Below, in pieces: positions 1-64,000 of a stretch of DNA of 64,000 nucleotides (positions are counted from its first letter, which is position 1; each line of letters starts with the position of its first letter). This stretch comes from Marinobacter sp. SS21 (GTDB lineage: Bacteria > Pseudomonadota > Gammaproteobacteria > Pseudomonadales > Oleiphilaceae). The notes beneath the pieces were generated by a model that did not search any database, was not told the origin of the DNA, and was given only the letters and a program-made list of their open reading frames with translations. The DNA lies in assembly GCF_028369065.1 (NCBI RefSeq), contig NZ_JAQNDA010000015.1:1-64000 (forward strand), in the 5' to 3' direction. The translations under genes were made by a program, and so were the position numbers.

Positions 1-47
1 CGCTTCTTGGTCTGGTACTCGGCTTCGGAGAAGGTGATCTGATCCAT
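1..47 (-). CDS. IS5-family transposase, N-terminal 15 codons only
   Basis: The reverse strand from 47 encodes MDQITFSEAEYQTKK, continuing off the window edge. This is the characteristic N-terminus of IS5-group DDE transposases (MDQ.TF.EAEY..KKRKTRRE). Only the start is visible, so the catalytic DDE residues cannot be seen and intactness is unknown. It sits just inside an IS5-like terminal repeat at 100-119, which supports the call. Confidence 0.75.
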   Translation of the reverse strand, partial: MDQITFSEAEYQTKK

Positions 48-119
48 GGTGACACTGAATCCTATGCGGTTGGCGATGGCCCTAATTATCGCTGAATTTG
101 AGACTTATTCAGAGTCTCC
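1..119 (-). mobile_element. IS5-family insertion sequence, one end (runs off the window)
   Basis: The outer end reads GGAGACTCTGAATAAGTCTC inward from position 119, which resembles the terminal inverted repeats of IS5-group elements (GGAaACTCTGAATAAGTC type). It is followed outward by TTAG at 120-123, which fits the YTAR target duplication of that group. The transposase starts 72 bases inside the end. The other end lies outside the window, so the second repeat and second target copy cannot be checked. Confidence 0.75.
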
Positions 120-468
120 TTAGATTTGGCTGATCCCTTAACAGGAACCTCAAAGCCTGTCGAAAAAACGCCAGGCCTGTATTAAGGCAGTCAAATTCAC
201 TTGAAGCCTTGAGGTCTCTATCGTAATTAACAATCGAACTATTAAGCACGACTTTAAAATTATACTCAAAATCAGAAACTTTCTTGACGCCGATAAGTGA
301 CATCCTAATGGAATTCGTTTTTCTGCGTGATTTCCCACAGTAAATTTCTTTTTCGACATTTACCTCTAACATCTCTATTTGCTTCCTTTTGAGCCAATAG
401 GCAACGGTAAAAGGGGTCGGATCGATTTTAAACTCATCAATCTGTAAATAATGTCGCCAACCTCTCAT
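109..468 (-). CDS. Small AT-rich orphan protein, 3' end supplied by the IS5 insertion
   Basis: A 119-residue protein, rich in Lys, Asn and Ile and with base composition unlike the high-GC backbone. It has no signal peptide or membrane segment. Alternating hydrophobic strands in the middle (residues 30-90) and a C-terminal amphipathic helix (LNTGLAFFRQALRFLL) give it the look of a small alpha+beta protein. Its last codons (RRL and the stop at 109-111) lie inside the IS5 terminal repeat, so insertion has replaced the original C-terminus. No clear ribosome binding site precedes the ATG at 468. The layout vaguely resembles small immunity-type proteins, but I do not recognise the family. A displaced immunity gene is only an inference from the nearby RHS toxin locus. 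Confidence 0.5.
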   Translation of the reverse strand: MRGWRHYLQIDEFKIDPTPFTVAYWLKRKQIEMLEVNVEKEIYCGKSRRKTNSIRMSLIGVKKVSDFEYNFKVVLNSSIVNYDRDLKASSEFDCLNTGLAFFRQALRFLLRDQPNLRRL

Positions 469-728
469 AGTCCGTCGTCCGAAGTAGGCTGGTTAAAATT
501 TTCTCCTTCCAGTATAAAGTTGACAAATCGATACGCTGATTCATCAGCAGAGTGTACCGAATGGAAAAGACGGAGCCGAACTGATCAATTTAAAATCTAT
601 CTGATCCCATTCATTTGGTATCCTAGAGGGCAAATCATTCATTCAGAGTACGATAAACGAAGTTCATCGGACTTAGCCGAATATGATTTTGATCGAGTTT
701 GAACCTCCCGATACTCACAGGAACTAAA

Positions 729-1199
729 ATGCAAACTTATAAAAACAAGCACTTGAATGTAAAAGCCGAGTTCCCAAGCCATTGGAGCATCATATCTTGG
801 AAGCATGGAAATATATCAAAGGAATGGCAAGATATATATCAATCTACCGATGACGAATACCCCAAGCTCAACGATTCGAAATTTTTGTTTACCGCTTATC
901 ACATGGAGAAAGACCAAATTTCGACAAAGTGCGGCATTGAGGTATCCATTTACAACATGGAGGAAACAAAAAACTTCACCGAGCTAATGTATGGAAAAAA
1001 CGCTAAAGATATCCAAACATGCAATATCGGAAATAGAACTTTTTATTTCAAAGAACAAGAGCTTAACAAATTTAGCAAAACAAATTTCTATTGGTCAAAT
1101 CTGACCAATAACTTTTGGCTTTACATAAAAACATCATATTACGGCCAGGAGAACAAAGGAGAACTACTCGATGTTCTACAAACCATGACTGATTGCTAG
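729..1199 (+). CDS. AT-rich orphan small protein
   Basis: A 156-residue protein beginning MQTYKNKHLNVKAEFP. The ATG at 729 was chosen because ACAGGAAC lies just upstream; an in-frame ATG at 699 has no ribosome binding site. It is rich in aromatic residues and Lys/Asn (SHWSIISW, NFWLYIKTSYYG), has no signal peptide and looks like a single globular alpha/beta domain. The opening strand pattern is reminiscent of PsbP/DUF1795-type folds, a weak impression only. Codon use and base composition differ sharply from the high-GC neighbours, implying horizontal acquisition. Its position between an IS5 end and a RAYT relic, 1 kb beyond an RHS toxin-immunity pair, suits an orphan immunity gene, but the function is unknown. 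Confidence 0.55.
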   Translation: MQTYKNKHLNVKAEFPSHWSIISWKHGNISKEWQDIYQSTDDEYPKLNDSKFLFTAYHMEKDQISTKCGIEVSIYNMEETKNFTELMYGKNAKDIQTCNIGNRTFYFKEQELNKFSKTNFYWSNLTNNFWLYIKTSYYGQENKGELLDVLQTMTDC

Positions 1200-1255
1200 G
1201 ATCAATGGGGTCGATCAATGGGGTCCGATCAATGGGGTCCGAGTCATTTGATCCC
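1200..1255 (+). repeat. Three tandem GATCAATGGGGTC repeats at the left edge of the RAYT relic
   Basis: GATCAATGGGGTC occurs at 1200-1212, 1213-1225 and 1227-1239, followed by GAGTCATTTGATCCC at 1241-1255, which is partly complementary to the repeat (GATC/GGGATC ends). The same word appears inverted (GACCCCATTGGTC) at 1900 and 2092 on the far side of the RAYT pseudogene. Short inverted words around a RAYT gene are the arrangement expected for REP sequences mobilised by RAYT enzymes. Confidence 0.7.
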
Positions 1256-1311
1256 AAAACATTATCCCCATATCATCCGCCGTGGATTCAATCTCGGAAA
1301 AGGACTTCCAG

Positions 1312-1901
1312 ATGGCTCGCCTACCACGCCCGTATCTGCCTGAGTGCGCTCAGCACATCATCCAGCGCGGCAACAATCGCGCTGCTTGCTTCTACGAGGA
1401 AGCCGACCACAGCGTCTGCTGGGTCGGCGTTATGTTCGCTACTTCAATCATATCCATTGTCGGACCGGCACACTGTGGGAGGGCCGCTACAAATCGACCG
1501 TGGTGGATACCGATACCTACTTGCTGACGCTCTATCGCTACATCGAACTTAATCCCGTTCGGGCAGGGATGGTAGAGCATGCCTCCGAGTACCCCTGGTC
1601 AAGTTACCAACACAACGCCGTTGGAAAGGAGGTGCAGCTGATTACTCCCCATGCACAATACCAGGCTCTGTGAAACACGCCCTCAGAACGCCAGGCAAAC
1701 TATCGATCGTTATTCAGGGGAAGAATGTTGGATCGCGACCTCACTGAGATCCGGGAAGCAACAAACAAGGCGTGGGTGCTGGGTAGTGATTCTTTTAAAC
1801 GAAATTTTGAGGTTGTCAGCGGGCGGCGTGCCATCGCTGGGAAGCGGGGCGGTGATCGGCGATCCGCAGCATATAAATTGGCCATGGACCAAGGACTCTG
1901 A
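1312..1901 (+). pseudogene. REP-associated tyrosine transposase (RAYT / Y1_Tnp), broken
   Basis: The ATG at 1312 opens a RAYT N-terminus (MARLPRPYLPECAQHIIQRG) that is in frame to about 1400. The frame then changes at an internal deletion: the text jumps from FYEEAD to LGRRYVRYFNHIH, losing roughly 60 residues including the catalytic HUH motif normally seen as NHVHLL. The second frame (codons in phase with 1344) carries TLWEGRYKST and YIELNPVRAGMV. It is then interrupted by TGA at 1671-1673 (after AQYQAL, where relatives usually have Gly) and resumes in the same frame through the family C-terminus (EIREATNKAWVLGSDSF, GGDRRSAAYKLAMDQGL) to a stop at 1899-1901. Deletion, frame change and nonsense codon make it non-functional. 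Flanking copies of GATCAATGGGGTC support the identity. Confidence 0.85.
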
Positions 1902-1912
1902 CCCCATTGGTC
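1900..1912 (-). repeat. Inverted copy of the RAYT-flanking repeat
   Basis: GACCCCATTGGTC overlaps the last codon of the RAYT relic and is the inverse of the GATCAATGGGGTC words at 1200-1239 with one mismatch. It marks the right boundary of the element. Confidence 0.65.
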
Positions 1913-2254
1913 CCGTTGAAGGCGGGCATCATCCTCGTTGGACGCTCCAGATGATGCAGGGGCAGCGGAGGCGGCATTTCAGAGTCGAGCGATTCCATGG
2001 AGGAACGCGGACCCCAAGAGCCACACCTCCGCCACCTGTACTAGCCTAGACCAGAATTATCGCATCCGCTGATCTGCTAAATTCAAAGGTAGACCCCATT
2101 GGTCCCATTGGTCCACCATTGGTCCGGAAGCGACTGGGGTATCGGACACCGGCGGAGGTGTTCTGGGGTGAATTTTCCGGGGCACTAGGAACGAGCGATG
2201 CTGCACTTATTGTTTGAAGTCAGGAATAGATCTGTCCTAGTTTTCTGCGAATTT
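1913..2254. other. Gene-free stretch with a second repeat cluster
   Basis: I see no convincing gene here. At 2092-2126 there is GACCCCATTGGTCC followed by two shortened copies (CCATTGGTCC), the same word as at 1900 and inverted to those at 1200-1239. The remainder (2127-2254) shows no hairpin, promoter or reading frame that I would support. Confidence 0.5.
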
Positions 2255-2740
2255 CTAATTGCTCAAGAGCTTATCCTTAATTTTATCGAAATTAGGTTGT
2301 GCGCGAATTCCAGGATTTAAAGCATCAAGCAAATCTGCTTTAGTTTCGATATGGTCGAACCAGGGCAAGGCAACAGACTGCAGCAAATCCCTAATTTCTG
2401 ATAGAGCCCTCAAAACTTCTTCTTCGGATTTAATACTCCAAGAACCACCGCCAAATGCTATCTCACCGAACGGGTTGAGATAGCCCCCAGACGATATTCT
2501 GCTCGGAAGTTTCTTTGGGAATTTAGAGCACTCAAAATCAGGATCCAGCTCTGGAACCCAGCACTTAACAATGGGGCGCAAGTTCCACCCTCCATTAAAA
2601 ATCGAGAAATCCAATATATCGAACATTCCCGATCTCTCCCGCACAAACGCATACGACTTGACCAGCTGAAACCCCTTCTCAATTAAGAATGGGGTTATAG
2701 TTTCTTTTGCTAACTTCTTAAGTTCTGATGCAGTAGTCAT
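2255..2740 (-). CDS. Probable immunity protein of the adjacent RHS toxin (DUF4304-like)
   Basis: A 161-residue cytoplasmic protein with no signal peptide. The N-terminal part (helix ELKKLAKETITPFLIEKGFQLVK followed by strands YAFVRERSGMFDILDFSIF) resembles the opening of DUF4304-type proteins: a helix, a 'GF' turn and an aromatic strand. A C-terminal helical region follows. Its ATG overlaps the stop of the giant RHS gene by four bases (ATGA, 2737-2740), so it is translationally coupled to the toxin, as is usual for cognate immunity genes of polymorphic toxins. Base composition is AT-rich like the toxin tip and unlike the RHS core. The immunity role is inferred from position; the family assignment is tentative. 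Confidence 0.7.
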   Translation of the reverse strand: MTTASELKKLAKETITPFLIEKGFQLVKSYAFVRERSGMFDILDFSIFNGGWNLRPIVKCWVPELDPDFECSKFPKKLPSRISSGGYLNPFGEIAFGGGSWSIKSEEEVLRALSEIRDLLQSVALPWFDHIETKADLLDALNPGIRAQPNFDKIKDKLLSN

Positions 2741-5700
2741 CGCTTTTTGTTCACAAATATTTCCACTAAAGAAACACCACCAAATCGCTTTCTTCTCCGA
2801 TCTATTTCATTCTGGCTCCAACCGCGACCAGTTTTTAGATCAAACGCCAATAGACGCTTACCATTGCGATCTCTAACGACAACGTCAAGCCCCTTGGAAC
2901 CACGCTCCCTTCTTCCTACAGGATCTCCGCCATCATCGATCACAAACTCCTCAGCATCAACTATGAACCCCATTGATCGAAAAATACTTTGATTGTTTAA
3001 ATTTTCAACTAATTCCTGAAGATATCTATGCGATCGCGAACCTCTGGAGGCGCCAGTATTCCTCACATCTCCCGCATCCACGTCGACCAGCATCTTGTCA
3101 TACGCATCGACGGCAAAATTCACCACCATTTCCCCAACTAGTCCAAATGCTTGGGATGCAAGTTCATCTTTTATCTCGTCAGCAACCACGTTTCTGGCTT
3201 TTCCAAAAAGAGCCTTATCGATCAGTGATCGTCCTGCAAAGCTCACTGATCGAGCCGCTAACTGTCCATTGATGCGTATTGCTGTTCCAATGGAACTGAG
3301 ACTAAACCAACCCGTTGGGTCGATATTCGTAACTGGATCTGCGTTGGCATATAAATACTTATGAAGGCTAACTGGATCGAACTTGCTCCCCATCCACGTA
3401 TCCATCTGCGTGAACCGCCCCACGCCCTGGTCGTAGTACCTTGCCCGCAGGTAGTACTGCTCCAGCCCCGCATCCCGCTGTTCGCCGGTGTACAGGTAGT
3501 CGTTGTCGGTGTCGCCGGCGCTGGCCAGCAGGACGCCGAAGGCGTCGTAGTGGTAGGTGTCGGTGACGGCACTGGCCTCGTCTGCCAGGGCCCGGGTGGA
3601 GCCGTGGCCGTCGTAGAGGTAGTAGGAGGTCGCCCCTGACCGCTGTTGCGCCAGCAGGTCGTCGCCGTAGGTGTAACTGACCTCGGTGGTGCCGTTGCTC
3701 ACTTCCGCCAGTACCTGGGCGTAGTCCCGGTTGCTGTCCACCACGAATTGGGTGGTGACGCCGTTCTCGGTGCGGCGGGTGCGGATGCCGTCGGCGTTGT
3801 AGCCGTAGCTTGCGCTGTAGCCCGGACGGGTGGTTTCCACCAGCTGGTTGCGGGCGCTGTAGCTGTAGCGGGTCACCTGGCTGTCTTCGGTCTCGGTCAG
3901 GGTGTTGCCGTTGGCGTCGTAGCGGTAGCTCACCCCGCCCTGCTGGGTCAGACGGTCATTGGCGTCGTAGCTGTAGGCGGTGTGCACGCCGTCGACGATG
4001 CTGTAGCTCCGGTTGCCCACCTTGTCGTACTGGTACTCGGCGCTGTAACCGCCGTTAACCGGATCGGTGACGGTCTCGCCAACCAGTCGGTACAGCTCGT
4101 CGTAGGAATAACCGGTGCTGCGGCCGTTGTGGAGTTCCTGCACGCCGCTGCGGCGGCCGGTGGGCTCCAGCTCGTAACGGTAATCTGCCACCACGGTGTT
4201 GGACGCATCGGTGGTGGTCAGGGCCACCAGCCGGTTGAGGGCGTCGTAGCTGTAGCTGGTGACGTTGCCGTTGGGGTAGCTCACGCTGGCCCGGTTGCCC
4301 ACCTGGTCGTAGCCGTAGGCGGTCTCGCCCAGGCCATCGTCCACCCACGCCAGGCGGTTGAGCTGGTCGAAGCCGTAGCGGGTGCTGCGGGTCTGGTCGT
4401 CGGTAGAGACGTCCAGCTGCACCCGGTTGCCAGCGCTATCGTAGCCGTAGGACAGCACCGATCCGTCGGGCTGGACCTCTTCCACCAGCCGGTTCATGGC
4501 GTCGTAGCGGTAGCGGGTGGTGCCCTCCGGCGTGGTGGCGGTGAGGCGATTGCCCACGGCGTCGTAGCTGAAGGTTTCCACGGTGCCGTCGCCGTAGGTG
4601 ATGCGGGTCACAAGGCTGTTCAGGTCGTACTGGTAGCTGGTGGTCTGGCCATTGAAGTCGGTGTGGCTCAGGCGGTTACCGGCGGCGTCGTAGCTGAAGC
4701 TCTCGGTCTGCCCCAGGGGCAGGGTGCGGCTCAGTACCCGGCCCTGGCTGTCGTAGGTCCAGCGGGTGGTGCGGCCTTCGGCGTCGGTCTGGGTCAGCTT
4801 GTTGCCGGCGACGTCGTAGCTGAAGGTGGTGGTGCCGTCGAGGGGATCGGTCACCTTGATCAGCTGGCCGAGCGCGTCGTACTCGTACCCGGTGACACGG
4901 CCATTCTGGTCGGTGCGCGAGGTACGGCGGCCCAGGGCGTCGTAGGCCTCGGTCACCTTGCTGCCATCGTGGTACACCGTCTCGGTGCGCTGATCCAGCG
5001 CGTTGTAGGTGTAGCGGCTGGTGTGGCCGTTGGCGTCGGTCTCGCTGGTGAGGTTGCCGTCCGCGTCGTAACCGAAGCGGTGGCGGTTGCCCAGGGCGTC
5101 CACCACGGCGGTGCGACGGCCGGCGGCGTCGTACTCGTAGTGAGTGACGTTGCCGTTGGCGTCGGTCTCGCTGACCACCCGGCCGGCGGCGTCGTAGGCC
5201 GTGGCGGTGTGGCTGCCGTCGTCGTAGTCGGTACGGATCACCCGATTCAGGGCGTCGTAGCTGTAACGGGTGGTGCGACCCAGTCGGTCGGTTTCGGTCT
5301 CGACGTTACCTTCGGCATCGTAGGTCTTGTAGGCCACGGTGCCGTCCGGGAAGTAGGTCTCGGTAACCCGGCCAAAGGCGTCAAAGACATATTCGGTACG
5401 TCGGCCCAGGGCGTCCACTGTGGCGGTCTGGTTGCCGGCGATGTCGTACTCGGCGTAGACCGTCGAGCCGTCCGGGTAGTGGGTCTCGATCACCCGGTTG
5501 TTGGCGTCGTAGACGTAACGGGTGGTCTCCGCCTCGGCGCTGCCGTTGACCGTGCGCTCGCGGATCTCGGTCAGTACGTTGCCGTTGGCGTCGTAGGTGA
5601 ACCGGGCAGTCTCGCCCAGGGCATTGGTCTCGCTCAGCTTGTTGCCGTCACCGTCGTAGGTGTAGGTGGTGGCGTTGCCTTCGGCATCCACGCTCTTCGA

Positions 5701-8700
5701 CACCAGCCCTTCGGCGTTGATGTTGTTACCGGCCACCTTGCCGTTGGGATCGGTGACACTCAGCAGGTTACCCACGCTGTCGTAGGTGTTCCTGTACTGA
5801 TTGCCGCGGGCATCGGTGATGGTCAGCTCCTGGCCGCGACTGTTGTAGGTGTAGGCCACGGTGTTGCCCAGGCCGTCGGTCTGGGTGAGCTGGTTGTTGC
5901 GGTCATCGAAGCTGGCCGAGGTGGCGTGGCCCAGCGGGTCGAGCTGGCTGAGCTGGTTGCCACGCTCGTCGTAGGTGTACTGCCAGGTCTTGCCGGCGGC
6001 ATCCACCTTGGTGGTGACGTTGCCACGGTCGTCGTAGTAGTACAGCGTGGTGTTGCCACGGCGGTCGGTGACCACGGACTGGCGGCCTTCGAGGTCATGG
6101 TTGAACTCGGTGCGGTTGCCCTCGTTGTCCTCCTGGGCTACCAGGCGGCCGCTGTCGTCGTAAATGTTGCGCACCAGGCGCCGGCCCAGCGGGTCGATGA
6201 TTTCCAGCAGGCCGTGGCTGCGGTTGTAGGTGTACTCGGTGGTGTTGGCCATGGCGTCGGCACTGGCCACCAGGTTTCCATCCGCCGTGTAGCTGTAGTT
6301 CAGTGCATCGCCGTTGGGGGTGGTGATGGACCGGATGCGGCCATGGCTGTCACGGTTGAAGGTCACCGCCTTGCCGCTGGAATGGAAGATGCCATCGTTG
6401 GTGTAGCGCAGGGTGTGACCGTTGGGGTCCACCACGGTGTCGATGCCGAAGTCCTGGTTCAGGTTGTAGACGTAGCCTGCCTCGGTGGTGAGCTGGTAGC
6501 GGCTCGGGTCCACCGGAGCGGAGAAATAACCGGTCTCCAGCAGGGTGCCCCCCTCGTAGCGGGCAGTGCTGTCGTTCAGCGCCACCAGTTCGGATTGGGT
6601 ATCGCCCACCGGGGTGAACACCAGCGCCACATCCTTGATCACCTGGTAGGTGTTGCAGCGCGGCGACGCCCCCACCTCGAACCGTTCCACGTCGCCGGTG
6701 GGCAGGGTCACGGTGACCACCGGGGCGCCCAGGGGCTCGATGCAGAAATCGGTGATCATGTTCAGCGGGCCACGGTTGTACTGGTTGATGGCCCAGTAGC
6801 TGCCCGGCGCCCGGGACTCTTCCACCTTGACGTCCTGGTAGCCGATGCTCCAGCCATGGCCGAAGTCCAGGTCCTCGAACCGGCGGCGGCTGTCGTAGGT
6901 ACGGGTCACCCGGATGGGCAGGCCCGCCATGGGAATCGACAGGTCTTCCAGGGTGATGCTGAAGTTGCCGACCTTGAGGTCGCCCTCCACCTGCAGCGAC
7001 AGCATGTCGGAGGCGGACTGGCCGTTAACGTCCAGGGCAATCACCGCCACGTCCCACTGGCCGTTCATCAGCAGGCTGGGATCAAACACCGCCACCGGGG
7101 CGGATACCTGGCTGGTGCTGCCTTCGGCAATGACCTGCCAGTTGTCGTCGCCGGACGGGGCGATCAGCACTTGGTAGGCCACCAGATTGTCGTCCTGGAT
7201 GGTGGCGATGATGTCCGTGGGTGCGGTCACGATGGAACCGGTGTCCGGTCCTTCCAGGGTCACCACCGGCGCGACGGTGTCGCTGCCATCCTGGATGGTG
7301 ACGTAGGCCCGTTCAATGACGGTGGTGGCACCATCGCTGACGGTGGCGGTCACGGTGTGGCGACCGGAACCTTCCGCGGTCCAGTAGGTGCGACCGTAGG
7401 GGTTCACCGCCAGGGGCTGGCCATCCACGTCGACGCTGATGTCGAACTCGCCCTGACCACCCTCGGTAAACACATCGATGATCACGGTGTCACCGGCCTT
7501 CACGCTGGCCGGGCTCACCAGTACAGTGGCCTCCAGCGGCAGGGGCTCTTCCTGCACCCGGATGCTGGTGCTTTGCAGGGTGCGGCCCTTGCCGTCGTCG
7601 GCGAAGTACACCACGTCGTGCAGGCCAATCTGGTCCTGGGTGGGGGTCCAGGTGACCAGGCCGGAACTGGCGACGGACATGCCGGCTGGCTGGGTCATGG
7701 CACCGTAGGTCAGCGCATCGCCATCGGCGTCGGTGGCCACCAGCTGGTACTGGTAGATCTCACCCACCACGGCCTGGAACGCGGGCCGGCTGGTGATCTC
7801 CGGGTAGTTGTTGTTGCTGTCGTCCACCGCATCCAGGATAAAGCCCTGGGTGACGTAGGACTTGCCATCGGAGACCCGGATGCGGACGTTGTGGGCACCC
7901 ACCTGATCGCTAACCGGGGTCCAACGCAAGGCGCCGTCACCGGACAAGGTCATGCCGGCGGGGCCGGTCTCCAGGGCGTAGCTGAGGCTGTCGCCATCGG
8001 CATCGCGGGCGATCACATTGTAGCCGTAGGTGTGACCGACCAAGGCCGGAGACGTGGGCAGACTGCTGATCTGCGGTGTTGCGTTGGCTGCGACCGGCGC
8101 ATTGACGCCAATGCCGTAGCTCTGTGTGGAGGCGGCACCGCGGGCGTCGGTCACCCGGATCACCACATCGTGCACCTGGCCGGCCTGGGCCGCAGAGGGC
8201 GTCCAGTTGATCAGGCTGCCGGCCAGAGTCATGCCGTTCGGCGCCTGGTCCAGGGAGAAGCTGAAACTGTCGCCGTCGCTGTCCGAGGCGGTGATCCCAT
8301 AGCGATACGGGCTTTCCGCCAGTGCCTGGGTGTCCGGCGTACTGGTGATCAGCGGCGGGTGGTTGGCGCTTTCGTTCACTGGCAGGGTGAGTTTCTGGCG
8401 CGCCTGGCCGCCACGACCGTCGTCCACCTGGATCTCCACGATGGCGGTATCGCCGATGCGCTCCGCCGGTGCCAGCCAGGAGAACAGACCGGTCTCCGAC
8501 AGGGTCATGCCGGCTTCGGATTCGGTCAGGGCGAAGGTCAGGTCGTCGCCGTCCGGATCGTTGGCGGTGACCTGATAGTCAAAGCGTTGGCCGGCATACA
8601 CCGCGCCTTGCGGCGAACTGGTGATGGTGGGCGGCTGGTTGCCGGCGCTTGGGTCCACCACTTCGATCAGGAAGTACTGCTTGCTGGACGCACCCCGGGT

Positions 8701-11700
8701 GTCCAGAGCGGTGACTTCGGCGGAGAATACGCCGGTCACGCCTGCGCCCGGCGTCCACTGGATCTGGCCGCTGACACCGTCGATGGTCATGCCCGGCTGG
8801 GAGCGGCTGAGCAGGTACACCACCTCGTCGCCATCCGGGTCGGTGGCGTGGGCGGTGTAACTGAATGTCTCACCCGGCTGGATCAGCCCCGGGGGTTCGG
8901 AAATAAACTCCGGTGGCAGGTTGTCCGGCGCCGTCGTAGTCACCACATGGGTCTGCTCGGCGACCGCTCCGGACAGGTCGGTGGCCCGCAGGTTCAGTGT
9001 GTAGAGCCCTTCAGTCAGCCCTTCGGCCTGCAGTTCGCCAGTGCGTTCGTTGAGCTCGAATCCGTCGGGCCCGTCCTCCAGTTCGAACCGGTGGGCATCG
9101 CCCTTGTCGGGATCAGCGACTTCAAGCTGGAAGCTGAAGTTCTCGCCCACCACGGCGGTACTGGACGAGGCGCTGGTAAATGCCGGCGCATCGTTGGCGT
9201 CGGCGATGGATACCGCAAACTTCTGGGTATCGAACAGCCCCGCCTCATCGAACACGCGGGCGTCCACGATGGCGGCGCGGGTGTCGTTGTTGTCAGTGGC
9301 ACACTCCACCAGCTCGGCAGGGCCGGATACGGTCGCCTTCAGCGCCTGGATGATCTTGCCATCATCCACCACCAGCGATACCTGGGTGCTTTCGCCGGGC
9401 TGCAGGCCGGCCACGGTGACCTGGCCAAGCGCTTCTTCGCCGGTCCAGAAATGATCATGGACGAAGGAGACGGTCAGCGGGCCTTCCGCCGGGGCCAGTC
9501 CACGGTTGCGCACGGTGACGTTTGCGGTGCTGGTGGCCTGGTCATAGATGATGCCAGACACCGAGATGTCCGCCAGCGACAGGGCATCCCGGTCGGGGAA
9601 GGTGTTCAGCCGGAAGGTGTTGTGGCTCAGCCAGCTCGGCGTCGGACGGGCCGGCACCGTCAGGTCGTCGTTGATGTTGTTGATGCTGTAGGCGTGCTGG
9701 TTCCAGATGGAACGGGTTGGGGCCCAGGAGTCGGTTTCATCTTCAAACACCCGCACGCCGGCATAAGTGCCACGGCTATAGCTGTTTGAGATAACCACGA
9801 TTTCTGCGTGATTGTCGTTATCCACATCAGCGACAACGGGCAACTCATAGGTGGTGCCACTGGTATTGGCGATCTCGTAGATCACCGCACCGGTGGGGCC
9901 GTCGTAAATCCGCAGGTAGTATTCGTCCGCGTAGACCACCTCGGCACGTCCATCGCCGTTAAAATCGAAAACCGACGAGCCCGTTTTGTGGGAGGAGTTA
10001 TCCCTGGTCGGCGACTGCCAGACAACACCCCCATCTGCGTTGAACACCACATAACGGTTCGCGCCAGCAACACCAATATCGGGAATGCCATCGCCGGTCA
10101 TATCCGCAATGGTGGGTGCCCCGCCATTGCCGCCCCCGGGGATCGACTTGCCGCTCCATACGATCGTGCCGTCGTTATTTATGAGCTTAACGAGGCCATT
10201 GTGGACTACCACGATCTCAGGCGACGAGTCGCCGTTGAGATCGGCGACAGCCGCGAAGCCGTCGCCGTGGTTAAACAGCAGTTGCCCATCATGGCGATAG
10301 GCCGCTCCACCAGCAATGACTTCCTGATAGCCATCGCCGTTGATATCGGCGGCCAAGGAAAGCGGACCGGCACCATTATTGCCGGATGGACCGGAGCCTT
10401 GCCAAAGCAGTTGTCCGCGATTGTCAAAGACGGCATTACCGACAATGATCTCGGTGACACCGTCACCATCGAGATCGGCAAAGCTCGCCCCTCCCCAACG
10501 GATCGTCATCCGGCTGCTGGATGTCCACTCCACCTGACCATCGTGGGAGAACGCAATTATGCCGCCACCGTACCTCGGTGTGACAATCTCCACGAAACCA
10601 TCACCATCAATATCCGCAGCAGCGGGAGATCCTTCAGGCAGAATTGATGCGCTGGCGGAGGTCCAGACTGGCTCTCCATTCTTGGCCCATACCGCTCTCA
10701 GGTAGCCTTCCCGATAGTAATAACGACTCCGGAAGGTCTGGAAGATAATCGCGATGTCATCGTTCACATCAACCCGGCCATCGCCATTGGTGTCGTACAG
10801 CGGCACCGCAATTGGCGCATGCATGACCTGGTTGTAGTTGGCGGCGGGTTGGCCGGTCACATCCCAGCGCCACTTCTCCACCGGATTCAACGCACCCAGG
10901 TCTTCCCTCGGTTCCCCAACGCACATCTTGTGCGAATCCGTCCGGTTATCCACCCACTCACTACCCGCCGCCCATTCGATCAGGCCGGTGCCCGTGCCTA
11001 TGCCCATACCCTCGGGCGCATACTCCAGGCCATAGGTCAGCACATCGCCTTCGTTCGGATCGGTGGCGTCCACGTCGTAGCGGTAACCCGCGTCCTCACC
11101 ACCGACGACCACCGGCGGTGTGACGATCTGTGGCGGCAGGTTCTCATGGATTACCAGGGTGAAGGTCTGCTCGGTGGTTGCGCCGCGCAGATCAGTGACC
11201 AACACGATGATTTCGTACTCACCTGGGGCAATGCCGCCCGGCGCTGAGGTGAACTGGCCGGTGCGTTGGTCCAGGTACAGCCCGTCTGGCCCTGACACCA
11301 GGCTGTAGCGATGGGCATCGCCCACATCGGCGTCGGTGACTTCGATCTGGTAGTCAAAGGACTGGCCACCCTCGAGCGCTGTCTGCGGCTCGCTGTCGAT
11401 GACCGGCGCCTCGTTGACGTCTTCCACGTTCAGGGCATAGATCTGGCTGTCCGTCAGGCCATCCGGGTCGGCCACGGCCACCCGCACCAGGGCGGCCCGG
11501 GTGACGTTGTTGGTGATCTGGCATTCCTCGATGTCCGCACCCGGTCGCAGCACCACCGTCAGGTCATCGCTCAACTGGTCATCGGAAACCGTGATGGCGG
11601 GATAGGCCGAGCCTCCGCTGGACAACGCATCCACCTGCGCCGTGCCCAGCAGCACGCCCTGCTCGGCGGTTCCGGCGTAGAAATCCATCGCCACCGGTAC

Positions 11701-14430
11701 GGTGATATTGGCCAGGCCTCGGTTACCCAGCTGCACGCTCAGTTGGTGTTGACCCTCACGCCCCTGCTCGATACGAACATGGCCAAGGCGGACATCGGGG
11801 TTCCCCAGGTGGTCCAGGGCGACCGGCAGGTAGGCCATGACCAGGCTGGTGGTGGCCAGTTTGGTGGAGAACAGGCCACTGGTGGTGTTCCAGGTGCCGT
11901 TGGCCTGTTGGGTATCCAGCAGGTACTCGATGTTGGCCAGCACCACCGGGTCGGTGATGGCGGGATTCCGGTAATCCAGGGCCAGGCCAACCCATGCCGA
12001 GGTCAGCGGGTCGCTCTGGCTGTCGGTGGCATTGGGGGACCAGCCGCCATCATCCCGTTGGCGGGACCGCAGCCGGGTATCGATCAGGTGGATCGCATCG
12101 TCCATGCGGGCCAGTAAGTCTTCGTCAGTGATCATCGTGGCCAGCTCGGCCAGCCCGATCATGCGATATACCTGCCTCAGGTTGTTGTTCTCGTTGGTCT
12201 CGATACCCGCCAGAAGATACTCCGCCACGCTCGGGGCCAGCATCCGGTAAAAGTCAGCCAGTTCCTGTTGCTCGGCGGTCAGCATGTCCAGTTCGTCAAG
12301 ATCCCGCAGCAGGCCGGAGGACGCCTGGGAGACCAGCGCGGTAATCGCCAGTGGATTGCGCAACCAGCCGCTGCGATGGTCGTTGGTCCAGTAGGCCAAC
12401 TGGCCACTGTAGGTCACCCGGTTGGTAAAGAACTTCAGCCCGTTCTGACGAACCGCCAGCGTGCGGGTCCGGTCGGGCACGGCATTCAGCGCCCACAGTG
12501 CGAACGCGGTCTGGTTCATGGCAAGAGAAGGGTGAGAACGGCGGATGGAGCCATCGTTCAGCTGGCTGGACAGGATTTCCGAAAGCAGGTATTCCGCCGC
12601 ACTTTCGTCGATCTCCGCCTTTTCCTTGGACGATTGCAGACCGAGAACACTCTGGGTCTGAATGTGGCAACCCAGACAACGGTGGCGGTTATGCCAAGCG
12701 ACCGACTGGGGGCCGACGTAATCACTGGCATCGGTAATGGCTTCGCGAACCCGGTAGAACAGTGGCGCGATATAGGTCGCTCCTGCGACCTCATCGCCCT
12801 CCTCATACTCCTTCACCGAGCCGGTGGGCACCACATAACACTGGTCGTTAAAGGTCGGTACGGTCTGGGTGAATTCCGGCGCTGGCAACCAGCTGATCAC
12901 CCCCGACTGAGCGCCGATGCTCATCTCAGCGGGCCCACGTTGCAGGCTGTAGGTCAGGATATCGTTCTTGTTGGGGTCTTCCGCCACCACCGGGTACTGA
13001 TAGGGAGCCCGCTCCGGTGTGGTGACCACCGGCGGGCTGGTGATGACCGGTGGCAGGTTCGGCTGGATTACGTTGATGGTGATGGTTGCGGTCGCCGACA
13101 GTTCCCCATCCGACACCTGGTAGCTCAGCGTCTCCAGGCCTTCGAAATCGGGGTCCGGGGTGTAGACCAGCTCCGGGGCATCGCCGGACATCACCCCGTT
13201 GGCAGGGGTATCCAGTAGACTGTAGGTCAGTACATCGCTGTCGATATCACTGCCCACCAGGGTGATCGCCACCGGATCACCGCCTTCGGTCTCCGCATAA
13301 ACGTCCTCCGCCACGGGAGGATCGTTCACCGGAATAACGGTCAGACCGTGGATGGCTGGCGCAGAATCCAGTTCGCCATCGTTGGCAATGTACTGTAGCT
13401 GGTCCGGGCCGAAATAATTGGCATTGGGCTGATAGGCGTAACCGGTCTCCGTTTCCACCACAGCGCCGTGCTCGGGCGGCACAACCACCGCAAAGGTCAG
13501 TGGCGACTGTTCGATGTCGGACCCCGAAAACTGCAGCGGAATCAGGGTGTCCTCTGGGCCGCTGGCCTGGGCAGGATTGGCGACCGGGGCGTCATTGACC
13601 GGGGTAACGGCGATGGTCACCGTCGCCGTTGCCGACAGCTGTTCGCCGTCATGGACCTGGAAGGTCAGGCGGTCAGGACCGTAATAGTTGGCGTTGGGGC
13701 GGTAGGTCACCTGGCCGTTGCTGTGTTCGATGGCGCCGTGCTCAGGGGCGGATACGATTTCATAGCTGAGGTCGTTGCCATCGGCGTCCTGGGCCAGCAA
13801 CGAAAAATCCAGAGGGGTGTCCTCCGGGGTGGTGACCTGGCTGTCCAAAGCCTCGGGCCGCGCGTTGTAGCAGCGGGTGAACCGTTCGAAGGTAAAGCTG
13901 ACGTAGCCCTGGCCGTTGAGCCGGTAGTCCGTCAGTCGAATGACCGCAAACCGCGCCACCCCATAGTTCAGGTTGGCGCCCTGCCCGGCGTGGTCACCCC
14001 ATACCGGAATGATGAGGTTGTAGCCCAGCAGCGCGTCCAGATTGGCGCGAATGCCCCGGCTGTTTTTTACCCCCGGCGCGCCTTCCACCAGATCGCCGAT
14101 ATTCAGCTGACGATCGGAGGGATCGCCAGAATGGCGATAGCTTCGGCTGGTTCCGGGTGGCACCAACGCCTCTTCGAGCACGGGGGCATCATTATCGCCC
14201 TGCCAGGAGAGCCAGTTGTAATGCCCGGGGCCGGTGCCGAGGGGAATGTTCTGGAAGTTTTGTCCTGGCGTTGCCGAGGCCAGCAACGCGTCGGACAGCG
14301 TCAGGGGATAGAGGGAACAGAAGTCCGGGCTGATGACAATGTCTTCCGTCTCCCGGAAGCTTCCCGCGGAAACGGTTCCAGCAGACACAACTGCCCACGC
14401 AAAAGCCAGCCCTAAAGCGAACTTAGTCAT
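2737..14430 (-). CDS. Giant secreted multidomain YD/RHS polymorphic toxin
   Basis: 3,897 residues starting at the ATG at 14430. GGGAAG lies 7 bases upstream and a signal peptide (residues 1-23, ending SAGTVSAG) follows at once; an upstream in-frame ATG would bury the signal. Approximate domains: three cadherin/tandem-95-like repeats with PEDTP or similar (190-450); an Ig-like repeat (460-515); an alpha/alpha-toroid of prenyltransferase/squalene-cyclase type carrying CLGCH (about 583) and DDGGW motifs (520-880); a CARDB domain (880-985); Ig/cadherin repeats (990-1150); an FG-GAP/VCBS propeller with DxDGDG calcium loops (1190-1580); a second CARDB (1620-1720); a run of putative-Ig repeats (1735-2290); an Ig-like stretch (2290-2475); an RHS entry domain and YD repeats (2480-3640); and an RHS core ending YYLRARYYDQGVGRFTQMD (about 3650-3670). 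The variable tip (3700-3897) ends in a PD-(D/E)XK-like motif (LDVVV, then FDLKTG). The tip is AT-rich, as expected of an exchanged toxin module. A Sec signal rather than a PAAR or VgrG partner suggests Sec-dependent export to the cell surface. The nuclease activity is inferred. Confidence 0.85.
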   Translation of the reverse strand: MTKFALGLAFAWAVVSAGTVSAGSFRETEDIVISPDFCSLYPLTLSDALLASATPGQNFQNIPLGTGPGHYNWLSWQGDNDAPVLEEALVPPGTSRSYRHSGDPSDRQLNIGDLVEGAPGVKNSRGIRANLDALLGYNLIIPVWGDHAGQGANLNYGVARFAVIRLTDYRLNGQGYVSFTFERFTRCYNARPEALDSQVTTPEDTPLDFSLLAQDADGNDLSYEIVSAPEHGAIEHSNGQVTYRPNANYYGPDRLTFQVHDGEQLSATATVTIAVTPVNDAPVANPAQASGPEDTLIPLQFSGSDIEQSPLTFAVVVPPEHGAVVETETGYAYQPNANYFGPDQLQYIANDGELDSAPAIHGLTVIPVNDPPVAEDVYAETEGGDPVAITLVGSDIDSDVLTYSLLDTPANGVMSGDAPELVYTPDPDFEGLETLSYQVSDGELSATATITINVIQPNLPPVITSPPVVTTPERAPYQYPVVAEDPNKNDILTYSLQRGPAEMSIGAQSGVISWLPAPEFTQTVPTFNDQCYVVPTGSVKEYEEGDEVAGATYIAPLFYRVREAITDASDYVGPQSVAWHNRHRCLGCHIQTQSVLGLQSSKEKAEIDESAAEYLLSEILSSQLNDGSIRRSHPSLAMNQTAFALWALNAVPDRTRTLAVRQNGLKFFTNRVTYSGQLAYWTNDHRSGWLRNPLAITALVSQASSGLLRDLDELDMLTAEQQELADFYRMLAPSVAEYLLAGIETNENNNLRQVYRMIGLAELATMITDEDLLARMDDAIHLIDTRLRSRQRDDGGWSPNATDSQSDPLTSAWVGLALDYRNPAITDPVVLANIEYLLDTQQANGTWNTTSGLFSTKLATTSLVMAYLPVALDHLGNPDVRLGHVRIEQGREGQHQLSVQLGNRGLANITVPVAMDFYAGTAEQGVLLGTAQVDALSSGGSAYPAITVSDDQLSDDLTVVLRPGADIEECQITNNVTRAALVRVAVADPDGLTDSQIYALNVEDVNEAPVIDSEPQTALEGGQSFDYQIEVTDADVGDAHRYSLVSGPDGLYLDQRTGQFTSAPGGIAPGEYEIIVLVTDLRGATTEQTFTLVIHENLPPQIVTPPVVVGGEDAGYRYDVDATDPNEGDVLTYGLEYAPEGMGIGTGTGLIEWAAGSEWVDNRTDSHKMCVGEPREDLGALNPVEKWRWDVTGQPAANYNQVMHAPIAVPLYDTNGDGRVDVNDDIAIIFQTFRSRYYYREGYLRAVWAKNGEPVWTSASASILPEGSPAAADIDGDGFVEIVTPRYGGGIIAFSHDGQVEWTSSSRMTIRWGGASFADLDGDGVTEIIVGNAVFDNRGQLLWQGSGPSGNNGAGPLSLAADINGDGYQEVIAGGAAYRHDGQLLFNHGDGFAAVADLNGDSSPEIVVVHNGLVKLINNDGTIVWSGKSIPGGGNGGAPTIADMTGDGIPDIGVAGANRYVVFNADGGVVWQSPTRDNSSHKTGSSVFDFNGDGRAEVVYADEYYLRIYDGPTGAVIYEIANTSGTTYELPVVADVDNDNHAEIVVISNSYSRGTYAGVRVFEDETDSWAPTRSIWNQHAYSINNINDDLTVPARPTPSWLSHNTFRLNTFPDRDALSLADISVSGIIYDQATSTANVTVRNRGLAPAEGPLTVSFVHDHFWTGEEALGQVTVAGLQPGESTQVSLVVDDGKIIQALKATVSGPAELVECATDNNDTRAAIVDARVFDEAGLFDTQKFAVSIADANDAPAFTSASSSTAVVGENFSFQLEVADPDKGDAHRFELEDGPDGFELNERTGELQAEGLTEGLYTLNLRATDLSGAVAEQTHVVTTTAPDNLPPEFISEPPGLIQPGETFSYTAHATDPDGDEVVYLLSRSQPGMTIDGVSGQIQWTPGAGVTGVFSAEVTALDTRGASSKQYFLIEVVDPSAGNQPPTITSSPQGAVYAGQRFDYQVTANDPDGDDLTFALTESEAGMTLSETGLFSWLAPAERIGDTAIVEIQVDDGRGGQARQKLTLPVNESANHPPLITSTPDTQALAESPYRYGITASDSDGDSFSFSLDQAPNGMTLAGSLINWTPSAAQAGQVHDVVIRVTDARGAASTQSYGIGVNAPVAANATPQISSLPTSPALVGHTYGYNVIARDADGDSLSYALETGPAGMTLSGDGALRWTPVSDQVGAHNVRIRVSDGKSYVTQGFILDAVDDSNNNYPEITSRPAFQAVVGEIYQYQLVATDADGDALTYGAMTQPAGMSVASSGLVTWTPTQDQIGLHDVVYFADDGKGRTLQSTSIRVQEEPLPLEATVLVSPASVKAGDTVIIDVFTEGGQGEFDISVDVDGQPLAVNPYGRTYWTAEGSGRHTVTATVSDGATTVIERAYVTIQDGSDTVAPVVTLEGPDTGSIVTAPTDIIATIQDDNLVAYQVLIAPSGDDNWQVIAEGSTSQVSAPVAVFDPSLLMNGQWDVAVIALDVNGQSASDMLSLQVEGDLKVGNFSITLEDLSIPMAGLPIRVTRTYDSRRRFEDLDFGHGWSIGYQDVKVEESRAPGSYWAINQYNRGPLNMITDFCIEPLGAPVVTVTLPTGDVERFEVGASPRCNTYQVIKDVALVFTPVGDTQSELVALNDSTARYEGGTLLETGYFSAPVDPSRYQLTTEAGYVYNLNQDFGIDTVVDPNGHTLRYTNDGIFHSSGKAVTFNRDSHGRIRSITTPNGDALNYSYTADGNLVASADAMANTTEYTYNRSHGLLEIIDPLGRRLVRNIYDDSGRLVAQEDNEGNRTEFNHDLEGRQSVVTDRRGNTTLYYYDDRGNVTTKVDAAGKTWQYTYDERGNQLSQLDPLGHATSASFDDRNNQLTQTDGLGNTVAYTYNSRGQELTITDARGNQYRNTYDSVGNLLSVTDPNGKVAGNNINAEGLVSKSVDAEGNATTYTYDGDGNKLSETNALGETARFTYDANGNVLTEIRERTVNGSAEAETTRYVYDANNRVIETHYPDGSTVYAEYDIAGNQTATVDALGRRTEYVFDAFGRVTETYFPDGTVAYKTYDAEGNVETETDRLGRTTRYSYDALNRVIRTDYDDGSHTATAYDAAGRVVSETDANGNVTHYEYDAAGRRTAVVDALGNRHRFGYDADGNLTSETDANGHTSRYTYNALDQRTETVYHDGSKVTEAYDALGRRTSRTDQNGRVTGYEYDALGQLIKVTDPLDGTTTFSYDVAGNKLTQTDAEGRTTRWTYDSQGRVLSRTLPLGQTESFSYDAAGNRLSHTDFNGQTTSYQYDLNSLVTRITYGDGTVETFSYDAVGNRLTATTPEGTTRYRYDAMNRLVEEVQPDGSVLSYGYDSAGNRVQLDVSTDDQTRSTRYGFDQLNRLAWVDDGLGETAYGYDQVGNRASVSYPNGNVTSYSYDALNRLVALTTTDASNTVVADYRYELEPTGRRSGVQELHNGRSTGYSYDELYRLVGETVTDPVNGGYSAEYQYDKVGNRSYSIVDGVHTAYSYDANDRLTQQGGVSYRYDANGNTLTETEDSQVTRYSYSARNQLVETTRPGYSASYGYNADGIRTRRTENGVTTQFVVDSNRDYAQVLAEVSNGTTEVSYTYGDDLLAQQRSGATSYYLYDGHGSTRALADEASAVTDTYHYDAFGVLLASAGDTDNDYLYTGEQRDAGLEQYYLRARYYDQGVGRFTQMDTWMGSKFDPVSLHKYLYANADPVTNIDPTGWFSLSSIGTAIRINGQLAARSVSFAGRSLIDKALFGKARNVVADEIKDELASQAFGLVGEMVVNFAVDAYDKMLVDVDAGDVRNTGASRGSRSHRYLQELVENLNNQSIFRSMGFIVDAEEFVIDDGGDPVGRRERGSKGLDVVVRDRNGKRLLAFDLKTGRGWSQNEIDRRRKRFGGVSLVEIFVNKKR
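3800..6420 (-). repeat. Tandem YD-repeat coding region
   Basis: About forty imperfect repeats of 20-22 codons, of the type GxxxxYxYDxxGNxxxxTDxxG, are encoded back to back inside the RHS toxin gene. On the top strand this shows as repeated 'gtcgtagctgta / gttgcc' words. In RHS proteins such repeats form a beta-sheet cocoon that encloses the toxin tip. The repetitiveness explains a stop-free antisense frame across the region. Confidence 0.9.
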
Positions 14431-14598
14431 CACAACTTCCCTGTCGGTTAGGTGCGCGCCCGATGCACCGTCTTGTGCAAAACGCACGCACTACTGCAAA
14501 ATTTTTCGAGAAGCTAACAAATCCGCAAGAAAGCTGCTCAGAAAATCATCTCATATTTTCAAAACCTTACAATATTTTACATACACTTACCGATGATC

Positions 14599-15027
14599 CT
14601 ACCGCCGAAACCGCGTCTCCAGCACCACCGCCGAATTGGTGCGTTCCACCCCTTCGAGGTTGCCGATCTCGTCCAGCACCGCGCTCAGTGCCTCCAGGGA
14701 CTGGGCCTGGACGATGGCCAGCAGGTCGTATTCGCCGCTGACGGCATAGAGCTGGGCCACGTTGGGAATCCGGGCCAGGGCGTCGTTGGTGCGAACCGTG
14801 AGTTTCTGGCGTACCTTGATGGCGACGTGGGCCTCGACCTGGTTGGCGGTGTACTCGCCCCCCAGCTCCAGCGAGTAGCCCTTGATGATGCCGCTGGCTT
14901 CCAGCCGGGCGATGCGGTTCTGCACCGTGGAGCGGGACAGGTGCAGGGCCCGGGCCAGGTCGGAGATGGTGGCACGGGCGTTCTGGCGCAACAGGGCGAT
15001 GAGTTTCAGATCCTGCTTGCTGATCAT
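14599..15027 (-). CDS. Lrp/AsnC-family transcriptional regulator
   Basis: 142 residues if started at the ATG at 15027 (MISKQDLKLIALLRQNAR); an in-frame ATG three codons upstream (15036) is equally possible because neither has a clear ribosome binding site. Residues 5-60 form the Lrp winged-helix domain (ISDLARALHLSRSTVQNRIARLEASGII). Residues 65-140 form the RAM/AsnC ligand-binding domain (VAQLYAVSGEYDLLAIV), which normally binds an amino acid and drives oligomerisation. It is divergent from the astA-DUF1338 pair, with 115 bases between, so it probably controls them and itself in response to an amino acid such as arginine, ornithine or lysine. The ligand is not predictable from the sequence. 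Confidence 0.9.
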   Translation of the reverse strand: MISKQDLKLIALLRQNARATISDLARALHLSRSTVQNRIARLEASGIIKGYSLELGGEYTANQVEAHVAIKVRQKLTVRTNDALARIPNVAQLYAVSGEYDLLAIVQAQSLEALSAVLDEIGNLEGVERTNSAVVLETRFRR

Positions 15028-15142
15028 TGTGATCATCCAATTGGTTATTTTGATCGATTGTTGCAGCAAATCGACCAAATCGAAACTGCAACCTGTCGGC
15101 GTCGATCCGGATAATGGTCGGAGACTGACTCGGAGCACGCCC
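15028..15142. promoter_or_regulatory. Divergent control region between the Lrp-type gene and astA
   Basis: This 115-base region is AT-rich near the regulator (TTGGTTATTTTGATCGATTG). It contains the dyad GTTGCAG (15060-15066) / CTGCAAC (15086-15092), whose centres are 26 bp apart. It also has two ATCGACCAAATCGA-type words inside the dyad. Together these make a plausible Lrp-type operator between two divergent promoters. No -35/-10 pair is strong enough to place. Confidence 0.5.
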
Positions 15143-16273
15143 ATGATCATTCGTCCGATTGCCCATGCGGATCTGCCTGCGCTGCAACAGATCGCCGTAG
15201 AATCCGGTCCCGGGTTTACCTCCCTGATTGACGATGGGGAGTTCCTGGTCCGCAAGATCCAGCACTCCATCGACAGCTTTGGCCGCGAGGTCAGCGCACC
15301 TGGCCAGGAGAGCTATCTGTTCGTGCTGGAAGAGCCAACCACTGGCGAGGTCATGGGCACCACCGGGATTGAAGCGGCCGTCGGCTTAACCAGCCCCCTC
15401 TATCACTACCACAAGAGCCGGGTGGTGCATCACTCCCGCGAGCTGGACCTGTTCCGCAGTGTCGATGTGCTTAACATGTGCAATCACTACACCGGCTGCA
15501 CCGAGATCTGCACGCTCTACCTGCGGCCGCAGTACCGCCGGGCCTACGCCGGCAAGCTGCTGTCCCGGGTGCGGTTCCTGTTCATGGCTCAGCATCCCCA
15601 GCGCTTTGCGGATACGGTGATTGCCGAGATGCGAGGGGTCTCCAACGACGCGGGCGAATCGCCGTTCTGGAACTGGCTGCAGGCGCATTTTGTCGATCTG
15701 GATTTCGCCACCGTGACCCAGCTGGTGGGCGCCGGCAATAAAGGCTTCATCGCCGAGCTGATGCCCAAGTACCCGTTGTACATCAATCTGTTGAGCGACG
15801 CCGCCCGGTCCGTCATCGGCGAGGTGCATCCGCACACCGGTCCGGCGTTGGCGATGCTGAAAGGAGAGGGCTTCCGCCACACCGGCTATGTGGACCTGTT
15901 CGATGGCGGTCCCACGGTGGAAGCGGAGCGTGATCAGATCCGCAGTGTCGCCACCTCGGTGAGCTGCCGTGTCCAGGCGATCGACGCGGCAACCCCGGTG
16001 CTGCACGCCGGCCAGGCCAGCCATCGGGGTCAGGCGCTCGCCATCGCCAACACCGAATGCCAGGGTTTCCGCGCCACGGTGACCAAGCAGGCCACCTATC
16101 TGCCGGAGCATGGCGTGCTGCAGCTGCCGCTGGCGGTCGCCCGTGCCCTCGACCTGCGCGATGGCGGCCAGGCCCGCTTCATTGAACTGGCCGCGGCCCG
16201 CTCCGGACGGCAGCCCGAACGGCAGCGCGAACCACAGCCATCCCCCCATCGGGAGTTTCGTTATGCACTCTGA
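15143..16273 (+). CDS. astA: Arginine/ornithine N-succinyltransferase (AstA family)
   Basis: 376 residues from the ATG at 15143 (MIIRPIAHADLPALQQIA). The family catalyses succinyl transfer from succinyl-CoA to arginine or ornithine, the first step of the AST catabolic pathway in the cytoplasm. Family motifs visible include GPGFTSL near residue 29, TTGIEAAVGL, the CTLYLRPQYRR.YAGKLLSRVRFLFMA block, VIAEMRGVSND, AELMPKYPLY and DLFDGGPTVE. It is slightly longer than typical AstA (about 340), the extra being a polar C-terminal tail (SGRQPERQREPQPSP). Its stop overlaps the next start by 11 bases, implying coupling with the DUF1338 gene. The rest of the ast operon (astB, C, D, E) is not here, so the substrate could differ from arginine. 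Confidence 0.85.
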   Translation: MIIRPIAHADLPALQQIAVESGPGFTSLIDDGEFLVRKIQHSIDSFGREVSAPGQESYLFVLEEPTTGEVMGTTGIEAAVGLTSPLYHYHKSRVVHHSRELDLFRSVDVLNMCNHYTGCTEICTLYLRPQYRRAYAGKLLSRVRFLFMAQHPQRFADTVIAEMRGVSNDAGESPFWNWLQAHFVDLDFATVTQLVGAGNKGFIAELMPKYPLYINLLSDAARSVIGEVHPHTGPALAMLKGEGFRHTGYVDLFDGGPTVEAERDQIRSVATSVSCRVQAIDAATPVLHAGQASHRGQALAIANTECQGFRATVTKQATYLPEHGVLQLPLAVARALDLRDGGQARFIELAAARSGRQPERQREPQPSPHREFRYAL

Positions 16274-17069
16274 CCGCGACACCCTGTTCCGTTGCCTATG
16301 GGACAACTACCGTGCCGTGACCCCCTCGGCCGAGCGAATCCACCGCATTCTGGGGGCCAGCCAGGACCGGGCGATCGTCAACGACCACATCGCCCTGCGC
16401 ACCTTCAATCTGGAGAAAGTCGGCCTGGACAAGCTGGCGGCCCATTTTCTGGCGCTGGGCTACCGGGAAGGCGGCGACTACCACTTCGAGGCCAAGAAAC
16501 TGTACGCCAAACATTACGAACACCCGGACCCGACAGCCGCCAAGGTCTTCATTTCCGAATTGCGGGTAGAGCGGTGCTCGCCGCAGCTGCAGGGCATCGT
16601 CGATGAGCTGGTGGCGCAGGTGCCGGATGACGCCGTCACGGCGGATGACTTCCTCTACTCCGGCACCCATTGGCGGGTGGACTACGCCACCTACCAGCAA
16701 CTGCTGGCGGAGAGCGAGTACGCCGCCTGGCTCGCCGCCTGGGGTTATCGGGCCAATCACTTCACCGTCAACGTCAATCAGTTAGCCAATTACGATTCGG
16801 TGGCCCAGATCAATGACCTGCTGAAGGCGGAAGGTTTTACCGTCAACGAGTCCGGCGGCGAGGTCAAGGGCTCGCCGGCGGCCATGCTGGAACAATCGTC
16901 CACCATGGCCGACCGAATGGAAGTGGCGTTCCGCGATCGCACCGCGGTCATCCCAAGCAGTTTCTACGAGTTCGCCAAACGCTACCCCAAACCGGACGGC
17001 AGCCTCTACAGCGGCTTTGTCGCGGCCTCGGCCGACAAGATCTTCGAGAGCACCGACGCCGGGATGTAA
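16263..17069 (+). CDS. DUF1338 protein, 2-oxoadipate dioxygenase/decarboxylase type
   Basis: 268 residues from the ATG at 16263, which lies inside the end of astA and has GGGAG upstream. DUF1338 enzymes (HglS/YdcJ) are non-haem Fe(II) proteins with a VOC-like fold; HglS converts 2-oxoadipate to D-2-hydroxyglutarate in lysine breakdown. Candidate iron ligands visible here are the His in DHIALRTF (about residue 46), the His in ANHFTVNV (about 165) and a Glu in the ESGGEVKGSPAAMLEQSSTMAD region. The protein is shorter than the 460-residue HglS of Pseudomonas putida but matches the common short form. Coupling to an AstA-like succinyltransferase and an Lrp regulator places it in amino-acid catabolism; activity on 2-oxoadipate is inferred. 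Confidence 0.85.
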   Translation: MHSDRDTLFRCLWDNYRAVTPSAERIHRILGASQDRAIVNDHIALRTFNLEKVGLDKLAAHFLALGYREGGDYHFEAKKLYAKHYEHPDPTAAKVFISELRVERCSPQLQGIVDELVAQVPDDAVTADDFLYSGTHWRVDYATYQQLLAESEYAAWLAAWGYRANHFTVNVNQLANYDSVAQINDLLKAEGFTVNESGGEVKGSPAAMLEQSSTMADRMEVAFRDRTAVIPSSFYEFAKRYPKPDGSLYSGFVAASADKIFESTDAGM

Positions 17070-17093
17070 CCCGGCGCGGCGGCGGCCGGAAAG

Positions 17094-17321
17094 TCAGTGA
17101 GCGCCGGAAGCGCCAGGGTGCCGGTAGTTGGCATCCAGCCAGCACCGTGGCAACGCCTCACCGGAGGGAAACACCAGCCGATCCTTGCCGAACGCTTCCG
17201 GGTCCTGGGCCTCCTCACCAAAGTGCAGGCAACCGCGGACCTCGCTCTCGAAGGGACTGAACAGGGCCGGGAGATCAACAATCTCCACCAAATGCCCCGT
17301 GGATTTTTCAGCCAGCAGCAT
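17094..17321 (-). CDS. Small conserved protein of unknown function
   Basis: 75 residues from the ATG at 17321, with a strong GGGAGG site upstream. The sequence starts MLLAEKSTGHLVEIVDLPAL and contains HFGEEAQDPEAF and FPSGEALPRCWLDANYR, a pattern that I associate with a small conserved family of unknown function (GEE.Q.PE.F.K..L.FPSGE.LPRCW). It has no signal peptide or membrane segment. It is convergent with the DUF1338 gene and sits on the same strand as the GGDEF genes that follow. Confidence 0.7.
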   Translation of the reverse strand: MLLAEKSTGHLVEIVDLPALFSPFESEVRGCLHFGEEAQDPEAFGKDRLVFPSGEALPRCWLDANYRHPGASGAH

Positions 17322-17422
17322 AGGAACCTCCCGAAACTGACTGTGTCTGGGTAATCGGTGTCAATGAAAGCATAGCTGCAATTGGCACTTCCGTCCGACC
17401 AATCTGCTCCGCGATTGATCCA

Positions 17423-19177
17423 TTACGCCTGCTGGGGTAGCGGCGTGATGTCCCGGCCGAACACCCGACAACAGTTGCGGCCGGCGCTCTTGGCGTCGGA
17501 CAAGGCGGTGGCGGCCTCCTGAATGGCCTGATTGCCGGGAATGCAGGCCACGCTGGAGCACACCGTGGTCAGCCCGGCGGTGAGGGTGTGGCCAATCTTG
17601 TGATGCTGGTAGCGAGTGGCCGTGTCGGCAAATTCCCGGCGAATCCGGTTGGCGATGTCGAGGGCAACCTCCTGGTCCGGCGCCTGCAGCAACACCGCAA
17701 ACTCGCCCCCGCCGTAGCGCACGCAGACATCCTCGGGCCGGCAAACCCGGATCAGTAGACCGGCCAGCGCCTGCAACACCGCATCGCCGGCTTCCCGGCC
17801 GTAGCTGTCGTTGATGCCCCGGAAGTGGTCCAGATCGATCAGCAGCAGGAACACCGGCAACCCGGTCTGCTCAAACTGGTTGCGCAAGTTGTCCAGCGCC
17901 TGGGGGATGACCCGCCGGTTGCCCAGTCCAGTGAGCGCGTCCTGATGCGCCAGGCGCAATGCCTGCCGCCGCTCCAGGTCCCAGCCCAGCAGGCGCTCGC
18001 TCAGCGCCACCATCAGTAACAGCGCCTGCAAGGCAGTGGTCCATTGCGCAAATTGCAACCACGGCACGCCCCCGGTCAGCACGGCCGCCCCGCTGCCGGG
18101 CAGATACACCAGCAGGCCGTAGCCGTAGCACAGCCAGGCCAGCACGAACCAGCGGGCGAACCGTTGCCCCTTGCGGTAGGCGCCATAGCCCAGCAGCGCC
18201 AGACCCACCAATGCCACCAAACCGGCATGGGCGAGCCAGAATACCGGCAGGTAATACCCCACCAACCAGGCCACCACCCCGGCCAACAGCAGCAGTTGTC
18301 CCGCCAGCAGGACTCGGTCGGTGCGGGGAAAGTGCAGCCGGGTCTTGAGAAAACCGCGGGAAAACTGGCTGGCGCTGACGGCCGCCAGCAGGTAGACCAG
18401 GTGGATGCCCTCGTTGTGCCAGACCACCGCCTCCGGCCACAGGAACTGAAACGCCAAGCCACTGCGCATGACCCAGGCCAGAGTACCCGCCAGCAAGAAC
18501 AGGCCCAGGTACAGGTAGTTGGGCTGGCGCAGCAGCCAGGCGATGGCCAGGGCCGAGACCACCAGGGTCAGCATCATGCCCACGTAGAGGCCGAAACCGT
18601 AGTATTCCGCCCGGGCCTGGGCCTGGAAGCGCTCCTGGCTGCTGAGGGTGAAATCCAGATTGGCCAGCCCGGGCCGGTCATAGTCCAGGCGTAGGTAGAC
18701 GTCGGTGTGGCTGGCCGCCGCCGTGGTGTGGGCCAGCGCCAGGGTGCGGTAATCCAGCGGTCGTTGCGCAAAGGGCACGCGGTCGGTGAGCAGGGTCCGT
18801 TGTGGCTGGCCGCCTTCATCCACCAGGAACGCCGTCAACCGGTGCACCTGTGGCGTCTGATGGCGCAGCACCCAGCTCCTGGGCTGCAGGGGATCGGCAT
18901 TGCGCAGCCGCACCCGCAACCAGTAGATGCGGCCACCGGTCGCCACCACCTGGTTCAGGTCCGCCTCGGTAAGCGGCTGGAAATCGGCCTCCGGCACCCC
19001 ACCGGCGGCGCTGTAGGCACTGGCGACAAAGAACTCGACCGGGGCCCGCAGTGGACGCGTGTCCAGCTGCTGGATGTCCAGCACCGGCGGCTCCGATGGC
19101 CTGGCATGGCCAACCACGCAGGGCAGCAACAGTGCCAGCCAGGCCAACCACGCCCCTGTTCCCCATCGTCGCTGCAT
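17423..19177 (-). CDS. 7TMR-DISM membrane sensor with a degenerate GGDEF domain
   Basis: 584 residues from the ATG at 19177 (CGGAG upstream, then a signal peptide of about 25 residues). Domains: a periplasmic 7TMR-DISMED2-like sensor (about 35-170, with YWLRVRLRNADPLQPRSWVL), seven membrane helices (about 190-400) and a cytoplasmic GGDEF domain (about 415-580). The signature reads YGGGEF (about residue 490) where active cyclases have GG(D/E)EF. The metal-binding acidic residue is therefore glycine and cyclase activity is doubtful; it may act as a c-di-GMP or GTP effector instead. DALTGLGNRR and DLDHFRGINDSYGREAGD are otherwise well kept. It lies downstream of, and on the same strand as, an SBP-GGDEF protein, 89 bases away. 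Confidence 0.85.
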   Translation of the reverse strand: MQRRWGTGAWLAWLALLLPCVVGHARPSEPPVLDIQQLDTRPLRAPVEFFVASAYSAAGGVPEADFQPLTEADLNQVVATGGRIYWLRVRLRNADPLQPRSWVLRHQTPQVHRLTAFLVDEGGQPQRTLLTDRVPFAQRPLDYRTLALAHTTAAASHTDVYLRLDYDRPGLANLDFTLSSQERFQAQARAEYYGFGLYVGMMLTLVVSALAIAWLLRQPNYLYLGLFLLAGTLAWVMRSGLAFQFLWPEAVVWHNEGIHLVYLLAAVSASQFSRGFLKTRLHFPRTDRVLLAGQLLLLAGVVAWLVGYYLPVFWLAHAGLVALVGLALLGYGAYRKGQRFARWFVLAWLCYGYGLLVYLPGSGAAVLTGGVPWLQFAQWTTALQALLLMVALSERLLGWDLERRQALRLAHQDALTGLGNRRVIPQALDNLRNQFEQTGLPVFLLLIDLDHFRGINDSYGREAGDAVLQALAGLLIRVCRPEDVCVRYGGGEFAVLLQAPDQEVALDIANRIRREFADTATRYQHHKIGHTLTAGLTTVCSSVACIPGNQAIQEAATALSDAKSAGRNCCRVFGRDITPLPQQA

Positions 19178-19266
19178 CGATCGACTCCGTTGCGTGCGGT
19201 CGCTGTCGCCAGCCGACCCGGTGATGGCCACTCCCCTGGCAGCAAGTATAGACATGGATCAAGGAC

Positions 19267-20865
19267 TCACGCTGGCGTGGCTGGATCTTCCGCCACCTCG
19301 ATCCGATCCCGGCCCCGGCGCTTGGCCAGGTAGAGGGCCTGATCGGCGCGACATTGCGCCGCCTCCAACGACCGGCTCACTTCCACCAGGCCGATACTGG
19401 TGGTGAACCGGAAACACAGATCGGAGTCCGGCACCTGGATCGACAACCCCCGCACGTACATCAGCAAACGTTCGGCCACCTGGTGCGCCTGCTCCCGGCC
19501 GCAGTTCACCAGCAGCATGGCAAACTCCTCGCCGCCGATCCGGCCCACCGCGTCGTGCTCCCGGCCAAACTCCCTCAGGGCGGCACCAAACGCCCGTAAC
19601 GCGGCATCGCCAGCGGCATGGCCATACTGGTCATTGATGCCCTTGAACAGGTCAATATCCAGCATCAGCAGCGACACCGGCGAGCCCGAGCGCTGGGCCT
19701 GGCTCAACGCCAGCCTGGCCTGCTCGAAGAAGCCGTGACGGTTCTTGACGCCGGTCAGCATGTCGGTGGTGGCCAGTACCTCCAGACGTGCGTTGCTGTC
19801 CTGCAGGGCGGCGGACAGCTGTTTGAACCGCAGCAGGAAGAAGCCACCCACCGCCAGCAGGCACAGGCTGGCCAGCGCCACCACCACGGCAATGCCATAA
19901 TCCACCTGGGGCTCACGCTGGAACAGGAAGCCGTCCAGCGCCCCCTCGCCTTTGGTCAGGCCGAGCTCACGGTAACTGTCGGCAATGTACCGCCAACGGC
20001 CGGGGTTCATGTGGCCGACCTGGACCAGGTCCGGCATCACCAGCTGACGAATGGCCTCCGCCTCAAAACGCAGGTGCTCCAGCGACTTGTCCGGGGCATA
20101 GCGCCGATGAATCAGCTCGATGGTTTCGTCGATATGGGACAGCGCGTATTCCCAGCCCTGCAAGGTGGCGTCGCGGAACCGGGCCACGGTATCGGGGCTC
20201 TGCTGCACCAGGCGCTCGCTGGTGACCAGCACATCGCCATAGAAATTGATGCCATAATCCCGCGGGTTGATCAGGTTGTACTCAACCCCTTGCTGCCGGA
20301 GATAATAGGGCTCGTTGGAGACATAGCCGGCAAAGGCCGCCACCCTGCCGGAGAGCAAATCCTCCAGCTGATAGCTGCTGGGCAGCATGGTGACCCGATC
20401 CAGCGGCAGCCCCTCTTGCAGAAACACCGTGAGCAGTTCGGCACTCTCCGGCGGCGGCTTCAGCATCACCGTGCGGTCGATCAGGTCATGGGGGCTGCGA
20501 ATACCGTCTTCGGCGCGGGTGATCCAGACAATCGGGGAGGTTTGCATGATGGCGGCCACGGCGACCACCGGCTCACCGTCCAGCCGGGCGATCACCACGC
20601 CGGACCCGGTCACCGCAAAATCCACCTGCCCGGCCACAACCGCGTCAATCGGCCAGCGGGTCTGGGGACCGCCCTCCAGCAGCGTCACCTCCAGGCCCGC
20701 CTGGCGGTAATAGCCCAGCTCCAGGGCCATGTAGTAACCGGCGAACTGGAACTGGTGCAGCCAGCGAAGCTGCAGCGTCACCGACTCGCTTCTGGCCAGG
20801 GTAGGAAACAGCGCAAGCGTCAGTGCCGACCACAGCAGCACACCCGCCACCAAAGCTCTATTCAT
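19267..20865 (-). CDS. Diguanylate cyclase with a periplasmic NMT1/ThiY-like binding domain
   Basis: 532 residues. Signal peptide 1-26; periplasmic substrate-binding domain 27-315 of the NMT1/ThiY/SsuA type (LRWLHQFQFAGYYMALELGYY, GSGVVIARLDGEPVVAVAAI); one membrane helix about 328-350; cytoplasmic GGDEF domain 365-525 with an intact GGEEF (about residue 444) and DIDLFKGINDQYGHAAGD. The architecture suggests a receptor that couples binding of a small periplasmic ligand to c-di-GMP synthesis. The ligand is unknown; the SBP resembles those for pyrimidine precursors or sulfonates. It lies between the oxidative gene cluster and a second GGDEF protein, all on the same strand. Confidence 0.9.
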   Translation of the reverse strand: MNRALVAGVLLWSALTLALFPTLARSESVTLQLRWLHQFQFAGYYMALELGYYRQAGLEVTLLEGGPQTRWPIDAVVAGQVDFAVTGSGVVIARLDGEPVVAVAAIMQTSPIVWITRAEDGIRSPHDLIDRTVMLKPPPESAELLTVFLQEGLPLDRVTMLPSSYQLEDLLSGRVAAFAGYVSNEPYYLRQQGVEYNLINPRDYGINFYGDVLVTSERLVQQSPDTVARFRDATLQGWEYALSHIDETIELIHRRYAPDKSLEHLRFEAEAIRQLVMPDLVQVGHMNPGRWRYIADSYRELGLTKGEGALDGFLFQREPQVDYGIAVVVALASLCLLAVGGFFLLRFKQLSAALQDSNARLEVLATTDMLTGVKNRHGFFEQARLALSQAQRSGSPVSLLMLDIDLFKGINDQYGHAAGDAALRAFGAALREFGREHDAVGRIGGEEFAMLLVNCGREQAHQVAERLLMYVRGLSIQVPDSDLCFRFTTSIGLVEVSRSLEAAQCRADQALYLAKRRGRDRIEVAEDPATPA

Positions 20866-21022
20866 GGCTTACCCGTCGACACCGAACGAAGGGATGGTTC
20901 GCAATCCAAACCGGTTGCTTTGCAAAGCTTGCAACAAGTCTATGCCAGCTGCCGGGAATATGCCCGAAATTCACCGCCTACCGGTCACCTGCCCGCCAGC
21001 CTTCGGCCCTGGCAGGTCAGCC

Positions 21023-23128
21023 TCAGGCAGACTCGGTCGACGCCGGCGCTCCCACCGGCGCCAGCTGCCGGAACAGGGTCTCGAAACTGTCCGGCTGTTG
21101 CACCAGCAGCTTGGCCATCAACTCCAGCCCCAGCTGACGGTAACTGTCGAACTGCATTTCATCAAAGAACTGATCGACCGTGCTCTGGTCCGGAAAGCTG
21201 GGATTAGTCCGCCAGTAGGCGTAGATGTCGGCGCTGAGGCTCGGGCACAGCGCCGCCCGCAGGTACAGAATGTCGCCCTCACTGCCATCGGCGTAACGGA
21301 CCTTGCCCGTGGCGTAGGCCCGTTCCGCCATGCCCTCATCATTGACCCGGGCCAGGGCATCGGCACAGAGCTCGATTTCGGCACCGAAATCCGCCCGCAC
21401 CCGCTGCATGGCCCGGCCCAGGTCCGACAGGGTGGTGCCAGGATCGGCGGCCGCATCACAGACCACGATGTAGCGGCACTGGCGACGAACCAGCTCATAC
21501 AGCCCCAGGTTCTCGAAGTGGCCACCGTCGGACAGGTGAATGTCCGATTGGGTCTCCGCCAGTCCGATTCCGAACATCTCACGCAGCATGAACCGGTACC
21601 AGCTCGGCAACCAACGTCGTTGGTGGGCACTGTCAGGGTTGCGGGTCCAGAACCCGAGGCGGGCGTTGATCAGGGTCATCAGGAAGCTGATGGCGCGGGA
21701 GCGGGTGGCGTAGGTGTTGGGGTCCAGCGCCGCCCCGGACACCGAAAATGCGGTGGACAGGGTCAGCTCGCCGTCCAGGTAATCTTCGGTGCGACGGTAA
21801 CCGGTGGCACTGGAGCCACAGAACAGCGGGCTGAGCACCATCGAGTCCCCGCCCCGGCTGCGCAATTTCTGCTGGCGGGAACTGGCGGTGTTGAGGGTGG
21901 TGTTGATCAGGTGCAGCGGGCCGCCGGCCTCCGCCCGGATGTCCACCAGCCGGAAGTTCAGTGGCTTGGTTGACCGGCCCTTGCGGCGATCGGCGCGGGC
22001 GACATCCGCCACCACCGGCAGGTAGGCATTGGCCAGCCGGCCGCGATAAAAACTGTGCAGGGACAGCGTGTTGACGTTGCAGATCAACGCCAGCACCAGG
22101 GACAGCCCGAGCCAAAGATAGAACCCCGGCGATGACGGCAGCGGCGTGTGTGCGCATAGATGGTACAGCAGGGTTAGCAGGCCGTAGATCACCAACGACA
22201 GTCCCACTGCCGCCAGAGCCTCGCCCCGGGACCGTGCCGCTCGCAGTGACAGCACGCCGCTGGCGATGGGCAGCAGGTAGGTGAACTGGCGGGTCAGGGT
22301 CGCCACGCCCTGGTGATCGAAGTAGTGCAGCGCGGTCTCCTCCAGCCCGGTAAACACCGGCAATAGGCCCAGGCCCAGCGCCATCACGCCCACCGCCAGG
22401 CACTGCCCCATCAGCGAGCGAATGCGGTGTTCCGGCAGCCGCTGGAGGAAAAACTCCGAGGAGGTGGCCACCGCGAACAGCAGCAACGTCATCAGGTACA
22501 ACACCAGGGCACCCGCCCCGATCAACAACAGCAGCATAAAGCCGTCATGGCCGACGATGGCCTGGGCCCCCGGCAGATGCAGCCAGGTCGGCCAGGCGGT
22601 CGGCCACCAATTGGTGCTGGCCAGCGCCACGGCGCCGATCAGTAGCGGCAGCAACACCAGCAGATTCAGCAGCGTTCCGGCGAGAATCGATGCCCCCAGG
22701 GTCCAGCCGGACACCCCCTTGCCGTTGATCAGGTAGTTGCCATGGGCCCGCAACCAGTCCAGCACCGAGCCCTGACCATTGGCCAGCGGTGCGCCACCAA
22801 CATCGCGCTGCGCTCGCGCCGGAACATGCGCACGCAACCAGCTCAGGCAGGCGGCAATGTAGCCGCCACCGGACACCGAAGACAGATAATCCACCCGGTG
22901 CAGCAGGCCAGCCCGGGCCAGTGCCTGGAGCACACCCAGATTGAAGGTGGCCGAACGAATGCCGCCGCCGGACAGTGCCAGCCCCACCACCGGGGCGTCG
23001 TCGGGGACGTCGCCGGTGGCTTGGCGCCGGGTTCGCAGCCAGGCACGCTCCTGCCGTTGGACCTCACGGAAATCGCGGGTAAAGCCCGGACCGGATTCCA
23101 GCTCAAATTGCGGATTCTTGCCACTCAT
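21023..23128 (-). CDS. Patatin-like phospholipase with internal membrane segments
   Basis: 701 residues. The patatin fold is split. The oxyanion loop GLALSGGGIRSATFNLG (about residues 48-64) and the nucleophile region SSVSGGGYIAA (Ser at about 86) lie N-terminal; a block of several membrane helices follows (about 140-400); the catalytic Asp is in SDGGHFENLGLYELVRR (about 533). The Ser-Asp dyad suggests a lipid acyl hydrolase held at the inner membrane. The start ATG overlaps the stop of the upstream cytochrome gene by four bases (23125-23128), so it is the last gene of the oxidative cluster. No signal peptide is present; the substrate is unknown. Confidence 0.88.
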   Translation of the reverse strand: MSGKNPQFELESGPGFTRDFREVQRQERAWLRTRRQATGDVPDDAPVVGLALSGGGIRSATFNLGVLQALARAGLLHRVDYLSSVSGGGYIAACLSWLRAHVPARAQRDVGGAPLANGQGSVLDWLRAHGNYLINGKGVSGWTLGASILAGTLLNLLVLLPLLIGAVALASTNWWPTAWPTWLHLPGAQAIVGHDGFMLLLLIGAGALVLYLMTLLLFAVATSSEFFLQRLPEHRIRSLMGQCLAVGVMALGLGLLPVFTGLEETALHYFDHQGVATLTRQFTYLLPIASGVLSLRAARSRGEALAAVGLSLVIYGLLTLLYHLCAHTPLPSSPGFYLWLGLSLVLALICNVNTLSLHSFYRGRLANAYLPVVADVARADRRKGRSTKPLNFRLVDIRAEAGGPLHLINTTLNTASSRQQKLRSRGGDSMVLSPLFCGSSATGYRRTEDYLDGELTLSTAFSVSGAALDPNTYATRSRAISFLMTLINARLGFWTRNPDSAHQRRWLPSWYRFMLREMFGIGLAETQSDIHLSDGGHFENLGLYELVRRQCRYIVVCDAAADPGTTLSDLGRAMQRVRADFGAEIELCADALARVNDEGMAERAYATGKVRYADGSEGDILYLRAALCPSLSADIYAYWRTNPSFPDQSTVDQFFDEMQFDSYRQLGLELMAKLLVQQPDSFETLFRQLAPVGAPASTESA

Positions 23129-25437
23129 GGTCGGGCCTGGGCGATCTGGCAGGACGCGGGGGTGACCTCGTAGTCGGCAGTGGGCTGATCCTGGTGCACC
23201 TTCAGGTATTCCAGCAGCGCCAGGCGCTGGTTGTGGGTCAGCACCGGGCCGATGACGCCGCCCGGCAGCGGGTGGGCCTGCGGGTCGGCCTGATGTTGGG
23301 CCCAGATGGCCGGATCGGCGGCGAAGCCATGACCGGTGTTGCGGTTTCCGGACAGGGAGGTATCCAGCCAGAAGCCACGGGCATCCTCCGGCGCATCGGC
23401 GGCGGTGACCAGGCGATAGCCCAGGTGGACCGGGTCGTACTCACGGGAGCCCACCAGGAATCGCTCGCTGCGGGTTTCCGGCGGCGACAGCAACTGGTAG
23501 ATGGAGGGCACCGAGCCATTGTGCAAGAACGGCGGCGTTGCCCAGACCCCGGCCAACGGTCTGGGCTTGTAGCCCAGAATCTGCTGGGGCAGATCCAGGG
23601 TGCCGAAGCCTTCCAGACACTGTTGCTGCTCGTACCCGAGATTGTGGTCCTGGTAGTAGCGGTTCTTCACCAGAATGCCCACCAGGTTCAGCGCCGCGCC
23701 TTCGGTCAGACGGGTGACATCGAGGCCATCGAGGGTGATGGCGGCAGCGTCCTGGCCATGGACCAGTTGCCACAGCAATGCCACGGTCTGGCATTGCAGG
23801 TCACAGCGCAGTGGGTCGGGGGCCGGGGTGCGCACGTCGGGAATGGCCGGCAGCGGCGCGGCTACCGCCTGCAACGCCTGGTGGATGGCGGCGAACTGGG
23901 CCGCCGGCACCCGGGCCTCCGGGGAGCTGGTGGGGTAGGCCGCCAGCAACGCGGGCAGATCGCCCACCGGCAGGTCCTGGGCCTGGCGCAGGCGAATCAC
24001 TTCCCGCAAGCGGTAGCGAACCTGGCGCACCAGCTGACGGTTCAGCAGCGGCTCCAGCGCCTGCTGCAGATCCTGATCGGTGAGCCCGGCGGCCGAGAGG
24101 TCGTAGCGGCGGTCCATGAACCCGGCGGCCGTGGCGGGATCGGTTCCGATGTGCTCGACGGGGATCACCTCGATGCGCCACTCACCCTGCGACGACGGCT
24201 TCAGCGGTGCCAGGGCCTGCTGCCGGGCCTCCGACACCCGATGCGGACCATGGCAACCCTGGCAGTGCTGGACGAACAGCTCACCACCCTGCTGCGCCAA
24301 CTCCGGGTCCACCGGGCCGAAAACGTCCTCCGGCCAGGTGGGGGGTTGCAGGGTCTGCAGGGTTTGTTCAATGGCGTGCAGATCGGTGATGCGCACCGAG
24401 CTACGGAAACGCTCATCCGCGGGCAAGGGCCCCCCGGTGTCGTTCAGCAGCGGAATGCGCGCGCCCACCCCCATGGCCTCGCCAACGTTGCGGGCCAGCG
24501 GCTGCGACACCGAGCCGTTATACTGCACCCAGCTGAAGCGCCAGATGTCCCACAGGAACGGGTAGCTTACCGGCGCCGACGACACCTGGTAGTTGGCGGG
24601 CACCAGGTGGTCGCCGAACACGGTGTTGCCGATCCGACCCAGCGCATCGGTGCGGCCAAAGCCTTCTTCCCGCGGATAGAGGTGACCGAAGGGGTTGTTC
24701 TGGGGACTGCCGGCAAACCGGGCCAGGGTGGCCCACAGCTTATCCTTCAGCGCCGCCTTGCCCTGAGGGTAGCGGGTGCCCAGAACGTCACGGGCAAATT
24801 CATCAAATTTCAGCGGGTTGGCGGCGGTGTAGAACAACGAGGCCACCAGTTTCGGCGCAAAGGAACCGCGGCTGGTATCGCTGATGGCATGCATCGCCTG
24901 GCCACCGTCCACTCGGAGCGCTAGCCGCCGGTCACCCTGGGTGTAGTGCAACTCGCCGGTGTGGCAGGCGGCACAGGTGATGTCCAGCAACTCATCCCCG
25001 GTGACCGGGTCGAAATGCTTGGTGAACCCCACCGGCAGCTGATCCGGGTTGGCCTCGGTTGCCGCCGGGTCCACCAGAAAGCGGTACTGGCGCAGGTGAT
25101 CGGGATCGGCAAAGCGTTGGTCGGAAAACGGTAGCCGCAGGTTGACGAACCAGTCGTAACGGATTGCCGCTGAGGTGGCCCCCTGGGGCATGCTGGTGCC
25201 CTGCGGGGTGTAATAGTAGCGTTCCCGGTCCGGTGCGGACCGGGTCAGCCCCCAACCCTGATCGAAATAAACCACGTCGTCCACCGGCTCCAACTCAGGC
25301 AGCCCCTGAACCGGCCAGAGCACGTACCAGGCGAACAGCGCCGTCGCTGCGAGAGCCAACACCACGGCCGCCACAAGCAGCCATTTGAGCAGTTTGCCAC
25401 ACCAGCCCCAGAGCCGAAGTGAGGTGGACACAGTCAT
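23125..25437 (-). CDS. Membrane-anchored dihaem cytochrome c, RoxA/peroxidase-like
   Basis: 770 residues. An N-terminal membrane helix (about 15-40, LLKWLLVAAVVLALAATALFAW cut here for length) is probably an uncleaved anchor facing the periplasm. Two haem sites are visible: CAACH (about residue 155) and CQGCH (about 393). The block YKPRPLAGVWATPPFLHNGS (about 630-650) is the conserved signature of the dihaem cytochrome c peroxidase / rubber oxygenase (RoxA, RoxB) superfamily. RoxA cleaves poly-isoprene by dioxygenation, so an oxidative role on a hydrophobic molecule is possible, but a plain peroxidase or electron-transfer role cannot be excluded. The adjacent upstream gene encodes a second dihaem protein of the same type. 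Confidence 0.85.
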   Translation of the reverse strand: MTVSTSLRLWGWCGKLLKWLLVAAVVLALAATALFAWYVLWPVQGLPELEPVDDVVYFDQGWGLTRSAPDRERYYYTPQGTSMPQGATSAAIRYDWFVNLRLPFSDQRFADPDHLRQYRFLVDPAATEANPDQLPVGFTKHFDPVTGDELLDITCAACHTGELHYTQGDRRLALRVDGGQAMHAISDTSRGSFAPKLVASLFYTAANPLKFDEFARDVLGTRYPQGKAALKDKLWATLARFAGSPQNNPFGHLYPREEGFGRTDALGRIGNTVFGDHLVPANYQVSSAPVSYPFLWDIWRFSWVQYNGSVSQPLARNVGEAMGVGARIPLLNDTGGPLPADERFRSSVRITDLHAIEQTLQTLQPPTWPEDVFGPVDPELAQQGGELFVQHCQGCHGPHRVSEARQQALAPLKPSSQGEWRIEVIPVEHIGTDPATAAGFMDRRYDLSAAGLTDQDLQQALEPLLNRQLVRQVRYRLREVIRLRQAQDLPVGDLPALLAAYPTSSPEARVPAAQFAAIHQALQAVAAPLPAIPDVRTPAPDPLRCDLQCQTVALLWQLVHGQDAAAITLDGLDVTRLTEGAALNLVGILVKNRYYQDHNLGYEQQQCLEGFGTLDLPQQILGYKPRPLAGVWATPPFLHNGSVPSIYQLLSPPETRSERFLVGSREYDPVHLGYRLVTAADAPEDARGFWLDTSLSGNRNTGHGFAADPAIWAQHQADPQAHPLPGGVIGPVLTHNQRLALLEYLKVHQDQPTADYEVTPASCQIAQARP

Positions 25438-25455
25438 ATCAACGTTTCCTTGTAA

Positions 25456-27102
25456 TTAAAGACTCTTGAGGTATTCCACCAGCGCCCAGCGCGCGGACTC
25501 GTCCAGGTCGGTGCCATAGACATGGCCCTGGTTACTGTTGGCCGGTAGCCGGGTGTCGAAGTGGCTGCTGGCGGGTCCTGCCTCTGTGACATAGCCCACC
25601 TTGACCGGGTCCAGCTCGCGACTGCCGACGTGAAAGCTGGCGGGTCGTTGTTCCGGCGGCAATAGCAGGTGGTAGAGGGTGGGCACCGAGCCGTTGTGCA
25701 GGAACGGCGCGGTGGCCCAGATGCCGGCCAGCGGCCGGGCCTTGTACTGATCCGGGGCCTGGCTGGGGGTCGCGCCGTAGACACGCACGAAGTCCTCCAG
25801 ACTGGCCCCGAGGGCGTCCAGGGGATGCTGCAGGGTGGCGCCGAGGGCAGCATGAACCACCAGCTCGATGGTGCTGGCTTCACTGCCAAACGCCGGCCCG
25901 GCCAGCACCAGCTTCTTGCGCCCGGCCAGCAGGCCGGTCTGGGCCCGCGCCTGCAGGAAATTGGTGGCCATGGCGGGATCGGTGCCCACCTCGGTGCGGG
26001 GAACCAGCGTGACCTTCGCGGGCTGATTGGGCTGCTGATGATCACTGAGGGCGTGGCAAGCCAGGCAGTTATCCCGGTACAGCGTCCGGCCGGCGGTAAG
26101 CTTGTCCGGATCCAGGGCACCCAACAGGTCCTCCGGCCAACCCGGAGCGCGCAGCTGGTTATAGTGTCGCTGCAGCGTACCCAGATTGGGAATATCCACC
26201 GAACTGGTGTAGCCACCCAGAGCCCCGGGCTCGCTGAGGTTGGCGGTGCCGAATACCGCCAGCGCGGTGGTCACGTTCTGGATCAGCGGTCCCGGTGCCT
26301 GGTTCGGTGCCGAGCCGTTCCACTGCACCAGGTCCAGGTACGGCGCGCCCCACAGGAACGGATAGCTGACCGGCGCGTCGGCGGGATGGGCATTGCCGGG
26401 ACGGTTCAGCAGTTCCACCGCCACGGTATTGAAGATCTGGCCGAAGGCGTCCAGTCGGCCATGGCCATAGGCGGTCGCCGACTGGTTCATCCGCCGGCGC
26501 TGGTGCAGGTAATCCAGCCGTTGTTGCAGCGCCAGCCGCAGTGACTCCGGGTGGTCCTGCTCCAGTGCCAGGGCCAGCCGCTCGAGGCGGGCGGGATCGG
26601 CCAGCGTCGCCGCCAGGCTGGCAATGACCGCGTCCTCAAAACGGGAAAAATCGATCAGCGCCGGACCGCCCTCGATCAGCACCTGTTCGCCCCGGTAGCG
26701 GATCGCCCCGGTATGGCAGGCGGCGCAATTGAAGCCAGCCCACGCCGTGCCGGTGCCATCAACGGCCCGACTGAACCCCACCGGCAGGCTGTCCGGATTC
26801 AGCGCACTGGGTTGGGTGGGGATAAAACCCAGTTGCGCCAGGAACGCCGGCTCACGCACTGAGCCGGAACCATCCGCCCGTTCCAGATGCAACAGCCAGT
26901 CGTAAGGCAGCATGCGCGAGCCGAAGCTCAGGTGGTGCATCTGCTCCCGCACCGAGTCGCTCCAGCCCTGGGTCAGTTGGCGGAACTCGGTGTCCGGTTC
27001 GTTACCCGCCCCCGGTCCTGCCAGGAACACCATCGCTGCCACCAGCAGGCCAACCAGTCCCGCCGCGACCACCCACAGATACCGCCCACTACGACTCGCC
27101 AT
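25456..27102 (-). CDS. Second dihaem cytochrome c of the RoxA/peroxidase-like type
   Basis: 548 residues from the ATG at 27102, chosen over the ATG at 27108 because AGGG is well spaced for it. A signal or anchor helix at about 9-30 (YLWVVAAGLVGLLVAAMVF) exports it. Haem motifs are CAACH (about residue 125) and CLACH (about 349). ARPLAGIWATAPFLHNGSVP and the ELDPVKVGY block near the C-terminus match the neighbouring 770-residue protein, so the two are tandem paralogues. The smaller size reflects fewer inserts between the haem domains. A possible promoter lies in the 75-base gap upstream. Confidence 0.85.
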   Translation of the reverse strand: MASRSGRYLWVVAAGLVGLLVAAMVFLAGPGAGNEPDTEFRQLTQGWSDSVREQMHHLSFGSRMLPYDWLLHLERADGSGSVREPAFLAQLGFIPTQPSALNPDSLPVGFSRAVDGTGTAWAGFNCAACHTGAIRYRGEQVLIEGGPALIDFSRFEDAVIASLAATLADPARLERLALALEQDHPESLRLALQQRLDYLHQRRRMNQSATAYGHGRLDAFGQIFNTVAVELLNRPGNAHPADAPVSYPFLWGAPYLDLVQWNGSAPNQAPGPLIQNVTTALAVFGTANLSEPGALGGYTSSVDIPNLGTLQRHYNQLRAPGWPEDLLGALDPDKLTAGRTLYRDNCLACHALSDHQQPNQPAKVTLVPRTEVGTDPAMATNFLQARAQTGLLAGRKKLVLAGPAFGSEASTIELVVHAALGATLQHPLDALGASLEDFVRVYGATPSQAPDQYKARPLAGIWATAPFLHNGSVPTLYHLLLPPEQRPASFHVGSRELDPVKVGYVTEAGPASSHFDTRLPANSNQGHVYGTDLDESARWALVEYLKSL

Positions 27103-27139
27103 ACCCATCCCTGCATTTTTATTGGTATTGGGCGAGTAT

Positions 27140-27167
27140 ATTTACTCATTGATTTTATTAAGTAAAT
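27140..27167 (-). promoter_or_regulatory. AT-rich dyad and possible internal promoter in the oxidative cluster
   Basis: The only AT-rich gap in the cluster. ATTTACT (27140-27146) is repeated inverted as AGTAAAT (27161-27167). On the minus strand TATACT follows, 16 bases after CTTAAT, a tolerable -10/-35 pair in front of the second cytochrome gene. It could be an operator, a weak terminator stem or an internal promoter. Confidence 0.4.
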
Positions 27168-27177
27168 GAATTTTAGC

Positions 27178-28050
27178 TCAGACCCCGACCTGCTCGGCCC
27201 TGGCCGGGAGCTTACGTTTACGCAAGTACCGCCATAACTGGCTGGGGGGGCCAGCGGCCGGCTCGAAGTCACCATTCACGAAACTGACCAGGTAGTGCGT
27301 GTTCAGCAGATGACCACTGCCGGAGGCCGGGAACAGCCGCCCACTGAAACGCTCCGGATACCCCCCCACGCCAATGCGTGCCACGTAGTCTTCGGTGTGG
27401 TAGAAGTGTTCGGCGCGGATCTCCGGCATCGTCAGTTCGGTGGCGGCACTGGCGAAGGAGTAGAGCTCCAGCTTGGTCAGCAGTGACTGACGCTCGGTAC
27501 CAAGCCGTTCCCGCAACAGGTACAACGCATTGGTGCTGATGATACCGCCCTGGGAGTGAACGATCAGCACCACCTTGTCGCGGGTTTGCAGCGCCTCCTC
27601 CAGGATACTCGCGACCGAGCTCTCCAGGCTGGAGACGAATTGCATCTTGCGGCCGAGTGCGCATTCCAGCAGATCCAGCAGGGCACCGTCGGAGGGGTTG
27701 TGCATCAGGTTGATACGACGGTTGAACAGGGTGGCCAGGGCCCGGCCATTCACCCGCAGGGCGCTGCGGCTGGTGCAGATACCGTTGAGGAAGAACCACG
27801 CCTGGTTGTCGTCGATCTGCACCAACCGTTCCGGCACTTCATAGGGCAGATGGGGGCTCTGGCGGAACGGCGCGTAAATCGGCAGCAGCGCCGAATAGGC
27901 GGCATAGACAAAGTGGTGGTAAGTCTCGTAGTTATCCGGCTCTAGCTCCGACCAGGGCGCCGCGCGGTTCAGGGGTGACAGCACCCCGGGCAGGTACGGC
28001 AGATTACGGACCACCTGGACAGCACGGTCCCGGGCATCACGCAGGTTCAT
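27178..28050 (-). CDS. Alpha/beta-fold hydrolase, lipase-like
   Basis: 290 residues with AAGGAG before the ATG. The centre carries a nucleophile elbow VHSQGGIIS (Ser at about 168), and the strand VVLIVHSQGG plus NALYLLRERL fits the lipase/esterase fold. An upstream strand-turn WFFLNGICTS probably forms the oxyanion region. LNTHYLVSFVNGDF near the C-terminus may hold the catalytic His. There is no signal peptide, so it is probably cytoplasmic or membrane-associated. Membership of the oxidative cluster suggests it handles an ester or lipid in the same pathway. The substrate is unknown. Confidence 0.8.
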   Translation of the reverse strand: MNLRDARDRAVQVVRNLPYLPGVLSPLNRAAPWSELEPDNYETYHHFVYAAYSALLPIYAPFRQSPHLPYEVPERLVQIDDNQAWFFLNGICTSRSALRVNGRALATLFNRRINLMHNPSDGALLDLLECALGRKMQFVSSLESSVASILEEALQTRDKVVLIVHSQGGIISTNALYLLRERLGTERQSLLTKLELYSFASAATELTMPEIRAEHFYHTEDYVARIGVGGYPERFSGRLFPASGSGHLLNTHYLVSFVNGDFEPAAGPPSQLWRYLRKRKLPARAEQVGV

Positions 28051-28076
28051 GGCTGTGCTCCTTGTCGCTCGTGTCC

Positions 28077-28105
28077 CTTAATACAAGCGACAAGCTTGTG
28101 TTAAG
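28077..28105. promoter_or_regulatory. 12-bp inverted repeat ahead of the lipase-like gene
   Basis: CTTAATACAAGC (28077-28088) and GCTTGTGTTAAG (28094-28105) form a 12-bp stem with one mismatch and a 5-base loop. It lies in the 154-base gap between the catalase-fold gene and the lipase-like gene, the largest gap in the cluster. There is no U-run, so an operator or mRNA-processing hairpin is more likely than a terminator. Confidence 0.5.
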
Positions 28106-28204
28106 GAACGTCTTCTTAAAAGGCCCCGGCATTGCTGCAACCTCGCGCCTTGATTGGAAATGGCTCCAACAGCCAGAGCAGATCCGGAGTTAATCGGGGG
28201 CTCC

Positions 28205-29458
28205 CTAGCTGCTGGTTTCGACCACCCCCCGGTCACGTCGTGGCGCCGGTTGGGGACGGCCGGTCGCGCTGTGGCGAGACTGGACAAAAACCTCGTCCCC
28301 GCTGGGCTCGAGGTGGTGCTCCCCATTGATGGCCTGACGCATCCGTGAGGTGGATTGGTATATGGTCTTGCGGGCCCGGTTCTGGTTGCCCAAGGGGCGG
28401 TGCACCGCCAGGGTGTGCCAGGGGTTGATGGTGATATTGCGGGCGAAGGCATGCTGTGCCGGCACATCGAACACCTGCGGTGGCAGCACCAGGGTGGCCA
28501 CCGGAATGAACGGCGACTGGCGCTCATCCCAGACTATGGACGCATCCTCGATGGGCATCGACACCGGGTCGGTCTGCAGCTGCATGGCAAAATCGAACAC
28601 CACCTCGCCGTGGGTCAGGGTGGCCACCATCGCATCCCGCAAGTAGTTGTCGGTGAGCTTGCCCACCGGCGACGATCGTTCCAGCCGTGGCCGCACCCGG
28701 AATTTCATCGCCCGGCCCTTGCCGTACTGGTAGGGCACGCAGCTGTAGTAGGTGGTCTCCAGCGGATTCGCGTGGGTGCGGGCGTACAGTGCCTGCATCA
28801 GCAGATCCAGCACATGGGGATCCAGTGGGTTGAGGAAATACCAGGCCGGCGTCCCGAGGCCAATCTCCCGCTGCAGCTTGATGTTCTCGAACACGTTGGG
28901 CGTGGTGAAACTGGGGGCGCTGATGCCGGAGAAATCCACCGTGTGTTTCTCATCCGTCAGCAACTTGCGGCCGGCGACCCCCATCAGCTTGATGCCCATA
29001 CTGAGGATGCCGTTGTCGTCGATATCCGGCACCACCCGCGGTCCCGGCCCGCCGAAGCGCACGTACACCGGGTAGCTGCGGCCGGGTCGGAATACCCCCA
29101 GCTGCAATCGCCGGGGCAGGTCGTCATTGACGCAAAACCGGCCCCGGACCAGGCCGTAGGTCTTAGTGTTGCCCGCTCGCTCCGCGATCTGGCCGGTGTC
29201 CCTGTATTCCTTGATCAGGAACCGGTTCATGGTATCGGCGATGGCGGCCGCCACCGGCTTCTCGTCTTCACTCAGCACCTCTTCGGCAAGATCCAGCCCC
29301 TGGTCCTGCAGTCGGCGCCGCAGCAGTCGCTGCACCACCCGCTCCAGGGACGGCCGGAACAGCCGGTCGAAATCATCACGATAGTACGGGTCCAGCCGGC
29401 GCAGCACGCCCATCAGCGTTTGTGCGCCCCGCTGGGTCAGTTGTGGTAAGACTCTCAT
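28205..29458 (-). CDS. Catalase-fold haem protein
   Basis: 417 residues. The beta-barrel core is recognisable: GRFCVNDDLPRRLQLGVFRPGRSYPVYVRFG, then GILSMGIKLMGV and DFSGISAPSFTTPNVFENI. The proximal haem motif R-x-x-x-Y is present as RKTIY (Tyr at about 367). At the place where true catalases have the distal His (ER-x-x-H), this protein appears to read ERAGN, so catalatic activity is doubtful. Related small catalase-fold proteins include allene oxide synthases that act on lipid hydroperoxides. It has no signal peptide. It is followed by a DyP-type gene upstream and a lipase-like gene downstream on the same strand. Confidence 0.85.
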   Translation of the reverse strand: MRVLPQLTQRGAQTLMGVLRRLDPYYRDDFDRLFRPSLERVVQRLLRRRLQDQGLDLAEEVLSEDEKPVAAAIADTMNRFLIKEYRDTGQIAERAGNTKTYGLVRGRFCVNDDLPRRLQLGVFRPGRSYPVYVRFGGPGPRVVPDIDDNGILSMGIKLMGVAGRKLLTDEKHTVDFSGISAPSFTTPNVFENIKLQREIGLGTPAWYFLNPLDPHVLDLLMQALYARTHANPLETTYYSCVPYQYGKGRAMKFRVRPRLERSSPVGKLTDNYLRDAMVATLTHGEVVFDFAMQLQTDPVSMPIEDASIVWDERQSPFIPVATLVLPPQVFDVPAQHAFARNITINPWHTLAVHRPLGNQNRARKTIYQSTSRMRQAINGEHHLEPSGDEVFVQSRHSATGRPQPAPRRDRGVVETSS

Positions 29459-29521
29459 CGTTGTTGTCCTCTCTACCTAGGGAGTTTGGGCATCACTTCG
29501 AACCAGCTCTGGCATTCGGCG

Positions 29522-30988
29522 TTAGTCCGCGGCCCGCTTGTTAGCTATCCGCTGGCGAACTGGCCGCTGGGCCAGGAACTGCCCCCCCCGCCGACTGGGC
29601 AGGAAGAAATAACCACCGCCCCGGGTGGTGACGAACGCTGGCATGCCCCGCACCTGTCGGCGCAGCGGGCGTTGCTGGATGGTGAACTGGTCCTGGCGTT
29701 GGCCGTGGGCGGTGCGGGCGCCAATCAACGGGTCCGGGTCCCGGTACAGGCCATTGAAGTTGGGGTTGCTGGCCCAGGTGTGCTGGACGAACTCGAACTG
29801 GCGACCAATGTTGGCGTTGAGGCAGATGAAGTGCAGGCCTCGCTCCACCGGCTCGGGTTCCCGGTCCAGATCCGCCAGGTAACGGACCGGATCCGCGCTG
29901 GGATCAAACGGCGGACCATAGGCCCGACCCCGCCGCAGCAGCCGATGGCGGTTGCTGAAGGCAATGGACTTGTCGGAGCCTGGCTCCGGCGCCAGGCTGT
30001 CCCGGGGATGGGTCCGACGAATATGGGCGCCGAGGGGGCATTTCAGTCCCTCGGAATCGCTGGCGTGGTAGGCAAAGTTATCCTTGTCCTCCAGCCCGGG
30101 CACATCGCCGTCCGGCGATTGCACCAGAGCGGTGCCACTGGGCCAGCGACCCACCATCCTGGCGGCCAGCGCCACCGCTGAACCGGCACCGGCCTGGTCC
30201 CGGACGAAGCGCCAGAACCCTGGCACATCCTGGGCCAACTGCCTTAGCACCAGGTAGCTGCCGTTCAGGCCCAGATCCCGCAACGGACTCCCCTGGGGGT
30301 CCGTTGCCAACAGTGCCTGCGGATCCAGCCCGGCCTCCACCAGTGGCCGCTGGGTGTAGCGCTGGTAGCCGTTGGGATAACCCAGCAGAAATTCCCCCAA
30401 CGGCACCGGATGGCGGTCCGCCCGGGTCTGGCGGTCAAATTCGGCGACATAGGGCTGGCCAATGCTGTCGCGAAAACCAAAATGTTCGCGGAAGTCCGGC
30501 AGTGACTGGGTGTCCAGTCGTGCTACCTCGGTCAGGCCATGGCTGTCCAGGTCGTCGGTCACCGAGGCCAGCAACTTCGCCAGCCGGGTCCGGCCATCGG
30601 CGAAACACAGCAACAGGATATCCACCGGCGGTGAATCCGGCCCACCCCACTGCCAGCGTTCCGGGGCACTGCCGCCCTCGTCCCCCAGCAGACGGCGCTT
30701 GTGGGGCGTGGTCATGCCGGAACGGAACGGGTCGGCGAATCCCACCAGAATCTCCTCCTCGATGCCCAGGGCCACCAGACCGTGGTAGCTTAGGGCCAGG
30801 TTCAATGCCTGTTGCCGCGGGCGGTTATCGGCATAGCTGAGCTCCGCCAGCCGGGCCTGCAACCAGACCCGGGCCGGCTCCCGCTCACGGATCCGCAGCA
30901 GCAGGTAACAGGCCTCGGGCAGGCCGCCGTAGCCGCGTACCACCAGGCCCTGGATGTCGCTGAAGTCGATGTCACCGGCGGTCGCCAT
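29522..30988 (-). CDS. DyP-type haem peroxidase family protein
   Basis: 488 residues with GGAGGAG before the ATG. The DyP signature GxxDG appears as GFRDS (Asp at about 175) in HFGFRDSIGQP, keeping the catalytic Asp. The proximal haem His is likely in GAHIRRTHPRDS (about 320), which is strongly conserved in the family, and FICLNANIGRQFEFVQHTW is the distal C-terminal barrel strand. DyPs oxidise bulky or phenolic compounds with H2O2. There is no signal peptide or Tat motif, so a cytoplasmic or encapsulated location is expected unless the protein is carried by another component. It sits next to a catalase-fold protein in the same cluster. Confidence 0.88.
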   Translation of the reverse strand: MATAGDIDFSDIQGLVVRGYGGLPEACYLLLRIREREPARVWLQARLAELSYADNRPRQQALNLALSYHGLVALGIEEEILVGFADPFRSGMTTPHKRRLLGDEGGSAPERWQWGGPDSPPVDILLLCFADGRTRLAKLLASVTDDLDSHGLTEVARLDTQSLPDFREHFGFRDSIGQPYVAEFDRQTRADRHPVPLGEFLLGYPNGYQRYTQRPLVEAGLDPQALLATDPQGSPLRDLGLNGSYLVLRQLAQDVPGFWRFVRDQAGAGSAVALAARMVGRWPSGTALVQSPDGDVPGLEDKDNFAYHASDSEGLKCPLGAHIRRTHPRDSLAPEPGSDKSIAFSNRHRLLRRGRAYGPPFDPSADPVRYLADLDREPEPVERGLHFICLNANIGRQFEFVQHTWASNPNFNGLYRDPDPLIGARTAHGQRQDQFTIQQRPLRRQVRGMPAFVTTRGGGYFFLPSRRGGQFLAQRPVRQRIANKRAAD

Positions 30989-31006
30989 GAGCTCCTCCTA
31001 TCCGTG

Positions 31007-32329
31007 CTAGAGCCGGGCCAGCCAGGCCTGGACCTCGGCTTCGCTCATCGAGCCCCGCAGGCCGTCGCGGATGGCCTCGTTGTTGGCGATGTTGAGCGCG
31101 GTCAGATGGGGATAGGGGCTGTACCACGCCTGGTTGATGAGCTGGTGCAGGCCCAGATAGTCCTTGAACCGCTGCTCGTGGCGGGCGCCCTCATGTACCA
31201 GCCAACGGGTTCTGGGGTAGCCGACGCCGTTGCTGAAAATCAGGTTGAGGCCCCAGGCCACCTTGTCGACGAAATCCACCATGTAGCTTTCCAGGCTGCC
31301 GTCGTAATTACTGGTGAACAGCAGGCGACGGCCATTATCCAGGATGGTCCAGCGGGCAAAGTGAATGGTATCGACGCCGTCCAGCCCCAGCAGTGGCACC
31401 CCGGCCAGGTTGCCGCGATTGAAGACATGACGCAGCGCCACCTGGGCCGACGCCAACAGGGCCCGGGCGGTGAGCTGGCGCAACCAGCCTGGTTTTACAT
31501 AGCCCACCGCGGCAAACGGGTTGTGGGCGGCGAAGTCTTCGGTGGCCCGCAACTGGTTGAGCCGACTCAGCGCCGGGCGGGTATGGAGCTCCGGGTCCTG
31601 GGACTCCCGCCAGCGCAGTGCCAGCAACGCGGTCACTAGTACCGGCCAGCCCCAGGCCACGATCAGCAGGCCAAGGGCCACCAGGGCGGCGAAACGGGCC
31701 TTTTCCCAGCTCCGCCACCACAGCCCCGGTTGTGCCCGCGCAGTCAGCGCCCAGGCCAGTTCGGGCTCGTTGGCGACAAACTCCACCACCCGCTGGCGCA
31801 GTCTGCGGGCGGAATCGACGTCCGCCGCCGTCAGGCCGTTGAGGAACGTCTGCAGCGCCTGTTGCAGCCGATCTTCCTGACGAATCTGTGCAGCGGTGCG
31901 GCCGATGGTGTTGATGTAATAAGCCTGGGACGGTATGCGCTGACGCTGCAGAAACGCCAGCCGGGTACCGGGACTTCGTCGGCGGGGGCCAGGGTAGTCC
32001 GGGCAGGCCGCATACAGCCGGTCCAGCCCGCCGGCATGTCGCGCCACCAGTTGCCGCAGGAACACCGTCACCGGCCCGTCCACGTTGGCGGTCAGCACCA
32101 GACTGGAATCGTAGGTGTCCGGGTGATCCGGCCCTTCCAGGATCAGCAGGCGGGCAAAATGCAGGTTGTCATGCTTGGCGAAGGGCAGGATGGCGTTGCC
32201 GGCGGGGTCCTGATTGATCTCCGCCAACACCGTCCGCAGCTCCGTCTCCCGAGCCTGGGCGATGGGCGCCCGCAGGGTCAGGTCGTTCTGGGGCATGGGG
32301 TGCAGCCGTTCCAGCAGGCCGTTGAGCAT
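31007..32329 (-). CDS. Unknown membrane-linked protein with an internal duplication
   Basis: 440 residues with GGGAGG before the ATG. It contains one hydrophobic stretch (about 210-240, AALVALGLLIVAWGWPVLVTALLAL). Two segments resemble each other: NLHFARLLILEGPD...LVLTANVDG (about 52-85) and TIHFARWTILDNGRRLLFTSNYDG (about 322-348). Each looks like the paired strands of a ferredoxin-like barrel, as found in DyP and chlorite dismutase relatives. The two halves could therefore form a dimeric alpha+beta barrel interrupted by a membrane hairpin. I do not recognise the family. It lies 18 bases upstream of the DyP-type gene and probably works with it. Confidence 0.75.
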   Translation of the reverse strand: MLNGLLERLHPMPQNDLTLRAPIAQARETELRTVLAEINQDPAGNAILPFAKHDNLHFARLLILEGPDHPDTYDSSLVLTANVDGPVTVFLRQLVARHAGGLDRLYAACPDYPGPRRRSPGTRLAFLQRQRIPSQAYYINTIGRTAAQIRQEDRLQQALQTFLNGLTAADVDSARRLRQRVVEFVANEPELAWALTARAQPGLWWRSWEKARFAALVALGLLIVAWGWPVLVTALLALRWRESQDPELHTRPALSRLNQLRATEDFAAHNPFAAVGYVKPGWLRQLTARALLASAQVALRHVFNRGNLAGVPLLGLDGVDTIHFARWTILDNGRRLLFTSNYDGSLESYMVDFVDKVAWGLNLIFSNGVGYPRTRWLVHEGARHEQRFKDYLGLHQLINQAWYSPYPHLTALNIANNEAIRDGLRGSMSEAEVQAWLARL

Positions 32330-32405
32330 GGCGAGCCTCCCGTTCGATACTCAATATCGGGTCAATGATCCAAACCCGGCGGGGAATCCAATCCCCGCCA
32401 ATGGC

Positions 32406-32891
32406 TTAAGCCGGGCCAGCAGTCTGTACCACCTCCGCCGTCGGCGTCGGGCATTCCAGGGCGAAATCGAGAATCCGGCGTTTCCCCCACCACACCTTGC
32501 CCAGATACAGCCCCGGCGCCACCTCCCGGATTTCATCGCGGATCGGACGGGCCAGCAGGGAGGTGGTGCCGTAGTCGATAACGATGGTGTCTTTGCCATC
32601 GAGCCAGCTCTTGTCCCGGTACGCCTTGGCGACGATCAGATTGAGCCCCCACGGCGACACCTTGTTCACCACCACCCCGCTGTTGAAGCCCGGCGCGAAC
32701 AGGTCAAACACCTTACCCTGCCAGGCCAGCAGCCGGGCCACCACCGAAAACAGCCCCGGAAACAGGCCTCCAGCCCAGATCGCGGTGCCCTGGGTTTCGC
32801 CCTGAGGCATGGTGCCGGGCTTGGCCTTCTTGTATACCTTGTCCAGTTCCTCTCTGGGCAATGACAGCCACTGCTCTATCTGTGTGTTCAT
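32406..32891 (-). CDS. Unknown protein of the oxidative cluster
   Basis: 161 residues from the ATG at 32891, preceded by GGGGGAGGAGG. Key features: an N-terminal helix (QIEQWLSLPREELDKVYKKA), a hydrophobic glycine-rich stretch (about 40-60, AIWAGGLFPGLFSVVARLLAW) and a beta-rich C-terminal half with KVSPWGLNLIVAKAY, TIVIDYGTTSLLARPIRDEI and GLYLGKVWWGKRRILDFAL. The last part resembles a lipocalin-like or lipid-binding barrel (GLYLGKVWW), but I do not recognise a named family. Tight spacing with the GMC oxidoreductase gene indicates co-expression. Confidence 0.75.
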   Translation of the reverse strand: MNTQIEQWLSLPREELDKVYKKAKPGTMPQGETQGTAIWAGGLFPGLFSVVARLLAWQGKVFDLFAPGFNSGVVVNKVSPWGLNLIVAKAYRDKSWLDGKDTIVIDYGTTSLLARPIRDEIREVAPGLYLGKVWWGKRRILDFALECPTPTAEVVQTAGPA

Positions 32892-32933
32892 GTTTGCCTC
32901 CTCCCCCATCTTCGGTCCCGGTGGTACCGGGAC

Positions 32934-34613
32934 TCAGTTGCCAGTCATGGCGGCCAGGTGGACCTCCGCCTGGTCGGCGCTAGCCGTGGCGACCCGGTTG
33001 GCCGGTGTCCGGGTATCGCCCTCCCGCAGATCGCGACGGTGGATCAGGTGAAACGCCACCCGCTCGGCCAGGGCGCTGATGGTGGCGGATGGGTTGACGC
33101 CGAGGGCCGCCGGTACCAGCGCGCCGTCCGCCACGTAGAGGCCGGGGTACCCCCAGACCTCACCGAATTCGTTGGTAACCCCCGTCAACGGCGATTCCGA
33201 CAGCGCACAGCCCCCCAGCGGATGGGCAGTCAGGGTCTTGCGCAGGGGCAGCCCAAGCAACGGACTCCGCCACAGGAAGCTGTTGACGAAGCGTCCCCCG
33301 GAGGCCCGGCTGAGCGCCTGCATATGGCCGATCATGTCGCGAAACATCGGCTGGCTCTTGCGGACCGGCCAGCGCAGCTCGAGCCCGCCCCGACGGTTCA
33401 ACAACAGTCGCCCGTTGGCGGCGTCGGTGCCCATGCCCAGATAGGGCAGGAAATGGGTCAGGTAGCCGGCCTCCAGCAGTTCATCCAGCTCGAAGGTGAG
33501 GCCGCCGCCGAAGGCATCGCTCAGGTAACGACGAGCCTGTCGAAGCAGCCGGCTGGCACGGCCGCGGGTGGGGATGGCACCGTTGAAATACCAGATGAAC
33601 GGATCCGGATAGCCCAGGTCCTCAATGTAGATGAACTGGTCCGGTTCGCGCCGGAATCCCACGCCTGCGGTGATGCTGGGGCCACGGCCTGGGTCCACCA
33701 CCCGGCTCTGGTAGCGGCTGCCGGCAAAGATGAAGTCGCCATTGCCGGAAAAGCCCTGCCCCAGGCGCGGCGAGAGTCGGGGCAAGGTGCGGTACTGGTG
33801 CTTGCAGCGCAGCAACAGGGCATTGGTGCCCAGGGTGCCAGCGGCCAGGATCACCCGTCGCGCCACCAGGTGCCGCAACGCCGGGGCGCCGTCGGCGGCT
33901 GCCCCGGCGGCCAGATCTACACAGGTAACGCGGTAGCCCTGGCTGAGCGGGGTAATGTTCACCGCCTGGTGCTCGGCCTTTACTTCCGCACCCATCTGCT
34001 CCGCCATTGGGATGTAATTCAGATCCAGGGTGTTCTTGGCATGAACGTGGCAGCCCAACAGACAGTTGCCACAGTATTCACAGCCCGGTAACCCGTCGCG
34101 ATCGCCGGTGCGCACGCAGATTGGCACCCGATCGGGCTGGCGACCGATGCTGACCACCGCGTCCTCAAAGACCCGGGTGCGATCCGGCAACCCGCGGGGG
34201 CTGCCCGCCGTCAGGGCCTTCGCCCCCAGCATATCGGCCGCCAGGGCGAAGTAAGGCCGCAGCCGCTGGGCGTCAAGCCGCCGGGGCCAGCCGGGCCGGT
34301 CGAAGATGAACGGCGGCGGTCGCAGATGGACGTTGAAATAGTGCAGGGAACCGCCCCCCACCCCGCATCCCTGCACCACGTCCATGGTGCGGAAACTGTG
34401 GTATTCGATAAAGCCGTCGCCGGGGCCGTGCGGCCCGGTGGAGCGGATGGTCCGCTCCGCCACCTGCCCCGGCGCCCGGGGAAAATCCAACCGGTCCCAG
34501 CGCCGGCCTTTTTCCAGCAGGCACACCGAACGGCCGGCCTGGGCCAGCCGACAGGCGGTGATGGCGCCGCCAAAGCCGGAACCGATTACCAGCACGTCAT
34601 AGTCTTTGTCCAT
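32934..34613 (-). CDS. GMC-type FAD oxidoreductase, cholesterol-oxidase-like
   Basis: 559 residues with GGAGGAG before the ATG. The N-terminal Rossmann motif is VLVIGSGFGGAITACRLAQAG (FAD binding, residues 7-27). VVQGCGVGGGSLHYFNVHLRPP (about 78-100) is the second flavin-contacting block. CEYCGNCLLGCHVHAKNT (about 178-195) is the cysteine-rich loop found in many bacterial cholesterol-oxidase/alcohol-dehydrogenase-like GMC enzymes. The C-terminus has TAHPLGGC and ADGALVPAALGVNPSATISALAE, with the His and Asn of the active site. It has no signal or Tat peptide. The likely reaction is oxidation of a hydrophobic alcohol to an aldehyde or ketone; the acceptor could be O2 or the cytochromes encoded downstream. 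The sterol-type substrate is inferred from similarity only. Confidence 0.88.
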   Translation of the reverse strand: MDKDYDVLVIGSGFGGAITACRLAQAGRSVCLLEKGRRWDRLDFPRAPGQVAERTIRSTGPHGPGDGFIEYHSFRTMDVVQGCGVGGGSLHYFNVHLRPPPFIFDRPGWPRRLDAQRLRPYFALAADMLGAKALTAGSPRGLPDRTRVFEDAVVSIGRQPDRVPICVRTGDRDGLPGCEYCGNCLLGCHVHAKNTLDLNYIPMAEQMGAEVKAEHQAVNITPLSQGYRVTCVDLAAGAAADGAPALRHLVARRVILAAGTLGTNALLLRCKHQYRTLPRLSPRLGQGFSGNGDFIFAGSRYQSRVVDPGRGPSITAGVGFRREPDQFIYIEDLGYPDPFIWYFNGAIPTRGRASRLLRQARRYLSDAFGGGLTFELDELLEAGYLTHFLPYLGMGTDAANGRLLLNRRGGLELRWPVRKSQPMFRDMIGHMQALSRASGGRFVNSFLWRSPLLGLPLRKTLTAHPLGGCALSESPLTGVTNEFGEVWGYPGLYVADGALVPAALGVNPSATISALAERVAFHLIHRRDLREGDTRTPANRVATASADQAEVHLAAMTGN

Positions 34614-34659
34614 GCCTCACTCCTCCCGGGCTTGTGCCGGGGCTGCGATCCCCTCCGGC

Positions 34660-35619
34660 TCAGGCCACGGTGATGGGCCGTGACGGGGCCACCGCGGACG
34701 GTGTGGCTTGCTGAAGCAACCGGTCCAGCTCCGCCGCCAGCAATTCCGGCGCCTCCAGGTCGACAAAGTGACCAATGCCGGCCAGCGGCCGCCATTCCAC
34801 CGGGCAACCGGCGTCCTGCTCGCTGTCCTGTGCCACCCGCGCCGACAGCGCCCGGTCCTCCAACCCCCACACCAGGCTCACCGGCACCTGAATCGGGGTC
34901 TGGTAGAGCGCATCAAGTCTGGTCCGTTGACGACCATGCAACAGGGTACGAACAAACGCCCGATAGTAATTAATCGGCCCCCGCATATCTTCGGCGCGGG
35001 CAAAGCGCTGAACGATTTCCCGCACCAGGTCGTGATCCATCTGCCCACGGGAGCCGGCGCGCAAGGTGAAGGACAGTTCCAGCAGCTTGCGTCCGGCCGC
35101 CGTGGTCAACAGGGCTTCCGGTAGCCAGGGCACCTGGAACGGCGGCACCCAGGGAATGCGCAGGGTCTGCAGGTCGCGGAACCGCAGCACCGCACGCACC
35201 AGGGTGCGGGGGTGGGTGCAGTTGACCACCACCAACCGGCTGATGCGGTCCGGGAAGCGGTGGGCGAACAGCCAGCCCAGGGCGCCGCCCCAGTCGTGCC
35301 CCAGCAGCAGCGGGCGCTCCAGGTCGAGGGCATCCATCAGCTGGCGAATGTCATCGGTCAGGGTGAAGATGTCGTAACCACTGTCGGGGTAGTCGGAAAT
35401 GGGATAGCCCCGCAGGTCGGGCGCATAGCAGGCCACATCCGGCAGCTGTCGCATCAGCGGGCGCCAGCCCAGCCAGCCCTCCGGGAAACCGTGCAGGCAA
35501 AACACCGGCCCCCGGGACAGGGGTGCCGGCCGCCCGACCCGGCCCACCGGCCGGGAAACGGCAACGTGAAAGCAAAGATCGTCGATGCTGAGGTTGCGGT
35601 GCTCGATGACACAGTTCAT
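34660..35619 (-). CDS. Alpha/beta hydrolase of the epoxide hydrolase type
   Basis: 319 residues from the ATG at 35619, with GGAGGAGGG upstream; a longer in-frame reading is possible but lacks coding character. FCLHGFPEGWLGWRPL (about 40-55) is the HGFPE oxyanion motif, and LLLGHDWGGALGWLFAHR (about 103-120) places Asp at the nucleophile elbow, as in epoxide hydrolases and haloalkane dehalogenases rather than esterases. VSLVWGLEDRAL and GIGHFVDLEAPE supply the acid and the catalytic His. Opening of an epoxide formed by the haem enzymes of the cluster would be consistent, though that is inference. Confidence 0.88.
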   Translation of the reverse strand: MNCVIEHRNLSIDDLCFHVAVSRPVGRVGRPAPLSRGPVFCLHGFPEGWLGWRPLMRQLPDVACYAPDLRGYPISDYPDSGYDIFTLTDDIRQLMDALDLERPLLLGHDWGGALGWLFAHRFPDRISRLVVVNCTHPRTLVRAVLRFRDLQTLRIPWVPPFQVPWLPEALLTTAAGRKLLELSFTLRAGSRGQMDHDLVREIVQRFARAEDMRGPINYYRAFVRTLLHGRQRTRLDALYQTPIQVPVSLVWGLEDRALSARVAQDSEQDAGCPVEWRPLAGIGHFVDLEAPELLAAELDRLLQQATPSAVAPSRPITVA

Positions 35620-35638
35620 GGTGCCCTCCTCCGCCGGC

Positions 35639-36310
35639 TCATCCGGCCCCGGCGGCCGGTTTCGCGCAGTCTTCGATGCACTGGAAATGGTGATACCAGT
35701 GGTGGGCCTTGATTCGCTTGGGGATGTCCCCCTGCTCGATGTGGCAACAGCAGGCCTGTCGTGGCCGCACCGTGAGGCATACCAGGATGATCTGTTCGTA
35801 GGCCCCGGTGAGTTTGATCCGGGCGAGGTAACGGCCACCGGCCAGCTGATCCGGAATGGTGAAGCCGACCACCGCCTGAAAGGACTCGTCCTGGGCCAGG
35901 GTCTTCTTATCCGGCGCCACCGTCACCGTGTCCTCGGTGCAGCCGAACGGCAACGGCGTCAGGGTGAATTCCCGCTGATGAGTCGAGGTGTTGGTGATCT
36001 GCAGTCGGTACTGGAAGCTGTCGCCGGGGCAGCCCTCCCAAACGATGCGACAGACGCAAGGGTCGGGGCAGGATTGTTCGGGAATCCCACAGCAGGGTTC
36101 ACCCTTGCCATGGCAGCCATGGCACACCGGGCAGTCATCATAGCGCCCATCCAGGGTCTGCTTGATCACATCCGCCGCACTGTAGGCGGTGGCCGCCAGC
36201 ACCCGCGGAGGCAGCAGCAGCAGGCTGATCGCCGACGGCAAGCACACGGGCGACGGCTCCCGGGCGGGCCCGCAACCGGCGGGGAAAGATTCACAGGATG
36301 CGTCATACAT
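35639..36310 (-). CDS. Cysteine-rich unknown protein of the oxidative cluster
   Basis: 223 residues, AAAGGAG before the ATG. The first 100 residues are cysteine-rich: SCESF, the paired motifs CPVCHGCHGKGEPCC (about 61-75) and CPDPCVCRIVWEGCPG. The middle (about 95-185) is a beta-sandwich-like stretch, FQYRLQITNTSTHQREFTL, resembling an immunoglobulin/CARDB or P-pilus-chaperone fold, ending RPRQACCCHIEQG. CPVCHGCH resembles a metal or haem site (CxxCH) but is unusual. There is no clear signal peptide. It begins three bases after the stop of the next gene upstream, which has a similar beta-domain. Confidence 0.75.
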   Translation of the reverse strand: MYDASCESFPAGCGPAREPSPVCLPSAISLLLLPPRVLAATAYSAADVIKQTLDGRYDDCPVCHGCHGKGEPCCGIPEQSCPDPCVCRIVWEGCPGDSFQYRLQITNTSTHQREFTLTPLPFGCTEDTVTVAPDKKTLAQDESFQAVVGFTIPDQLAGGRYLARIKLTGAYEQIILVCLTVRPRQACCCHIEQGDIPKRIKAHHWYHHFQCIEDCAKPAAGAG

Positions 36311-36313
36311 GGC

Positions 36314-37114
36314 TTAGCTCCTTTTCGGCGCGGTTTCGTTGGCGTTGCAGTACAGCCTCAGCCAGATGCGACCTGCATCGACCTTGATAAACCCCAGGTA
36401 ACGGCGCCCTTTCTTCAACCCGGGCGGCAGGGTCAGGCTGAGCGAACGCTCGATGCACTGTCCCGGAGCCAACGCTTGCCCCAGCGAGGGCCGGAAGCGG
36501 ATGCGGGCGGGTACCACCAGCGACCGGCGGAATTCCTGCACCAGTCGGTTGGCAAACTCCTCGTAGCCATCCTCGGCGCTGGTTGCCCTCAGGGTGTCCA
36601 CCAGGGTACGGCCGGCCCAGTTCACCTCTTCCAGCCACACCATCGAGACATCCCGCAGTTCGATCGGCACGTTACCCCGATTGCTCAGGGTCAGTCTTTG
36701 CTCAACGACCTGGCCGCTGTGACCATGCAACCGCAAATGGCTGGGTTCCACCAACAGCTCACGGTGAGCCAGCACCTCGACCTCCAGCCGTTCCTTCTGT
36801 TTCCCACACACCACCGTGCCCTGGTAACAGCCAGGAGCAGTGTCGCTGGTCAGCATCAGCGTGGCCCGGCTACGAGCGGTATCGTGGGGGCGAATCCGAG
36901 CCGACAACTGAATGTACCCGGGTGGCAACGCCTGATGATCCTTGCGCGGCCGCGGCACGGCCCGGGTCTCCAATTGCCGCACCCGGAGTTTGTAATCGGA
37001 GTCATTGATCAGGCCCAGTTCGCCGCGACAGGCGGTGGGCGGCCCGGAAAAGCAGAAGGGTCCCGGGCCCAACTGCCAATCGGTGCCCGGCTCGCCGTTG
37101 TATGGTCCTTTCAT
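36314..37114 (-). CDS. Unknown beta-rich protein of the oxidative cluster
   Basis: 266 residues from the ATG at 37114 with GGAGGAGG upstream. The fold looks like two Ig/CARDB-type beta domains: GLINDSDYKLRVRQLETRAV..., then LTLSNRGNVPIELRDVSMVW and LSLTLPPGLKKGRRYLGFIKVDAGRIWLRLYC. The phrases 'SNRGN' and 'LPPGLKKGRRYLGFIK' parallel 'TNTS' and 'LAGGRYLARIKL' in the next gene, so the two are probably related binding or scaffold modules. It has no signal peptide or catalytic motif. It is second in the 13-gene cluster. Confidence 0.75.
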   Translation of the reverse strand: MKGPYNGEPGTDWQLGPGPFCFSGPPTACRGELGLINDSDYKLRVRQLETRAVPRPRKDHQALPPGYIQLSARIRPHDTARSRATLMLTSDTAPGCYQGTVVCGKQKERLEVEVLAHRELLVEPSHLRLHGHSGQVVEQRLTLSNRGNVPIELRDVSMVWLEEVNWAGRTLVDTLRATSAEDGYEEFANRLVQEFRRSLVVPARIRFRPSLGQALAPGQCIERSLSLTLPPGLKKGRRYLGFIKVDAGRIWLRLYCNANETAPKRS

Positions 37115-37131
37115 CGCCACCTCCTCCCTGA

Positions 37132-37626
37132 TCAGTCACACTGTTCCGACTTGTGGGGGCGATAGTCCTCCGCCACCACCATGCCCTCACCACAGGTCTC
37201 GAATTCGAACACCTTGATCCCGAACAGAGTCAGGCAGAACCGGTAATGCAGCGGAAAATGGAATCGCATGGGTCGCAAGCCGAGCTGAACATCTACCTGG
37301 GGCAACTCGCGAATGCGTACGTCCAAATCCAGATCGACCTTGTTGTCGGTCTTGAGGATCGAATCGGTCTTGACGGTGGAGTCGGTCTTCACCGTGCTAT
37401 CGGTGTCGAGTTCGATCTTGGGCAACTCGGTCACCGCCAAATTGGCATTGAAGTCCGGCAGCTGGGTGACACCGACGTTGATCTGGGGCAGCTGGGTGAT
37501 ACCGATGCTGATTGGCGCCAACTGGGTGATGCGGATATCGTCCAAATTGAAATCCAGCCCACCAGTCAACTCGATCTCCGGCAGCTCCTTGATCTTGATA
37601 TCGGTGAGGTCAACTTCTGCGCTCAT
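37132..37626 (-). CDS. Low-complexity LP-repeat protein at the head of the oxidative cluster
   Basis: 164 residues from the ATG at 37626. Residues 5-115 consist of repeated units of about 13-14 residues of the kind IxITQLPxIxVGV: KELPEIELTGG, TQLAPISIGI, TQLPQINVGV, TQLPDFNANLAV, TELPKIELDT, and then three copies of a KTDS unit. It ends with RELPQVDVQLGLRPMRFHFPLHYRFCLTLFGIKVFEFETCG. The alternation of hydrophobic and polar residues suggests a beta-solenoid or extended strand ladder. Its position as first gene of the cluster suggests a scaffold. I do not recognise a family. Confidence 0.75.
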   Translation of the reverse strand: MSAEVDLTDIKIKELPEIELTGGLDFNLDDIRITQLAPISIGITQLPQINVGVTQLPDFNANLAVTELPKIELDTDSTVKTDSTVKTDSILKTDNKVDLDLDVRIRELPQVDVQLGLRPMRFHFPLHYRFCLTLFGIKVFEFETCGEGMVVAEDYRPHKSEQCD

Positions 37627-37828
37627 AGTGGGTTCCACCAGGCCAGTTGCGTGCGTTTTACAACGGAAACTGAAACTGCGGTGCCACTACGGGTAACAGA
37701 CGGGAATACCTACATCGGCATTCAGTCGAAAAAATATGGGGGCAATCACTTTCTGAAAGGACAGCAAAAATTCCCTTTTGCCATGGCATCAATGTAGGTG
37801 AGAAATCCGTTCCAGGCAAGCACGGCGG

Positions 37829-38674
37829 TCAGCGCCCCGCCGTCGCCTCCGGCAGGGGCCCGGGCTCACGATAGGTCTCCAGACGCTTCCGCCAGCCCGG
37901 CAACCAGCGCTCCCGCTCAATGGGCTTGGCGGCGTTCGCGGCCCGCCGAGCCAGCACCACCGCCGCCGCCTCGCGGAACTGCGCCAGCGCGCTGACCTCG
38001 GCGCTGCCCGTCATCGCCTGCAGTACCTGCAGCAGGCCCCAGCCCTCACCGGCATAGCGTTCGCTGGGCGCCAGTCCTTCGCCTTTGAAATTGACGTAAT
38101 CCAGCAGCGCATAAACCCCGCCCGGAGTCGCACTCAGGGCCGCCAGCCGCTGCCGCAATGCCCCGCGCTGGGCCTCCGGCGCGGCGGCGACTACTCGCGC
38201 CAGTGCCGCTTCGGCCCGGGCGAAGATAAACGCCACCTGGTCACCCTGGGTGCGCAGGAGAAACCGCCGCAGCTCGATGACCTCGGGCTGGTCCTGGCGG
38301 GCCAGGAAGGTCGGGCGATCCGGCCAGGGCGCATCGAGCGGGGACAGGCTGGCCAACCCTTCCGGTACCGTCACGTTGCGTTGTTGCAAAAACGCAATCA
38401 GCGCCGGAAAACTCTCCACAAACCGGCCTTCGACCCCGGCCGGGTACCAGATGAAATGCCCGATCCCCAGGGACGGAAAGGCCTCGCCTTCGTTCCAGTG
38501 CACCAGACAACGGAACTGACCGCTGCACTCGTTTTGGAAGATCTGTTGGCCGACCCAATCCAGCTGTGCCGGTTCCAGGCGCAATGACAGTCCGGGGTCC
38601 GGACGGTCACAGCCACCCAGCCAACCGACCAACAACAGGATCAGGCTCAATCGGCGGTAATGCCAAGCGTGCAC
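37829..38674 (-). CDS. Lipoprotein of unknown function
   Basis: 281 residues from the GTG at 38674, which follows GGAGGA and immediately precedes a lipoprotein signal (LSLILLLVGWLGGC, Cys at about 20). A longer reading would put a soluble tail in front of the signal. The mature protein has a conserved-looking block FQNECSGQFRCLVHWNEGEAFPSLGIGHFIWYPAGVEG, reminiscent of a small lysozyme-like or peptidase-like fold, and NFKGEGLAPSERYAGEGWGLLQVLQAM near residue 210. The enzyme class is not established. It is on the same strand as the oxidative cluster, 203 bases upstream of its first gene, so it may or may not be co-transcribed. Confidence 0.75.
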   Translation of the reverse strand: MHAWHYRRLSLILLLVGWLGGCDRPDPGLSLRLEPAQLDWVGQQIFQNECSGQFRCLVHWNEGEAFPSLGIGHFIWYPAGVEGRFVESFPALIAFLQQRNVTVPEGLASLSPLDAPWPDRPTFLARQDQPEVIELRRFLLRTQGDQVAFIFARAEAALARVVAAAPEAQRGALRQRLAALSATPGGVYALLDYVNFKGEGLAPSERYAGEGWGLLQVLQAMTGSAEVSALAQFREAAAVVLARRAANAAKPIERERWLPGWRKRLETYREPGPLPEATAGR

Positions 38675-39202
38675 GTATTGACTCCTCCACAGGATCTTAA
38701 GGGTGGTGCCCCAGGCGGCCTGCCGGGGCGACGGGACAGGCGCTATCCTGCCCCAGCGTGCTCCGGGACGCCAGCCCCGCCCGTTCCCCCCGACATCGGT
38801 CATCGCGAGCGCCGCTTTCCAAGCCGCTGATTGGCGGTCGTTTTTAATGCACCCCCGGCGCAAGCCGCCCCCAAACAGCGCCCCTGAGTGACCGGTCAGC
38901 CTTCCGGCTATCGCCTTTTTTCTCTATTTTTCAATCAGGTATATCGCCATCCCCAAAAATGGCACGTGCCATGCAGTCGTCCTCACGCCGGGACGGGACC
39001 AGGACACCACACGCCCGCCACCGGCCGACAACACGGCTACCAAAGCAACGGCGCTTATCAGCCCAGACCTATCCTGGGACGGTAGGCGTTTTTTTATGCC
39101 CGAAGAACAACAACAAGCGGAGCCGATTGACCACCAGCACCGGGCTCTTGGCGCCAACGAACTGTGTGCGACGACGATTCCCATCACTCAGGAGAACACC
39201 CG
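38675..39202. other. 528-base gap with a possible leader hairpin before the porin
   Basis: I see no gene. A short AT-rich patch (38923-38945, CTATTTTTCAATCAGG) may hold a promoter. At 39061-39076 CCCAG-N6/7-CTGGG forms a small hairpin followed within 15 bases by GTTTTTTTA, which could be a terminator or attenuator in the leader of the porin gene. The evidence is weak. Confidence 0.35.
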
Positions 39203-40414
39203 ATGAACCGTAAAACCTTCAGACAGACCGGCTGCCTGCTTGCCGCCGCCATCAGCTGTACCAGCGCCCTGGCGGAAGACACATCCTTCACCGAGGCCCT
39301 AAGCGGCGGCACCGCCTACGGCGATTTCCGTCTGCGCTATGAGCACGTGGACCAGGACAACGCCCTGGACAAGGCCAATGCCCTCACCCTGCGCACCCGT
39401 CTGGGCTACAAGACCGGGAACTACCAGGGCCTGAGCGGGGTGCTGGAATTCGAAGACGCCCGCACGGTGGCCGGAGTCGACGACTTCAACGACACCCAGG
39501 GCCAGGCCGCCGACCACTCCGTGGTGGCTGACCCGGAAACCACCGAGGTGGACCAGGCCTTCCTGCAATACAGCGGCGCCGCAGTGACCGCCAAGCTGGG
39601 CCGCCAGGTCATCGCCTACGATAACCAGCGCTTCGTCGGTCACGTCGGCTGGCGCCAGGACCGCCAGACCTTCGATGCCCTGCGCCTGAGCTATTCGCCG
39701 CTGGAGGCGCTGACCCTGGACTACGCCTACCTCGATAAACGCAACCGCATCTTCGCCGAGGCCGGTGACCTGGATGCCAAGGACCATCTGGTCAACATCA
39801 ACTACCAGACCGGCTTCGGCACCCTCACCGGCTACGCCTATTTGTTGGAGGTGGACAACGGTAGCGACAACAGCCTGGACACCTACGGCCTGCGCTATGC
39901 CGGCAAATACGCCCTGGACGCCCTCAGCCTGCTGTACGAACTGGAGTACGCCAGCCAGCAATCCGACGCCGGTGCCAGCGACTTTGACACCAACTACTAC
40001 AAGACCCTGGCCGGTGTGCAGGCCCAGGGACTGACCGTTTCACTGGCCTACGAAGTGCTGGGTTCGGACGATGGCGACTTCGGTTTCGCCACCCCACTGG
40101 CTACCCTGCACGCCCACAATGGCTGGGCCGACCAGTTCCTGGCCACTCCGGCCGGCGGCCTGGAGGACCTAAAGGCGGCCATCAGCGGCTCTCTCGCCGG
40201 CGGTAAGTGGGTGCTCGCTTACCACGAGTTCAGCGCCGACGACGCCCCGTCGTCTGCCGACGACCTGGGCAGCGAAGTGGATGTGGCCTACAGCCGTGGC
40301 TTCGGCAAGCACTACTCCGCCGGCATCAAGTACGCCAGTTACATGGCCGGTGACGATGCCGCCGGCAAGGTGGATACCGACAAGCTGTGGCTGACCCTGG
40401 GCGCCAAGTTCTAA
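39203..40414 (+). CDS. Outer-membrane porin, alginate-export-like barrel
   Basis: 403 residues from the ATG at 39203 (CAGGAGAA upstream). Signal peptide of about 24 residues ending SALAED. The mature protein has the repeated amphipathic strands of a barrel (YGDFRLRYEHVDQDNA, LRTRLGYKTGNYQGLSGVLEFED, KLGRQVIAYDNQRFVGHVGWRQDRQTFDAL) and ends in a phenylalanine (TLGAKF), as expected for BAM recognition. AxxGRQ...DNQRFVG is typical of alginate-export/OprE-type porins of marine gammaproteobacteria. The solute is unknown. A strong hairpin at 40489-40517 follows the gene. Confidence 0.9.
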   Translation: MNRKTFRQTGCLLAAAISCTSALAEDTSFTEALSGGTAYGDFRLRYEHVDQDNALDKANALTLRTRLGYKTGNYQGLSGVLEFEDARTVAGVDDFNDTQGQAADHSVVADPETTEVDQAFLQYSGAAVTAKLGRQVIAYDNQRFVGHVGWRQDRQTFDALRLSYSPLEALTLDYAYLDKRNRIFAEAGDLDAKDHLVNINYQTGFGTLTGYAYLLEVDNGSDNSLDTYGLRYAGKYALDALSLLYELEYASQQSDAGASDFDTNYYKTLAGVQAQGLTVSLAYEVLGSDDGDFGFATPLATLHAHNGWADQFLATPAGGLEDLKAAISGSLAGGKWVLAYHEFSADDAPSSADDLGSEVDVAYSRGFGKHYSAGIKYASYMAGDDAAGKVDTDKLWLTLGAKF

Positions 40415-40488
40415 TAGCTCTTTCTAATAACTCTTTCTAATAACTCTCAAAACCCTCAATAACCCTCAATAACTCAGCGTCAACCTTT

Positions 40489-40517
40489 GCGAGGTGGGTT
40501 TGCGTCGCCCACCTCGC
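40489..40517 (+). terminator. Terminator hairpin after the porin gene
   Basis: GCGAGGTGGG (40489-40498) pairs perfectly with CCCACCTCGC (40508-40517) around a 9-base loop. It lies between convergent genes (porin on + and FHA on -) and may serve both strands; a U-run is not obvious. Upstream (40415-40475) there are short direct copies of TAATAACTCTTTC. Confidence 0.7.
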
Positions 40518-40571
40518 CGTTTGCCGCGCAGGGTCCTGGCACCCGCCGCCAGGCCGGCCACTGACTGACGC

Positions 40572-40925
40572 CTACTCCTCCAGAATGTACGCCGTCTTCT
40601 CCAGGGCGTTTTCATCCTCGTCGATAAAGCGGAACAGGTTCCAGCCAATGCGGATCAGGTCGTTGCTGTTGAGCCGCTGGCGGCCGTTCAGGCGAATGTC
40701 ATTGATGAAGGTGCCGTTGGTGCTGGCGCTGTCGGTGATGTAGTAATCCACCGCGCCATCCAGGTAGGCGTTTTGCTCCACCTCGATCACCGCGTGGTGA
40801 GCACTGACGGAAATCTCATCGATGCGGATTTCGCAGTCCGGATGGCGCCCAAGATGCATCAGCGGGCGATCGAGTTCAAAGCTGTTGGCCACCACGTTGT
40901 CGACCAGTTGGGAGAGAACCGCCAT
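40572..40925 (-). CDS. FHA-domain protein
   Basis: 117 residues, AAGGAG before the ATG. Essentially a single forkhead-associated domain: LMHLGRHPDCEIRIDEISVSAHHAVIEVE (Arg and Ser-x-x-His of the phosphothreonine site at about 27-44) and STNGTFINDIRLNGRQRLNSNDLIRIG (about 68-95). It lies 13 bases downstream of the PP2C gene in an operon with a Ser/Thr kinase. It is the likely phospho-Thr reader of this module, or a docking subunit. Confidence 0.92.
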   Translation of the reverse strand: MAVLSQLVDNVVANSFELDRPLMHLGRHPDCEIRIDEISVSAHHAVIEVEQNAYLDGAVDYYITDSASTNGTFINDIRLNGRQRLNSNDLIRIGWNLFRFIDEDENALEKTAYILEE

Positions 40926-40938
40926 AGGTAACTCCTTG

Positions 40939-41679
40939 CTAACAATACTGAATCATCACGACGGAGACGTTGTCGTCCGCCTGGTTACGAAGGCTGGCGT
41001 CCACCAGGCCCCGAACCTGGTCGTCCAGCACCGGCCAACGTCCCAGCAGCGGCAGCCAGTTGGGCTCCGGCAAGGCGTCGGTAAGGCCGTCGGAGCACAG
41101 CAGCAGTCGGTCACCCGCCTGCAGCGCCAGCTCGGTGACGGTCGCCCGCGGCTCGGCGGTGGCGCCGAGGGCCTGGGTCAGTACGTTGCGGAACGGCAGC
41201 CGCGCCACCTCGTCCGGGCTGATGGAGCCATCGTCCACCATGCGCTGGGCCACGGTATGGTCGCGGGTGAGCTGACACAGGGAGCCATCACGCAGCAGGT
41301 AGCCACGGGAATCTCCGAGGTGAGCGAGCCAGGTCCGCTGTTGCTGAACCCAGGCCAGCACCACCGTGGTGCCCATCCGGTCCAGCTCCGGTCGGCCCCG
41401 GCGAGTATCTTCCAGACGTTCGGCGGCCAGGGTGATGGCGGTCTGGATCCGCTCCGGAACCTGCGCCGCCGGGGTGCGGGCCAGCACCGGCGTGAGCGCG
41501 TCCATCAGCGCCTCCACCACCACCCGGCTGGCGATCTCGCCGCCGCGGTAGCCGCCCATGCCATCGGCGATCACCGCCAGGGCGTGGTCCCCCTCAGGGC
41601 TCACGGTGCAGGCCAGGGTATCCTGATTGGACGAACGGCGGGTGCCGATATCGGTCAGGCCGGCGGCAAACAGGCTCAT
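40939..41679 (-). CDS. PP2C-type Ser/Thr protein phosphatase
   Basis: 246 residues. PP2C motifs: the N-terminal RRSSNQDTLA (metal-binding Asp), ALAVIADGMGGYRGGEIAS (residues about 33-51), WLAHLGDSRGYLLRDGSLCQLTRDHT (about 115-140) and RLLLCSDGLTDALPEPN (about 190-206). The Asp residues of the dinuclear metal centre are in place. The ATG overlaps the kinase stop by four bases (41676-41679), so phosphatase and kinase are coupled; the FHA gene follows. Confidence 0.92.
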   Translation of the reverse strand: MSLFAAGLTDIGTRRSSNQDTLACTVSPEGDHALAVIADGMGGYRGGEIASRVVVEALMDALTPVLARTPAAQVPERIQTAITLAAERLEDTRRGRPELDRMGTTVVLAWVQQQRTWLAHLGDSRGYLLRDGSLCQLTRDHTVAQRMVDDGSISPDEVARLPFRNVLTQALGATAEPRATVTELALQAGDRLLLCSDGLTDALPEPNWLPLLGRWPVLDDQVRGLVDASLRNQADDNVSVVMIQYC

Positions 41680-43343
41680 GACCGCACCACCGGGGCATCC
41701 GCGATCCGGGCACCGGCCCGACGCAGCGCTTCGGCCATGGCCCCCGCGCTGGCGAAACGCTTGCCAGGCTCCTGCTGGATCGCCTTGTTGATCAACCGCA
41801 CCACCCCCGGTGGCAGATCCGGATTGAAGGTCTTCACACTGCGGGGACGCTTGTAGAGAATCTGGTAGGTCAGGCCGGCCAGGGTATCGCCGGTGTGGGG
41901 CGTCTCACCCGACACCAGCTTATAGAGGGTCACCCCCAGGCTGTAGATGTCGGTGGCCCCGGTGACCTTCTGGCCCCGGAGCTGTTCCGGCGACATGTAC
42001 AGCGGACTCCCCATCACGCTGCCGGTGCGGGTACGGGAATCGTCGGTGATCTTGGCAATGCCGAAGTCGGTGATTTTCAATTGGCCTGAACGGGCATCGT
42101 AGATGAGATTGCCGGGCTTGATGTCACGGTGCACGATCTTTTGATTATGGGCGTATTCCAACGCTTCGGCCACAGTCGCCATCAGCTTGAGCACCACCGC
42201 CAGGGGTAACAGGGTGTCGGGCTTGCCATGGTGGCTGAGCGCTCTGCCGGGTGCGTAATCCATGGCAATGAACGCCAGGTCGGCTTCCTCCCCGACGTCG
42301 TAAACGGTGACGATGGCGGGATGATTGAGCCGTCCCGCCGCTTTCGCTTCACGGAAGAAGCGTGCTTTCAGCTCCTGCAGTTCGGCCGGCTCATACTGGG
42401 CGTAGCTGAGGGTCTTGATGGCGACGGTACGGGCAATCTTCGGATCGCGGCCCAGATAGACCACCCCCATGGCGCCACGACCGAGCTCCCGCTCGATCTC
42501 ATAGCGCCCCAGCACCGGCTGGCTCAATGCCAACTCCGGCAGCACCAGGGTACGGGCGCCGTCATGGCCGGCGGCGACCGCACCCGCGGCGGCCGAGGTC
42601 AAATTGGCCAGCGCCTGCATTCTGGCCGGCACGTCGCGGTACTGCTTGCGTCGGGCCTGTATCGCCGCCAGGGTCTGTTGCGCCCGGTCGTACTGACGCC
42701 GTCGTTCCTGCTGGATGGCGATGTCGTACTGCAACGCCAGGCTGGCGTCGTTGCTGGGACATTCCGCCAGCGCGGCCAGGGCCTCATCCGGGCGGCCCTG
42801 GTGCAACAGCAACTCACCCAGCTGAACCCGGGCACGTTGCACATTTGCCCGTAACCGGCGGAGATCCCGCTGGGGCGGCATCCAGAACAGCATCAGGCCG
42901 AACCCCAGGACCAGGAACACCAACGACGGCCCCAACGGCAGCCAGGTCTGCCAGTACCACAGCAAGGCCACCTGGGTCACCACCAGGCCGACCGCCAGCA
43001 CCAGGGTTAACAGCAGCGCCAGGGCTGGCCCCAGCATCGGCACCACCGCCACCAGGAAGCCGGAACCCGCCAGCACCGCCACCGCGGTCACCGCCTCGCT
43101 CCACACCGGTTGCACCGGGGCACGCTCGGCCGCTACCGGCGGCATCAGTTCCAGCAATAAACGGTCGGACTGCCCCAGCCAGGGCATGGCATCCGCCGCC
43201 AGCACCACCGCCAACGCAAACGCCACCACCACCAGCCGGAGGCTGAAGATACGGGACAACAAGACGTGAAGAACCTCCACTCCGTAAGTACCTGCCTGCA
43301 GGTTTAAGGAGCCGGTGAATAGCCGAATCGATCGGGCGTTCAC
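41676..43343 (-). CDS. Transmembrane Ser/Thr protein kinase (PknB-type)
   Basis: 555 residues from a GTG at 43343 with AAGGAG 6 bases upstream. Membrane helices lie at about 35-50, 85-130 and 140-155, with a short periplasmic loop; a remnant of a CHASE2-type sensor is possible (LGQSDRLLLELMPP). A helical, TPR-like spacer covers 165-265. The kinase domain occupies about 280-540: GRGAMGVVYLGRD (P-loop), VAIKTL (Lys), IVHRDIKPGN (catalytic loop, about 404), ITDFGIAK and MSPEQLRG. All catalytic residues are present. It is the first gene of a kinase-phosphatase-FHA operon, a set also known from T6SS regulation, but no T6SS gene is present here. Confidence 0.9.
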   Translation of the reverse strand: MNARSIRLFTGSLNLQAGTYGVEVLHVLLSRIFSLRLVVVAFALAVVLAADAMPWLGQSDRLLLELMPPVAAERAPVQPVWSEAVTAVAVLAGSGFLVAVVPMLGPALALLLTLVLAVGLVVTQVALLWYWQTWLPLGPSLVFLVLGFGLMLFWMPPQRDLRRLRANVQRARVQLGELLLHQGRPDEALAALAECPSNDASLALQYDIAIQQERRRQYDRAQQTLAAIQARRKQYRDVPARMQALANLTSAAAGAVAAGHDGARTLVLPELALSQPVLGRYEIERELGRGAMGVVYLGRDPKIARTVAIKTLSYAQYEPAELQELKARFFREAKAAGRLNHPAIVTVYDVGEEADLAFIAMDYAPGRALSHHGKPDTLLPLAVVLKLMATVAEALEYAHNQKIVHRDIKPGNLIYDARSGQLKITDFGIAKITDDSRTRTGSVMGSPLYMSPEQLRGQKVTGATDIYSLGVTLYKLVSGETPHTGDTLAGLTYQILYKRPRSVKTFNPDLPPGVVRLINKAIQQEPGKRFASAGAMAEALRRAGARIADAPVVRS

Positions 43344-43560
43344 GCCAGGCTCCTTGACGAAAGTGTATGGCCAGTCGTCAGATCGGGGAACCGCAAAGCC
43401 GGCATTTTTTGTAAAGGTTTGTTCGTTCGTGAACGGGTCGAGAGGAGCGGTGACTACCGGCAGACTATGGACGGGTGACAGGACATTAAGGTGGGAAACC
43501 GCGCCGGTTTCGGTAGCATAATAGGGCTATCGTTATCCCAGTCGTATCCGAGGGCTGCCC

Positions 43561-44412
43561 ATGAACATTCGAACCCGATTCCTGGCCACTGCACTGGCCT
43601 GCCTGCTGCTCAGCGCCTGCGCCGCGCCCAACACCCCCCAGGACGTCACCCAGGCATTCTGGCAATCCATGTTCGACGGCGACGCCGACGACGCCGCGGC
43701 GCTATCCACCCTGGTGAACGAGGCCGCCTTCGACGGCTATCAACGGGACTGGGCCGACGTCACCGTGAGCTGGGGACGGGTGGTGATCGATGGCGATCAG
43801 GCCAGCATTGCCACCACCTTGACCGGCCTGCCGGATGGCGATCAGCAGCCGCTGGCGACCACTACCTATCTGGTACGACTGGACGAGCAATGGCTGGTGG
43901 ATTACCACCGTACCGGCGACGCCCTGTCCCGCGGCCAACTGTTCGACCAGATGCTGCACAGCCTGGACCAGCTCAGCGAACGCTTTCGCGCCCGTTTTGG
44001 CGAGCAGTCCAGCCAGGCCGCCATCGAACTGGAGCGCATGGCCGAGGCGCTGGAAAAACAGATGAGTCTGGCCAACGACCGACTGTCGATCCTGTTGGAG
44101 GAGTACAGCCGACGGCTGGAGGAGAGCCTGGAGGCGCTATCGAAATCCATCGAGGAGGCGCTGAAGGAGCACCCGTCGGCAACCCCGGATGACAAACGCA
44201 CCCTCAACCAGGCGGCGCTGCGCCTCAATCGCCAGCGTCGGGCGCTGGCCGAGCCGACCCTGCAGGACGTGGCCCAGGGCAGCCACACCCTGGCGGAAAC
44301 CCAGCTGCGACTGAACCGGCTGGGCAACGAGTTCACCGACTACCAAACCCGGTGGCGGGCCCAGATCGAAGCAACCCAGCAGGATCTGGCGCAACTGATG
44401 TCGGACATCTGA
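43561..44412 (+). CDS. Coiled-coil lipoprotein of unknown function
   Basis: 283 residues. The lipoprotein signal ends LLLSACAAPN (Cys at about 20). Residues 25-115 form an NTF2/DUF4878-like cystatin-type domain (TQAFWQSMFDGDADDAAALSTLV, then YLVRLDEQWLVDYHRTG), a common module in surface lipoproteins. Residues 125-280 form long amphipathic helices with heptads (MAEALEKQMSLANDRLSILLEEYSRRLEESLEALSKSIEEAL). It is divergent from the kinase operon across 217 bases. Its function is unknown; envelope sensing or stabilisation is a guess. Confidence 0.85.
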   Translation: MNIRTRFLATALACLLLSACAAPNTPQDVTQAFWQSMFDGDADDAAALSTLVNEAAFDGYQRDWADVTVSWGRVVIDGDQASIATTLTGLPDGDQQPLATTTYLVRLDEQWLVDYHRTGDALSRGQLFDQMLHSLDQLSERFRARFGEQSSQAAIELERMAEALEKQMSLANDRLSILLEEYSRRLEESLEALSKSIEEALKEHPSATPDDKRTLNQAALRLNRQRRALAEPTLQDVAQGSHTLAETQLRLNRLGNEFTDYQTRWRAQIEATQQDLAQLMSDI

Positions 44413-44473
44413 GCCGACCGGGGCCCGCCCAGGCGGTTGCCGGTTGCATGCGGTGCAATGCCTCCTCTATACT

Positions 44474-44497
44474 TCGAACATTATCGAACTGTCGAAC
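44474..44497 (+). promoter_or_regulatory. Three TCGAAC direct repeats upstream of the quinone oxidoreductase gene
   Basis: TCGAAC occurs at 44474-44479, 44484-44489 and 44492-44497. The first two are exactly 10 bp (one helical turn) apart and lie about 65 bases before the start. They may be regulator half-sites; the regulator is unknown. Confidence 0.35.
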
Positions 44498-44556
44498 AAA
44501 ATAAACACTCCGACCTCCAACACGACGCCGTGTCATCCATTCGCAAGGAGCACTCC

Positions 44557-45579
44557 ATGAAACGTCTGATTTCCCCAAAAGCCGGCGATGCCGGGATCCT
44601 CACCGTGGAGGAAGTGGCCGATCCACGCCCCCGCTCTGGCGAGGTGGTGGTCAAGGTCGAGGCCGCCGGACTGAACTTCGCCGACGTGCTGGCCCGCCAG
44701 GGTCTGTACCCGGACGCTCCGCCCTTCCCCAACTGCATGGGCTATGAGTTCGCCGGCGTGGTCAGCGCCACCGGGAACGAGGTCGACAACAGCTGGCAGG
44801 GCCGGCGGGTGCTGGGGCTGAGCCGCTTCAATGCCCAGGCGGAACAGGTGGCGGTGCCAGTGGAACAGGTCTTTGAAATGCCCGAGGACCTGGATTTCAC
44901 CACCGCCGCCGCCATTCCCGTCAACTACCTCACCGCCTGGCAGTTGCTGGTGGTCATGGGCAGCCTGCAGCCGGAAGACACGGTACTGATCCACAACGCC
45001 GGCGGTGGTGTCGGCCTGGCGGCGCTGGACATCGCCCGCCACATTGGCGCCACCACCTTCGGCACCGCCAGCCCGGGCAAGCACGAGTTCCTGCGGCAAC
45101 GGGGCCTGGATGAGGCCATCGACTACCGCAACCAGGACTGGGAGAGCGAAGTGGCCCGGCTCACCGGCGGCAAGGGGGTGGAACTGATCATCGACCCCAT
45201 CGGCGGTAGTCACCTGAAACGCAGCTACCGCGCCTTGCGCTCCACCGGCCGGCTGGGAACCTTCGGCATCTCCGCCGCCAGCGAATCGGGGCTGCTGGGC
45301 CGGCTGCGGCTGTTGCCGGCGGTGGTGGGCATGCCCCTGTTGCACCCGGTCGGATTAATGGGCGCCAACAAGGGCGTGTTTGGGGTCAACATGGGGCACC
45401 TGTGGCAGGAAACCGCCAAGATCCGGGTGTGGACAGAGCGACTGCTGCAGGGCTACCGCGACGGCTGGGTCCGCCCCCACATCGACTCGGTGTTCGGCTT
45501 CAGCGAGGCGGCCCAGGCCCACCGCCAGTTGGAGCTGCGACGCAACATCGGCAAGGTGGTGCTGACGCCGGATGCCTGA
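44557..45579 (+). CDS. Zinc-independent MDR oxidoreductase (NADPH:quinone reductase / VAT1-like)
   Basis: 340 residues from the ATG at 44557 with AAGGAG upstream. N-terminal GroES-like domain (GEVVVKVEAAGLNFADVLARQG, about 25-46); Rossmann domain with VLIHNAGGGVGLAALDIARHIGA (about 150-172); DEAIDYRNQDW and GKGVELIIDPIGG follow. It has no zinc-ligand Cys/His set, so it belongs to the quinone-reductase/VAT1 branch. It probably reduces a quinone or an activated double bond with NADPH. It is convergent with the AraC gene, whose stop is 7 bases away. Confidence 0.88.
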   Translation: MKRLISPKAGDAGILTVEEVADPRPRSGEVVVKVEAAGLNFADVLARQGLYPDAPPFPNCMGYEFAGVVSATGNEVDNSWQGRRVLGLSRFNAQAEQVAVPVEQVFEMPEDLDFTTAAAIPVNYLTAWQLLVVMGSLQPEDTVLIHNAGGGVGLAALDIARHIGATTFGTASPGKHEFLRQRGLDEAIDYRNQDWESEVARLTGGKGVELIIDPIGGSHLKRSYRALRSTGRLGTFGISAASESGLLGRLRLLPAVVGMPLLHPVGLMGANKGVFGVNMGHLWQETAKIRVWTERLLQGYRDGWVRPHIDSVFGFSEAAQAHRQLELRRNIGKVVLTPDA

Positions 45580-45585
45580 GCGGAC

Positions 45586-46548
45586 TCAGGCCGGCGTCGC
45601 TTGTTCGCCCCGCAGCTTGCTGACGTCGGCCCGGGGCGGCGCGCCGAACAGGCGGCTGTACTCGCGGCTGAAGTGGGAGGGGCTCTCGTAGCCGACCCGG
45701 TAGCTGGCGGTGGCCGCTTCCAGCCCTTCCGCCAGCATCAGCCGCCGAGCCTCGTGCAGTCGCAGTTTCTTCTGGAACTGCAGCGGTGACATCCGGGTGA
45801 CCTGCTTGAAGGTGTGGAACAGCGCGGATTCGCTCATGTTGACCTCGTCCGCCAGCGCCTTGATCCGCAGGGTCTCGGTGTAACGATCCGTCAGCAGCGC
45901 AATCACCCGCGATACCCGGTTCACCGACGAATCCGCCACCGCGAACTTGCGCATGCGCGGTCCCATCTCGCCAATCAAGGTGCGATAGAGAATTTCCTTG
46001 CGGGCCAGGGGCGCGACCACCGGGATGTCCTGGGGCGCATCCAGCAAGCCGATCAGGCGGGTAACCGCATCGAGCATGCCGCGGTCCATGGTGGCCATGC
46101 TCAGCGCACAGTCGCCTTCGGGACAGGGGCCCAGCGCGGCCTCTGGCGGCAGCTGGTCGCCCATCTCCAGCACCAGGTTACTGACGTCCTGGGGGTCAAC
46201 CACGATCTTGAATGCCAGGTAGGGTTTCTCCGGCGAGGCATCGAGGATCCGCCCCAGCACCGGCAGATGCACCGACGACACCATGTAGGTCAGCGGCTGG
46301 TAGATCAGCTCCCGGTCGCCGAAGCTGACCGACTTGGTGCCCTGCGCGATGAAGCACACCGAAGGCTCATAGACCGAGGCGGTGCAGCTGGTTTGGGAAT
46401 CCGAGCGGAACAGGTGCAGGCCCGGCACCACCGTCTCCTGAACCTGCTGGTTTGGCGTCCAGCGCTCGATGGTGGAGGCCAGCCGCTGGCGCAGCCGCTC
46501 GAGATCGGCGTCCAGTTCCCCACCCTTTTCCTGATTGCTCGTTAGCAT
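45586..46548 (-). CDS. AraC-family regulator with AraC_N (PF06719-type) domain
   Basis: 320 residues. The N-terminal half is the AraC_N effector domain (GLHLFRSDSQTSCTASVYEPSVCFIAQGTKSV). The C-terminal half holds two helix-turn-helix motifs (IKALADEVNMSESALFHTFKQVTRMSPLQFQKKLRLHEARRLM and ASYRVGYESPSHFSREYSRLFG). Such regulators usually activate oxidoreductase or efflux genes. Targets nearby could be the MDR oxidoreductase (convergent) or the RND pump (divergent, 588 bases away). The ligand is unknown. Confidence 0.92.
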   Translation of the reverse strand: MLTSNQEKGGELDADLERLRQRLASTIERWTPNQQVQETVVPGLHLFRSDSQTSCTASVYEPSVCFIAQGTKSVSFGDRELIYQPLTYMVSSVHLPVLGRILDASPEKPYLAFKIVVDPQDVSNLVLEMGDQLPPEAALGPCPEGDCALSMATMDRGMLDAVTRLIGLLDAPQDIPVVAPLARKEILYRTLIGEMGPRMRKFAVADSSVNRVSRVIALLTDRYTETLRIKALADEVNMSESALFHTFKQVTRMSPLQFQKKLRLHEARRLMLAEGLEAATASYRVGYESPSHFSREYSRLFGAPPRADVSKLRGEQATPA

Positions 46549-46920
46549 CGGATGCTCCTGCCCAAGTCACCGTCACAATGGGCATCCAGTATACGCAAGC
46601 CTCGATGGGCCTCCGTGACTCGCCTCCTATTTTTGCAGGATTGGGCAATCAAATAACAGAAACAGGCAAGACGCCCGATAACCACTTTACTGCACTTTCG
46701 TTACATCGACGACATTGGAGTCATTATCAGGGAAACTACTTACACCCTCGCATGGCGCGGCTCCCGACCCCACACCAACGGCATCGCGTCCAATAAATCG
46801 CACCAGGCTCTGGAGAATCAGACAAGTTTTGGGCAGTAACCCGATACCCTCCCGCCCCTCGCCTTTCGTAAGGTAATCAACCATTCGGGGAGAAAGCTTT
46901 CGGTCATCCGAAGCAGCACG

Positions 46921-46962
46921 CTATTGCACGCTATTGATAGCAACATTCTATTGCAGTGATAG
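46921..46962. promoter_or_regulatory. CTATTG repeats and dyads upstream of the RND operon
   Basis: CTATTG occurs at 46921, 46931 and 46948. GCTATTGATAGC (46930-46941) is a near-perfect palindrome, and CTAT-N7-ATAG at 46948-46962 is another dyad. The block ends 22 bp before the SoxR-type -35, where an activator could bind. Confidence 0.4.
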
Positions 46963-46984
46963 CGAAACCCACCGGCAGCCCCTA

Positions 46985-47015
46985 TTGACCTCAAGCTAAC
47001 TTGAGATTGTAGAGT
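46985..47015 (+). promoter_or_regulatory. SoxR-type promoter and SoxR box of the RND efflux operon
   Basis: The -35 TTGACC (46985-46990) and -10 TAGAGT (47010-47015) are separated by exactly 19 bp, the over-long spacing of MerR-class activators. The spacer is occupied by the dyad CTCAAG-CTAA-CTTGAG (46990-47005). This matches the known SoxR operator CCTCAAGTTAACTTGAGG at all positions except one base in the centre and the edges. The pump start codon is 120 bases downstream. The regulator gene itself is not in the window. Confidence 0.8.
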
Positions 47016-47135
47016 CGCTGTCGATAGGTCGCCGACTCAATCGATAGATAGGCAAAGGGCCGGCAAGCCAAACCGCACCGGCATGGTGCCGGTGCAACGG
47101 TACGGGAACTGATTCATCAACGGGAGCAAAACATC

Positions 47136-48323
47136 ATGAACAGTGTGACGGAAAACACGAACCGGCGAACAGCGGCGGCGGGGGGCCTGGCCCTGATGCT
47201 GACGACCCTCATCCTGGCCGGCTGCGAGGCCCAGAGCGACGAGATGGCGATGATGCCGCCACCGCCCCAGGTGGATGTGGCCCAGGTGCTGGCCGAGCCG
47301 GTCACCCTGTGGCAGTCGTTCACCGGCCGGGTGGCGGCCACCGAAACCGTGGTGCTGAGGCCCCGGGTCAGCGGCTATATCCAGCAGGTGGCGTTCGAGG
47401 AAGGTGCCCTGGTGGAGGCCGGTGACCTGCTGTTCCAGATCGACCCGCGGCCCTATCAGGCACGGCAGCAGGCGGCACGCGCCGAACTGGCCCAGGCCAG
47501 CAGTCAGCTGGAACTGGCCCGCAGCGAGGCCGGCCGGGCCAGCAGCCTGCTGGAGAGCCGGGCGATCTCCCGCGAAGAGTACGACCAGCGCCACGCCGCG
47601 CTGATGGGTGCCCAGGCAGCGGTCGAAGCGGCCAGGGCGGCGCTGACCACCGCCGAGCTGGATCTGGAATACACCCGGGTGACCGCACCGGTCAGCGGCC
47701 GCGCCGGTCGTGCCCTGGTGACCCGCGGCAACCTGGCCAATGCCGACCAGACGGAACTGACCACGGTGGTGTCGGTGGACCCGATGCACGTCTATTTCGA
47801 GGCCGATGAACAGACCGCCGCCGACAGCCGGTCGCTGCTGGCGGACGGCAAGGACCAGACCGTGCGGGTCCGGTTGGGTGACGACAGCCAACAAACGCTG
47901 ACCGGTCGACTGAATTTCATCGACAACCAGCTGGATGCCAGCACCGGCACCCTGCAGTACCGCGCCGAGCTGGCCAACCCGGACGAACGCCTCAAGCCGG
48001 GGCAGTTCGCCCGGGTGGAGATGCCGGTGGCGCAACTGGAGCGGGCCCTGTTGGTCAACCGCAAGGCGGTGCTGACCGACCAGGATCGCCGCTTCGTCTA
48101 TGTGGTGGATGACCAGAACCGGGCCTCCCCCCGCCACGTCACCCTCGGTCGCCAGGTGGACGACCTGCTGGTGATCCGCGAGGGCTTGCAGAACGGCGAC
48201 CAAGTCATCGTCAACGGTGTCCAGAAAGTGTTCTACCCCGGCATGGAAGTCAGCCCGCAACAGGTCGCCATGCGCGAAGCACCGGCCGGGGACGATGCCC
48301 CGGTGCTGGCTGCCGGGCCGTAA
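47136..48323 (+). CDS. RND efflux periplasmic adaptor lipoprotein (MexE/AcrA type)
   Basis: 395 residues. The signal has a lipobox ending TLILAGC (Cys at about 30). Lipoyl half-motifs flank an alpha-hairpin: VVLRPRVSGYIQQVAFEEGALVEAGDLLFQID (about 70-105) and ELDLEYTRVTAPVSGRAGRALVTRGNLA (about 172-200). The beta-barrel and membrane-proximal domains follow (VRVRLGDD, LKPGQFARVEMPV). It bridges the inner-membrane pump with the outer-membrane channel encoded next. Transcription is probably from the SoxR-type promoter 120 bases upstream. Confidence 0.95.
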   Translation: MNSVTENTNRRTAAAGGLALMLTTLILAGCEAQSDEMAMMPPPPQVDVAQVLAEPVTLWQSFTGRVAATETVVLRPRVSGYIQQVAFEEGALVEAGDLLFQIDPRPYQARQQAARAELAQASSQLELARSEAGRASSLLESRAISREEYDQRHAALMGAQAAVEAARAALTTAELDLEYTRVTAPVSGRAGRALVTRGNLANADQTELTTVVSVDPMHVYFEADEQTAADSRSLLADGKDQTVRVRLGDDSQQTLTGRLNFIDNQLDASTGTLQYRAELANPDERLKPGQFARVEMPVAQLERALLVNRKAVLTDQDRRFVYVVDDQNRASPRHVTLGRQVDDLLVIREGLQNGDQVIVNGVQKVFYPGMEVSPQQVAMREAPAGDDAPVLAAGP

Positions 48324-48448
48324 GTCGGGTCGGGCCGACCGTTCCACGGCCCGGGTAGCGAGCCTGTAAGCGTTAGCGTTCGCCACCCTTTCCAGGGAAT
48401 TTCATATTAGTGACGGCCGCTTTGGCGGTCACACAGGAGCCTTTTGTC

Positions 48449-51400
48449 ATGAATTTTTCGCGATTTTTCGTGGACCGGCCGATTTTCGCGGCCGTGGTGT
48501 CCATCATAATCTTCGCCATCGGGTTGATCTCCATTCCCAACCTGCCGATCAGCGAATACCCGGAGGTGGTACCGCCCTCGGTGGTGGTTCGCACCGTCTA
48601 CCCCGGCGCCAACCCCAAGGAAATCGCCGACACCGTCGCCACCCCGCTGGAAGAGGCGATCAACGGGGTGGAGGGCATGATGTACTTCAAGTCCGTGGCC
48701 GGGTCCGACGGCGTCCTGCAACTGACCGTAACCTTCCGCCCGGGCACCGACGCGGATGACGCCGCGGTAAAGGTGCAGAACCGGGTCAGTCAGGCCCTGG
48801 CGCGGCTGCCGGAGCCGGTGCGCCGCCAGGGGGTTACCACCCAGAAACAGTCCCCCACCTTCCTGATGGTGGTGCACCTGACCTCGCCGGAAGGCCGTTA
48901 CGACACCCTCTACCTGCGCAACTACGCCCGCCTGCACGTCCGTGACCGGCTGGCCCGCATCCAGGGCATCGGCGAGGCCCAGATATTCGGCGGTGGCGAC
49001 TACGCCATGCGGGCCTGGCTCGACCCGGACCGCATCGCCGCCCGCGGCCTGACCGCCGGCGATGTGGTGCGCGCCATGCGCGAGCAGAACGTGCAGGTGT
49101 CCGCCGGCCAGCTCGGCGCCGAGCCGGTGGCCAACAGCGATTTCCTCACCCTGATCAACGCCCGTGGCCGGCTGGAAACCCCGGAAGAGTTCGGCAACAT
49201 CGTGCTCAAACGGGGTGACGACGGCGAACTGCTGCGCCTGGCGGACGTCGCCCGGCTGGAACTGGGCGCCGGCGACTACACCCTGCGCTCCCAGCTCGAC
49301 AGCAAGGACGCGGTCGCCATCGGCATCTTCCAGGCGCCGGGGGCCAATGCCCTGCAGATCCGCAACGAGGTGATCGCCACCATGGACGAGCTTGTCGAGC
49401 TGTTCCCGGAAGGCGTGGAATACCAGGCGGTGTACGACACCACCATCTTCGTCAGCGATTCCATCAAGTCGGTGGTGTCCACCCTGCTTGAAGCCGTATT
49501 GCTGGTGGTGCTGGTGGTGACCCTGTTCTTGCAGACCTGGCGTGCTTCCATCATCCCGCTGCTGGCGGTGCCGGTGTCGGTGGTCGGTACTTTCGGCGCG
49601 CTGTACCTGCTGGGCTACTCCATCAACACCCTAACCCTGTTTGGCCTGGTGCTGGCCATCGGCATCGTGGTGGATGACGCCATCGTGGTGGTGGAAAACG
49701 TCGAGCGCAACATCGAGGAGGGCCTCAAGCCCCTGGCGGCGGCTCATCAGGCGATGAAGGAAGTCTCCGGACCGATCGTCGCCATTGGCCTGGTACTGTG
49801 CGCGGTGTTCGTGCCCATGGCGTTCCTGTCCGGGGTCACCGGTCAGTTCTACCGCCAGTTCGCGGTGACCATCGCCATCTCGACGGTGATCTCCACCATC
49901 AACTCGCTGACCCTGTCGCCGGCCATGGCGGCGATGCTGCTGAAACCCCACAGCGCGCCCAAGGACCGCCTGCAACGGGTCATCGATGCCCTGTTTGGCT
50001 GGCTGTTCCGGCCCTTCAACCGCTTCTTCGACGCCAGTGCCCGCAAGTACCAGGGCGGGGTATCCCGGTCGTTGCGGCGACGGGGTGCGGTGTTCGTGGT
50101 CTATGCCCTGCTGCTGGTGGCCACCGGGTTCATGTTCAAGGTGGTGCCGCCGGGCTTTATCCCGATCCAGGACAAGCTGTACCTGATGGCCGGGGTGAAG
50201 CTGCCGGAGGGCGCCTCGCTGGAGCGCACCGATCAGCTGCTGCAGCAGGTCACCGACATCGCCATGGCGACCGAGGGTGTGGAGCACGCGGTGGCCTTCC
50301 CGGGGCTCAACGCACTGCAGTTCACCAACACCTCCAACACCGGGGTGGTGTTCTTCCCGCTCAAGCCTTTCGACGAGCGCAGCCTGAGTGCCGAGCAGAT
50401 CAACGCCCAGATCAACCAGCAGATTGCCGGGCTGAAGGAAGGCTTCGCCTTCTCCTTCATGCCGCCGCCAATCCTCGGCCTGGGCAACGGCTCCGGCTAC
50501 CAGCTGTTCATCGAGGACCGGGGCAACCTGGGCTATGGCGCCCTGCAGAATGCGGTGAACCAGTTCCAGGGCAGCGTTGCCCAGACTCCGGGCATGGGCT
50601 TCCCGATCACCAGTTACCAGGCCAACGTGCCGCAGCTGGATGCCGAGGTGGATCGCCTCAAGGCCAAGGCCCAGGGCGTCCCGCTCACCGAGCTGTTCGA
50701 CACCCTGCAGACCTACCTGGGCTCCAGCTACGTCAACGACTTCAACCGCTTCGGCCGCACCTGGCAGGTCATCGCCCAGGCCGATGCCCCCTACCGCGAC
50801 AGCGTGGAGGACATTGCCCGGCTGCGCACCCGTAACGACCAGGGCGAGATGGTGCCCATCGGTTCCATGGTGAACATCCGCGAGACCTTCGGGCCGGACC
50901 CGGTGATCCGCTTCAACGGCTACCCGGCGGCGGACCTGGCCGGGGAATCCGACCCGCGGGTACTGTCCTCGGCCCAGGCCATGGACGCCCTGGGGGCGAT
51001 TGCCGCGGAGGTGCTGCCACCGGGCATGGACTTCGAATGGAGTGACCTGAGCTACCAGCAAGCCAATCAGGGTAATGCCGCGCTGGTGGTGTTCCCACTG
51101 GCCATCCTGCTGGTGTTCCTGGTACTGGCGGCACTGTACGAGAGCTGGACCCTGCCGCTGGCGGTCATCCTCATCGTGCCGATGTGCATGCTGTCGGCGC
51201 TGATCGGCGTCTGGTTCGGCGGGGGCGACAACAACATCTTCGTCCAGGTGGGCCTGGTGGTACTGATCGGCCTGGCCTGCAAGAACGCCATCCTGATCGT
51301 GGAGTTTGCCCGCGAGCTGGAGCTGCAGGGCCGGGGCATCGTCGAGGCAGCGCTGGAAGCCTGCCGCCTGCGCTTGCGGCCGATCATCATGACCTCCATC

Positions 51401-51652
51401 ACCTTCACCGCCGCGGTGGTGCCGCTGGTGCTGGCCACCGGCGCCGGCGCGGAAGTGCGGGCGGCGCTGGGCACCGCGGTGTTCGCCGGCATGATCGGGG
51501 TCACCCTGTTCGGCCTGTTCCTCACCCCGGTGTTTTACGTCGCGCTGCGCAAGCTGTCCGGCAGCCATCCGCTGAAGAGCCATCACAGCTCCACCCTGTC
51601 CGGTGAGGGCAGTCAGGATCAGGAGGCATTGCCAGGAGGAAACCATGCCTAG
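48449..51652 (+). CDS. RND multidrug efflux permease (MexF/OqxB type)
   Basis: 1,067 residues from the ATG at 48449 (AGGAG upstream), the usual length for HAE1-class RND pumps. The N-terminus MNFSRFFVDRPIFAAVVSII and ISEYPEVVPPSVVVRTVYPG are of the MexF/OqxB branch. The TM4 proton-relay pair is expected in GIVVDDAIVVVENVERN (two adjacent Asp at about residue 410), and the Lys of TM10 in LIGLACKNAILIVEFA (about 945). Two large periplasmic loops bind substrate. MexF relatives export chloramphenicol, quinolones and trimethoprim; under SoxR control a redox-active compound is also plausible. Confidence 0.95.
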   Translation: MNFSRFFVDRPIFAAVVSIIIFAIGLISIPNLPISEYPEVVPPSVVVRTVYPGANPKEIADTVATPLEEAINGVEGMMYFKSVAGSDGVLQLTVTFRPGTDADDAAVKVQNRVSQALARLPEPVRRQGVTTQKQSPTFLMVVHLTSPEGRYDTLYLRNYARLHVRDRLARIQGIGEAQIFGGGDYAMRAWLDPDRIAARGLTAGDVVRAMREQNVQVSAGQLGAEPVANSDFLTLINARGRLETPEEFGNIVLKRGDDGELLRLADVARLELGAGDYTLRSQLDSKDAVAIGIFQAPGANALQIRNEVIATMDELVELFPEGVEYQAVYDTTIFVSDSIKSVVSTLLEAVLLVVLVVTLFLQTWRASIIPLLAVPVSVVGTFGALYLLGYSINTLTLFGLVLAIGIVVDDAIVVVENVERNIEEGLKPLAAAHQAMKEVSGPIVAIGLVLCAVFVPMAFLSGVTGQFYRQFAVTIAISTVISTINSLTLSPAMAAMLLKPHSAPKDRLQRVIDALFGWLFRPFNRFFDASARKYQGGVSRSLRRRGAVFVVYALLLVATGFMFKVVPPGFIPIQDKLYLMAGVKLPEGASLERTDQLLQQVTDIAMATEGVEHAVAFPGLNALQFTNTSNTGVVFFPLKPFDERSLSAEQINAQINQQIAGLKEGFAFSFMPPPILGLGNGSGYQLFIEDRGNLGYGALQNAVNQFQGSVAQTPGMGFPITSYQANVPQLDAEVDRLKAKAQGVPLTELFDTLQTYLGSSYVNDFNRFGRTWQVIAQADAPYRDSVEDIARLRTRNDQGEMVPIGSMVNIRETFGPDPVIRFNGYPAADLAGESDPRVLSSAQAMDALGAIAAEVLPPGMDFEWSDLSYQQANQGNAALVVFPLAILLVFLVLAALYESWTLPLAVILIVPMCMLSALIGVWFGGGDNNIFVQVGLVVLIGLACKNAILIVEFARELELQGRGIVEAALEACRLRLRPIIMTSITFTAAVVPLVLATGAGAEVRAALGTAVFAGMIGVTLFGLFLTPVFYVALRKLSGSHPLKSHHSSTLSGEGSQDQEALPGGNHA

Positions 51653-53096
51653 AGCCAACGTGGGAACAGAACTGACGGCAAGATTGAGAGGTCACCTGGC
51701 GGCCGCCGGCCTGGTGCTGTTGGCAGGCTGCGCCGTCGGCCCGGACTACCAGCCGCCGGAGCTCGACGTCCCGGCGCAGTTTAGCGCCGAACATGATGGC
51801 CAGCCCTTTAGCCGGACCGAGGAAGCCCGCTTCTGGGACGGCTTCGGCGATCCGCTGCTGGCAGAGCTGATCGACCAGGCTCTCAACGCCAACCTCGAGC
51901 TGCAGGCGGCATTGACCCGCTACCAGCGCGCCGAGGCACTGCTGCGGGGCAGCCGCAGCGAGCAGCTGCCGACGGTGGGGCTGGGCGCCTCGGCGGCGGC
52001 CCAGCACCGGCCGGAGCTGGAACGGCTGCCCGGCGCCGACGACAACATCGAGCTGTACCGCATCGACGCCAACGCCAGTTGGGAGCTCGACCTGTTTGGC
52101 CGCCTGCGCCGCGTCACCGAGGCTCAGGGCGCGCGTCTGCAGGCCACCGAGGCGGAATTGGCGGCGCTGCGGGTAGCGCTGGTGGGCCAGCTGGCCAGCA
52201 GCTATTTCGAGCTGCGGGGGCTGCAACAGCAGCTGGCCGTGGCGCAACAGAACGTAGCACTGCAGCGGGACTCCCTGGCGATCGTCGGTGCCCGCCAGAC
52301 CGCCGGTCGCAGCACCGAGTTCGACGTGCTGCGGGCCCGCGCCCAGTTGGCCAGCACCCGCGCCGAGATCCCCCAGCTGCAGGCGGAAATCCGGGTACGC
52401 ATGCACCGCATCGCGGTGCTGACCGGGCAGGCCCCGGGCCAGTTGATCGGCCGGCTCAGCCCGGTCACGACGCTGCCGACGGTCACCCCCACCATCCCGG
52501 TGGGCAGTCCCGGCGAGGTGTTGCGTCGACGTCCGGATATCCGTCAGGCGGAGCGCCAACTGGCGGCCGCCACCGCGGACATTGGGGTCGCCACCGCCGA
52601 CCTGTTCCCCCGCTTCAGCCTCGACGCCCTGCTGGGCACCGTGGCCCTGGACGGCAGTGACCTGTTCAGCGCCGGTGCCGAGTCCCGCCGGGTGGGGCTC
52701 GGCATCGACTGGACCTTCCTCAACTTCGGCCGGGTCCGCGCCCGCATCGACGCCGAGGACGCCGACGCCCAGGCCGCCCTGGTGGAATACCGGCAAGTGG
52801 TGCTGGAAGCCCTGGAGGAAACCGAGAACCGGCTGGTGCGCTACCAGCGAACACAGCAACGCAGCGCCGAACTGGCAGCCGCCGCCAGCGCCGCCCGCGA
52901 GGCCGCTCAGCTGGCCCGCACCCGCTACGAGCAGGGCTACATCGGCTACTTCGAGGTACTGGATGCGGAACGGGAGCAACTGACCAATGACAACGCCCTG
53001 ACCCGCAGCCGCACCGCCACGGTGCTGGCCATGGTCGATGTCTATCGGGCGTTGGCCGGGGCACCGCAACCGGCACCAACGGTCTCGGCTCGCTAA
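51645..53096 (+). CDS. Outer-membrane efflux channel lipoprotein (NodT/OprM family)
   Basis: 483 residues from the ATG at 51645, which has CAGGAGGA upstream and overlaps the pump stop by 8 bases. Lipobox LVLLAGCAVGPDYQ (Cys at about 28) and the two TolC-like helical repeats are visible, with RFWDGFGDPLLAELIDQALNAN at the N-terminus and VATADLFPRFSLDALLG around 320. It is the third component of the pump; a TolC/OprM-type trimeric channel is expected. Confidence 0.93.
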   Translation: MPRANVGTELTARLRGHLAAAGLVLLAGCAVGPDYQPPELDVPAQFSAEHDGQPFSRTEEARFWDGFGDPLLAELIDQALNANLELQAALTRYQRAEALLRGSRSEQLPTVGLGASAAAQHRPELERLPGADDNIELYRIDANASWELDLFGRLRRVTEAQGARLQATEAELAALRVALVGQLASSYFELRGLQQQLAVAQQNVALQRDSLAIVGARQTAGRSTEFDVLRARAQLASTRAEIPQLQAEIRVRMHRIAVLTGQAPGQLIGRLSPVTTLPTVTPTIPVGSPGEVLRRRPDIRQAERQLAAATADIGVATADLFPRFSLDALLGTVALDGSDLFSAGAESRRVGLGIDWTFLNFGRVRARIDAEDADAQAALVEYRQVVLEALEETENRLVRYQRTQQRSAELAAAASAAREAAQLARTRYEQGYIGYFEVLDAEREQLTNDNALTRSRTATVLAMVDVYRALAGAPQPAPTVSAR

Positions 53097-53205
53097 CGGT
53101 TGAATCGGGAGGGCGCTTAGGCACCGCAATTTTGTTCAATACCCGTCCGGGGCGTCGGGGCAGACTTCGGCCATTGCCAACTCGTTATCCACAAGGAGAA
53201 TGACG

Positions 53206-53799
53206 ATGAGCCTGTCGCTGATACTGCCGATGTCTGCCTTTGCCCTGGCGGCGTCCATCTCACCGGGACCGGTGAACCTGGTGTGCCTGAGCAGCGGTAC
53301 CCGCTACCACGTCTCCCGGGGACTGATCTTCGTCACCGGCGCCACCCTGGGCTTCATCGCCCTGTTCCTCGCCATCGGCTTCGGCCTGCATTCGCTGCTG
53401 GCCGGCTTGCCCGGCTTCGAGCGCTGGCTGAGCTGGGCCGGCATCGCCTTCCTGCTGTACCTGAGCTACCGCCTGGCCCGCGACGATGGCCGCATTCCCG
53501 ACGGCGAACCGGACAAGGCACCGGGATTCCTGCTCGGTGCCCTGATGCAGTGGCTCAACCCCAAGGCCTGGCTGGCTTCCGCCGCCGGCATCGGGGCCTA
53601 CACCAACGGCGGGGACAGCCAGCAGATCTGGCTGTTTGCCGCCCTGTACCTGCCAATCTGCTGGCTGTCGCTGAGCTGCTGGGTCTACGCCGGCGCCTTC
53701 CTGCGCCATCTGGTGCATAAACCGGCGGTGCTGCGCGGCATCAACCGCACCCTGGCGGGGCTGCTGGTGGCGAGTTGCCTGTTCCTGTTACTTGACTGA
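53206..53799 (+). CDS. LysE/RhtB-family exporter
   Basis: 197 residues from the ATG at 53206 (AAGGAG 7 bases upstream; the ATG at 53200 abuts the site). Six hydrophobic segments are visible. N-terminal ASISPGPVNLVCLSSG is the conserved P-G-P motif of LysE/RhtB exporters of amino acids and related metabolites; WLNPKAWLASAAG (about 110) is the second signature. The substrate is unknown. Its 3' end overlaps the convergent AraC gene by 12 bases, and that regulator is a candidate controller. Confidence 0.9.
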   Translation: MSLSLILPMSAFALAASISPGPVNLVCLSSGTRYHVSRGLIFVTGATLGFIALFLAIGFGLHSLLAGLPGFERWLSWAGIAFLLYLSYRLARDDGRIPDGEPDKAPGFLLGALMQWLNPKAWLASAAGIGAYTNGGDSQQIWLFAALYLPICWLSLSCWVYAGAFLRHLVHKPAVLRGINRTLAGLLVASCLFLLLD

Positions 53800-54654
53800 G
53801 GCGCGGCGAGCGGCAGACGGCTGGCGATACTGGTTGGGCGTGGCCGCCACCAGTTTCTTGAAGGTGCGTTGAAAGTGGGCCTGGTCGGCGAAGCCGGCAC
53901 TCAGCGCCGCCTCGGCAATGGCGGCACCGCTCTTCAGCTGGCGCTGGCCATACTGGATGCGGCGATTGACCAGGTAGGCGTGAGGCGTCATACCGAAGTG
54001 CTGCTTGAAGACACGGATCAGGTGGCCGGGGCTGTAGCCGGTGCGGGCGCAGAGATCGTCCAGTGACAGCTCGTCGGTACAATGAGCATCCAGATAATGG
54101 GCCAGTTCGCGCAAGGTATGCGGCGCCTCCGGTTGCGGCTGCGCCGGCTGTCCCGCCAGCACCTGCATCAGCCCGGACAGGTACTCGACCACCCGGGTCT
54201 GCTTGTCCAGCAGTTCCCGCTCCGGGTCCAATAGGCACTCGGCCATGGCGCAATAGCCCTCGTAGCATGCCCGCTCGGTCACCACCGCGGTGGCGATGTC
54301 CTGCCAGCGCGGCTCCTCCAGCAACCCGGCCTCGTAGCGCAAGCGGGTGATCCAGTCGGAGTCCACGTACAACATCAGGTAGGCCCAGGGCTGGTTGTCG
54401 ATGGGGTTGCAGGCGTGGGCCCACTCCGGGTTCATCAACACCAGGGTGCCTTTCTGGACCCGATAACGATCGTTCCGATACACGAAGGTGCTGTGGCCGC
54501 CGGTGATGGCTCCGATGGACCAGTGGGTATGACTGTGGAGGGCGTAACAGACCTTGCGGCCGTCGGCGACCTTGCGCAGCTCCACATGGGGCATGCGATC
54601 ATCGCGCCAGAAGATGGGGGTGTGGGCGTCGCACGACGGTATGTTCCCGGCCAT
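53788..54654 (-). CDS. AraC-family regulator with cupin sensor domain
   Basis: 288 residues. The N-terminal cupin (about 25-140) includes CYALHSHTHWSIGAITGGHSTFVYRN and GTLVLMNPEWAHACNPID, with metal- or ligand-binding His residues. The C-terminal AraC DNA-binding domain (about 180-280) has LSLDDLCARTGYSPGHLIRVFKQHFGMTPHAYLVNRRI and AALSAGFADQAHFQRTFKKLVAATPNQYR. Members of this branch commonly regulate the adjacent LysE-type exporter, which is convergent here. Confidence 0.93.
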   Translation of the reverse strand: MAGNIPSCDAHTPIFWRDDRMPHVELRKVADGRKVCYALHSHTHWSIGAITGGHSTFVYRNDRYRVQKGTLVLMNPEWAHACNPIDNQPWAYLMLYVDSDWITRLRYEAGLLEEPRWQDIATAVVTERACYEGYCAMAECLLDPERELLDKQTRVVEYLSGLMQVLAGQPAQPQPEAPHTLRELAHYLDAHCTDELSLDDLCARTGYSPGHLIRVFKQHFGMTPHAYLVNRRIQYGQRQLKSGAAIAEAALSAGFADQAHFQRTFKKLVAATPNQYRQPSAARRASVK

Positions 54655-54742
54655 GGCCAGTCTCCGGAATCGGGCTCAGTTGCTGTGTAGCTTAGCATGC
54701 CGAGTTAACAGGCGAGGGAGCGACGGCGCAACAGCACAACAA

Positions 54743-54772
54743 AGCCCCGCCACTCTCCCGAGTGGCGGGGCT
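54743..54772. terminator. Strong terminator downstream of ahpF
   Basis: AGCCCCGCCACT (54743-54754) and AGTGGCGGGGCT (54761-54772) form a perfect 12-bp stem with a 6-base loop. On the minus strand it is followed by TTTGTTGT, a good intrinsic terminator for ahpF transcripts. Confidence 0.85.
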
Positions 54773-54818
54773 GTCCTGGCTTTATTTAGCGCCCAATTTA
54801 GCGCCTACGCTACTTGGC

Positions 54819-56405
54819 TTAGGCCGCCTGTTCTGCGCCTGCCGGCGCCGCATTGCGGATCAGGTAATCAAAGGCACTCAATGCCGCCTTGGCGCCCTCG
54901 CCCATGGCGATCACGATCTGCTTGTAGGGCACGGTGGTGGCGTCGCCGGCGGCGAACACCCCCGCTACCGAGGTCTCGCCACGGTCGTTGACCACGATCT
55001 CGCCGTGCTGGCTCAGCGCCAGATCCCCCTTGAGCCATTCGGTGTTGGGCACCAGGCCGATCTGTACGAACACCCCTTCCAGCTCGACCCGGTGGCTGTC
55101 GCCGCTGCTGCGGTCGGTGTAGGCCAGGCCATTGACCTTGCCATCGCTGCCGAGGATCTCGGTGGTCTGGGCGGACAGGCGAATGTCAACGTTGGCCAGG
55201 CTGCGCAATTTGTGCTGCAGCACCTCGTCGGCGCGCATCCGCTCACCAAACTCGAGCAGGGTGACGTGGCCGACAATCCCTGCCAGGTCGATGGCGGCTT
55301 CCACGCCGGAGTTGCCGCCACCGATCACCGCCACCCGCTTGCCCTTGAACAGCGGACCGTCGCAGTGGGGGCAGTAGGCCACGCCCTTGTTGCGGTACTC
55401 GGCCTCGCCCGGCACCCCCAGCTGCCGCCAGCGGGCACCGGTGGACAGGATCACGCTGCGAGCCTTGAGCGACGCGCCGTTGGCCAGCCGCACCTGGTGA
55501 TAGCCGCCGGCCTGGGCGGCCGGAATCAGTTGTTCGGCGCGCTGCAGGTTCATCACGTCCACCTGGTAGTCACCGACGTGCTGCTCCATGGCCGCGACCA
55601 GTTTCGGGCCCTCGGTGTAGGGCACGGAAATCAGGTTCTCAATGCCCAAAGTGTCGGATACCTGGCCGCCGAAGCGCTCGGCGGCAATACCGGTGGCGAT
55701 GCCCTTGCGCGCGGCGTAGATGGCAGCGGCGGAGCCGGACGGGCCACCGCCGATCACCAGCACCTCGAACGGGTCGCGCTGGTTGAGTTTATCGGCGTCA
55801 CGGGCGCCGGCGTTGGTGTCCAGCCTGGTGACGATCTCTTCCAGGGTCATGCGACCCGAGCCCCAGGACTGGCCATTGAGGTAGACGCTGGGTACCGCCA
55901 TCACTTCCCGCTGCGCTATCTCTTCCTGGAACAGGGCGCCGTCGATGGCGGTGTGCTTGATCCGCGGGTTGAGCACGCTCATCAGGTTCAATGCCTGCAC
56001 CACGTCCGGACAGTTCTGGCAGGACAGGGAGAAGTAGGTCTCGAACTCGAAGTCGCCGTCCAGCGCCTGAACCTGCTCGATCACATCCTGGCTCGCCTTG
56101 GACGGGTGGCCACCCACCTGCAGCAGGGCCAGCACCAGGGAGGTGAACTCGTGGCCCACGGGGATGCCGGCGAAGCGCACTCCGATCTCGGTGCCCGTGC
56201 GGTTGATGGCGAACGACGGCCGACGCAGGTTGGCCGCGCCCGCGTCACTGAGGCTAATCAGCTCGGACAAGCCGGCGATCTCGCTCAGCAGGGCGTGCAG
56301 TTCGCGGGACTTGGCGCCGTCGTCCAGCGCCGCCACCAGCTCGATCGGCTGCGTGAGATTCTGGAGGTAGGCCTGCAATTGATCCTTGAGGTTGGCATCC
56401 AACAT
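54819..56405 (-). CDS. ahpF: Alkyl hydroperoxide reductase subunit F
   Basis: 528 residues, AGGGGA before the ATG. It is the flavoprotein NADH:AhpC disulfide reductase. The N-terminal domain carries the CQNC redox centre (about 128-131). The FAD/NADH part has [21 protein letters not shown] (about 214-234), CPHC (about 345) as the second redox disulfide, [19 protein letters not shown] for NADH and [23 protein letters not shown] at the C-terminus. All redox motifs are intact. It is downstream of ahpC but separated from it by a terminator and its own OxyR-like site. Confidence 0.97.
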
Positions 56406-56561
56406 ATCGTATTCCCCTATGGTAACTAATGAGGTATCTGATGAGGTAACTAAGGGTATCCGGTGAGGTAAATCCGGCGATCACCACCGATCGCGCCTGA
56501 ACAGGTACCTACGATAAAACCCGACTATCAAAAGCTCCAATTGATTAGGATTAAGCTTTTA

Positions 56562-56576
56562 ATAGCGCTTACCTAT
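56562..56576. promoter_or_regulatory. OxyR-like half-site upstream of ahpF
   Basis: ATAG-CGCTTAC-CTAT, that is ATAG-N7-CTAT, the half-site unit of the OxyR operator, lies 157 bases before ahpF and beyond the ahpC terminator. The same word (with one base changed) lies upstream of ahpC. Confidence 0.55.
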
Positions 56577-56606
56577 AAATGAGCTGTGTCTTATCACTCC
56601 AACAAA

Positions 56607-56627
56607 AAGGCCCGCAGAGCGGGCCTT
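56607..56627 (-). terminator. Terminator of ahpC
   Basis: AAGGCCCGC (56607-56615) and GCGGGCCTT (56619-56627) pair perfectly around AGA. On the minus strand the hairpin is followed by TTTTTGTT, so ahpC transcription should end here before ahpF. Confidence 0.88.
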
Positions 56628-56654
56628 AAAGACAGCTGTTACCGTGGGGAATGC

Positions 56655-57218
56655 TTAGATCTTGCCGACCAGGTCCAGGGACGGTGACAGGGTCGCTTCC
56701 CCTTCCTTCCACTTGGCCGGACACACTTCACCCGGATTGTTGCGCACGTACTGGGCCGCCTTGACCTTGCGCAGCAGGTCGTCGGCGTCGCGGCCGATGC
56801 CTTCGGCGGTGATCTCAACCGCCTGGATGATGCCGTCCGGATCGATCAGGAAGGTGGCGCGGTCCGCCAGGCCCTGACCCTCCCGCATCACGCCGAAGTT
56901 GTTGGTGATGGTGCCGGTCTGGTCACCCACCATGAAGTAGTTGATCTTGCCGATGGTGTCGGAGGTGTCGTGCCACGCCTTGTGGGTGAAGTGGGTGTCG
57001 GTGGACACGGAAAACACTTCCACACCCAGTTGCTGCAGCTCCTGGTACTTGTCGGCGACGTCGCCCAGCTCGGTGGGACATACGAAGGTGAAGTCGGCCG
57101 GGTAGAAGAAGAAGATCGCCCACTTGCCCTTCACGTCCGCTTCGGAAATTTCCACAAACTCGCCCTGCTTGTAGGCGGTGGCGTTAAACGGTTTGATTTC
57201 GCTGTTGATGATGCCCAT
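56655..57218 (-). CDS. ahpC: Alkyl hydroperoxide reductase subunit C (peroxiredoxin)
   Basis: 187 residues, the usual length, with ACAGGAG before the ATG. A typical 2-Cys peroxiredoxin: peroxidatic Cys in [10 protein letters not shown] (about residue 47) and resolving Cys in EVCPAKW (about 166). The YF tail motif of sensitive peroxiredoxins is not evident; the protein ends DLVGKI, as in AhpC. It reduces H2O2 and organic peroxides, with electrons from AhpF encoded downstream. Likely OxyR control is indicated by the dyad at 57303-57317. Confidence 0.97.
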
Positions 57219-57302
57219 CGAGGCATGCTCCTGTCGTTGAATTGAGTCCCAACGATAGGCGCCGAGGGCTCTCGGCTCAAATTGATAGTTTTTAGCAAAA
57301 CA

Positions 57303-57317
57303 ATAGCGTTTACCTAT
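57303..57317. promoter_or_regulatory. OxyR-like half-site upstream of ahpC
   Basis: ATAG-CGTTTAC-CTAT, a correctly spaced ATAG-N7-CTAT unit, lies 85 bases before the ahpC start; a further ATAG is at 57285-57288. It is almost the same word as the one upstream of ahpF. Confidence 0.6.
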
Positions 57318-57442
57318 GAAGGTTACGGACCGGTCCTTTGGCTACCGGCGGCTACCACGGCCCACGCCCTGAACCCCAACTTGTCATAAAGGGCCAACCT
57401 GACTTGGAACTGTCAATCGACGTCAATTCCGCGGCTCTGTCC

Positions 57443-57485
57443 TGGTACGTATGTATCATTTTGTGAACAATCTTGGTACATATGT
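57443..57485 (+). promoter_or_regulatory. Paired TGGTACRTATGT repeats before the Ig-like lipoprotein
   Basis: TGGTACGTATGT (57443-57454) and TGGTACATATGT (57474-57485) are direct repeats 31 bp apart, about three helical turns. They lie about 55 bases before the start codon in an AT-rich region, a layout typical of an activator or repressor site. The regulator is unknown. The rest of the 321-base gap between ahpC and this gene (57219-57539) holds only the OxyR-like site. Confidence 0.45.
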
Positions 57486-57539
57486 GCCACAACCGGAGTA
57501 CCACCCGGTGGTAGATTTCATAAAAAAATAAGGTAGCGG

Positions 57540-59366
57540 ATGATGTACAACGTGATTTCTGGACGGCAACGTCTACTGGCCCTCACTCTGGCAGCCCCCC
57601 TGTTCCTCGTCGGATGCGGCGGCAGCTCCTCCTCCAGCGATTCTGACTCACCCGCGGTGGCCGGCGACAGCGTAGCCGCCAGCCCCGATAATGAACGCGA
57701 GGTGGTTACTGAGCCCACCGACAATGGCGGCGAAGCCTCCACCGAATCCGTGTGCAACGGCGATCAGGCCTTCGCGCTGGTCGACACCTTCCCGCCCGCC
57801 GGCGAGCAGGACTATGCCCTCAACGGCTCGTTGCTGTTCGTGTTCAATGCCGCCATCGATCCGACCTCGGTGGACAGTTCCAGCGTCTCGTTCGATGGCA
57901 ACGGCGCCCTGGACATCCGCGTGGCCGGTAACCAGATCGTGATCGACCCCAGCGAATCCCTCGACCCGAACGCAGACTACCAGGCCACCATCGAGGGCAT
58001 TCTCGCCGACTGCGGCTCCAGCACCCTGCCCCTGCCGGAAGGCGCGGAACTGCCCTTTGGCACCGGCGACGAGCCGGACAACAGCCCGCTGCAAGTGTCC
58101 TACATCTACCCCGCCAGCGCGGACGATCTGGTGGACCCCCGCGAGCCCATCGTGATCCAGTTCAGCGGCGCGCTGGACCCCTCCAGCGTCAGCGGCGGCT
58201 CGCTGTATGTGCGCCAGGTCAGTGACCCCTCCAAGGCGTTTGGCGGCGAAGTCAGTTTCGACGCCAGCAACAGCCAGCTGACCTTCCTGCCGGAAGCGCC
58301 GTTCGACGCCCAGACCTCCTACGAGCTGGTACTGGGCAAGGATGAATCCGGCAGCCCGGAGGATGCCCTCAGCGGCCTGACCGACAATCCCATTGCCGAA
58401 CAGATCGTCTCGCTGTTCCGCACCGGCGGCGAGCAGCTGCCCCTGGACAGCAACACCCTGGAGCAGGTCACCGGTCTGGGTGATCGTCTGCAGGATCTGG
58501 CAACCCAGCTGCAGGAGCAGTTTGGTGAGTTCGGTAACGGCGGCGGCATGGACGGTTTCGAGAATCCGCTGCTGCTGACCCTGCCCCTGGTGGGCAACCT
58601 GCCGGATGCCTCACCGTCTCCGGACAACACCGACACCCTGATCGCCATCTGTGATCCCGCCGCGGCCGGCGGTGCTTGCGCCCTGGCACTGGATATCAGC
58701 GTCGACCCCAGCGGTCTGGACGCGCTGATGACCGTCTTCAAGACCCAGGACCCCAGCCAGGCCATCACCCTGGTCAGCGCCCTGCTTGGCCAGCTGGCCG
58801 ACCCCAGCGCCATGAACGCTCCGTTCAGTGCCGAGCTGCTGCTGGCGGAGCCGGGCTTTGCCGAACTGTTCCCGGAACCCCTGAGCGATGGCCTGGTGCT
58901 GGCGGTGGGCCAGATTGCCGCCGCCCTCAACCAGCTGCCCGGCGTGGCGGACCTGCTCGGCAACGTGGCCAGTGACCCGCTGCTGCAGGCCCAGCTGTTC
59001 AACAACGGCAGCCTGCTGACCCTCAACGGCACCGACCTGGTCAATGCCCTGCCGCTGTCCGAGCTGACCGAAGGCCAGACCCCCAATGGCGACCTGCCCG
59101 CACTGTCTGACCTGCAGACCCTGCTGACCGACGGCGGCAGCGAGCTGCCGGTGATCGGCGACTACCTCACCGGCGACGTGCCCGGCGGCCTGCTCACCGG
59201 CGGCACGCTTGACGAACTGCTGAACCAGGCCTCGTTCGATCCCAATCCCCAGATTGAAGAGATCCTGGGCGAACAAGCCGTGCCCACCGATCTGGATGCG
59301 CTGCCGGTGCTGGGCCCGATTCTGGGCACCGTGCTGAGCGGTCTGCTTGGTGCATTGGGCGGTTAA
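57540..59366 (+). CDS. Large lipoprotein with two bacterial Ig-like (Big_5) domains
   Basis: 608 residues (start at 57540 or the next ATG, 57543). The signal ends FLVGCGGSSSSS (Cys at about 25), followed by a Ser/Asp-rich linker. Domains about 75-170 (VDTFPPAGEQDYALNGSLLF, IDPTSVDSSSVSFDGNGALDI) and 185-280 (IYPASADDLVDPREPIVIQF, LDPSSVSGGSLYVRQV) are SbsA/Big_5 Ig-like. The remaining 330 residues are low-complexity helical and rich in Leu, Asp and Gly, with GALGG at the end. It is probably a surface or periplasmic lipoprotein; the function is not known. Confidence 0.85.
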   Translation: MMYNVISGRQRLLALTLAAPLFLVGCGGSSSSSDSDSPAVAGDSVAASPDNEREVVTEPTDNGGEASTESVCNGDQAFALVDTFPPAGEQDYALNGSLLFVFNAAIDPTSVDSSSVSFDGNGALDIRVAGNQIVIDPSESLDPNADYQATIEGILADCGSSTLPLPEGAELPFGTGDEPDNSPLQVSYIYPASADDLVDPREPIVIQFSGALDPSSVSGGSLYVRQVSDPSKAFGGEVSFDASNSQLTFLPEAPFDAQTSYELVLGKDESGSPEDALSGLTDNPIAEQIVSLFRTGGEQLPLDSNTLEQVTGLGDRLQDLATQLQEQFGEFGNGGGMDGFENPLLLTLPLVGNLPDASPSPDNTDTLIAICDPAAAGGACALALDISVDPSGLDALMTVFKTQDPSQAITLVSALLGQLADPSAMNAPFSAELLLAEPGFAELFPEPLSDGLVLAVGQIAAALNQLPGVADLLGNVASDPLLQAQLFNNGSLLTLNGTDLVNALPLSELTEGQTPNGDLPALSDLQTLLTDGGSELPVIGDYLTGDVPGGLLTGGTLDELLNQASFDPNPQIEEILGEQAVPTDLDALPVLGPILGTVLSGLLGALGG

Positions 59367-59430
59367 GCGCCCCGCCACTGTCCCCGGGCAAGTCGATCGA
59401 GGCTGACCCGGGGACCATGCTAGCCCGCCG

Positions 59431-59514
59431 GGGTTGCCTGTTGGGTTGCCTGTTGGGTTGCCTGTTGGGTTGCCTGTTGGGTTGCCTGAGAGGTTGCCTG
59501 AGAGGTTGCCTGAG
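59431..59514. repeat. 12-bp tandem repeat (minisatellite), 7 copies
   Basis: GGGTTGCCTGTT occurs four times in a row, followed by GGGTTGCCTGAG and two AGGTTGCCTGAG variants, giving 7 units of 12 bp (59431-59514). It lies between the convergent ends of the Ig-like lipoprotein and rlmA. Being a multiple of three, it would not shift a frame, but no gene supports coding here. Confidence 0.9.
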
Positions 59515-59545
59515 GCGATCCCGGCGTTGGCCAGAGACTTCCCTG

Positions 59546-60397
59546 TTATTCCCCTTCCGCCAATCGCTGCAATCGCCGCAACTGAACCTCGACAGTGACC
59601 GTCAGCGTGTTCAGTGCCGCTGCCCTGGCCCGGCCCTCGGCACTGGCCCGGTACAGATGGGGCGTCATCGCCAGCAGATCGGCAATGGCTTGAGCCTCGG
59701 TCAGTTCCAGTGAATAAGCCACCGTGTCACCCACCAGTGAGCGAAACCCGGTTGGCGCCGACCACGGTTTCTCGCCCCGCGGCTTCAGGCTCGGGTAGAC
59801 GATCTCCCGCAGCTCCCTCAGGTGGTTCGGACCCGCATCCACCAGCAACAGCTCGCCACCGGCCTTAAGCACCCGGGCGAATTCGTCGTAGACCGGAAAG
59901 CCGAACAGACACAACACCCGATCCAGCGACGCGGTGGTCACCGGCAGGTTGGCGTTGCTGCCCACCAGCCAGCGGGTCTGCCGGTCCTGCTTGGCGGCCG
60001 CCTGCACCGCCCATTTCGAGATATCCAGACCCGCCAGCGCCAGGCTGCGGTCGCCCGCCCGCGCCGCCAGCTCCCGCAGGTAATAGCCCTCACCGCAACC
60101 GGCGTCGAGACAGCACAGCGCCGCGGCCTCGGCGGGGCTGGCCAGCAGCGCATCGCTAACCGCGGTGGCGATGGGCCGGTAGTGGCCGCCATTCAGAAAA
60201 CGGCGGCGGGCCGCCACCATGGCCTTACTGTCGCCCGGGTCCCGGGAGCGTTTCTTCTGCACCGGCAGCAGGTGGGTATAGCCCTGGCGGGCGATGTCGT
60301 AACAGTGGCCAGCGCCACAGCGCCAGCTGTGGCCGTCGCCGGTCAGCGGCAGGCCATCCAGCGGACAACACAGGTCCTGAAAGGGAATAACGTTCAT
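59546..60397 (-). CDS. rlmA: 23S rRNA (guanine-N1)-methyltransferase RlmA
   Basis: 283 residues from the ATG at 60397 (MNVIPFQDLCCPLDG). The N-terminal zinc region matches RlmA with CPLD where E. coli has CPLC, plus CGAGH for the second ligand pair, so one zinc ligand is Asp unless the preceding Cys substitutes. The block PVQKKRSRDPGDSKAMVAARRRFLNGGHYRP (about 45-75, cut here) is the strongly conserved RlmA signature. The SAM-binding motif is CLDAGCGEGYYLREL (about 98-112), and LCLFGFPVYDEFARVLKAGGELLLVDAGPNHL follows. It methylates G745-type residues of 23S rRNA. Confidence 0.92.
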   Translation of the reverse strand: MNVIPFQDLCCPLDGLPLTGDGHSWRCGAGHCYDIARQGYTHLLPVQKKRSRDPGDSKAMVAARRRFLNGGHYRPIATAVSDALLASPAEAAALCCLDAGCGEGYYLRELAARAGDRSLALAGLDISKWAVQAAAKQDRQTRWLVGSNANLPVTTASLDRVLCLFGFPVYDEFARVLKAGGELLLVDAGPNHLRELREIVYPSLKPRGEKPWSAPTGFRSLVGDTVAYSLELTEAQAIADLLAMTPHLYRASAEGRARAAALNTLTVTVEVQLRRLQRLAEGE

Positions 60398-60579
60398 GGT
60401 GTGAGATTTTATGCCGGTGGCGCGGCGGCCGAACATTGAAAGCCGAGCTGTGAAAGCCGAACTGTGAAAATGGGAACCAAAATACCGGATCGAGCGTGGG
60501 TTTGTAAGAACCGATGACATTATTCGGATCCGTACCCGGTGCCGACGCGTTTCAACGTTTGCCCATTGGAGGCCCTACC

Positions 60580-60879
60580 ATGTCGAAGAATGCTGCCGTA
60601 TCTTCCCTCCCCCAATACGACGACCGTTTCATCGAAACCGCCGCAGGCTGGTATGCCCTGGTACGGGAAAACAGCGACCTGGGTCCGTTCATCAGTCGTT
60701 TCGAGGCCGAGCAGGCCTTGGAACGCCACCTGCGGCTCTACCGGGGCGTCAACCACCGGCCCCGGGGTGAGGCCTTTCACGGCATCGGCGTTCACGATAC
60801 CGCCAGCTGCCGCAAAGCCAATTGCGGGCGCTGCATCGAGGCCCGCGCGCTGAATCACGGCCTGCTGGCGGTGTACTAA
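60580..60879 (+). CDS. DUF6316 family protein
   Basis: 99 residues from the ATG at 60580 with GGAGG upstream. The pattern RFIETAAGWYALVRENSDLGPFISRFEAEQAL (about 15-47), with 'GWY', 'RE', 'GPF' and 'S..EAE..L', is that of DUF6316 proteins, common in gammaproteobacteria and of unknown function. The C-terminal Cys motif CRKANCGRC (about 78-86) could bind a metal. It ends near a bidirectional terminator. Confidence 0.75.
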   Translation: MSKNAAVSSLPQYDDRFIETAAGWYALVRENSDLGPFISRFEAEQALERHLRLYRGVNHRPRGEAFHGIGVHDTASCRKANCGRCIEARALNHGLLAVY

Positions 60880-60881
60880 CC

Positions 60882-60908
60882 AGCGGTCACCCGAAGGGGG
60901 CGACCGCT
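60882..60908. terminator. Bidirectional terminator between convergent genes
   Basis: AGCGGTC (60882-60888) and GACCGCT (60902-60908) form a 7-bp stem between the DUF6316 gene and the convergent hydrolase gene. No long U-run follows, so its strength is uncertain. Confidence 0.6.
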
Positions 60909-60915
60909 GCCACCG

Positions 60916-62877
60916 TTACAGCGCTACCGGCGGCTCCAGGCTGCCTTCCAACACCGGCAGCTGGACCGTGCCGGACAGGTTGACGAACGGCACCAAGGCA
61001 TCCCTCGAGCCACTCTCGAGATACTGAGGGTGATAGCCATACACCAGCAACGCCAGCTCGTCACCGGCCGCCAGATGCTCGGCAATACCCACCAGTTCGA
61101 TGTTGGCGTCTTGCTTCAACCCCCGCACCGGCTGGATCTGGTCATCCACCAGCAACCACCGACTCTCGCCCTCACCCCGAACGCCAATACCGATGAACAC
61201 AATGGGATCGCAGCCGGGACTGTAATCCGGTAACCCGGCCTCGCAGGCGGTACGCCCAGCCAGGTCGGCGACCGTCAAACGGGCGGTCGGGATGCCACCG
61301 ATCACCGCGCCCCCGGGCCCCACTGTGCCCAGCGGCAGAGCGGTTGGCGGCGTTGCGGCACTGGCCAGCGCCTCGTAACCGGACGCCACCGGCGTGGTGG
61401 TGGCTACGCTGCGCTCCACCATGAACGGCCCGGTGAGCAAGCTGCCGACGGCAGATGGCGCCGGAAACTGCGCGAACGGCACCTGCACCGACTGGCCGTC
61501 CCCGGTGGACAGACAGACCTGGTTCTCGCTGCCATCGAAGTAATCCGGCAGTGGCTCCACCAGCAGCTTGTGCCGCAGCCAGTCCAGGGTCGCACGGGCA
61601 ATGGAGACTTCGCCACAGGCGAAAGCGCCGGCCGCACCCTGGAACGACGGAATCTCCAATAGCTGGGCGGCAGGATCGACGTAGCTGGCCGGCTGCAGCT
61701 CATCAGGCGCGGCCAGCGGCAGGATGTGACCGGACTGGTGGGTCAGCAGGCGGACATCGCCACCCAGGGCACTCAGGCACTCGAAGTTGCGCCAGGCCTC
61801 GTTGAAATTGAACAGGGTGTCTTTCATACCCTGGGTCAACAGCACGTCCACCGGACGGAACGCCGTCGGCGCCACATCGTAGGCCGGTGGATCGATCTGG
61901 TAGCTGACCAGGCTCGGCGCGTCCGCCGGTGCGATGGGCACACCGGCACAGCGGTAGGCCGGACTGTGGTAATAGATGAAATCCAGGCCTTCCGCCGGGA
62001 ACCGGTTGAGGCTCATGCCCTGCACCAGAATTTCCCGGATGATGGGGTCCAGGCCGCCGTTCTGGTTGCTGCCCGAGCCCGCCTCACCGCCGGCCACCAG
62101 CACCAGATCCCAGCCCGATTTGATCACATCCCCCGGGTTGAGACTGTAGCGCAGATCATGCCAAGTGATGTCCGGCACCAGCGCGTCCATCCGCTGTTTC
62201 GGGTCCAGTCCGTGCAGCAGCAACTGGTAACCGCCTCCGTAGCTGCCGCCGATGGCCCCCACCACCAGATTGGGGTTGAGTTCGGGCGGCAGTTCCGGCT
62301 CCTGCTGCTTGCGCAGATAGTCGAGGTTGTCCTCGGCCCAGTCCAGGATCTGGACCAGATCGTCACCTTCGAACTCCGGGTCCATGACCCGCACGGTGCC
62401 GCCACTCTCACCGAAGCCCCGCTGGTCGATGGAAATGACCGTGAAGCCCGCCGCCAGGTAGTCGTCAAAGCCGGACAGCGAACGCGAGCCGCCGAAGCCA
62501 TGGCCGTGGAGCACCAATGGATGGCCGCGGCGACAGTCGATGCCACCGGTTGGTTCGAACACCTGAAAGGCGATGGTTTCAGCGCTGGCGGAGGTCAGGT
62601 AAACCGGGTAATTACGGCCGCCGTCCAGGGCCTGATCGGCACGACAGGAAGCTTGCGGCTGGGGCAGGGTGTCGGCCACGCAATCGGCGCCGGGGTCCGG
62701 CTGTCCGTGACAGGACCCGGTGGTGTCACGACTGGTGGTATCGCCGGCGACCGCCGGGGTCTGCGGGGCAGATTCGCTGTTGGACTCGCCACAGGCAACC
62801 AGGGCGGCGCCAGCCAGCAATACAGCAGTGAGCCGTCCAGCGCGGGCCAGACGGGCAATTCGATGGGGGGTATTCAT
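60916..62877 (-). CDS. Secreted lipoprotein hydrolase of the CocE/NonD - X-Pro peptidase (S15) type
   Basis: 653 residues from the ATG at 62877. Lipoprotein signal ending AGAALVACG (Cys at about 29), then a low-complexity linker with SAPQTPAVAGDTTSRDTT. The alpha/beta hydrolase core is clear: HPLVLHGHGFGGSRSL (oxyanion region, about 122), VISIDQRGFGESGGTVRVMD, and the nucleophile elbow AIGGSYGGGYQLLLHGLDP (Ser at about 210). A C-terminal beta-sandwich is expected from about 480, as in S15 enzymes. Fused signal and linker indicate outer-membrane or periplasmic anchoring. The substrate could be an ester or a peptide; no decisive motif is visible. Confidence 0.85.
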   Translation of the reverse strand: MNTPHRIARLARAGRLTAVLLAGAALVACGESNSESAPQTPAVAGDTTSRDTTGSCHGQPDPGADCVADTLPQPQASCRADQALDGGRNYPVYLTSASAETIAFQVFEPTGGIDCRRGHPLVLHGHGFGGSRSLSGFDDYLAAGFTVISIDQRGFGESGGTVRVMDPEFEGDDLVQILDWAEDNLDYLRKQQEPELPPELNPNLVVGAIGGSYGGGYQLLLHGLDPKQRMDALVPDITWHDLRYSLNPGDVIKSGWDLVLVAGGEAGSGSNQNGGLDPIIREILVQGMSLNRFPAEGLDFIYYHSPAYRCAGVPIAPADAPSLVSYQIDPPAYDVAPTAFRPVDVLLTQGMKDTLFNFNEAWRNFECLSALGGDVRLLTHQSGHILPLAAPDELQPASYVDPAAQLLEIPSFQGAAGAFACGEVSIARATLDWLRHKLLVEPLPDYFDGSENQVCLSTGDGQSVQVPFAQFPAPSAVGSLLTGPFMVERSVATTTPVASGYEALASAATPPTALPLGTVGPGGAVIGGIPTARLTVADLAGRTACEAGLPDYSPGCDPIVFIGIGVRGEGESRWLLVDDQIQPVRGLKQDANIELVGIAEHLAAGDELALLVYGYHPQYLESGSRDALVPFVNLSGTVQLPVLEGSLEPPVAL

Positions 62878-63044
62878 GGGTAGGTCTCCGGACTCTGACC
62901 GCACCATCGCCCGGATCTGCCGGGGCAGCGGGTGGGGATGCAGCGGTCGTTGTTATTGTTGTCACCTACCACACGCCGGAAAACTGCTTAAAGTTCCATC
63001 AATATGTCAAATTTTGCACGCAAAGTGGAGTCAAAATCGTGGAG

Positions 63045-63452
63045 TCAAAATCGCGACCGACCGGGAACGTTCAGGTTGTTGATGCGGGTTTTGCCCAGCA
63101 GCTTGAGCACCAGATTACGCACGGCCCGCAGCAGCGGATAGGCCACACGAGCCCGCGCCGGAGAGCGGAACAGCCAGACATTGAACCGGTTAAACAGCCC
63201 GGAGCGGCCGCTGATCAGGGCCAGGGCGTGAATGGCGTCGGCGCCGTAATACAGCTGGCCCTCCAGGGACAGCACCATGCCCTGGTCGATATCCAGGCCA
63301 CGGGCGGTGATCTCCGCCAGGATGGCACTGTCTTCGCGGGCATCCACCAGCTGCAGGCGGCCCACATCCCGGCGGATCCGCACCATCCGGCAGTACTGGT
63401 CACACAGCGGGCACTCCCGGTCATACACCAGCAAAATTTCGTTGTCAGCCAT
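63045..63452 (-). CDS. DCC-family thiol-disulfide oxidoreductase (DUF393)
   Basis: 135 residues. N-terminal VYDRECPLCDQYCRMV (about 9-24) contains the CxxC redox motif that names the DCC family (usually DxxCxxC). The family is thioredoxin-like and of uncertain role. GADAIHALALISGRSGLFN is typical of the family middle. It lies 168 bases from the start of the S15-type hydrolase gene and on the same strand as the small gene that follows. Confidence 0.85.
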   Translation of the reverse strand: MADNEILLVYDRECPLCDQYCRMVRIRRDVGRLQLVDAREDSAILAEITARGLDIDQGMVLSLEGQLYYGADAIHALALISGRSGLFNRFNVWLFRSPARARVAYPLLRAVRNLVLKLLGKTRINNLNVPGRSRF

Positions 63453-63527
63453 GCTCTGCCTGCTCTCCTGGTCATCGCCCCGGCCGGTTACGTGCGGTCA
63501 GGGCATCATGGGCTGCGCGGCCACCGC

Positions 63528-63782
63528 TCACCGACGCTTCACGGGGTTCGAGTAGCCATCGCCCTTCACCCCCAGACGATCCAGGTGGGCGTGCAGTTCG
63601 GCTTCACTCATGTCCACGTATTCCAGTACCCGGCCATAGAGCATGGCAGTGGGGACATTGCGCCCCTTCAACTCGCGCTGGGTTTGATGGATCAGGTACA
63701 GGATCAGCCGCTCGGTCCGGGTCAGACCATCGCGGACGTCCGGGATGGTATCCAGCACGGTTTGCCATTGCTCTGGGGTCAT
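63528..63782 (-). CDS. Small conserved protein of unknown function
   Basis: 84 residues from the ATG at 63782 (MTPEQWQTVLDTIPDVRDGL). Helical, no signal peptide, with LTRTERLILYLIHQTQRELKGRNVPTAMLYGRVLEYVDMSEAELHAHLDRLGV suggesting a winged-helix or DNA-binding-like fold, though this is a weak impression. It lies downstream of rlmJ and upstream of the DCC gene on the same strand, and may be co-transcribed with one of them. Confidence 0.65.
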   Translation of the reverse strand: MTPEQWQTVLDTIPDVRDGLTRTERLILYLIHQTQRELKGRNVPTAMLYGRVLEYVDMSEAELHAHLDRLGVKGDGYSNPVKRR

Positions 63783-63871
63783 GGATCGTACCTCAACGCC
63801 TCTCCCCCGGCGACCTCGCCGCTCGACGCCGCCCCCAGTCGGCAACACGACCGACCTGGGGCAGCGGATGT

Positions 63872-64000
63872 TTATTCATCAACGATGATCTCACACTTAT
63901 AAACAGGCCTGTTGATGTGGGTAACTTTTTCAGCAATCTTGGGCAGCAACTTCGACATTTTGTCGAACAGTGTCCAGGGCGGGTTGATTACGAACATTCC
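63872..64000 (-). CDS. rlmJ: 23S rRNA (adenine-N6)-methyltransferase RlmJ, C-terminal 42 residues
   Basis: The reverse strand from the window edge encodes GMFVINPPWTLFDKMSKLLP, then KIAEKVTHINRPVYKCEIIV and a stop at 63872-63874. 'GMFVINPPWTL' is the conserved ending of RlmJ, which methylates A2030 of 23S rRNA. The N-terminal two-thirds lies off the window, so the SAM motif and catalytic NPPY/DPPF motif are not visible. Confidence 0.78.
   Translation of the reverse strand, partial: GMFVINPPWTLFDKMSKLLPKIAEKVTHINRPVYKCEIIVDE

Follow-up and report, generated by a model that had tools for sequence, protein, structure and literature searches.

A two-module gene cluster in Marinobacter sp. SS21 with a candidate role in fatty-acid oxygenation and hydroperoxide processing

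Introduction

What is the function of 13 consecutive genes for haem proteins, oxidoreductases, hydrolases and unclassified proteins in the genome of Marinobacter sp. SS21, and do these genes belong to a single system? The question was raised by an earlier note on a stretch of 64,000 nucleotides, here called the window, which described the genes as one oxidative cluster that would act on a lipid, a sterol or a polyisoprenoid. We have examined the organization of the genes, their distribution in other genomes, and the residues that set the encoded proteins apart from their closest characterized relatives.

Results

Organization of the 13-gene region

The 13 open reading frames (ORFs), all located on the minus strand and all with a possible ATG start, occupied positions 21023-37626 of the window (Table 1). 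The ATG of ABH320 at position 35619 (319 amino acids) was located within a longer frame that starts with GTG at position 35838. The gaps between the genes ranged from -4 to 154 bases, and most of them carried a purine-rich stretch resembling a ribosome site, which confirmed the single-strand run described previously. The widest gaps were located between CAT417 and ABH290 (154 bases), UNK167 and UNK440 (76 bases), and ABH290 and CYT550 (69 bases). No terminator-like site was found within these three gaps, but this carries little weight since the promoter scan yielded zero sites anywhere in the region. A repeat search over positions 26900-38000 identified nothing readable as an insertion scar. 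The LPX168 gene contained a 30-base direct repeat.

Table 1. The 13 genes of the region, in the order of the two modules
Gene	Position in window	Strand	Description	Evidence
LPX168	37132..37626	-	Short repeat-rich protein, first of ten-gene module	69% identical gene in same place in M. changyiensis
IG268	36314..37114	-	May be Ig-like, Pfam match below significance	54% identical in M. changyiensis; 4/80 loci
IG223	35639..36310	-	Rich in Cys; may be Ig-like, Pfam match below significance	60% identical in M. changyiensis; 4/80 loci
ABH320	34660..35619	-	Alpha/beta hydrolase, epoxide-hydrolase/haloalkane-dehalogenase type	PF00561 E 3e-25; GHDWGG
GMC559	32934..34613	-	GMC flavin oxidoreductase, distantly cholesterol-oxidase-like	PF05199, PF00732
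UNK167	32406..32909	-	Core gene 1, predicted lipocalin/FABP-like barrel	AlphaFold2 pLDDT 74.5
UNK440	31007..32329	-	Core gene 2, two predicted ABM/SchA-like ferredoxin-fold halves round a membrane hairpin	AlphaFold2 pLDDT 89
DYP488	29522..30988	-	Core gene 3, DyP-type haem peroxidase	TIGR01413 95.0 bits, cut-off 100.5
CAT417	28205..29458	-	Core gene 4, catalase-fold haem protein	Relatives; best solved match of family profile 1u5u
ABH290	27178..28050	-	Serine-esterase-like alpha/beta hydrolase, last of ten-gene module	PF05057 (DUF676) 19.6 bits, cut-off 20.3
CYT550	25456..27108	-	RoxA-like di-haem cytochrome, first of three-gene module	NF040606 559.9 bits, cut-off 150
CYT770	23125..25437	-	Larger second RoxA-like di-haem cytochrome	NF040606 478.8 bits, cut-off 150
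PAT701	21023..23128	-	Patatin-like membrane lipase, last of three-gene module	PF01734 over cut-off

Pfam or NCBIfam models matched most of the protein classes named in the earlier note, including the patatin, the two RoxA-like cytochromes, the GMC oxidoreductase and the alpha/beta hydrolase with a GHDWGG motif, while five of the 13 proteins had no family over the cut-off. The second alpha/beta hydrolase, ABH290, which contained an HSQGG motif and was 64% identical in M. changyiensis, was recognized by a weak DUF676 match that fell below the cut-off. In ABH320, the GHDWGG motif was located at position 108 and its Asp is the predicted nucleophile, as expected for an epoxide hydrolase of the alpha/beta fold, although an Asp nucleophile is also a feature of haloalkane dehalogenases. 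A cholesterol oxidase function of GMC559 was rejected (NF058674 231 bits, cut-off 850). PAT701 contained the motifs GGGIRS, SVSGGG and SDGGHFEN and six hydrophobic segments.

Two modules with separate distributions in Marinobacter

The 13 genes represent two modules, one of ten genes from LPX168 to ABH290, and one of three genes for the two RoxA-like di-haem cytochromes and the patatin. The ten genes were found in the same order and with 54% to 71% identity in Marinobacter changyiensis (G019, identical to locus L045), and were also present in M. caseinilyticus (G567). The conserved order in a second Marinobacter at this level of identity, together with the recurrence of a four-gene core across phyla (see below), indicates that the arrangement is more than a product of chance. 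The three-gene module was identified in genome G538, with identities of 64% for CYT550, 73% for CYT770 and 66% for PAT701, and its genes were located near the same LYS344 gene that flanks the ten genes in the SS21 window.

A joint search for CYT550 and UNK167 in 61 and 62 Marinobacter genomes recovered the complete set of 13 genes in the SS21 genome only, and each module occurred without the other in Marinobacter. The co-occurrence check proposed in the earlier note thus had a divided outcome: the 13 genes were not seen elsewhere as a set, so that the idea of one 13-gene system was not borne out, whereas the ten genes, the three genes and the four-gene core each recur.

Genome searches of M. 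changyiensis and M. caseinilyticus gave no match to NF040606, PF03098 (a search in which the control genomes did match) or CYT803, which suggests that the ten-gene module works in these two species without a known fatty-acid oxygenase. The lipoxygenase family PF00305 matched 0 of 7 genomes, a result that is uninformative since the control genomes were likewise without a match.

A four-gene core is conserved across several phyla

A total of 232 relatives of UNK167 were identified in genome contigs, including those of nitrifiers, methanotrophs, Halomonas, Alteromonas, Marinobacter, roseobacters and Verrucomicrobia. The best 80 of the 232 were taken as loci, several of them from one genus, so that the counts given below are not independent. 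Although every locus was found via UNK167, its ORF was recognized in 66 of the 80, and 18 loci were shorter than 15 kb. All four core genes, UNK167, UNK440, DyP and CAT, were intact and separate in 40 loci; in the rest they were cut by a contig end, fused, replaced or missed in ORF picking. The order and strand were the same in 38 of the 40 intact loci, and the core recurred across several phyla. The distance matrices of the four genes agreed with each other (Spearman 0.795-0.969). GMC559, ABH320 and the Ig-like genes were found in 4 of 80 loci only, in Marinobacter and Hahella, and LPX168, which belongs to no Pfam family, was recognized in two, both from Marinobacter. The region around a catalase-fold gene in Nostoc contained no such cluster. 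An unannotated Acinetobacter record was left out.

The first two core proteins, UNK167 and UNK440, represent families without a Pfam model. The predicted structure of UNK167 matched Tcur_1030 (4mve) with a Z score of 12.6 over 131 residues at 3.1 Å; lipocalins were matched with Z scores of about 6 to 7, and other barrels were matched as well. The model of UNK440 matched WhiE-ORFI (9lmn) with a Z score of 14.5, and a hydrophobic segment in the middle of the protein was present in 53 of 55 relatives.

The score of DYP488 was slightly below the cut-off of the NCBIfam superfamily, as was that of the DyP protein in locus L056 (TIGR01413, 73 bits against 100.5). The assignment as a DyP-type peroxidase is nevertheless favored by the Asp174, His322 and Arg columns, which we take to be the catalytic Asp, the proximal His and the distal Arg, and which were invariant in 57 of 57 rows.

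The catalase fold of CAT417 was visible via its relatives only, and the solved structure that matched the family profile best was the coral allene oxide synthase 1u5u. The proximal Arg363-x3-Tyr367 was kept, while the distal His was replaced by Asn97. Of 51 CAT ORFs, 47 (380-500 amino acids) were aligned. Asn occupied the distal column in every separate (47/47) and every fused (7/7) member, and the proximal Arg-x3-Tyr was present in all 54. CAT417 is therefore unlikely to be an ordinary catalase, and this candidate was set aside.

The gene directly after CAT encoded a lipid hydrolase in 13 of 47 cases. Four were of the ABH290 type, five of the patatin type (one of which was checked with Pfam), three were Tle1-like phospholipases and one had a metallo-beta-lactamase fold, presumably of the NAPE-PLD-like kind. 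A TIR protein was encoded right behind CAT in loci L064 and L071, the former with a ThsB-like match. In locus L098, a protease-like pair was noted by eye behind UNK167.

Candidate oxygenases encoded next to the core in other genomes

A protein of the fatty-acid alpha-dioxygenase type was encoded in 58 of the 80 loci. It was recognized by similarity to two PF03098 proteins, the best solved relatives of which were plant fatty-acid alpha-dioxygenases (E 1e-64). The available text on the rice enzyme names Tyr379, His157 and His382, and the carboxylate-binding His311, Thr316 and Arg559 (PMC8720084). These residues were kept in 49 to 50 of the 50 aligned rows, which comprised 48 of 61 ORFs and two references (G134 and G507) that duplicate the genes of L090 and L111. 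The positions in the rice enzyme, as those in RoxA (4b2n), were counted from alignments and agree with the published numbering. A second catalase-fold gene, CATL, was present in 41 of the 58 loci, and its product had Gln in place of the catalytic distal His in all 42 aligned members. In loci L103 and L167 the slot of this gene was occupied by a P450.

In 8 of the 80 loci, tandem RoxA-like cytochromes took the place of UNK440-DyP-CAT, and the 9 loci with CYT550-type genes had zero overlap with the 63 core loci. The cytochrome pair was located on the opposite strand in L079, and L122 starts at a contig end. Altogether, 69 of the 80 loci encoded an enzyme of the alpha-dioxygenase type or cytochromes of the CYT803 or CYT550 type. 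These neighbors of the core point to fatty acids rather than to rubber, sterols or hydrocarbons. A PF03098 search of the SS21 genome for an alpha-dioxygenase-type protein gave no match, with control genomes that did match.

The two cytochromes of the window belong to the NF040606 subfamily of di-haem cytochrome c peroxidases, with scores over 150 bits and two CXXCH motifs each (CAACH and CLACH in CYT550). A crude test indicated an N-terminal hydrophobic segment in both, suggesting that they are exported, whereas such a segment was found in 0 of 48 DyP, 2 of 47 CAT and 16 of 67 UNK167 proteins. Both contained the RoxA-like domain PF21419, and RoxA (4b2n) was the best solved match. However, the models for RoxA, RoxB and RoxC gave only 38 to 64 bits, as compared to cut-offs of 900 to 1000. 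Furthermore, Phe317, which is essential for the activity of RoxA, was replaced by Leu in CYT550 and Met in CYT770, and Phe301 in the haem pocket by Gln in both. Position 316 was Ala in both, and position 302 was Trp in CYT550 and Tyr in CYT770. A rubber oxygenase was set aside on the basis of these scores and residues.

Relatives of CYT550 were found in 18 other genomes, and in 11 of the 15 examined none of the other families was located nearby; no such cluster surrounded the cytochromes of Methylobacterium radiotolerans and Ruegeria pomeroyi. Elsewhere, tandem cytochromes were located beside UNK167 (G808), and a cytochrome beside a catalase-fold gene (G713 and G821) or a patatin (G603). In pNGR234a, five consecutive genes encoded a cytochrome that is incomplete, a catalase-fold protein, a hypothetical protein, a further cytochrome and a patatin.

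Discussion

The region is, on balance, probably a two-module cluster for fatty-acid oxygenation and hydroperoxide processing of the oxylipin type, as judged from the relatives of its genes in other bacteria. We observed which genes are present, how they are conserved, where the modules end, which key residues they keep and what kinds of neighbors they have; from this we infer a substrate, an order of steps, compartments and products as follows. PAT701 and ABH290 would release acyl chains from lipids. The tandem CYT550 and CYT770, presumably exported, would oxygenate an unsaturated fatty acid with O2 and turn over some of the resulting hydroperoxide, by analogy with the related 10S-dioxygenase and 7,10-diol synthase of Pseudomonas aeruginosa. 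The core would then take over the product: UNK167 would bind the lipid, the membrane protein UNK440 may hold or present it, DYP488 may reduce or oxidize it, and CAT417, with Asn97 in the position of the catalase His, would rearrange or split the hydroperoxide. ABH320 could open an epoxide and GMC559 could oxidize an alcohol. Since the cytochromes look exported and the DyP, CAT and UNK167 proteins are mostly without an N-terminal segment, the product would need to cross the membrane.

The earlier suggestion that these oxidative genes act on a hydrophobic substrate resembling a lipid is supported. The neighbors of the core in other genomes favor fatty acids and disfavor rubber, sterols and hydrocarbons. 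The core partners resemble fatty-acid enzymes, of the alpha-dioxygenase type in 58 of the 80 loci, and 69 loci contain one of the three types. The proposed function is also favored by the lipid hydrolases after CAT, the allene oxide synthase as the match of CAT, the shared Gln301, the barrel model of UNK167, the tandem cytochromes in the place of the core, the P450 in the second catalase-fold slot, the gene row in pNGR234a and the agreement of the core distance matrices. The interpretation is weakened by the two Marinobacter species that have the ten genes and none of the three oxygenase types, by the union of the modules in the SS21 genome only and the 11 of 15 genomes in which a CYT550 relative has none of the other families nearby, by residues of the Pseudomonas enzymes that are not shared (Lys316 of PA2077 and Ser302 of PA2078), and by the restriction of GMC559, ABH320 and the Ig-like genes to 4 of 80 loci.

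The literature search gave no paper on this gene set among the matches listed, in line with the earlier note, which knew of no described operon with this set. One of the closest known systems is the oleate-diol synthase operon PA2078-PA2077 of P. aeruginosa (FadCcp), for which the available text describes tandem RoxA-like di-haem enzymes, as here (PMC4496055). Both have Gln at RoxA position 301, as do CYT550 and CYT770, and two CXXCH motifs are common to all four proteins, spaced by 220 in CYT550 and 237 in CYT770 and by 245 and 235 in the Pseudomonas enzymes. In contrast, the Lys at position 316 of PA2077 and the Ser at 302 of PA2078 are absent from the window cytochromes, and the accessible part of the source does not mention genes of the patatin, DyP, catalase-fold, GMC or UNK kinds for that operon. 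The plant and cyanobacterial alpha-dioxygenases (4kvj, 4hhr) have their catalytic Tyr, their two haem His and the residues that bind the carboxylate in common with the main partner of the core, as far as the available text allows comparison (PMC8720084), but the bacterial proteins differ in their length of about 980 amino acids and in the co-occurrence with CATL in 41 of 58 loci.

The coral enzymes cAOS and cHPL (1u5u) have the catalase fold and the proximal Arg-x3-Tyr in common with the CAT family. They work next to a fatty-acid oxygenase to which they are fused, where the bacterial loci have a neighboring gene for a candidate oxygenase. According to the accessible part of PMC5617202, the coral enzymes keep a distal Thr66-His67, whereas CAT has Gly-Asn (Asn in 54/54) and CATL Gln (42/42). 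An oxygenase followed by a haem isomerase, as proposed here, is also a feature of the cyclooxygenase cascade and of the fungal fusions of a dioxygenase with a P450; several of those P450s have an Asn on the distal side of the haem, according to the available part of PMC13049297. Two bacterial loci have a P450 in the putative isomerase slot and resemble the fungal arrangement in this respect, from which the bacterial loci differ by separate genes, a catalase fold rather than a P450 in 41 loci, and additional DyP, lipocalin-like and ABM-like partners.

A rather unlikely alternative is that the core eliminates lipid hydroperoxides, which are toxic, and serves in membrane repair, with lipases that excise oxidized chains and no product being made. 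Such a defense would fit the predominance of peroxidase and catalase-fold enzymes, the lipases that adjoin the core and the two Marinobacter species with ten genes but no oxygenase; moreover, overexpression of PA2077 is toxic and relieved by PA2078, according to the text available (PMC4496055). However, the catalytic His was lost in all aligned CAT (54/54) and CATL (42/42) proteins, which favors an isomerase over scavenger chemistry, and the core mostly adjoins the kind of enzyme that makes hydroperoxides, one of the three types being present in 69 of 80 loci. We also consider it unlikely, and slightly more so, that unrelated modules with different purposes became adjacent by chance in the SS21 genome. 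Each module occurs without the other in the genus, G538 has the cytochromes and the patatin near LYS344 as if the ten genes had been inserted there in SS21, and most of the examined genomes with a cytochrome relative lack such neighbors; yet similar unions recur, with tandem cytochromes adjoining UNK167 (8 loci and G808), a cytochrome next to a catalase-fold gene (G713 and G821) or a patatin (G603), and a cytochrome, a catalase-fold gene and a patatin together in pNGR234a.

It is very improbable that the RoxA-like enzymes attack rubber or another polyisoprenoid and that the other proteins process the keto-aldehydes: the PF21419 domain and the structural match to RoxA are shared, but the low scores for the RoxA, RoxB and RoxC models and the replacement of Phe317 and Phe301 speak against it. 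The same low probability, or slightly less, is given to a lipid-damaging system of the biological-conflict or immune type, as might be suggested by the patatin and phospholipase genes, the TIR proteins behind CAT, one with a ThsB-like match, and the protease-like pair in L098. TIR proteins were found in 2 of 80 loci only, and nine of the 13 window proteins were scanned with PADLOC and gave no match, for which reason a defense system was set aside.

If the region does process fatty acids, it may tentatively be viewed as part of something broader, a possibility that we rate below even chance: a hitherto undescribed modular counterpart, present in several bacterial phyla, of the eicosanoid and oxylipin cascades by which plants, fungi and animals produce signaling lipids. 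It would combine a lipid-releasing hydrolase with an exchangeable oxygenase, either of the alpha-dioxygenase type, a CYT803 cytochrome or di-haem cytochromes in tandem. The fixed core would consist of a distal-Asn or distal-Gln catalase-fold hydroperoxide isomerase, a DyP peroxidase, a lipocalin-like carrier and a membrane protein of the ABM-like kind. Few cases of oxylipin-type chemistry are known in bacteria, and the roles of oxylipins in prokaryotes remain largely unidentified, as stated in the available part of PMC5155153. The predicted conversion of hydroperoxides by catalase folds with a distal Asn or Gln is directly assayable, and UNK167 and UNK440 gain a testable role. If true, a conserved multi-gene system with exchangeable oxygenases would provide ready genes for asking which roles oxidized fatty acids have in their hosts.

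A 13-gene run made of two modules

The window belongs to a Marinobacter genome. The earlier note had described a single-strand run of 13 genes with short gaps, and 13 minus-strand genes were indeed present, separated by -4 to 154 bases; no terminator-like sites were found in the 3 largest gaps. The family names proposed for them were confirmed by family searches with 3 cautions, in that DYP488 and ABH290 (an alpha/beta hydrolase) scored just below the cut-offs for the DyP superfamily and DUF676, respectively, and the catalase fold of CAT417 was detectable through relatives only. DYP488 is a putative DyP, as judged from its residues and a sub-threshold model score.

Coordinates of the gene run and of other features in the window and in other loci
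Location	Positions	Strand	Feature
Window	21023-37626	-	13 genes in transcription order: LPX168, IG268, IG223, ABH320, GMC559, UNK167, UNK440, DYP488, CAT417, ABH290, CYT550, CYT770, PAT701
Window	109-2049		Four small ORFs scanned, no Pfam match
Window	first 2 kb		Low GC (0.455)
Window	2737-14487	-	3916-aa ORF with RHS repeats, bacterial Ig and cadherin-like domains, FG-GAP repeats
Window	16110-17069	+	2-oxoadipate dioxygenase/decarboxylase family protein, adjoining arginine N-succinyltransferase
Window	17423-20865	-	Pair of GGDEF proteins encoded downstream of the cluster; a 7TMR-DISM sensor in one, an NMT1-like periplasmic binding domain in the other
L024 (G072)	9438-13137		Simpler core relative: single-domain UNK440 relative (262 aa), DyP (531 aa), catalase-fold protein (382 aa, distal His retained); resolvase-like and relaxase-like genes in the same stretch (read by eye)
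L047 (Nitrosomonas sp. Nm34)	1779-4628		Alpha-dioxygenase-type gene in four ORFs; decayed gene or sequencing errors
L064	14623-16665		TIR + Ig/ASH-like protein directly 3' of catalase-fold gene; TIR protein with ThsB-like PADLOC match
L071	14588-16633		TIR + Ig/ASH-like protein directly 3' of catalase-fold gene
L095 (Roseobacter cerasinus)	10475-17756		Molybdenum/molybdopterin aldehyde-oxidase pair between UNK167 and alpha-dioxygenase-type gene
L103	6537-7964		P450 in the CATL slot beside alpha-dioxygenase-type gene
L167	6095-7522		P450 in the CATL slot beside alpha-dioxygenase-type gene

All ten genes from LPX168 to ABH290 were identified in M. changyiensis (G019), in the same order, with 54% to 71% identity and without the cytochromes and patatin. 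The same ten were present in M. caseinilyticus (L044), and most of them in 2 Hahella loci (L043 and L046), in neither of which LPX168 was recognised; UNK167 was not recognised as an ORF in L046. Conversely, the RoxA-like di-haem cytochromes CYT550 and CYT770 and the patatin PAT701 occurred together in another Marinobacter genome, G538 (64%, 73%, and 66% identity), where none of the ten genes was found within the 35 kb read around them. The gene LYS344, located just upstream of the ten-gene module in the window, was near the three genes in G538. CYT550 was found in 2 of 61 sampled Marinobacter genomes and UNK167 in 3 of 62, and only the window genome contained both. Because each module is present without the other in the same genus and both only here, the 13 genes are a ten-gene and a three-gene module joined in the window's lineage, rather than the one system that had been suggested.

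A conserved core and its exchangeable neighbours

Scanning a single genome of each species gave 232 UNK167 relatives, the best 80 of which were kept with their flanks; the locus sample is skewed towards these closest relatives and a few genera. Among these 80 loci, UNK440 was present in 57, DyP in 58, and CAT in 50. The four core genes UNK167-UNK440-DyP-CAT were intact and separate in 40 of the 80, with median gaps of 30, 9, and -4 bases, and had the same order and strand in 38 of the 40. Distances of UNK440, DyP, and CAT across loci were closely correlated (Spearman 0.955 to 0.969, reached in 0 of 1000 permutations). DyP and CAT formed a single protein of 877 to 1022 amino acids in 7 of the best 80 loci (from Halomonas, Bisbaumannia, and Litchfieldella); these fusions argue that DyP and CAT act on one path.

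In 29 of 47 cases, the gene 3' of CAT lay no more than 300 bases away and had the same orientation; in 13 of the 47, it encoded a lipid hydrolase of one of four families: patatin relatives (5, with a Pfam check for L056), ABH290 relatives (4), Tle1-like phospholipases (3), and a metallo-beta-lactamase-fold protein (1), which we take to be of the NAPE-phospholipase D-like kind.

Of the best 80 of 232 loci, 58 encoded a protein similar to two PF03098 animal-haem-peroxidase-type proteins of about 1000 amino acids, the best solved relatives of which were plant fatty-acid alpha-dioxygenases, enzymes that have been used for fatty-aldehyde production (excerpt of PMC8720084). A second catalase-fold gene, CATL, was present in 41 of the 58. 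The 2 loci with a P450 in its place much resemble the dioxygenase-P450 pairing of fungi (excerpt of PMC13049297). The large cytochrome CYT803 was found in 18 of the 80 loci, 13 of which had a GMC oxidoreductase. In 8 of the 80, tandem RoxA-like cytochromes adjoined UNK167 in the place of UNK440-DyP-CAT, with the pair on the opposite strand in L079, and there was no overlap between the 9 CYT550-type and the 63 core loci among the 80. The window is the exception, with both the cytochrome pair and UNK440-DyP-CAT.

In the class sample, 18 genomes besides that of the window had a CYT550 relative, and the neighbourhoods in 15 of them were examined. Linked genes were present in 4: a catalase-fold gene (G713, G821), a patatin (G603), and an alpha-dioxygenase-type gene with UNK167 (G808); the other 11 contained no such gene. 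Five consecutive genes of pNGR234a (Sinorhizobium fredii) began with an incomplete cytochrome and a catalase-fold gene, followed by a hypothetical gene, a further cytochrome, and a gene annotated as a patatin, which had no BLAST similarity to PAT701.

Haem-pocket residues and predicted structures

The best solved match of the CAT family profile was the coral allene oxide synthase domain. The coral enzyme retains the catalytic distal His of catalases (excerpt of PMC5617202), whereas in its place CAT had Asn, both as a separate protein (47 of 47) and in the fusions (7 of 7), and CATL had Gln (42 of 42); the proximal Arg-x3-Tyr was retained in every one of these aligned proteins. The distal His was present in more distant catalase-fold relatives from G072 and Methylobacterium currus. 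A haem-adjacent Asn is recurrent, though not always needed, in P450s rearranging hydroperoxides or endoperoxides (excerpt of PMC13049297). The Asp, His, and Arg of DyP were invariant in 57 of 57 rows. Residues described for rice alpha-dioxygenase (Tyr379; His157 and His382, which ligate the haem; and, close to the carboxylate of the fatty acid, His311, Thr316, and Arg559; excerpt of PMC8720084), placed on the printed alignment, were retained in 49 to 50 of 50 alpha-dioxygenase-type rows.

CYT550 and CYT770 each contained 2 CXXCH motifs, 220 and 237 apart, respectively. In the alignment with the rubber oxygenase RoxA, both had Gln at the position of Phe301, as do the Pseudomonas aeruginosa fatty-acid di-haem enzymes PA2077 and PA2078, while Phe317, essential in RoxA, was Leu in CYT550 and Met in CYT770. 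The inter-haem Trp was retained in CYT550, as in PA2077, and was Tyr in CYT770; Lys316 of PA2077 was absent from both (comparisons with an excerpt of PMC4496055).

UNK167 was predicted with moderate confidence to be a barrel, for which Tcur_1030 (4mve) was clearly the top structural match; lower down, between other barrels, came lipocalin-like proteins, including prostaglandin D synthase. UNK440 was predicted with good confidence to consist of 2 ABM/SchA-like halves around a membrane hairpin, with WhiE-ORFI as the nearest structure. The Pfam search gave no convincing family for either protein, the best matches (E-values of 0.035 and 0.0094) falling short of the cut-off.

A putative fatty-acid path

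The earlier note knew of no operon of this composition, and no description of the cluster was found among the literature matches listed, in titles and abstract starts outside subscription papers and preprints. The parts are of known kinds; for their combination, for catalase folds with Asn or Gln, and for a fixed core with exchangeable oxygenases, no description was found in the literature consulted.

The simplest reading is a fatty-acid path, of which we infer the substrate and every step. Acyl chains released by hydrolases would be turned into hydroperoxides by an exchangeable haem oxygenase, probably outside the cytoplasm; in the window, this role would fall to the tandem cytochromes. The core would then convert the hydroperoxides, with ABH320 and GMC559 as candidate epoxide hydrolase and alcohol oxidase. 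The compartments do not fit neatly, because a crude test gave N-terminal hydrophobic segments for CYT550 and CYT770 but mostly none for DyP and CAT; by this test, 31 of 48 alpha-dioxygenase-type and 20 of 42 CATL proteins had such a segment. Furthermore, M. changyiensis and M. caseinilyticus (G567) carry the ten genes without a match to NF040606, PF03098, or CYT803, and the ten-gene module may therefore take hydroperoxides from elsewhere or have another role, for example the removal of lipid peroxides. In P. aeruginosa, the toxicity of PA2077 overexpression is relieved by PA2078 (excerpt of PMC4496055), which would explain why the di-haem enzymes are paired.
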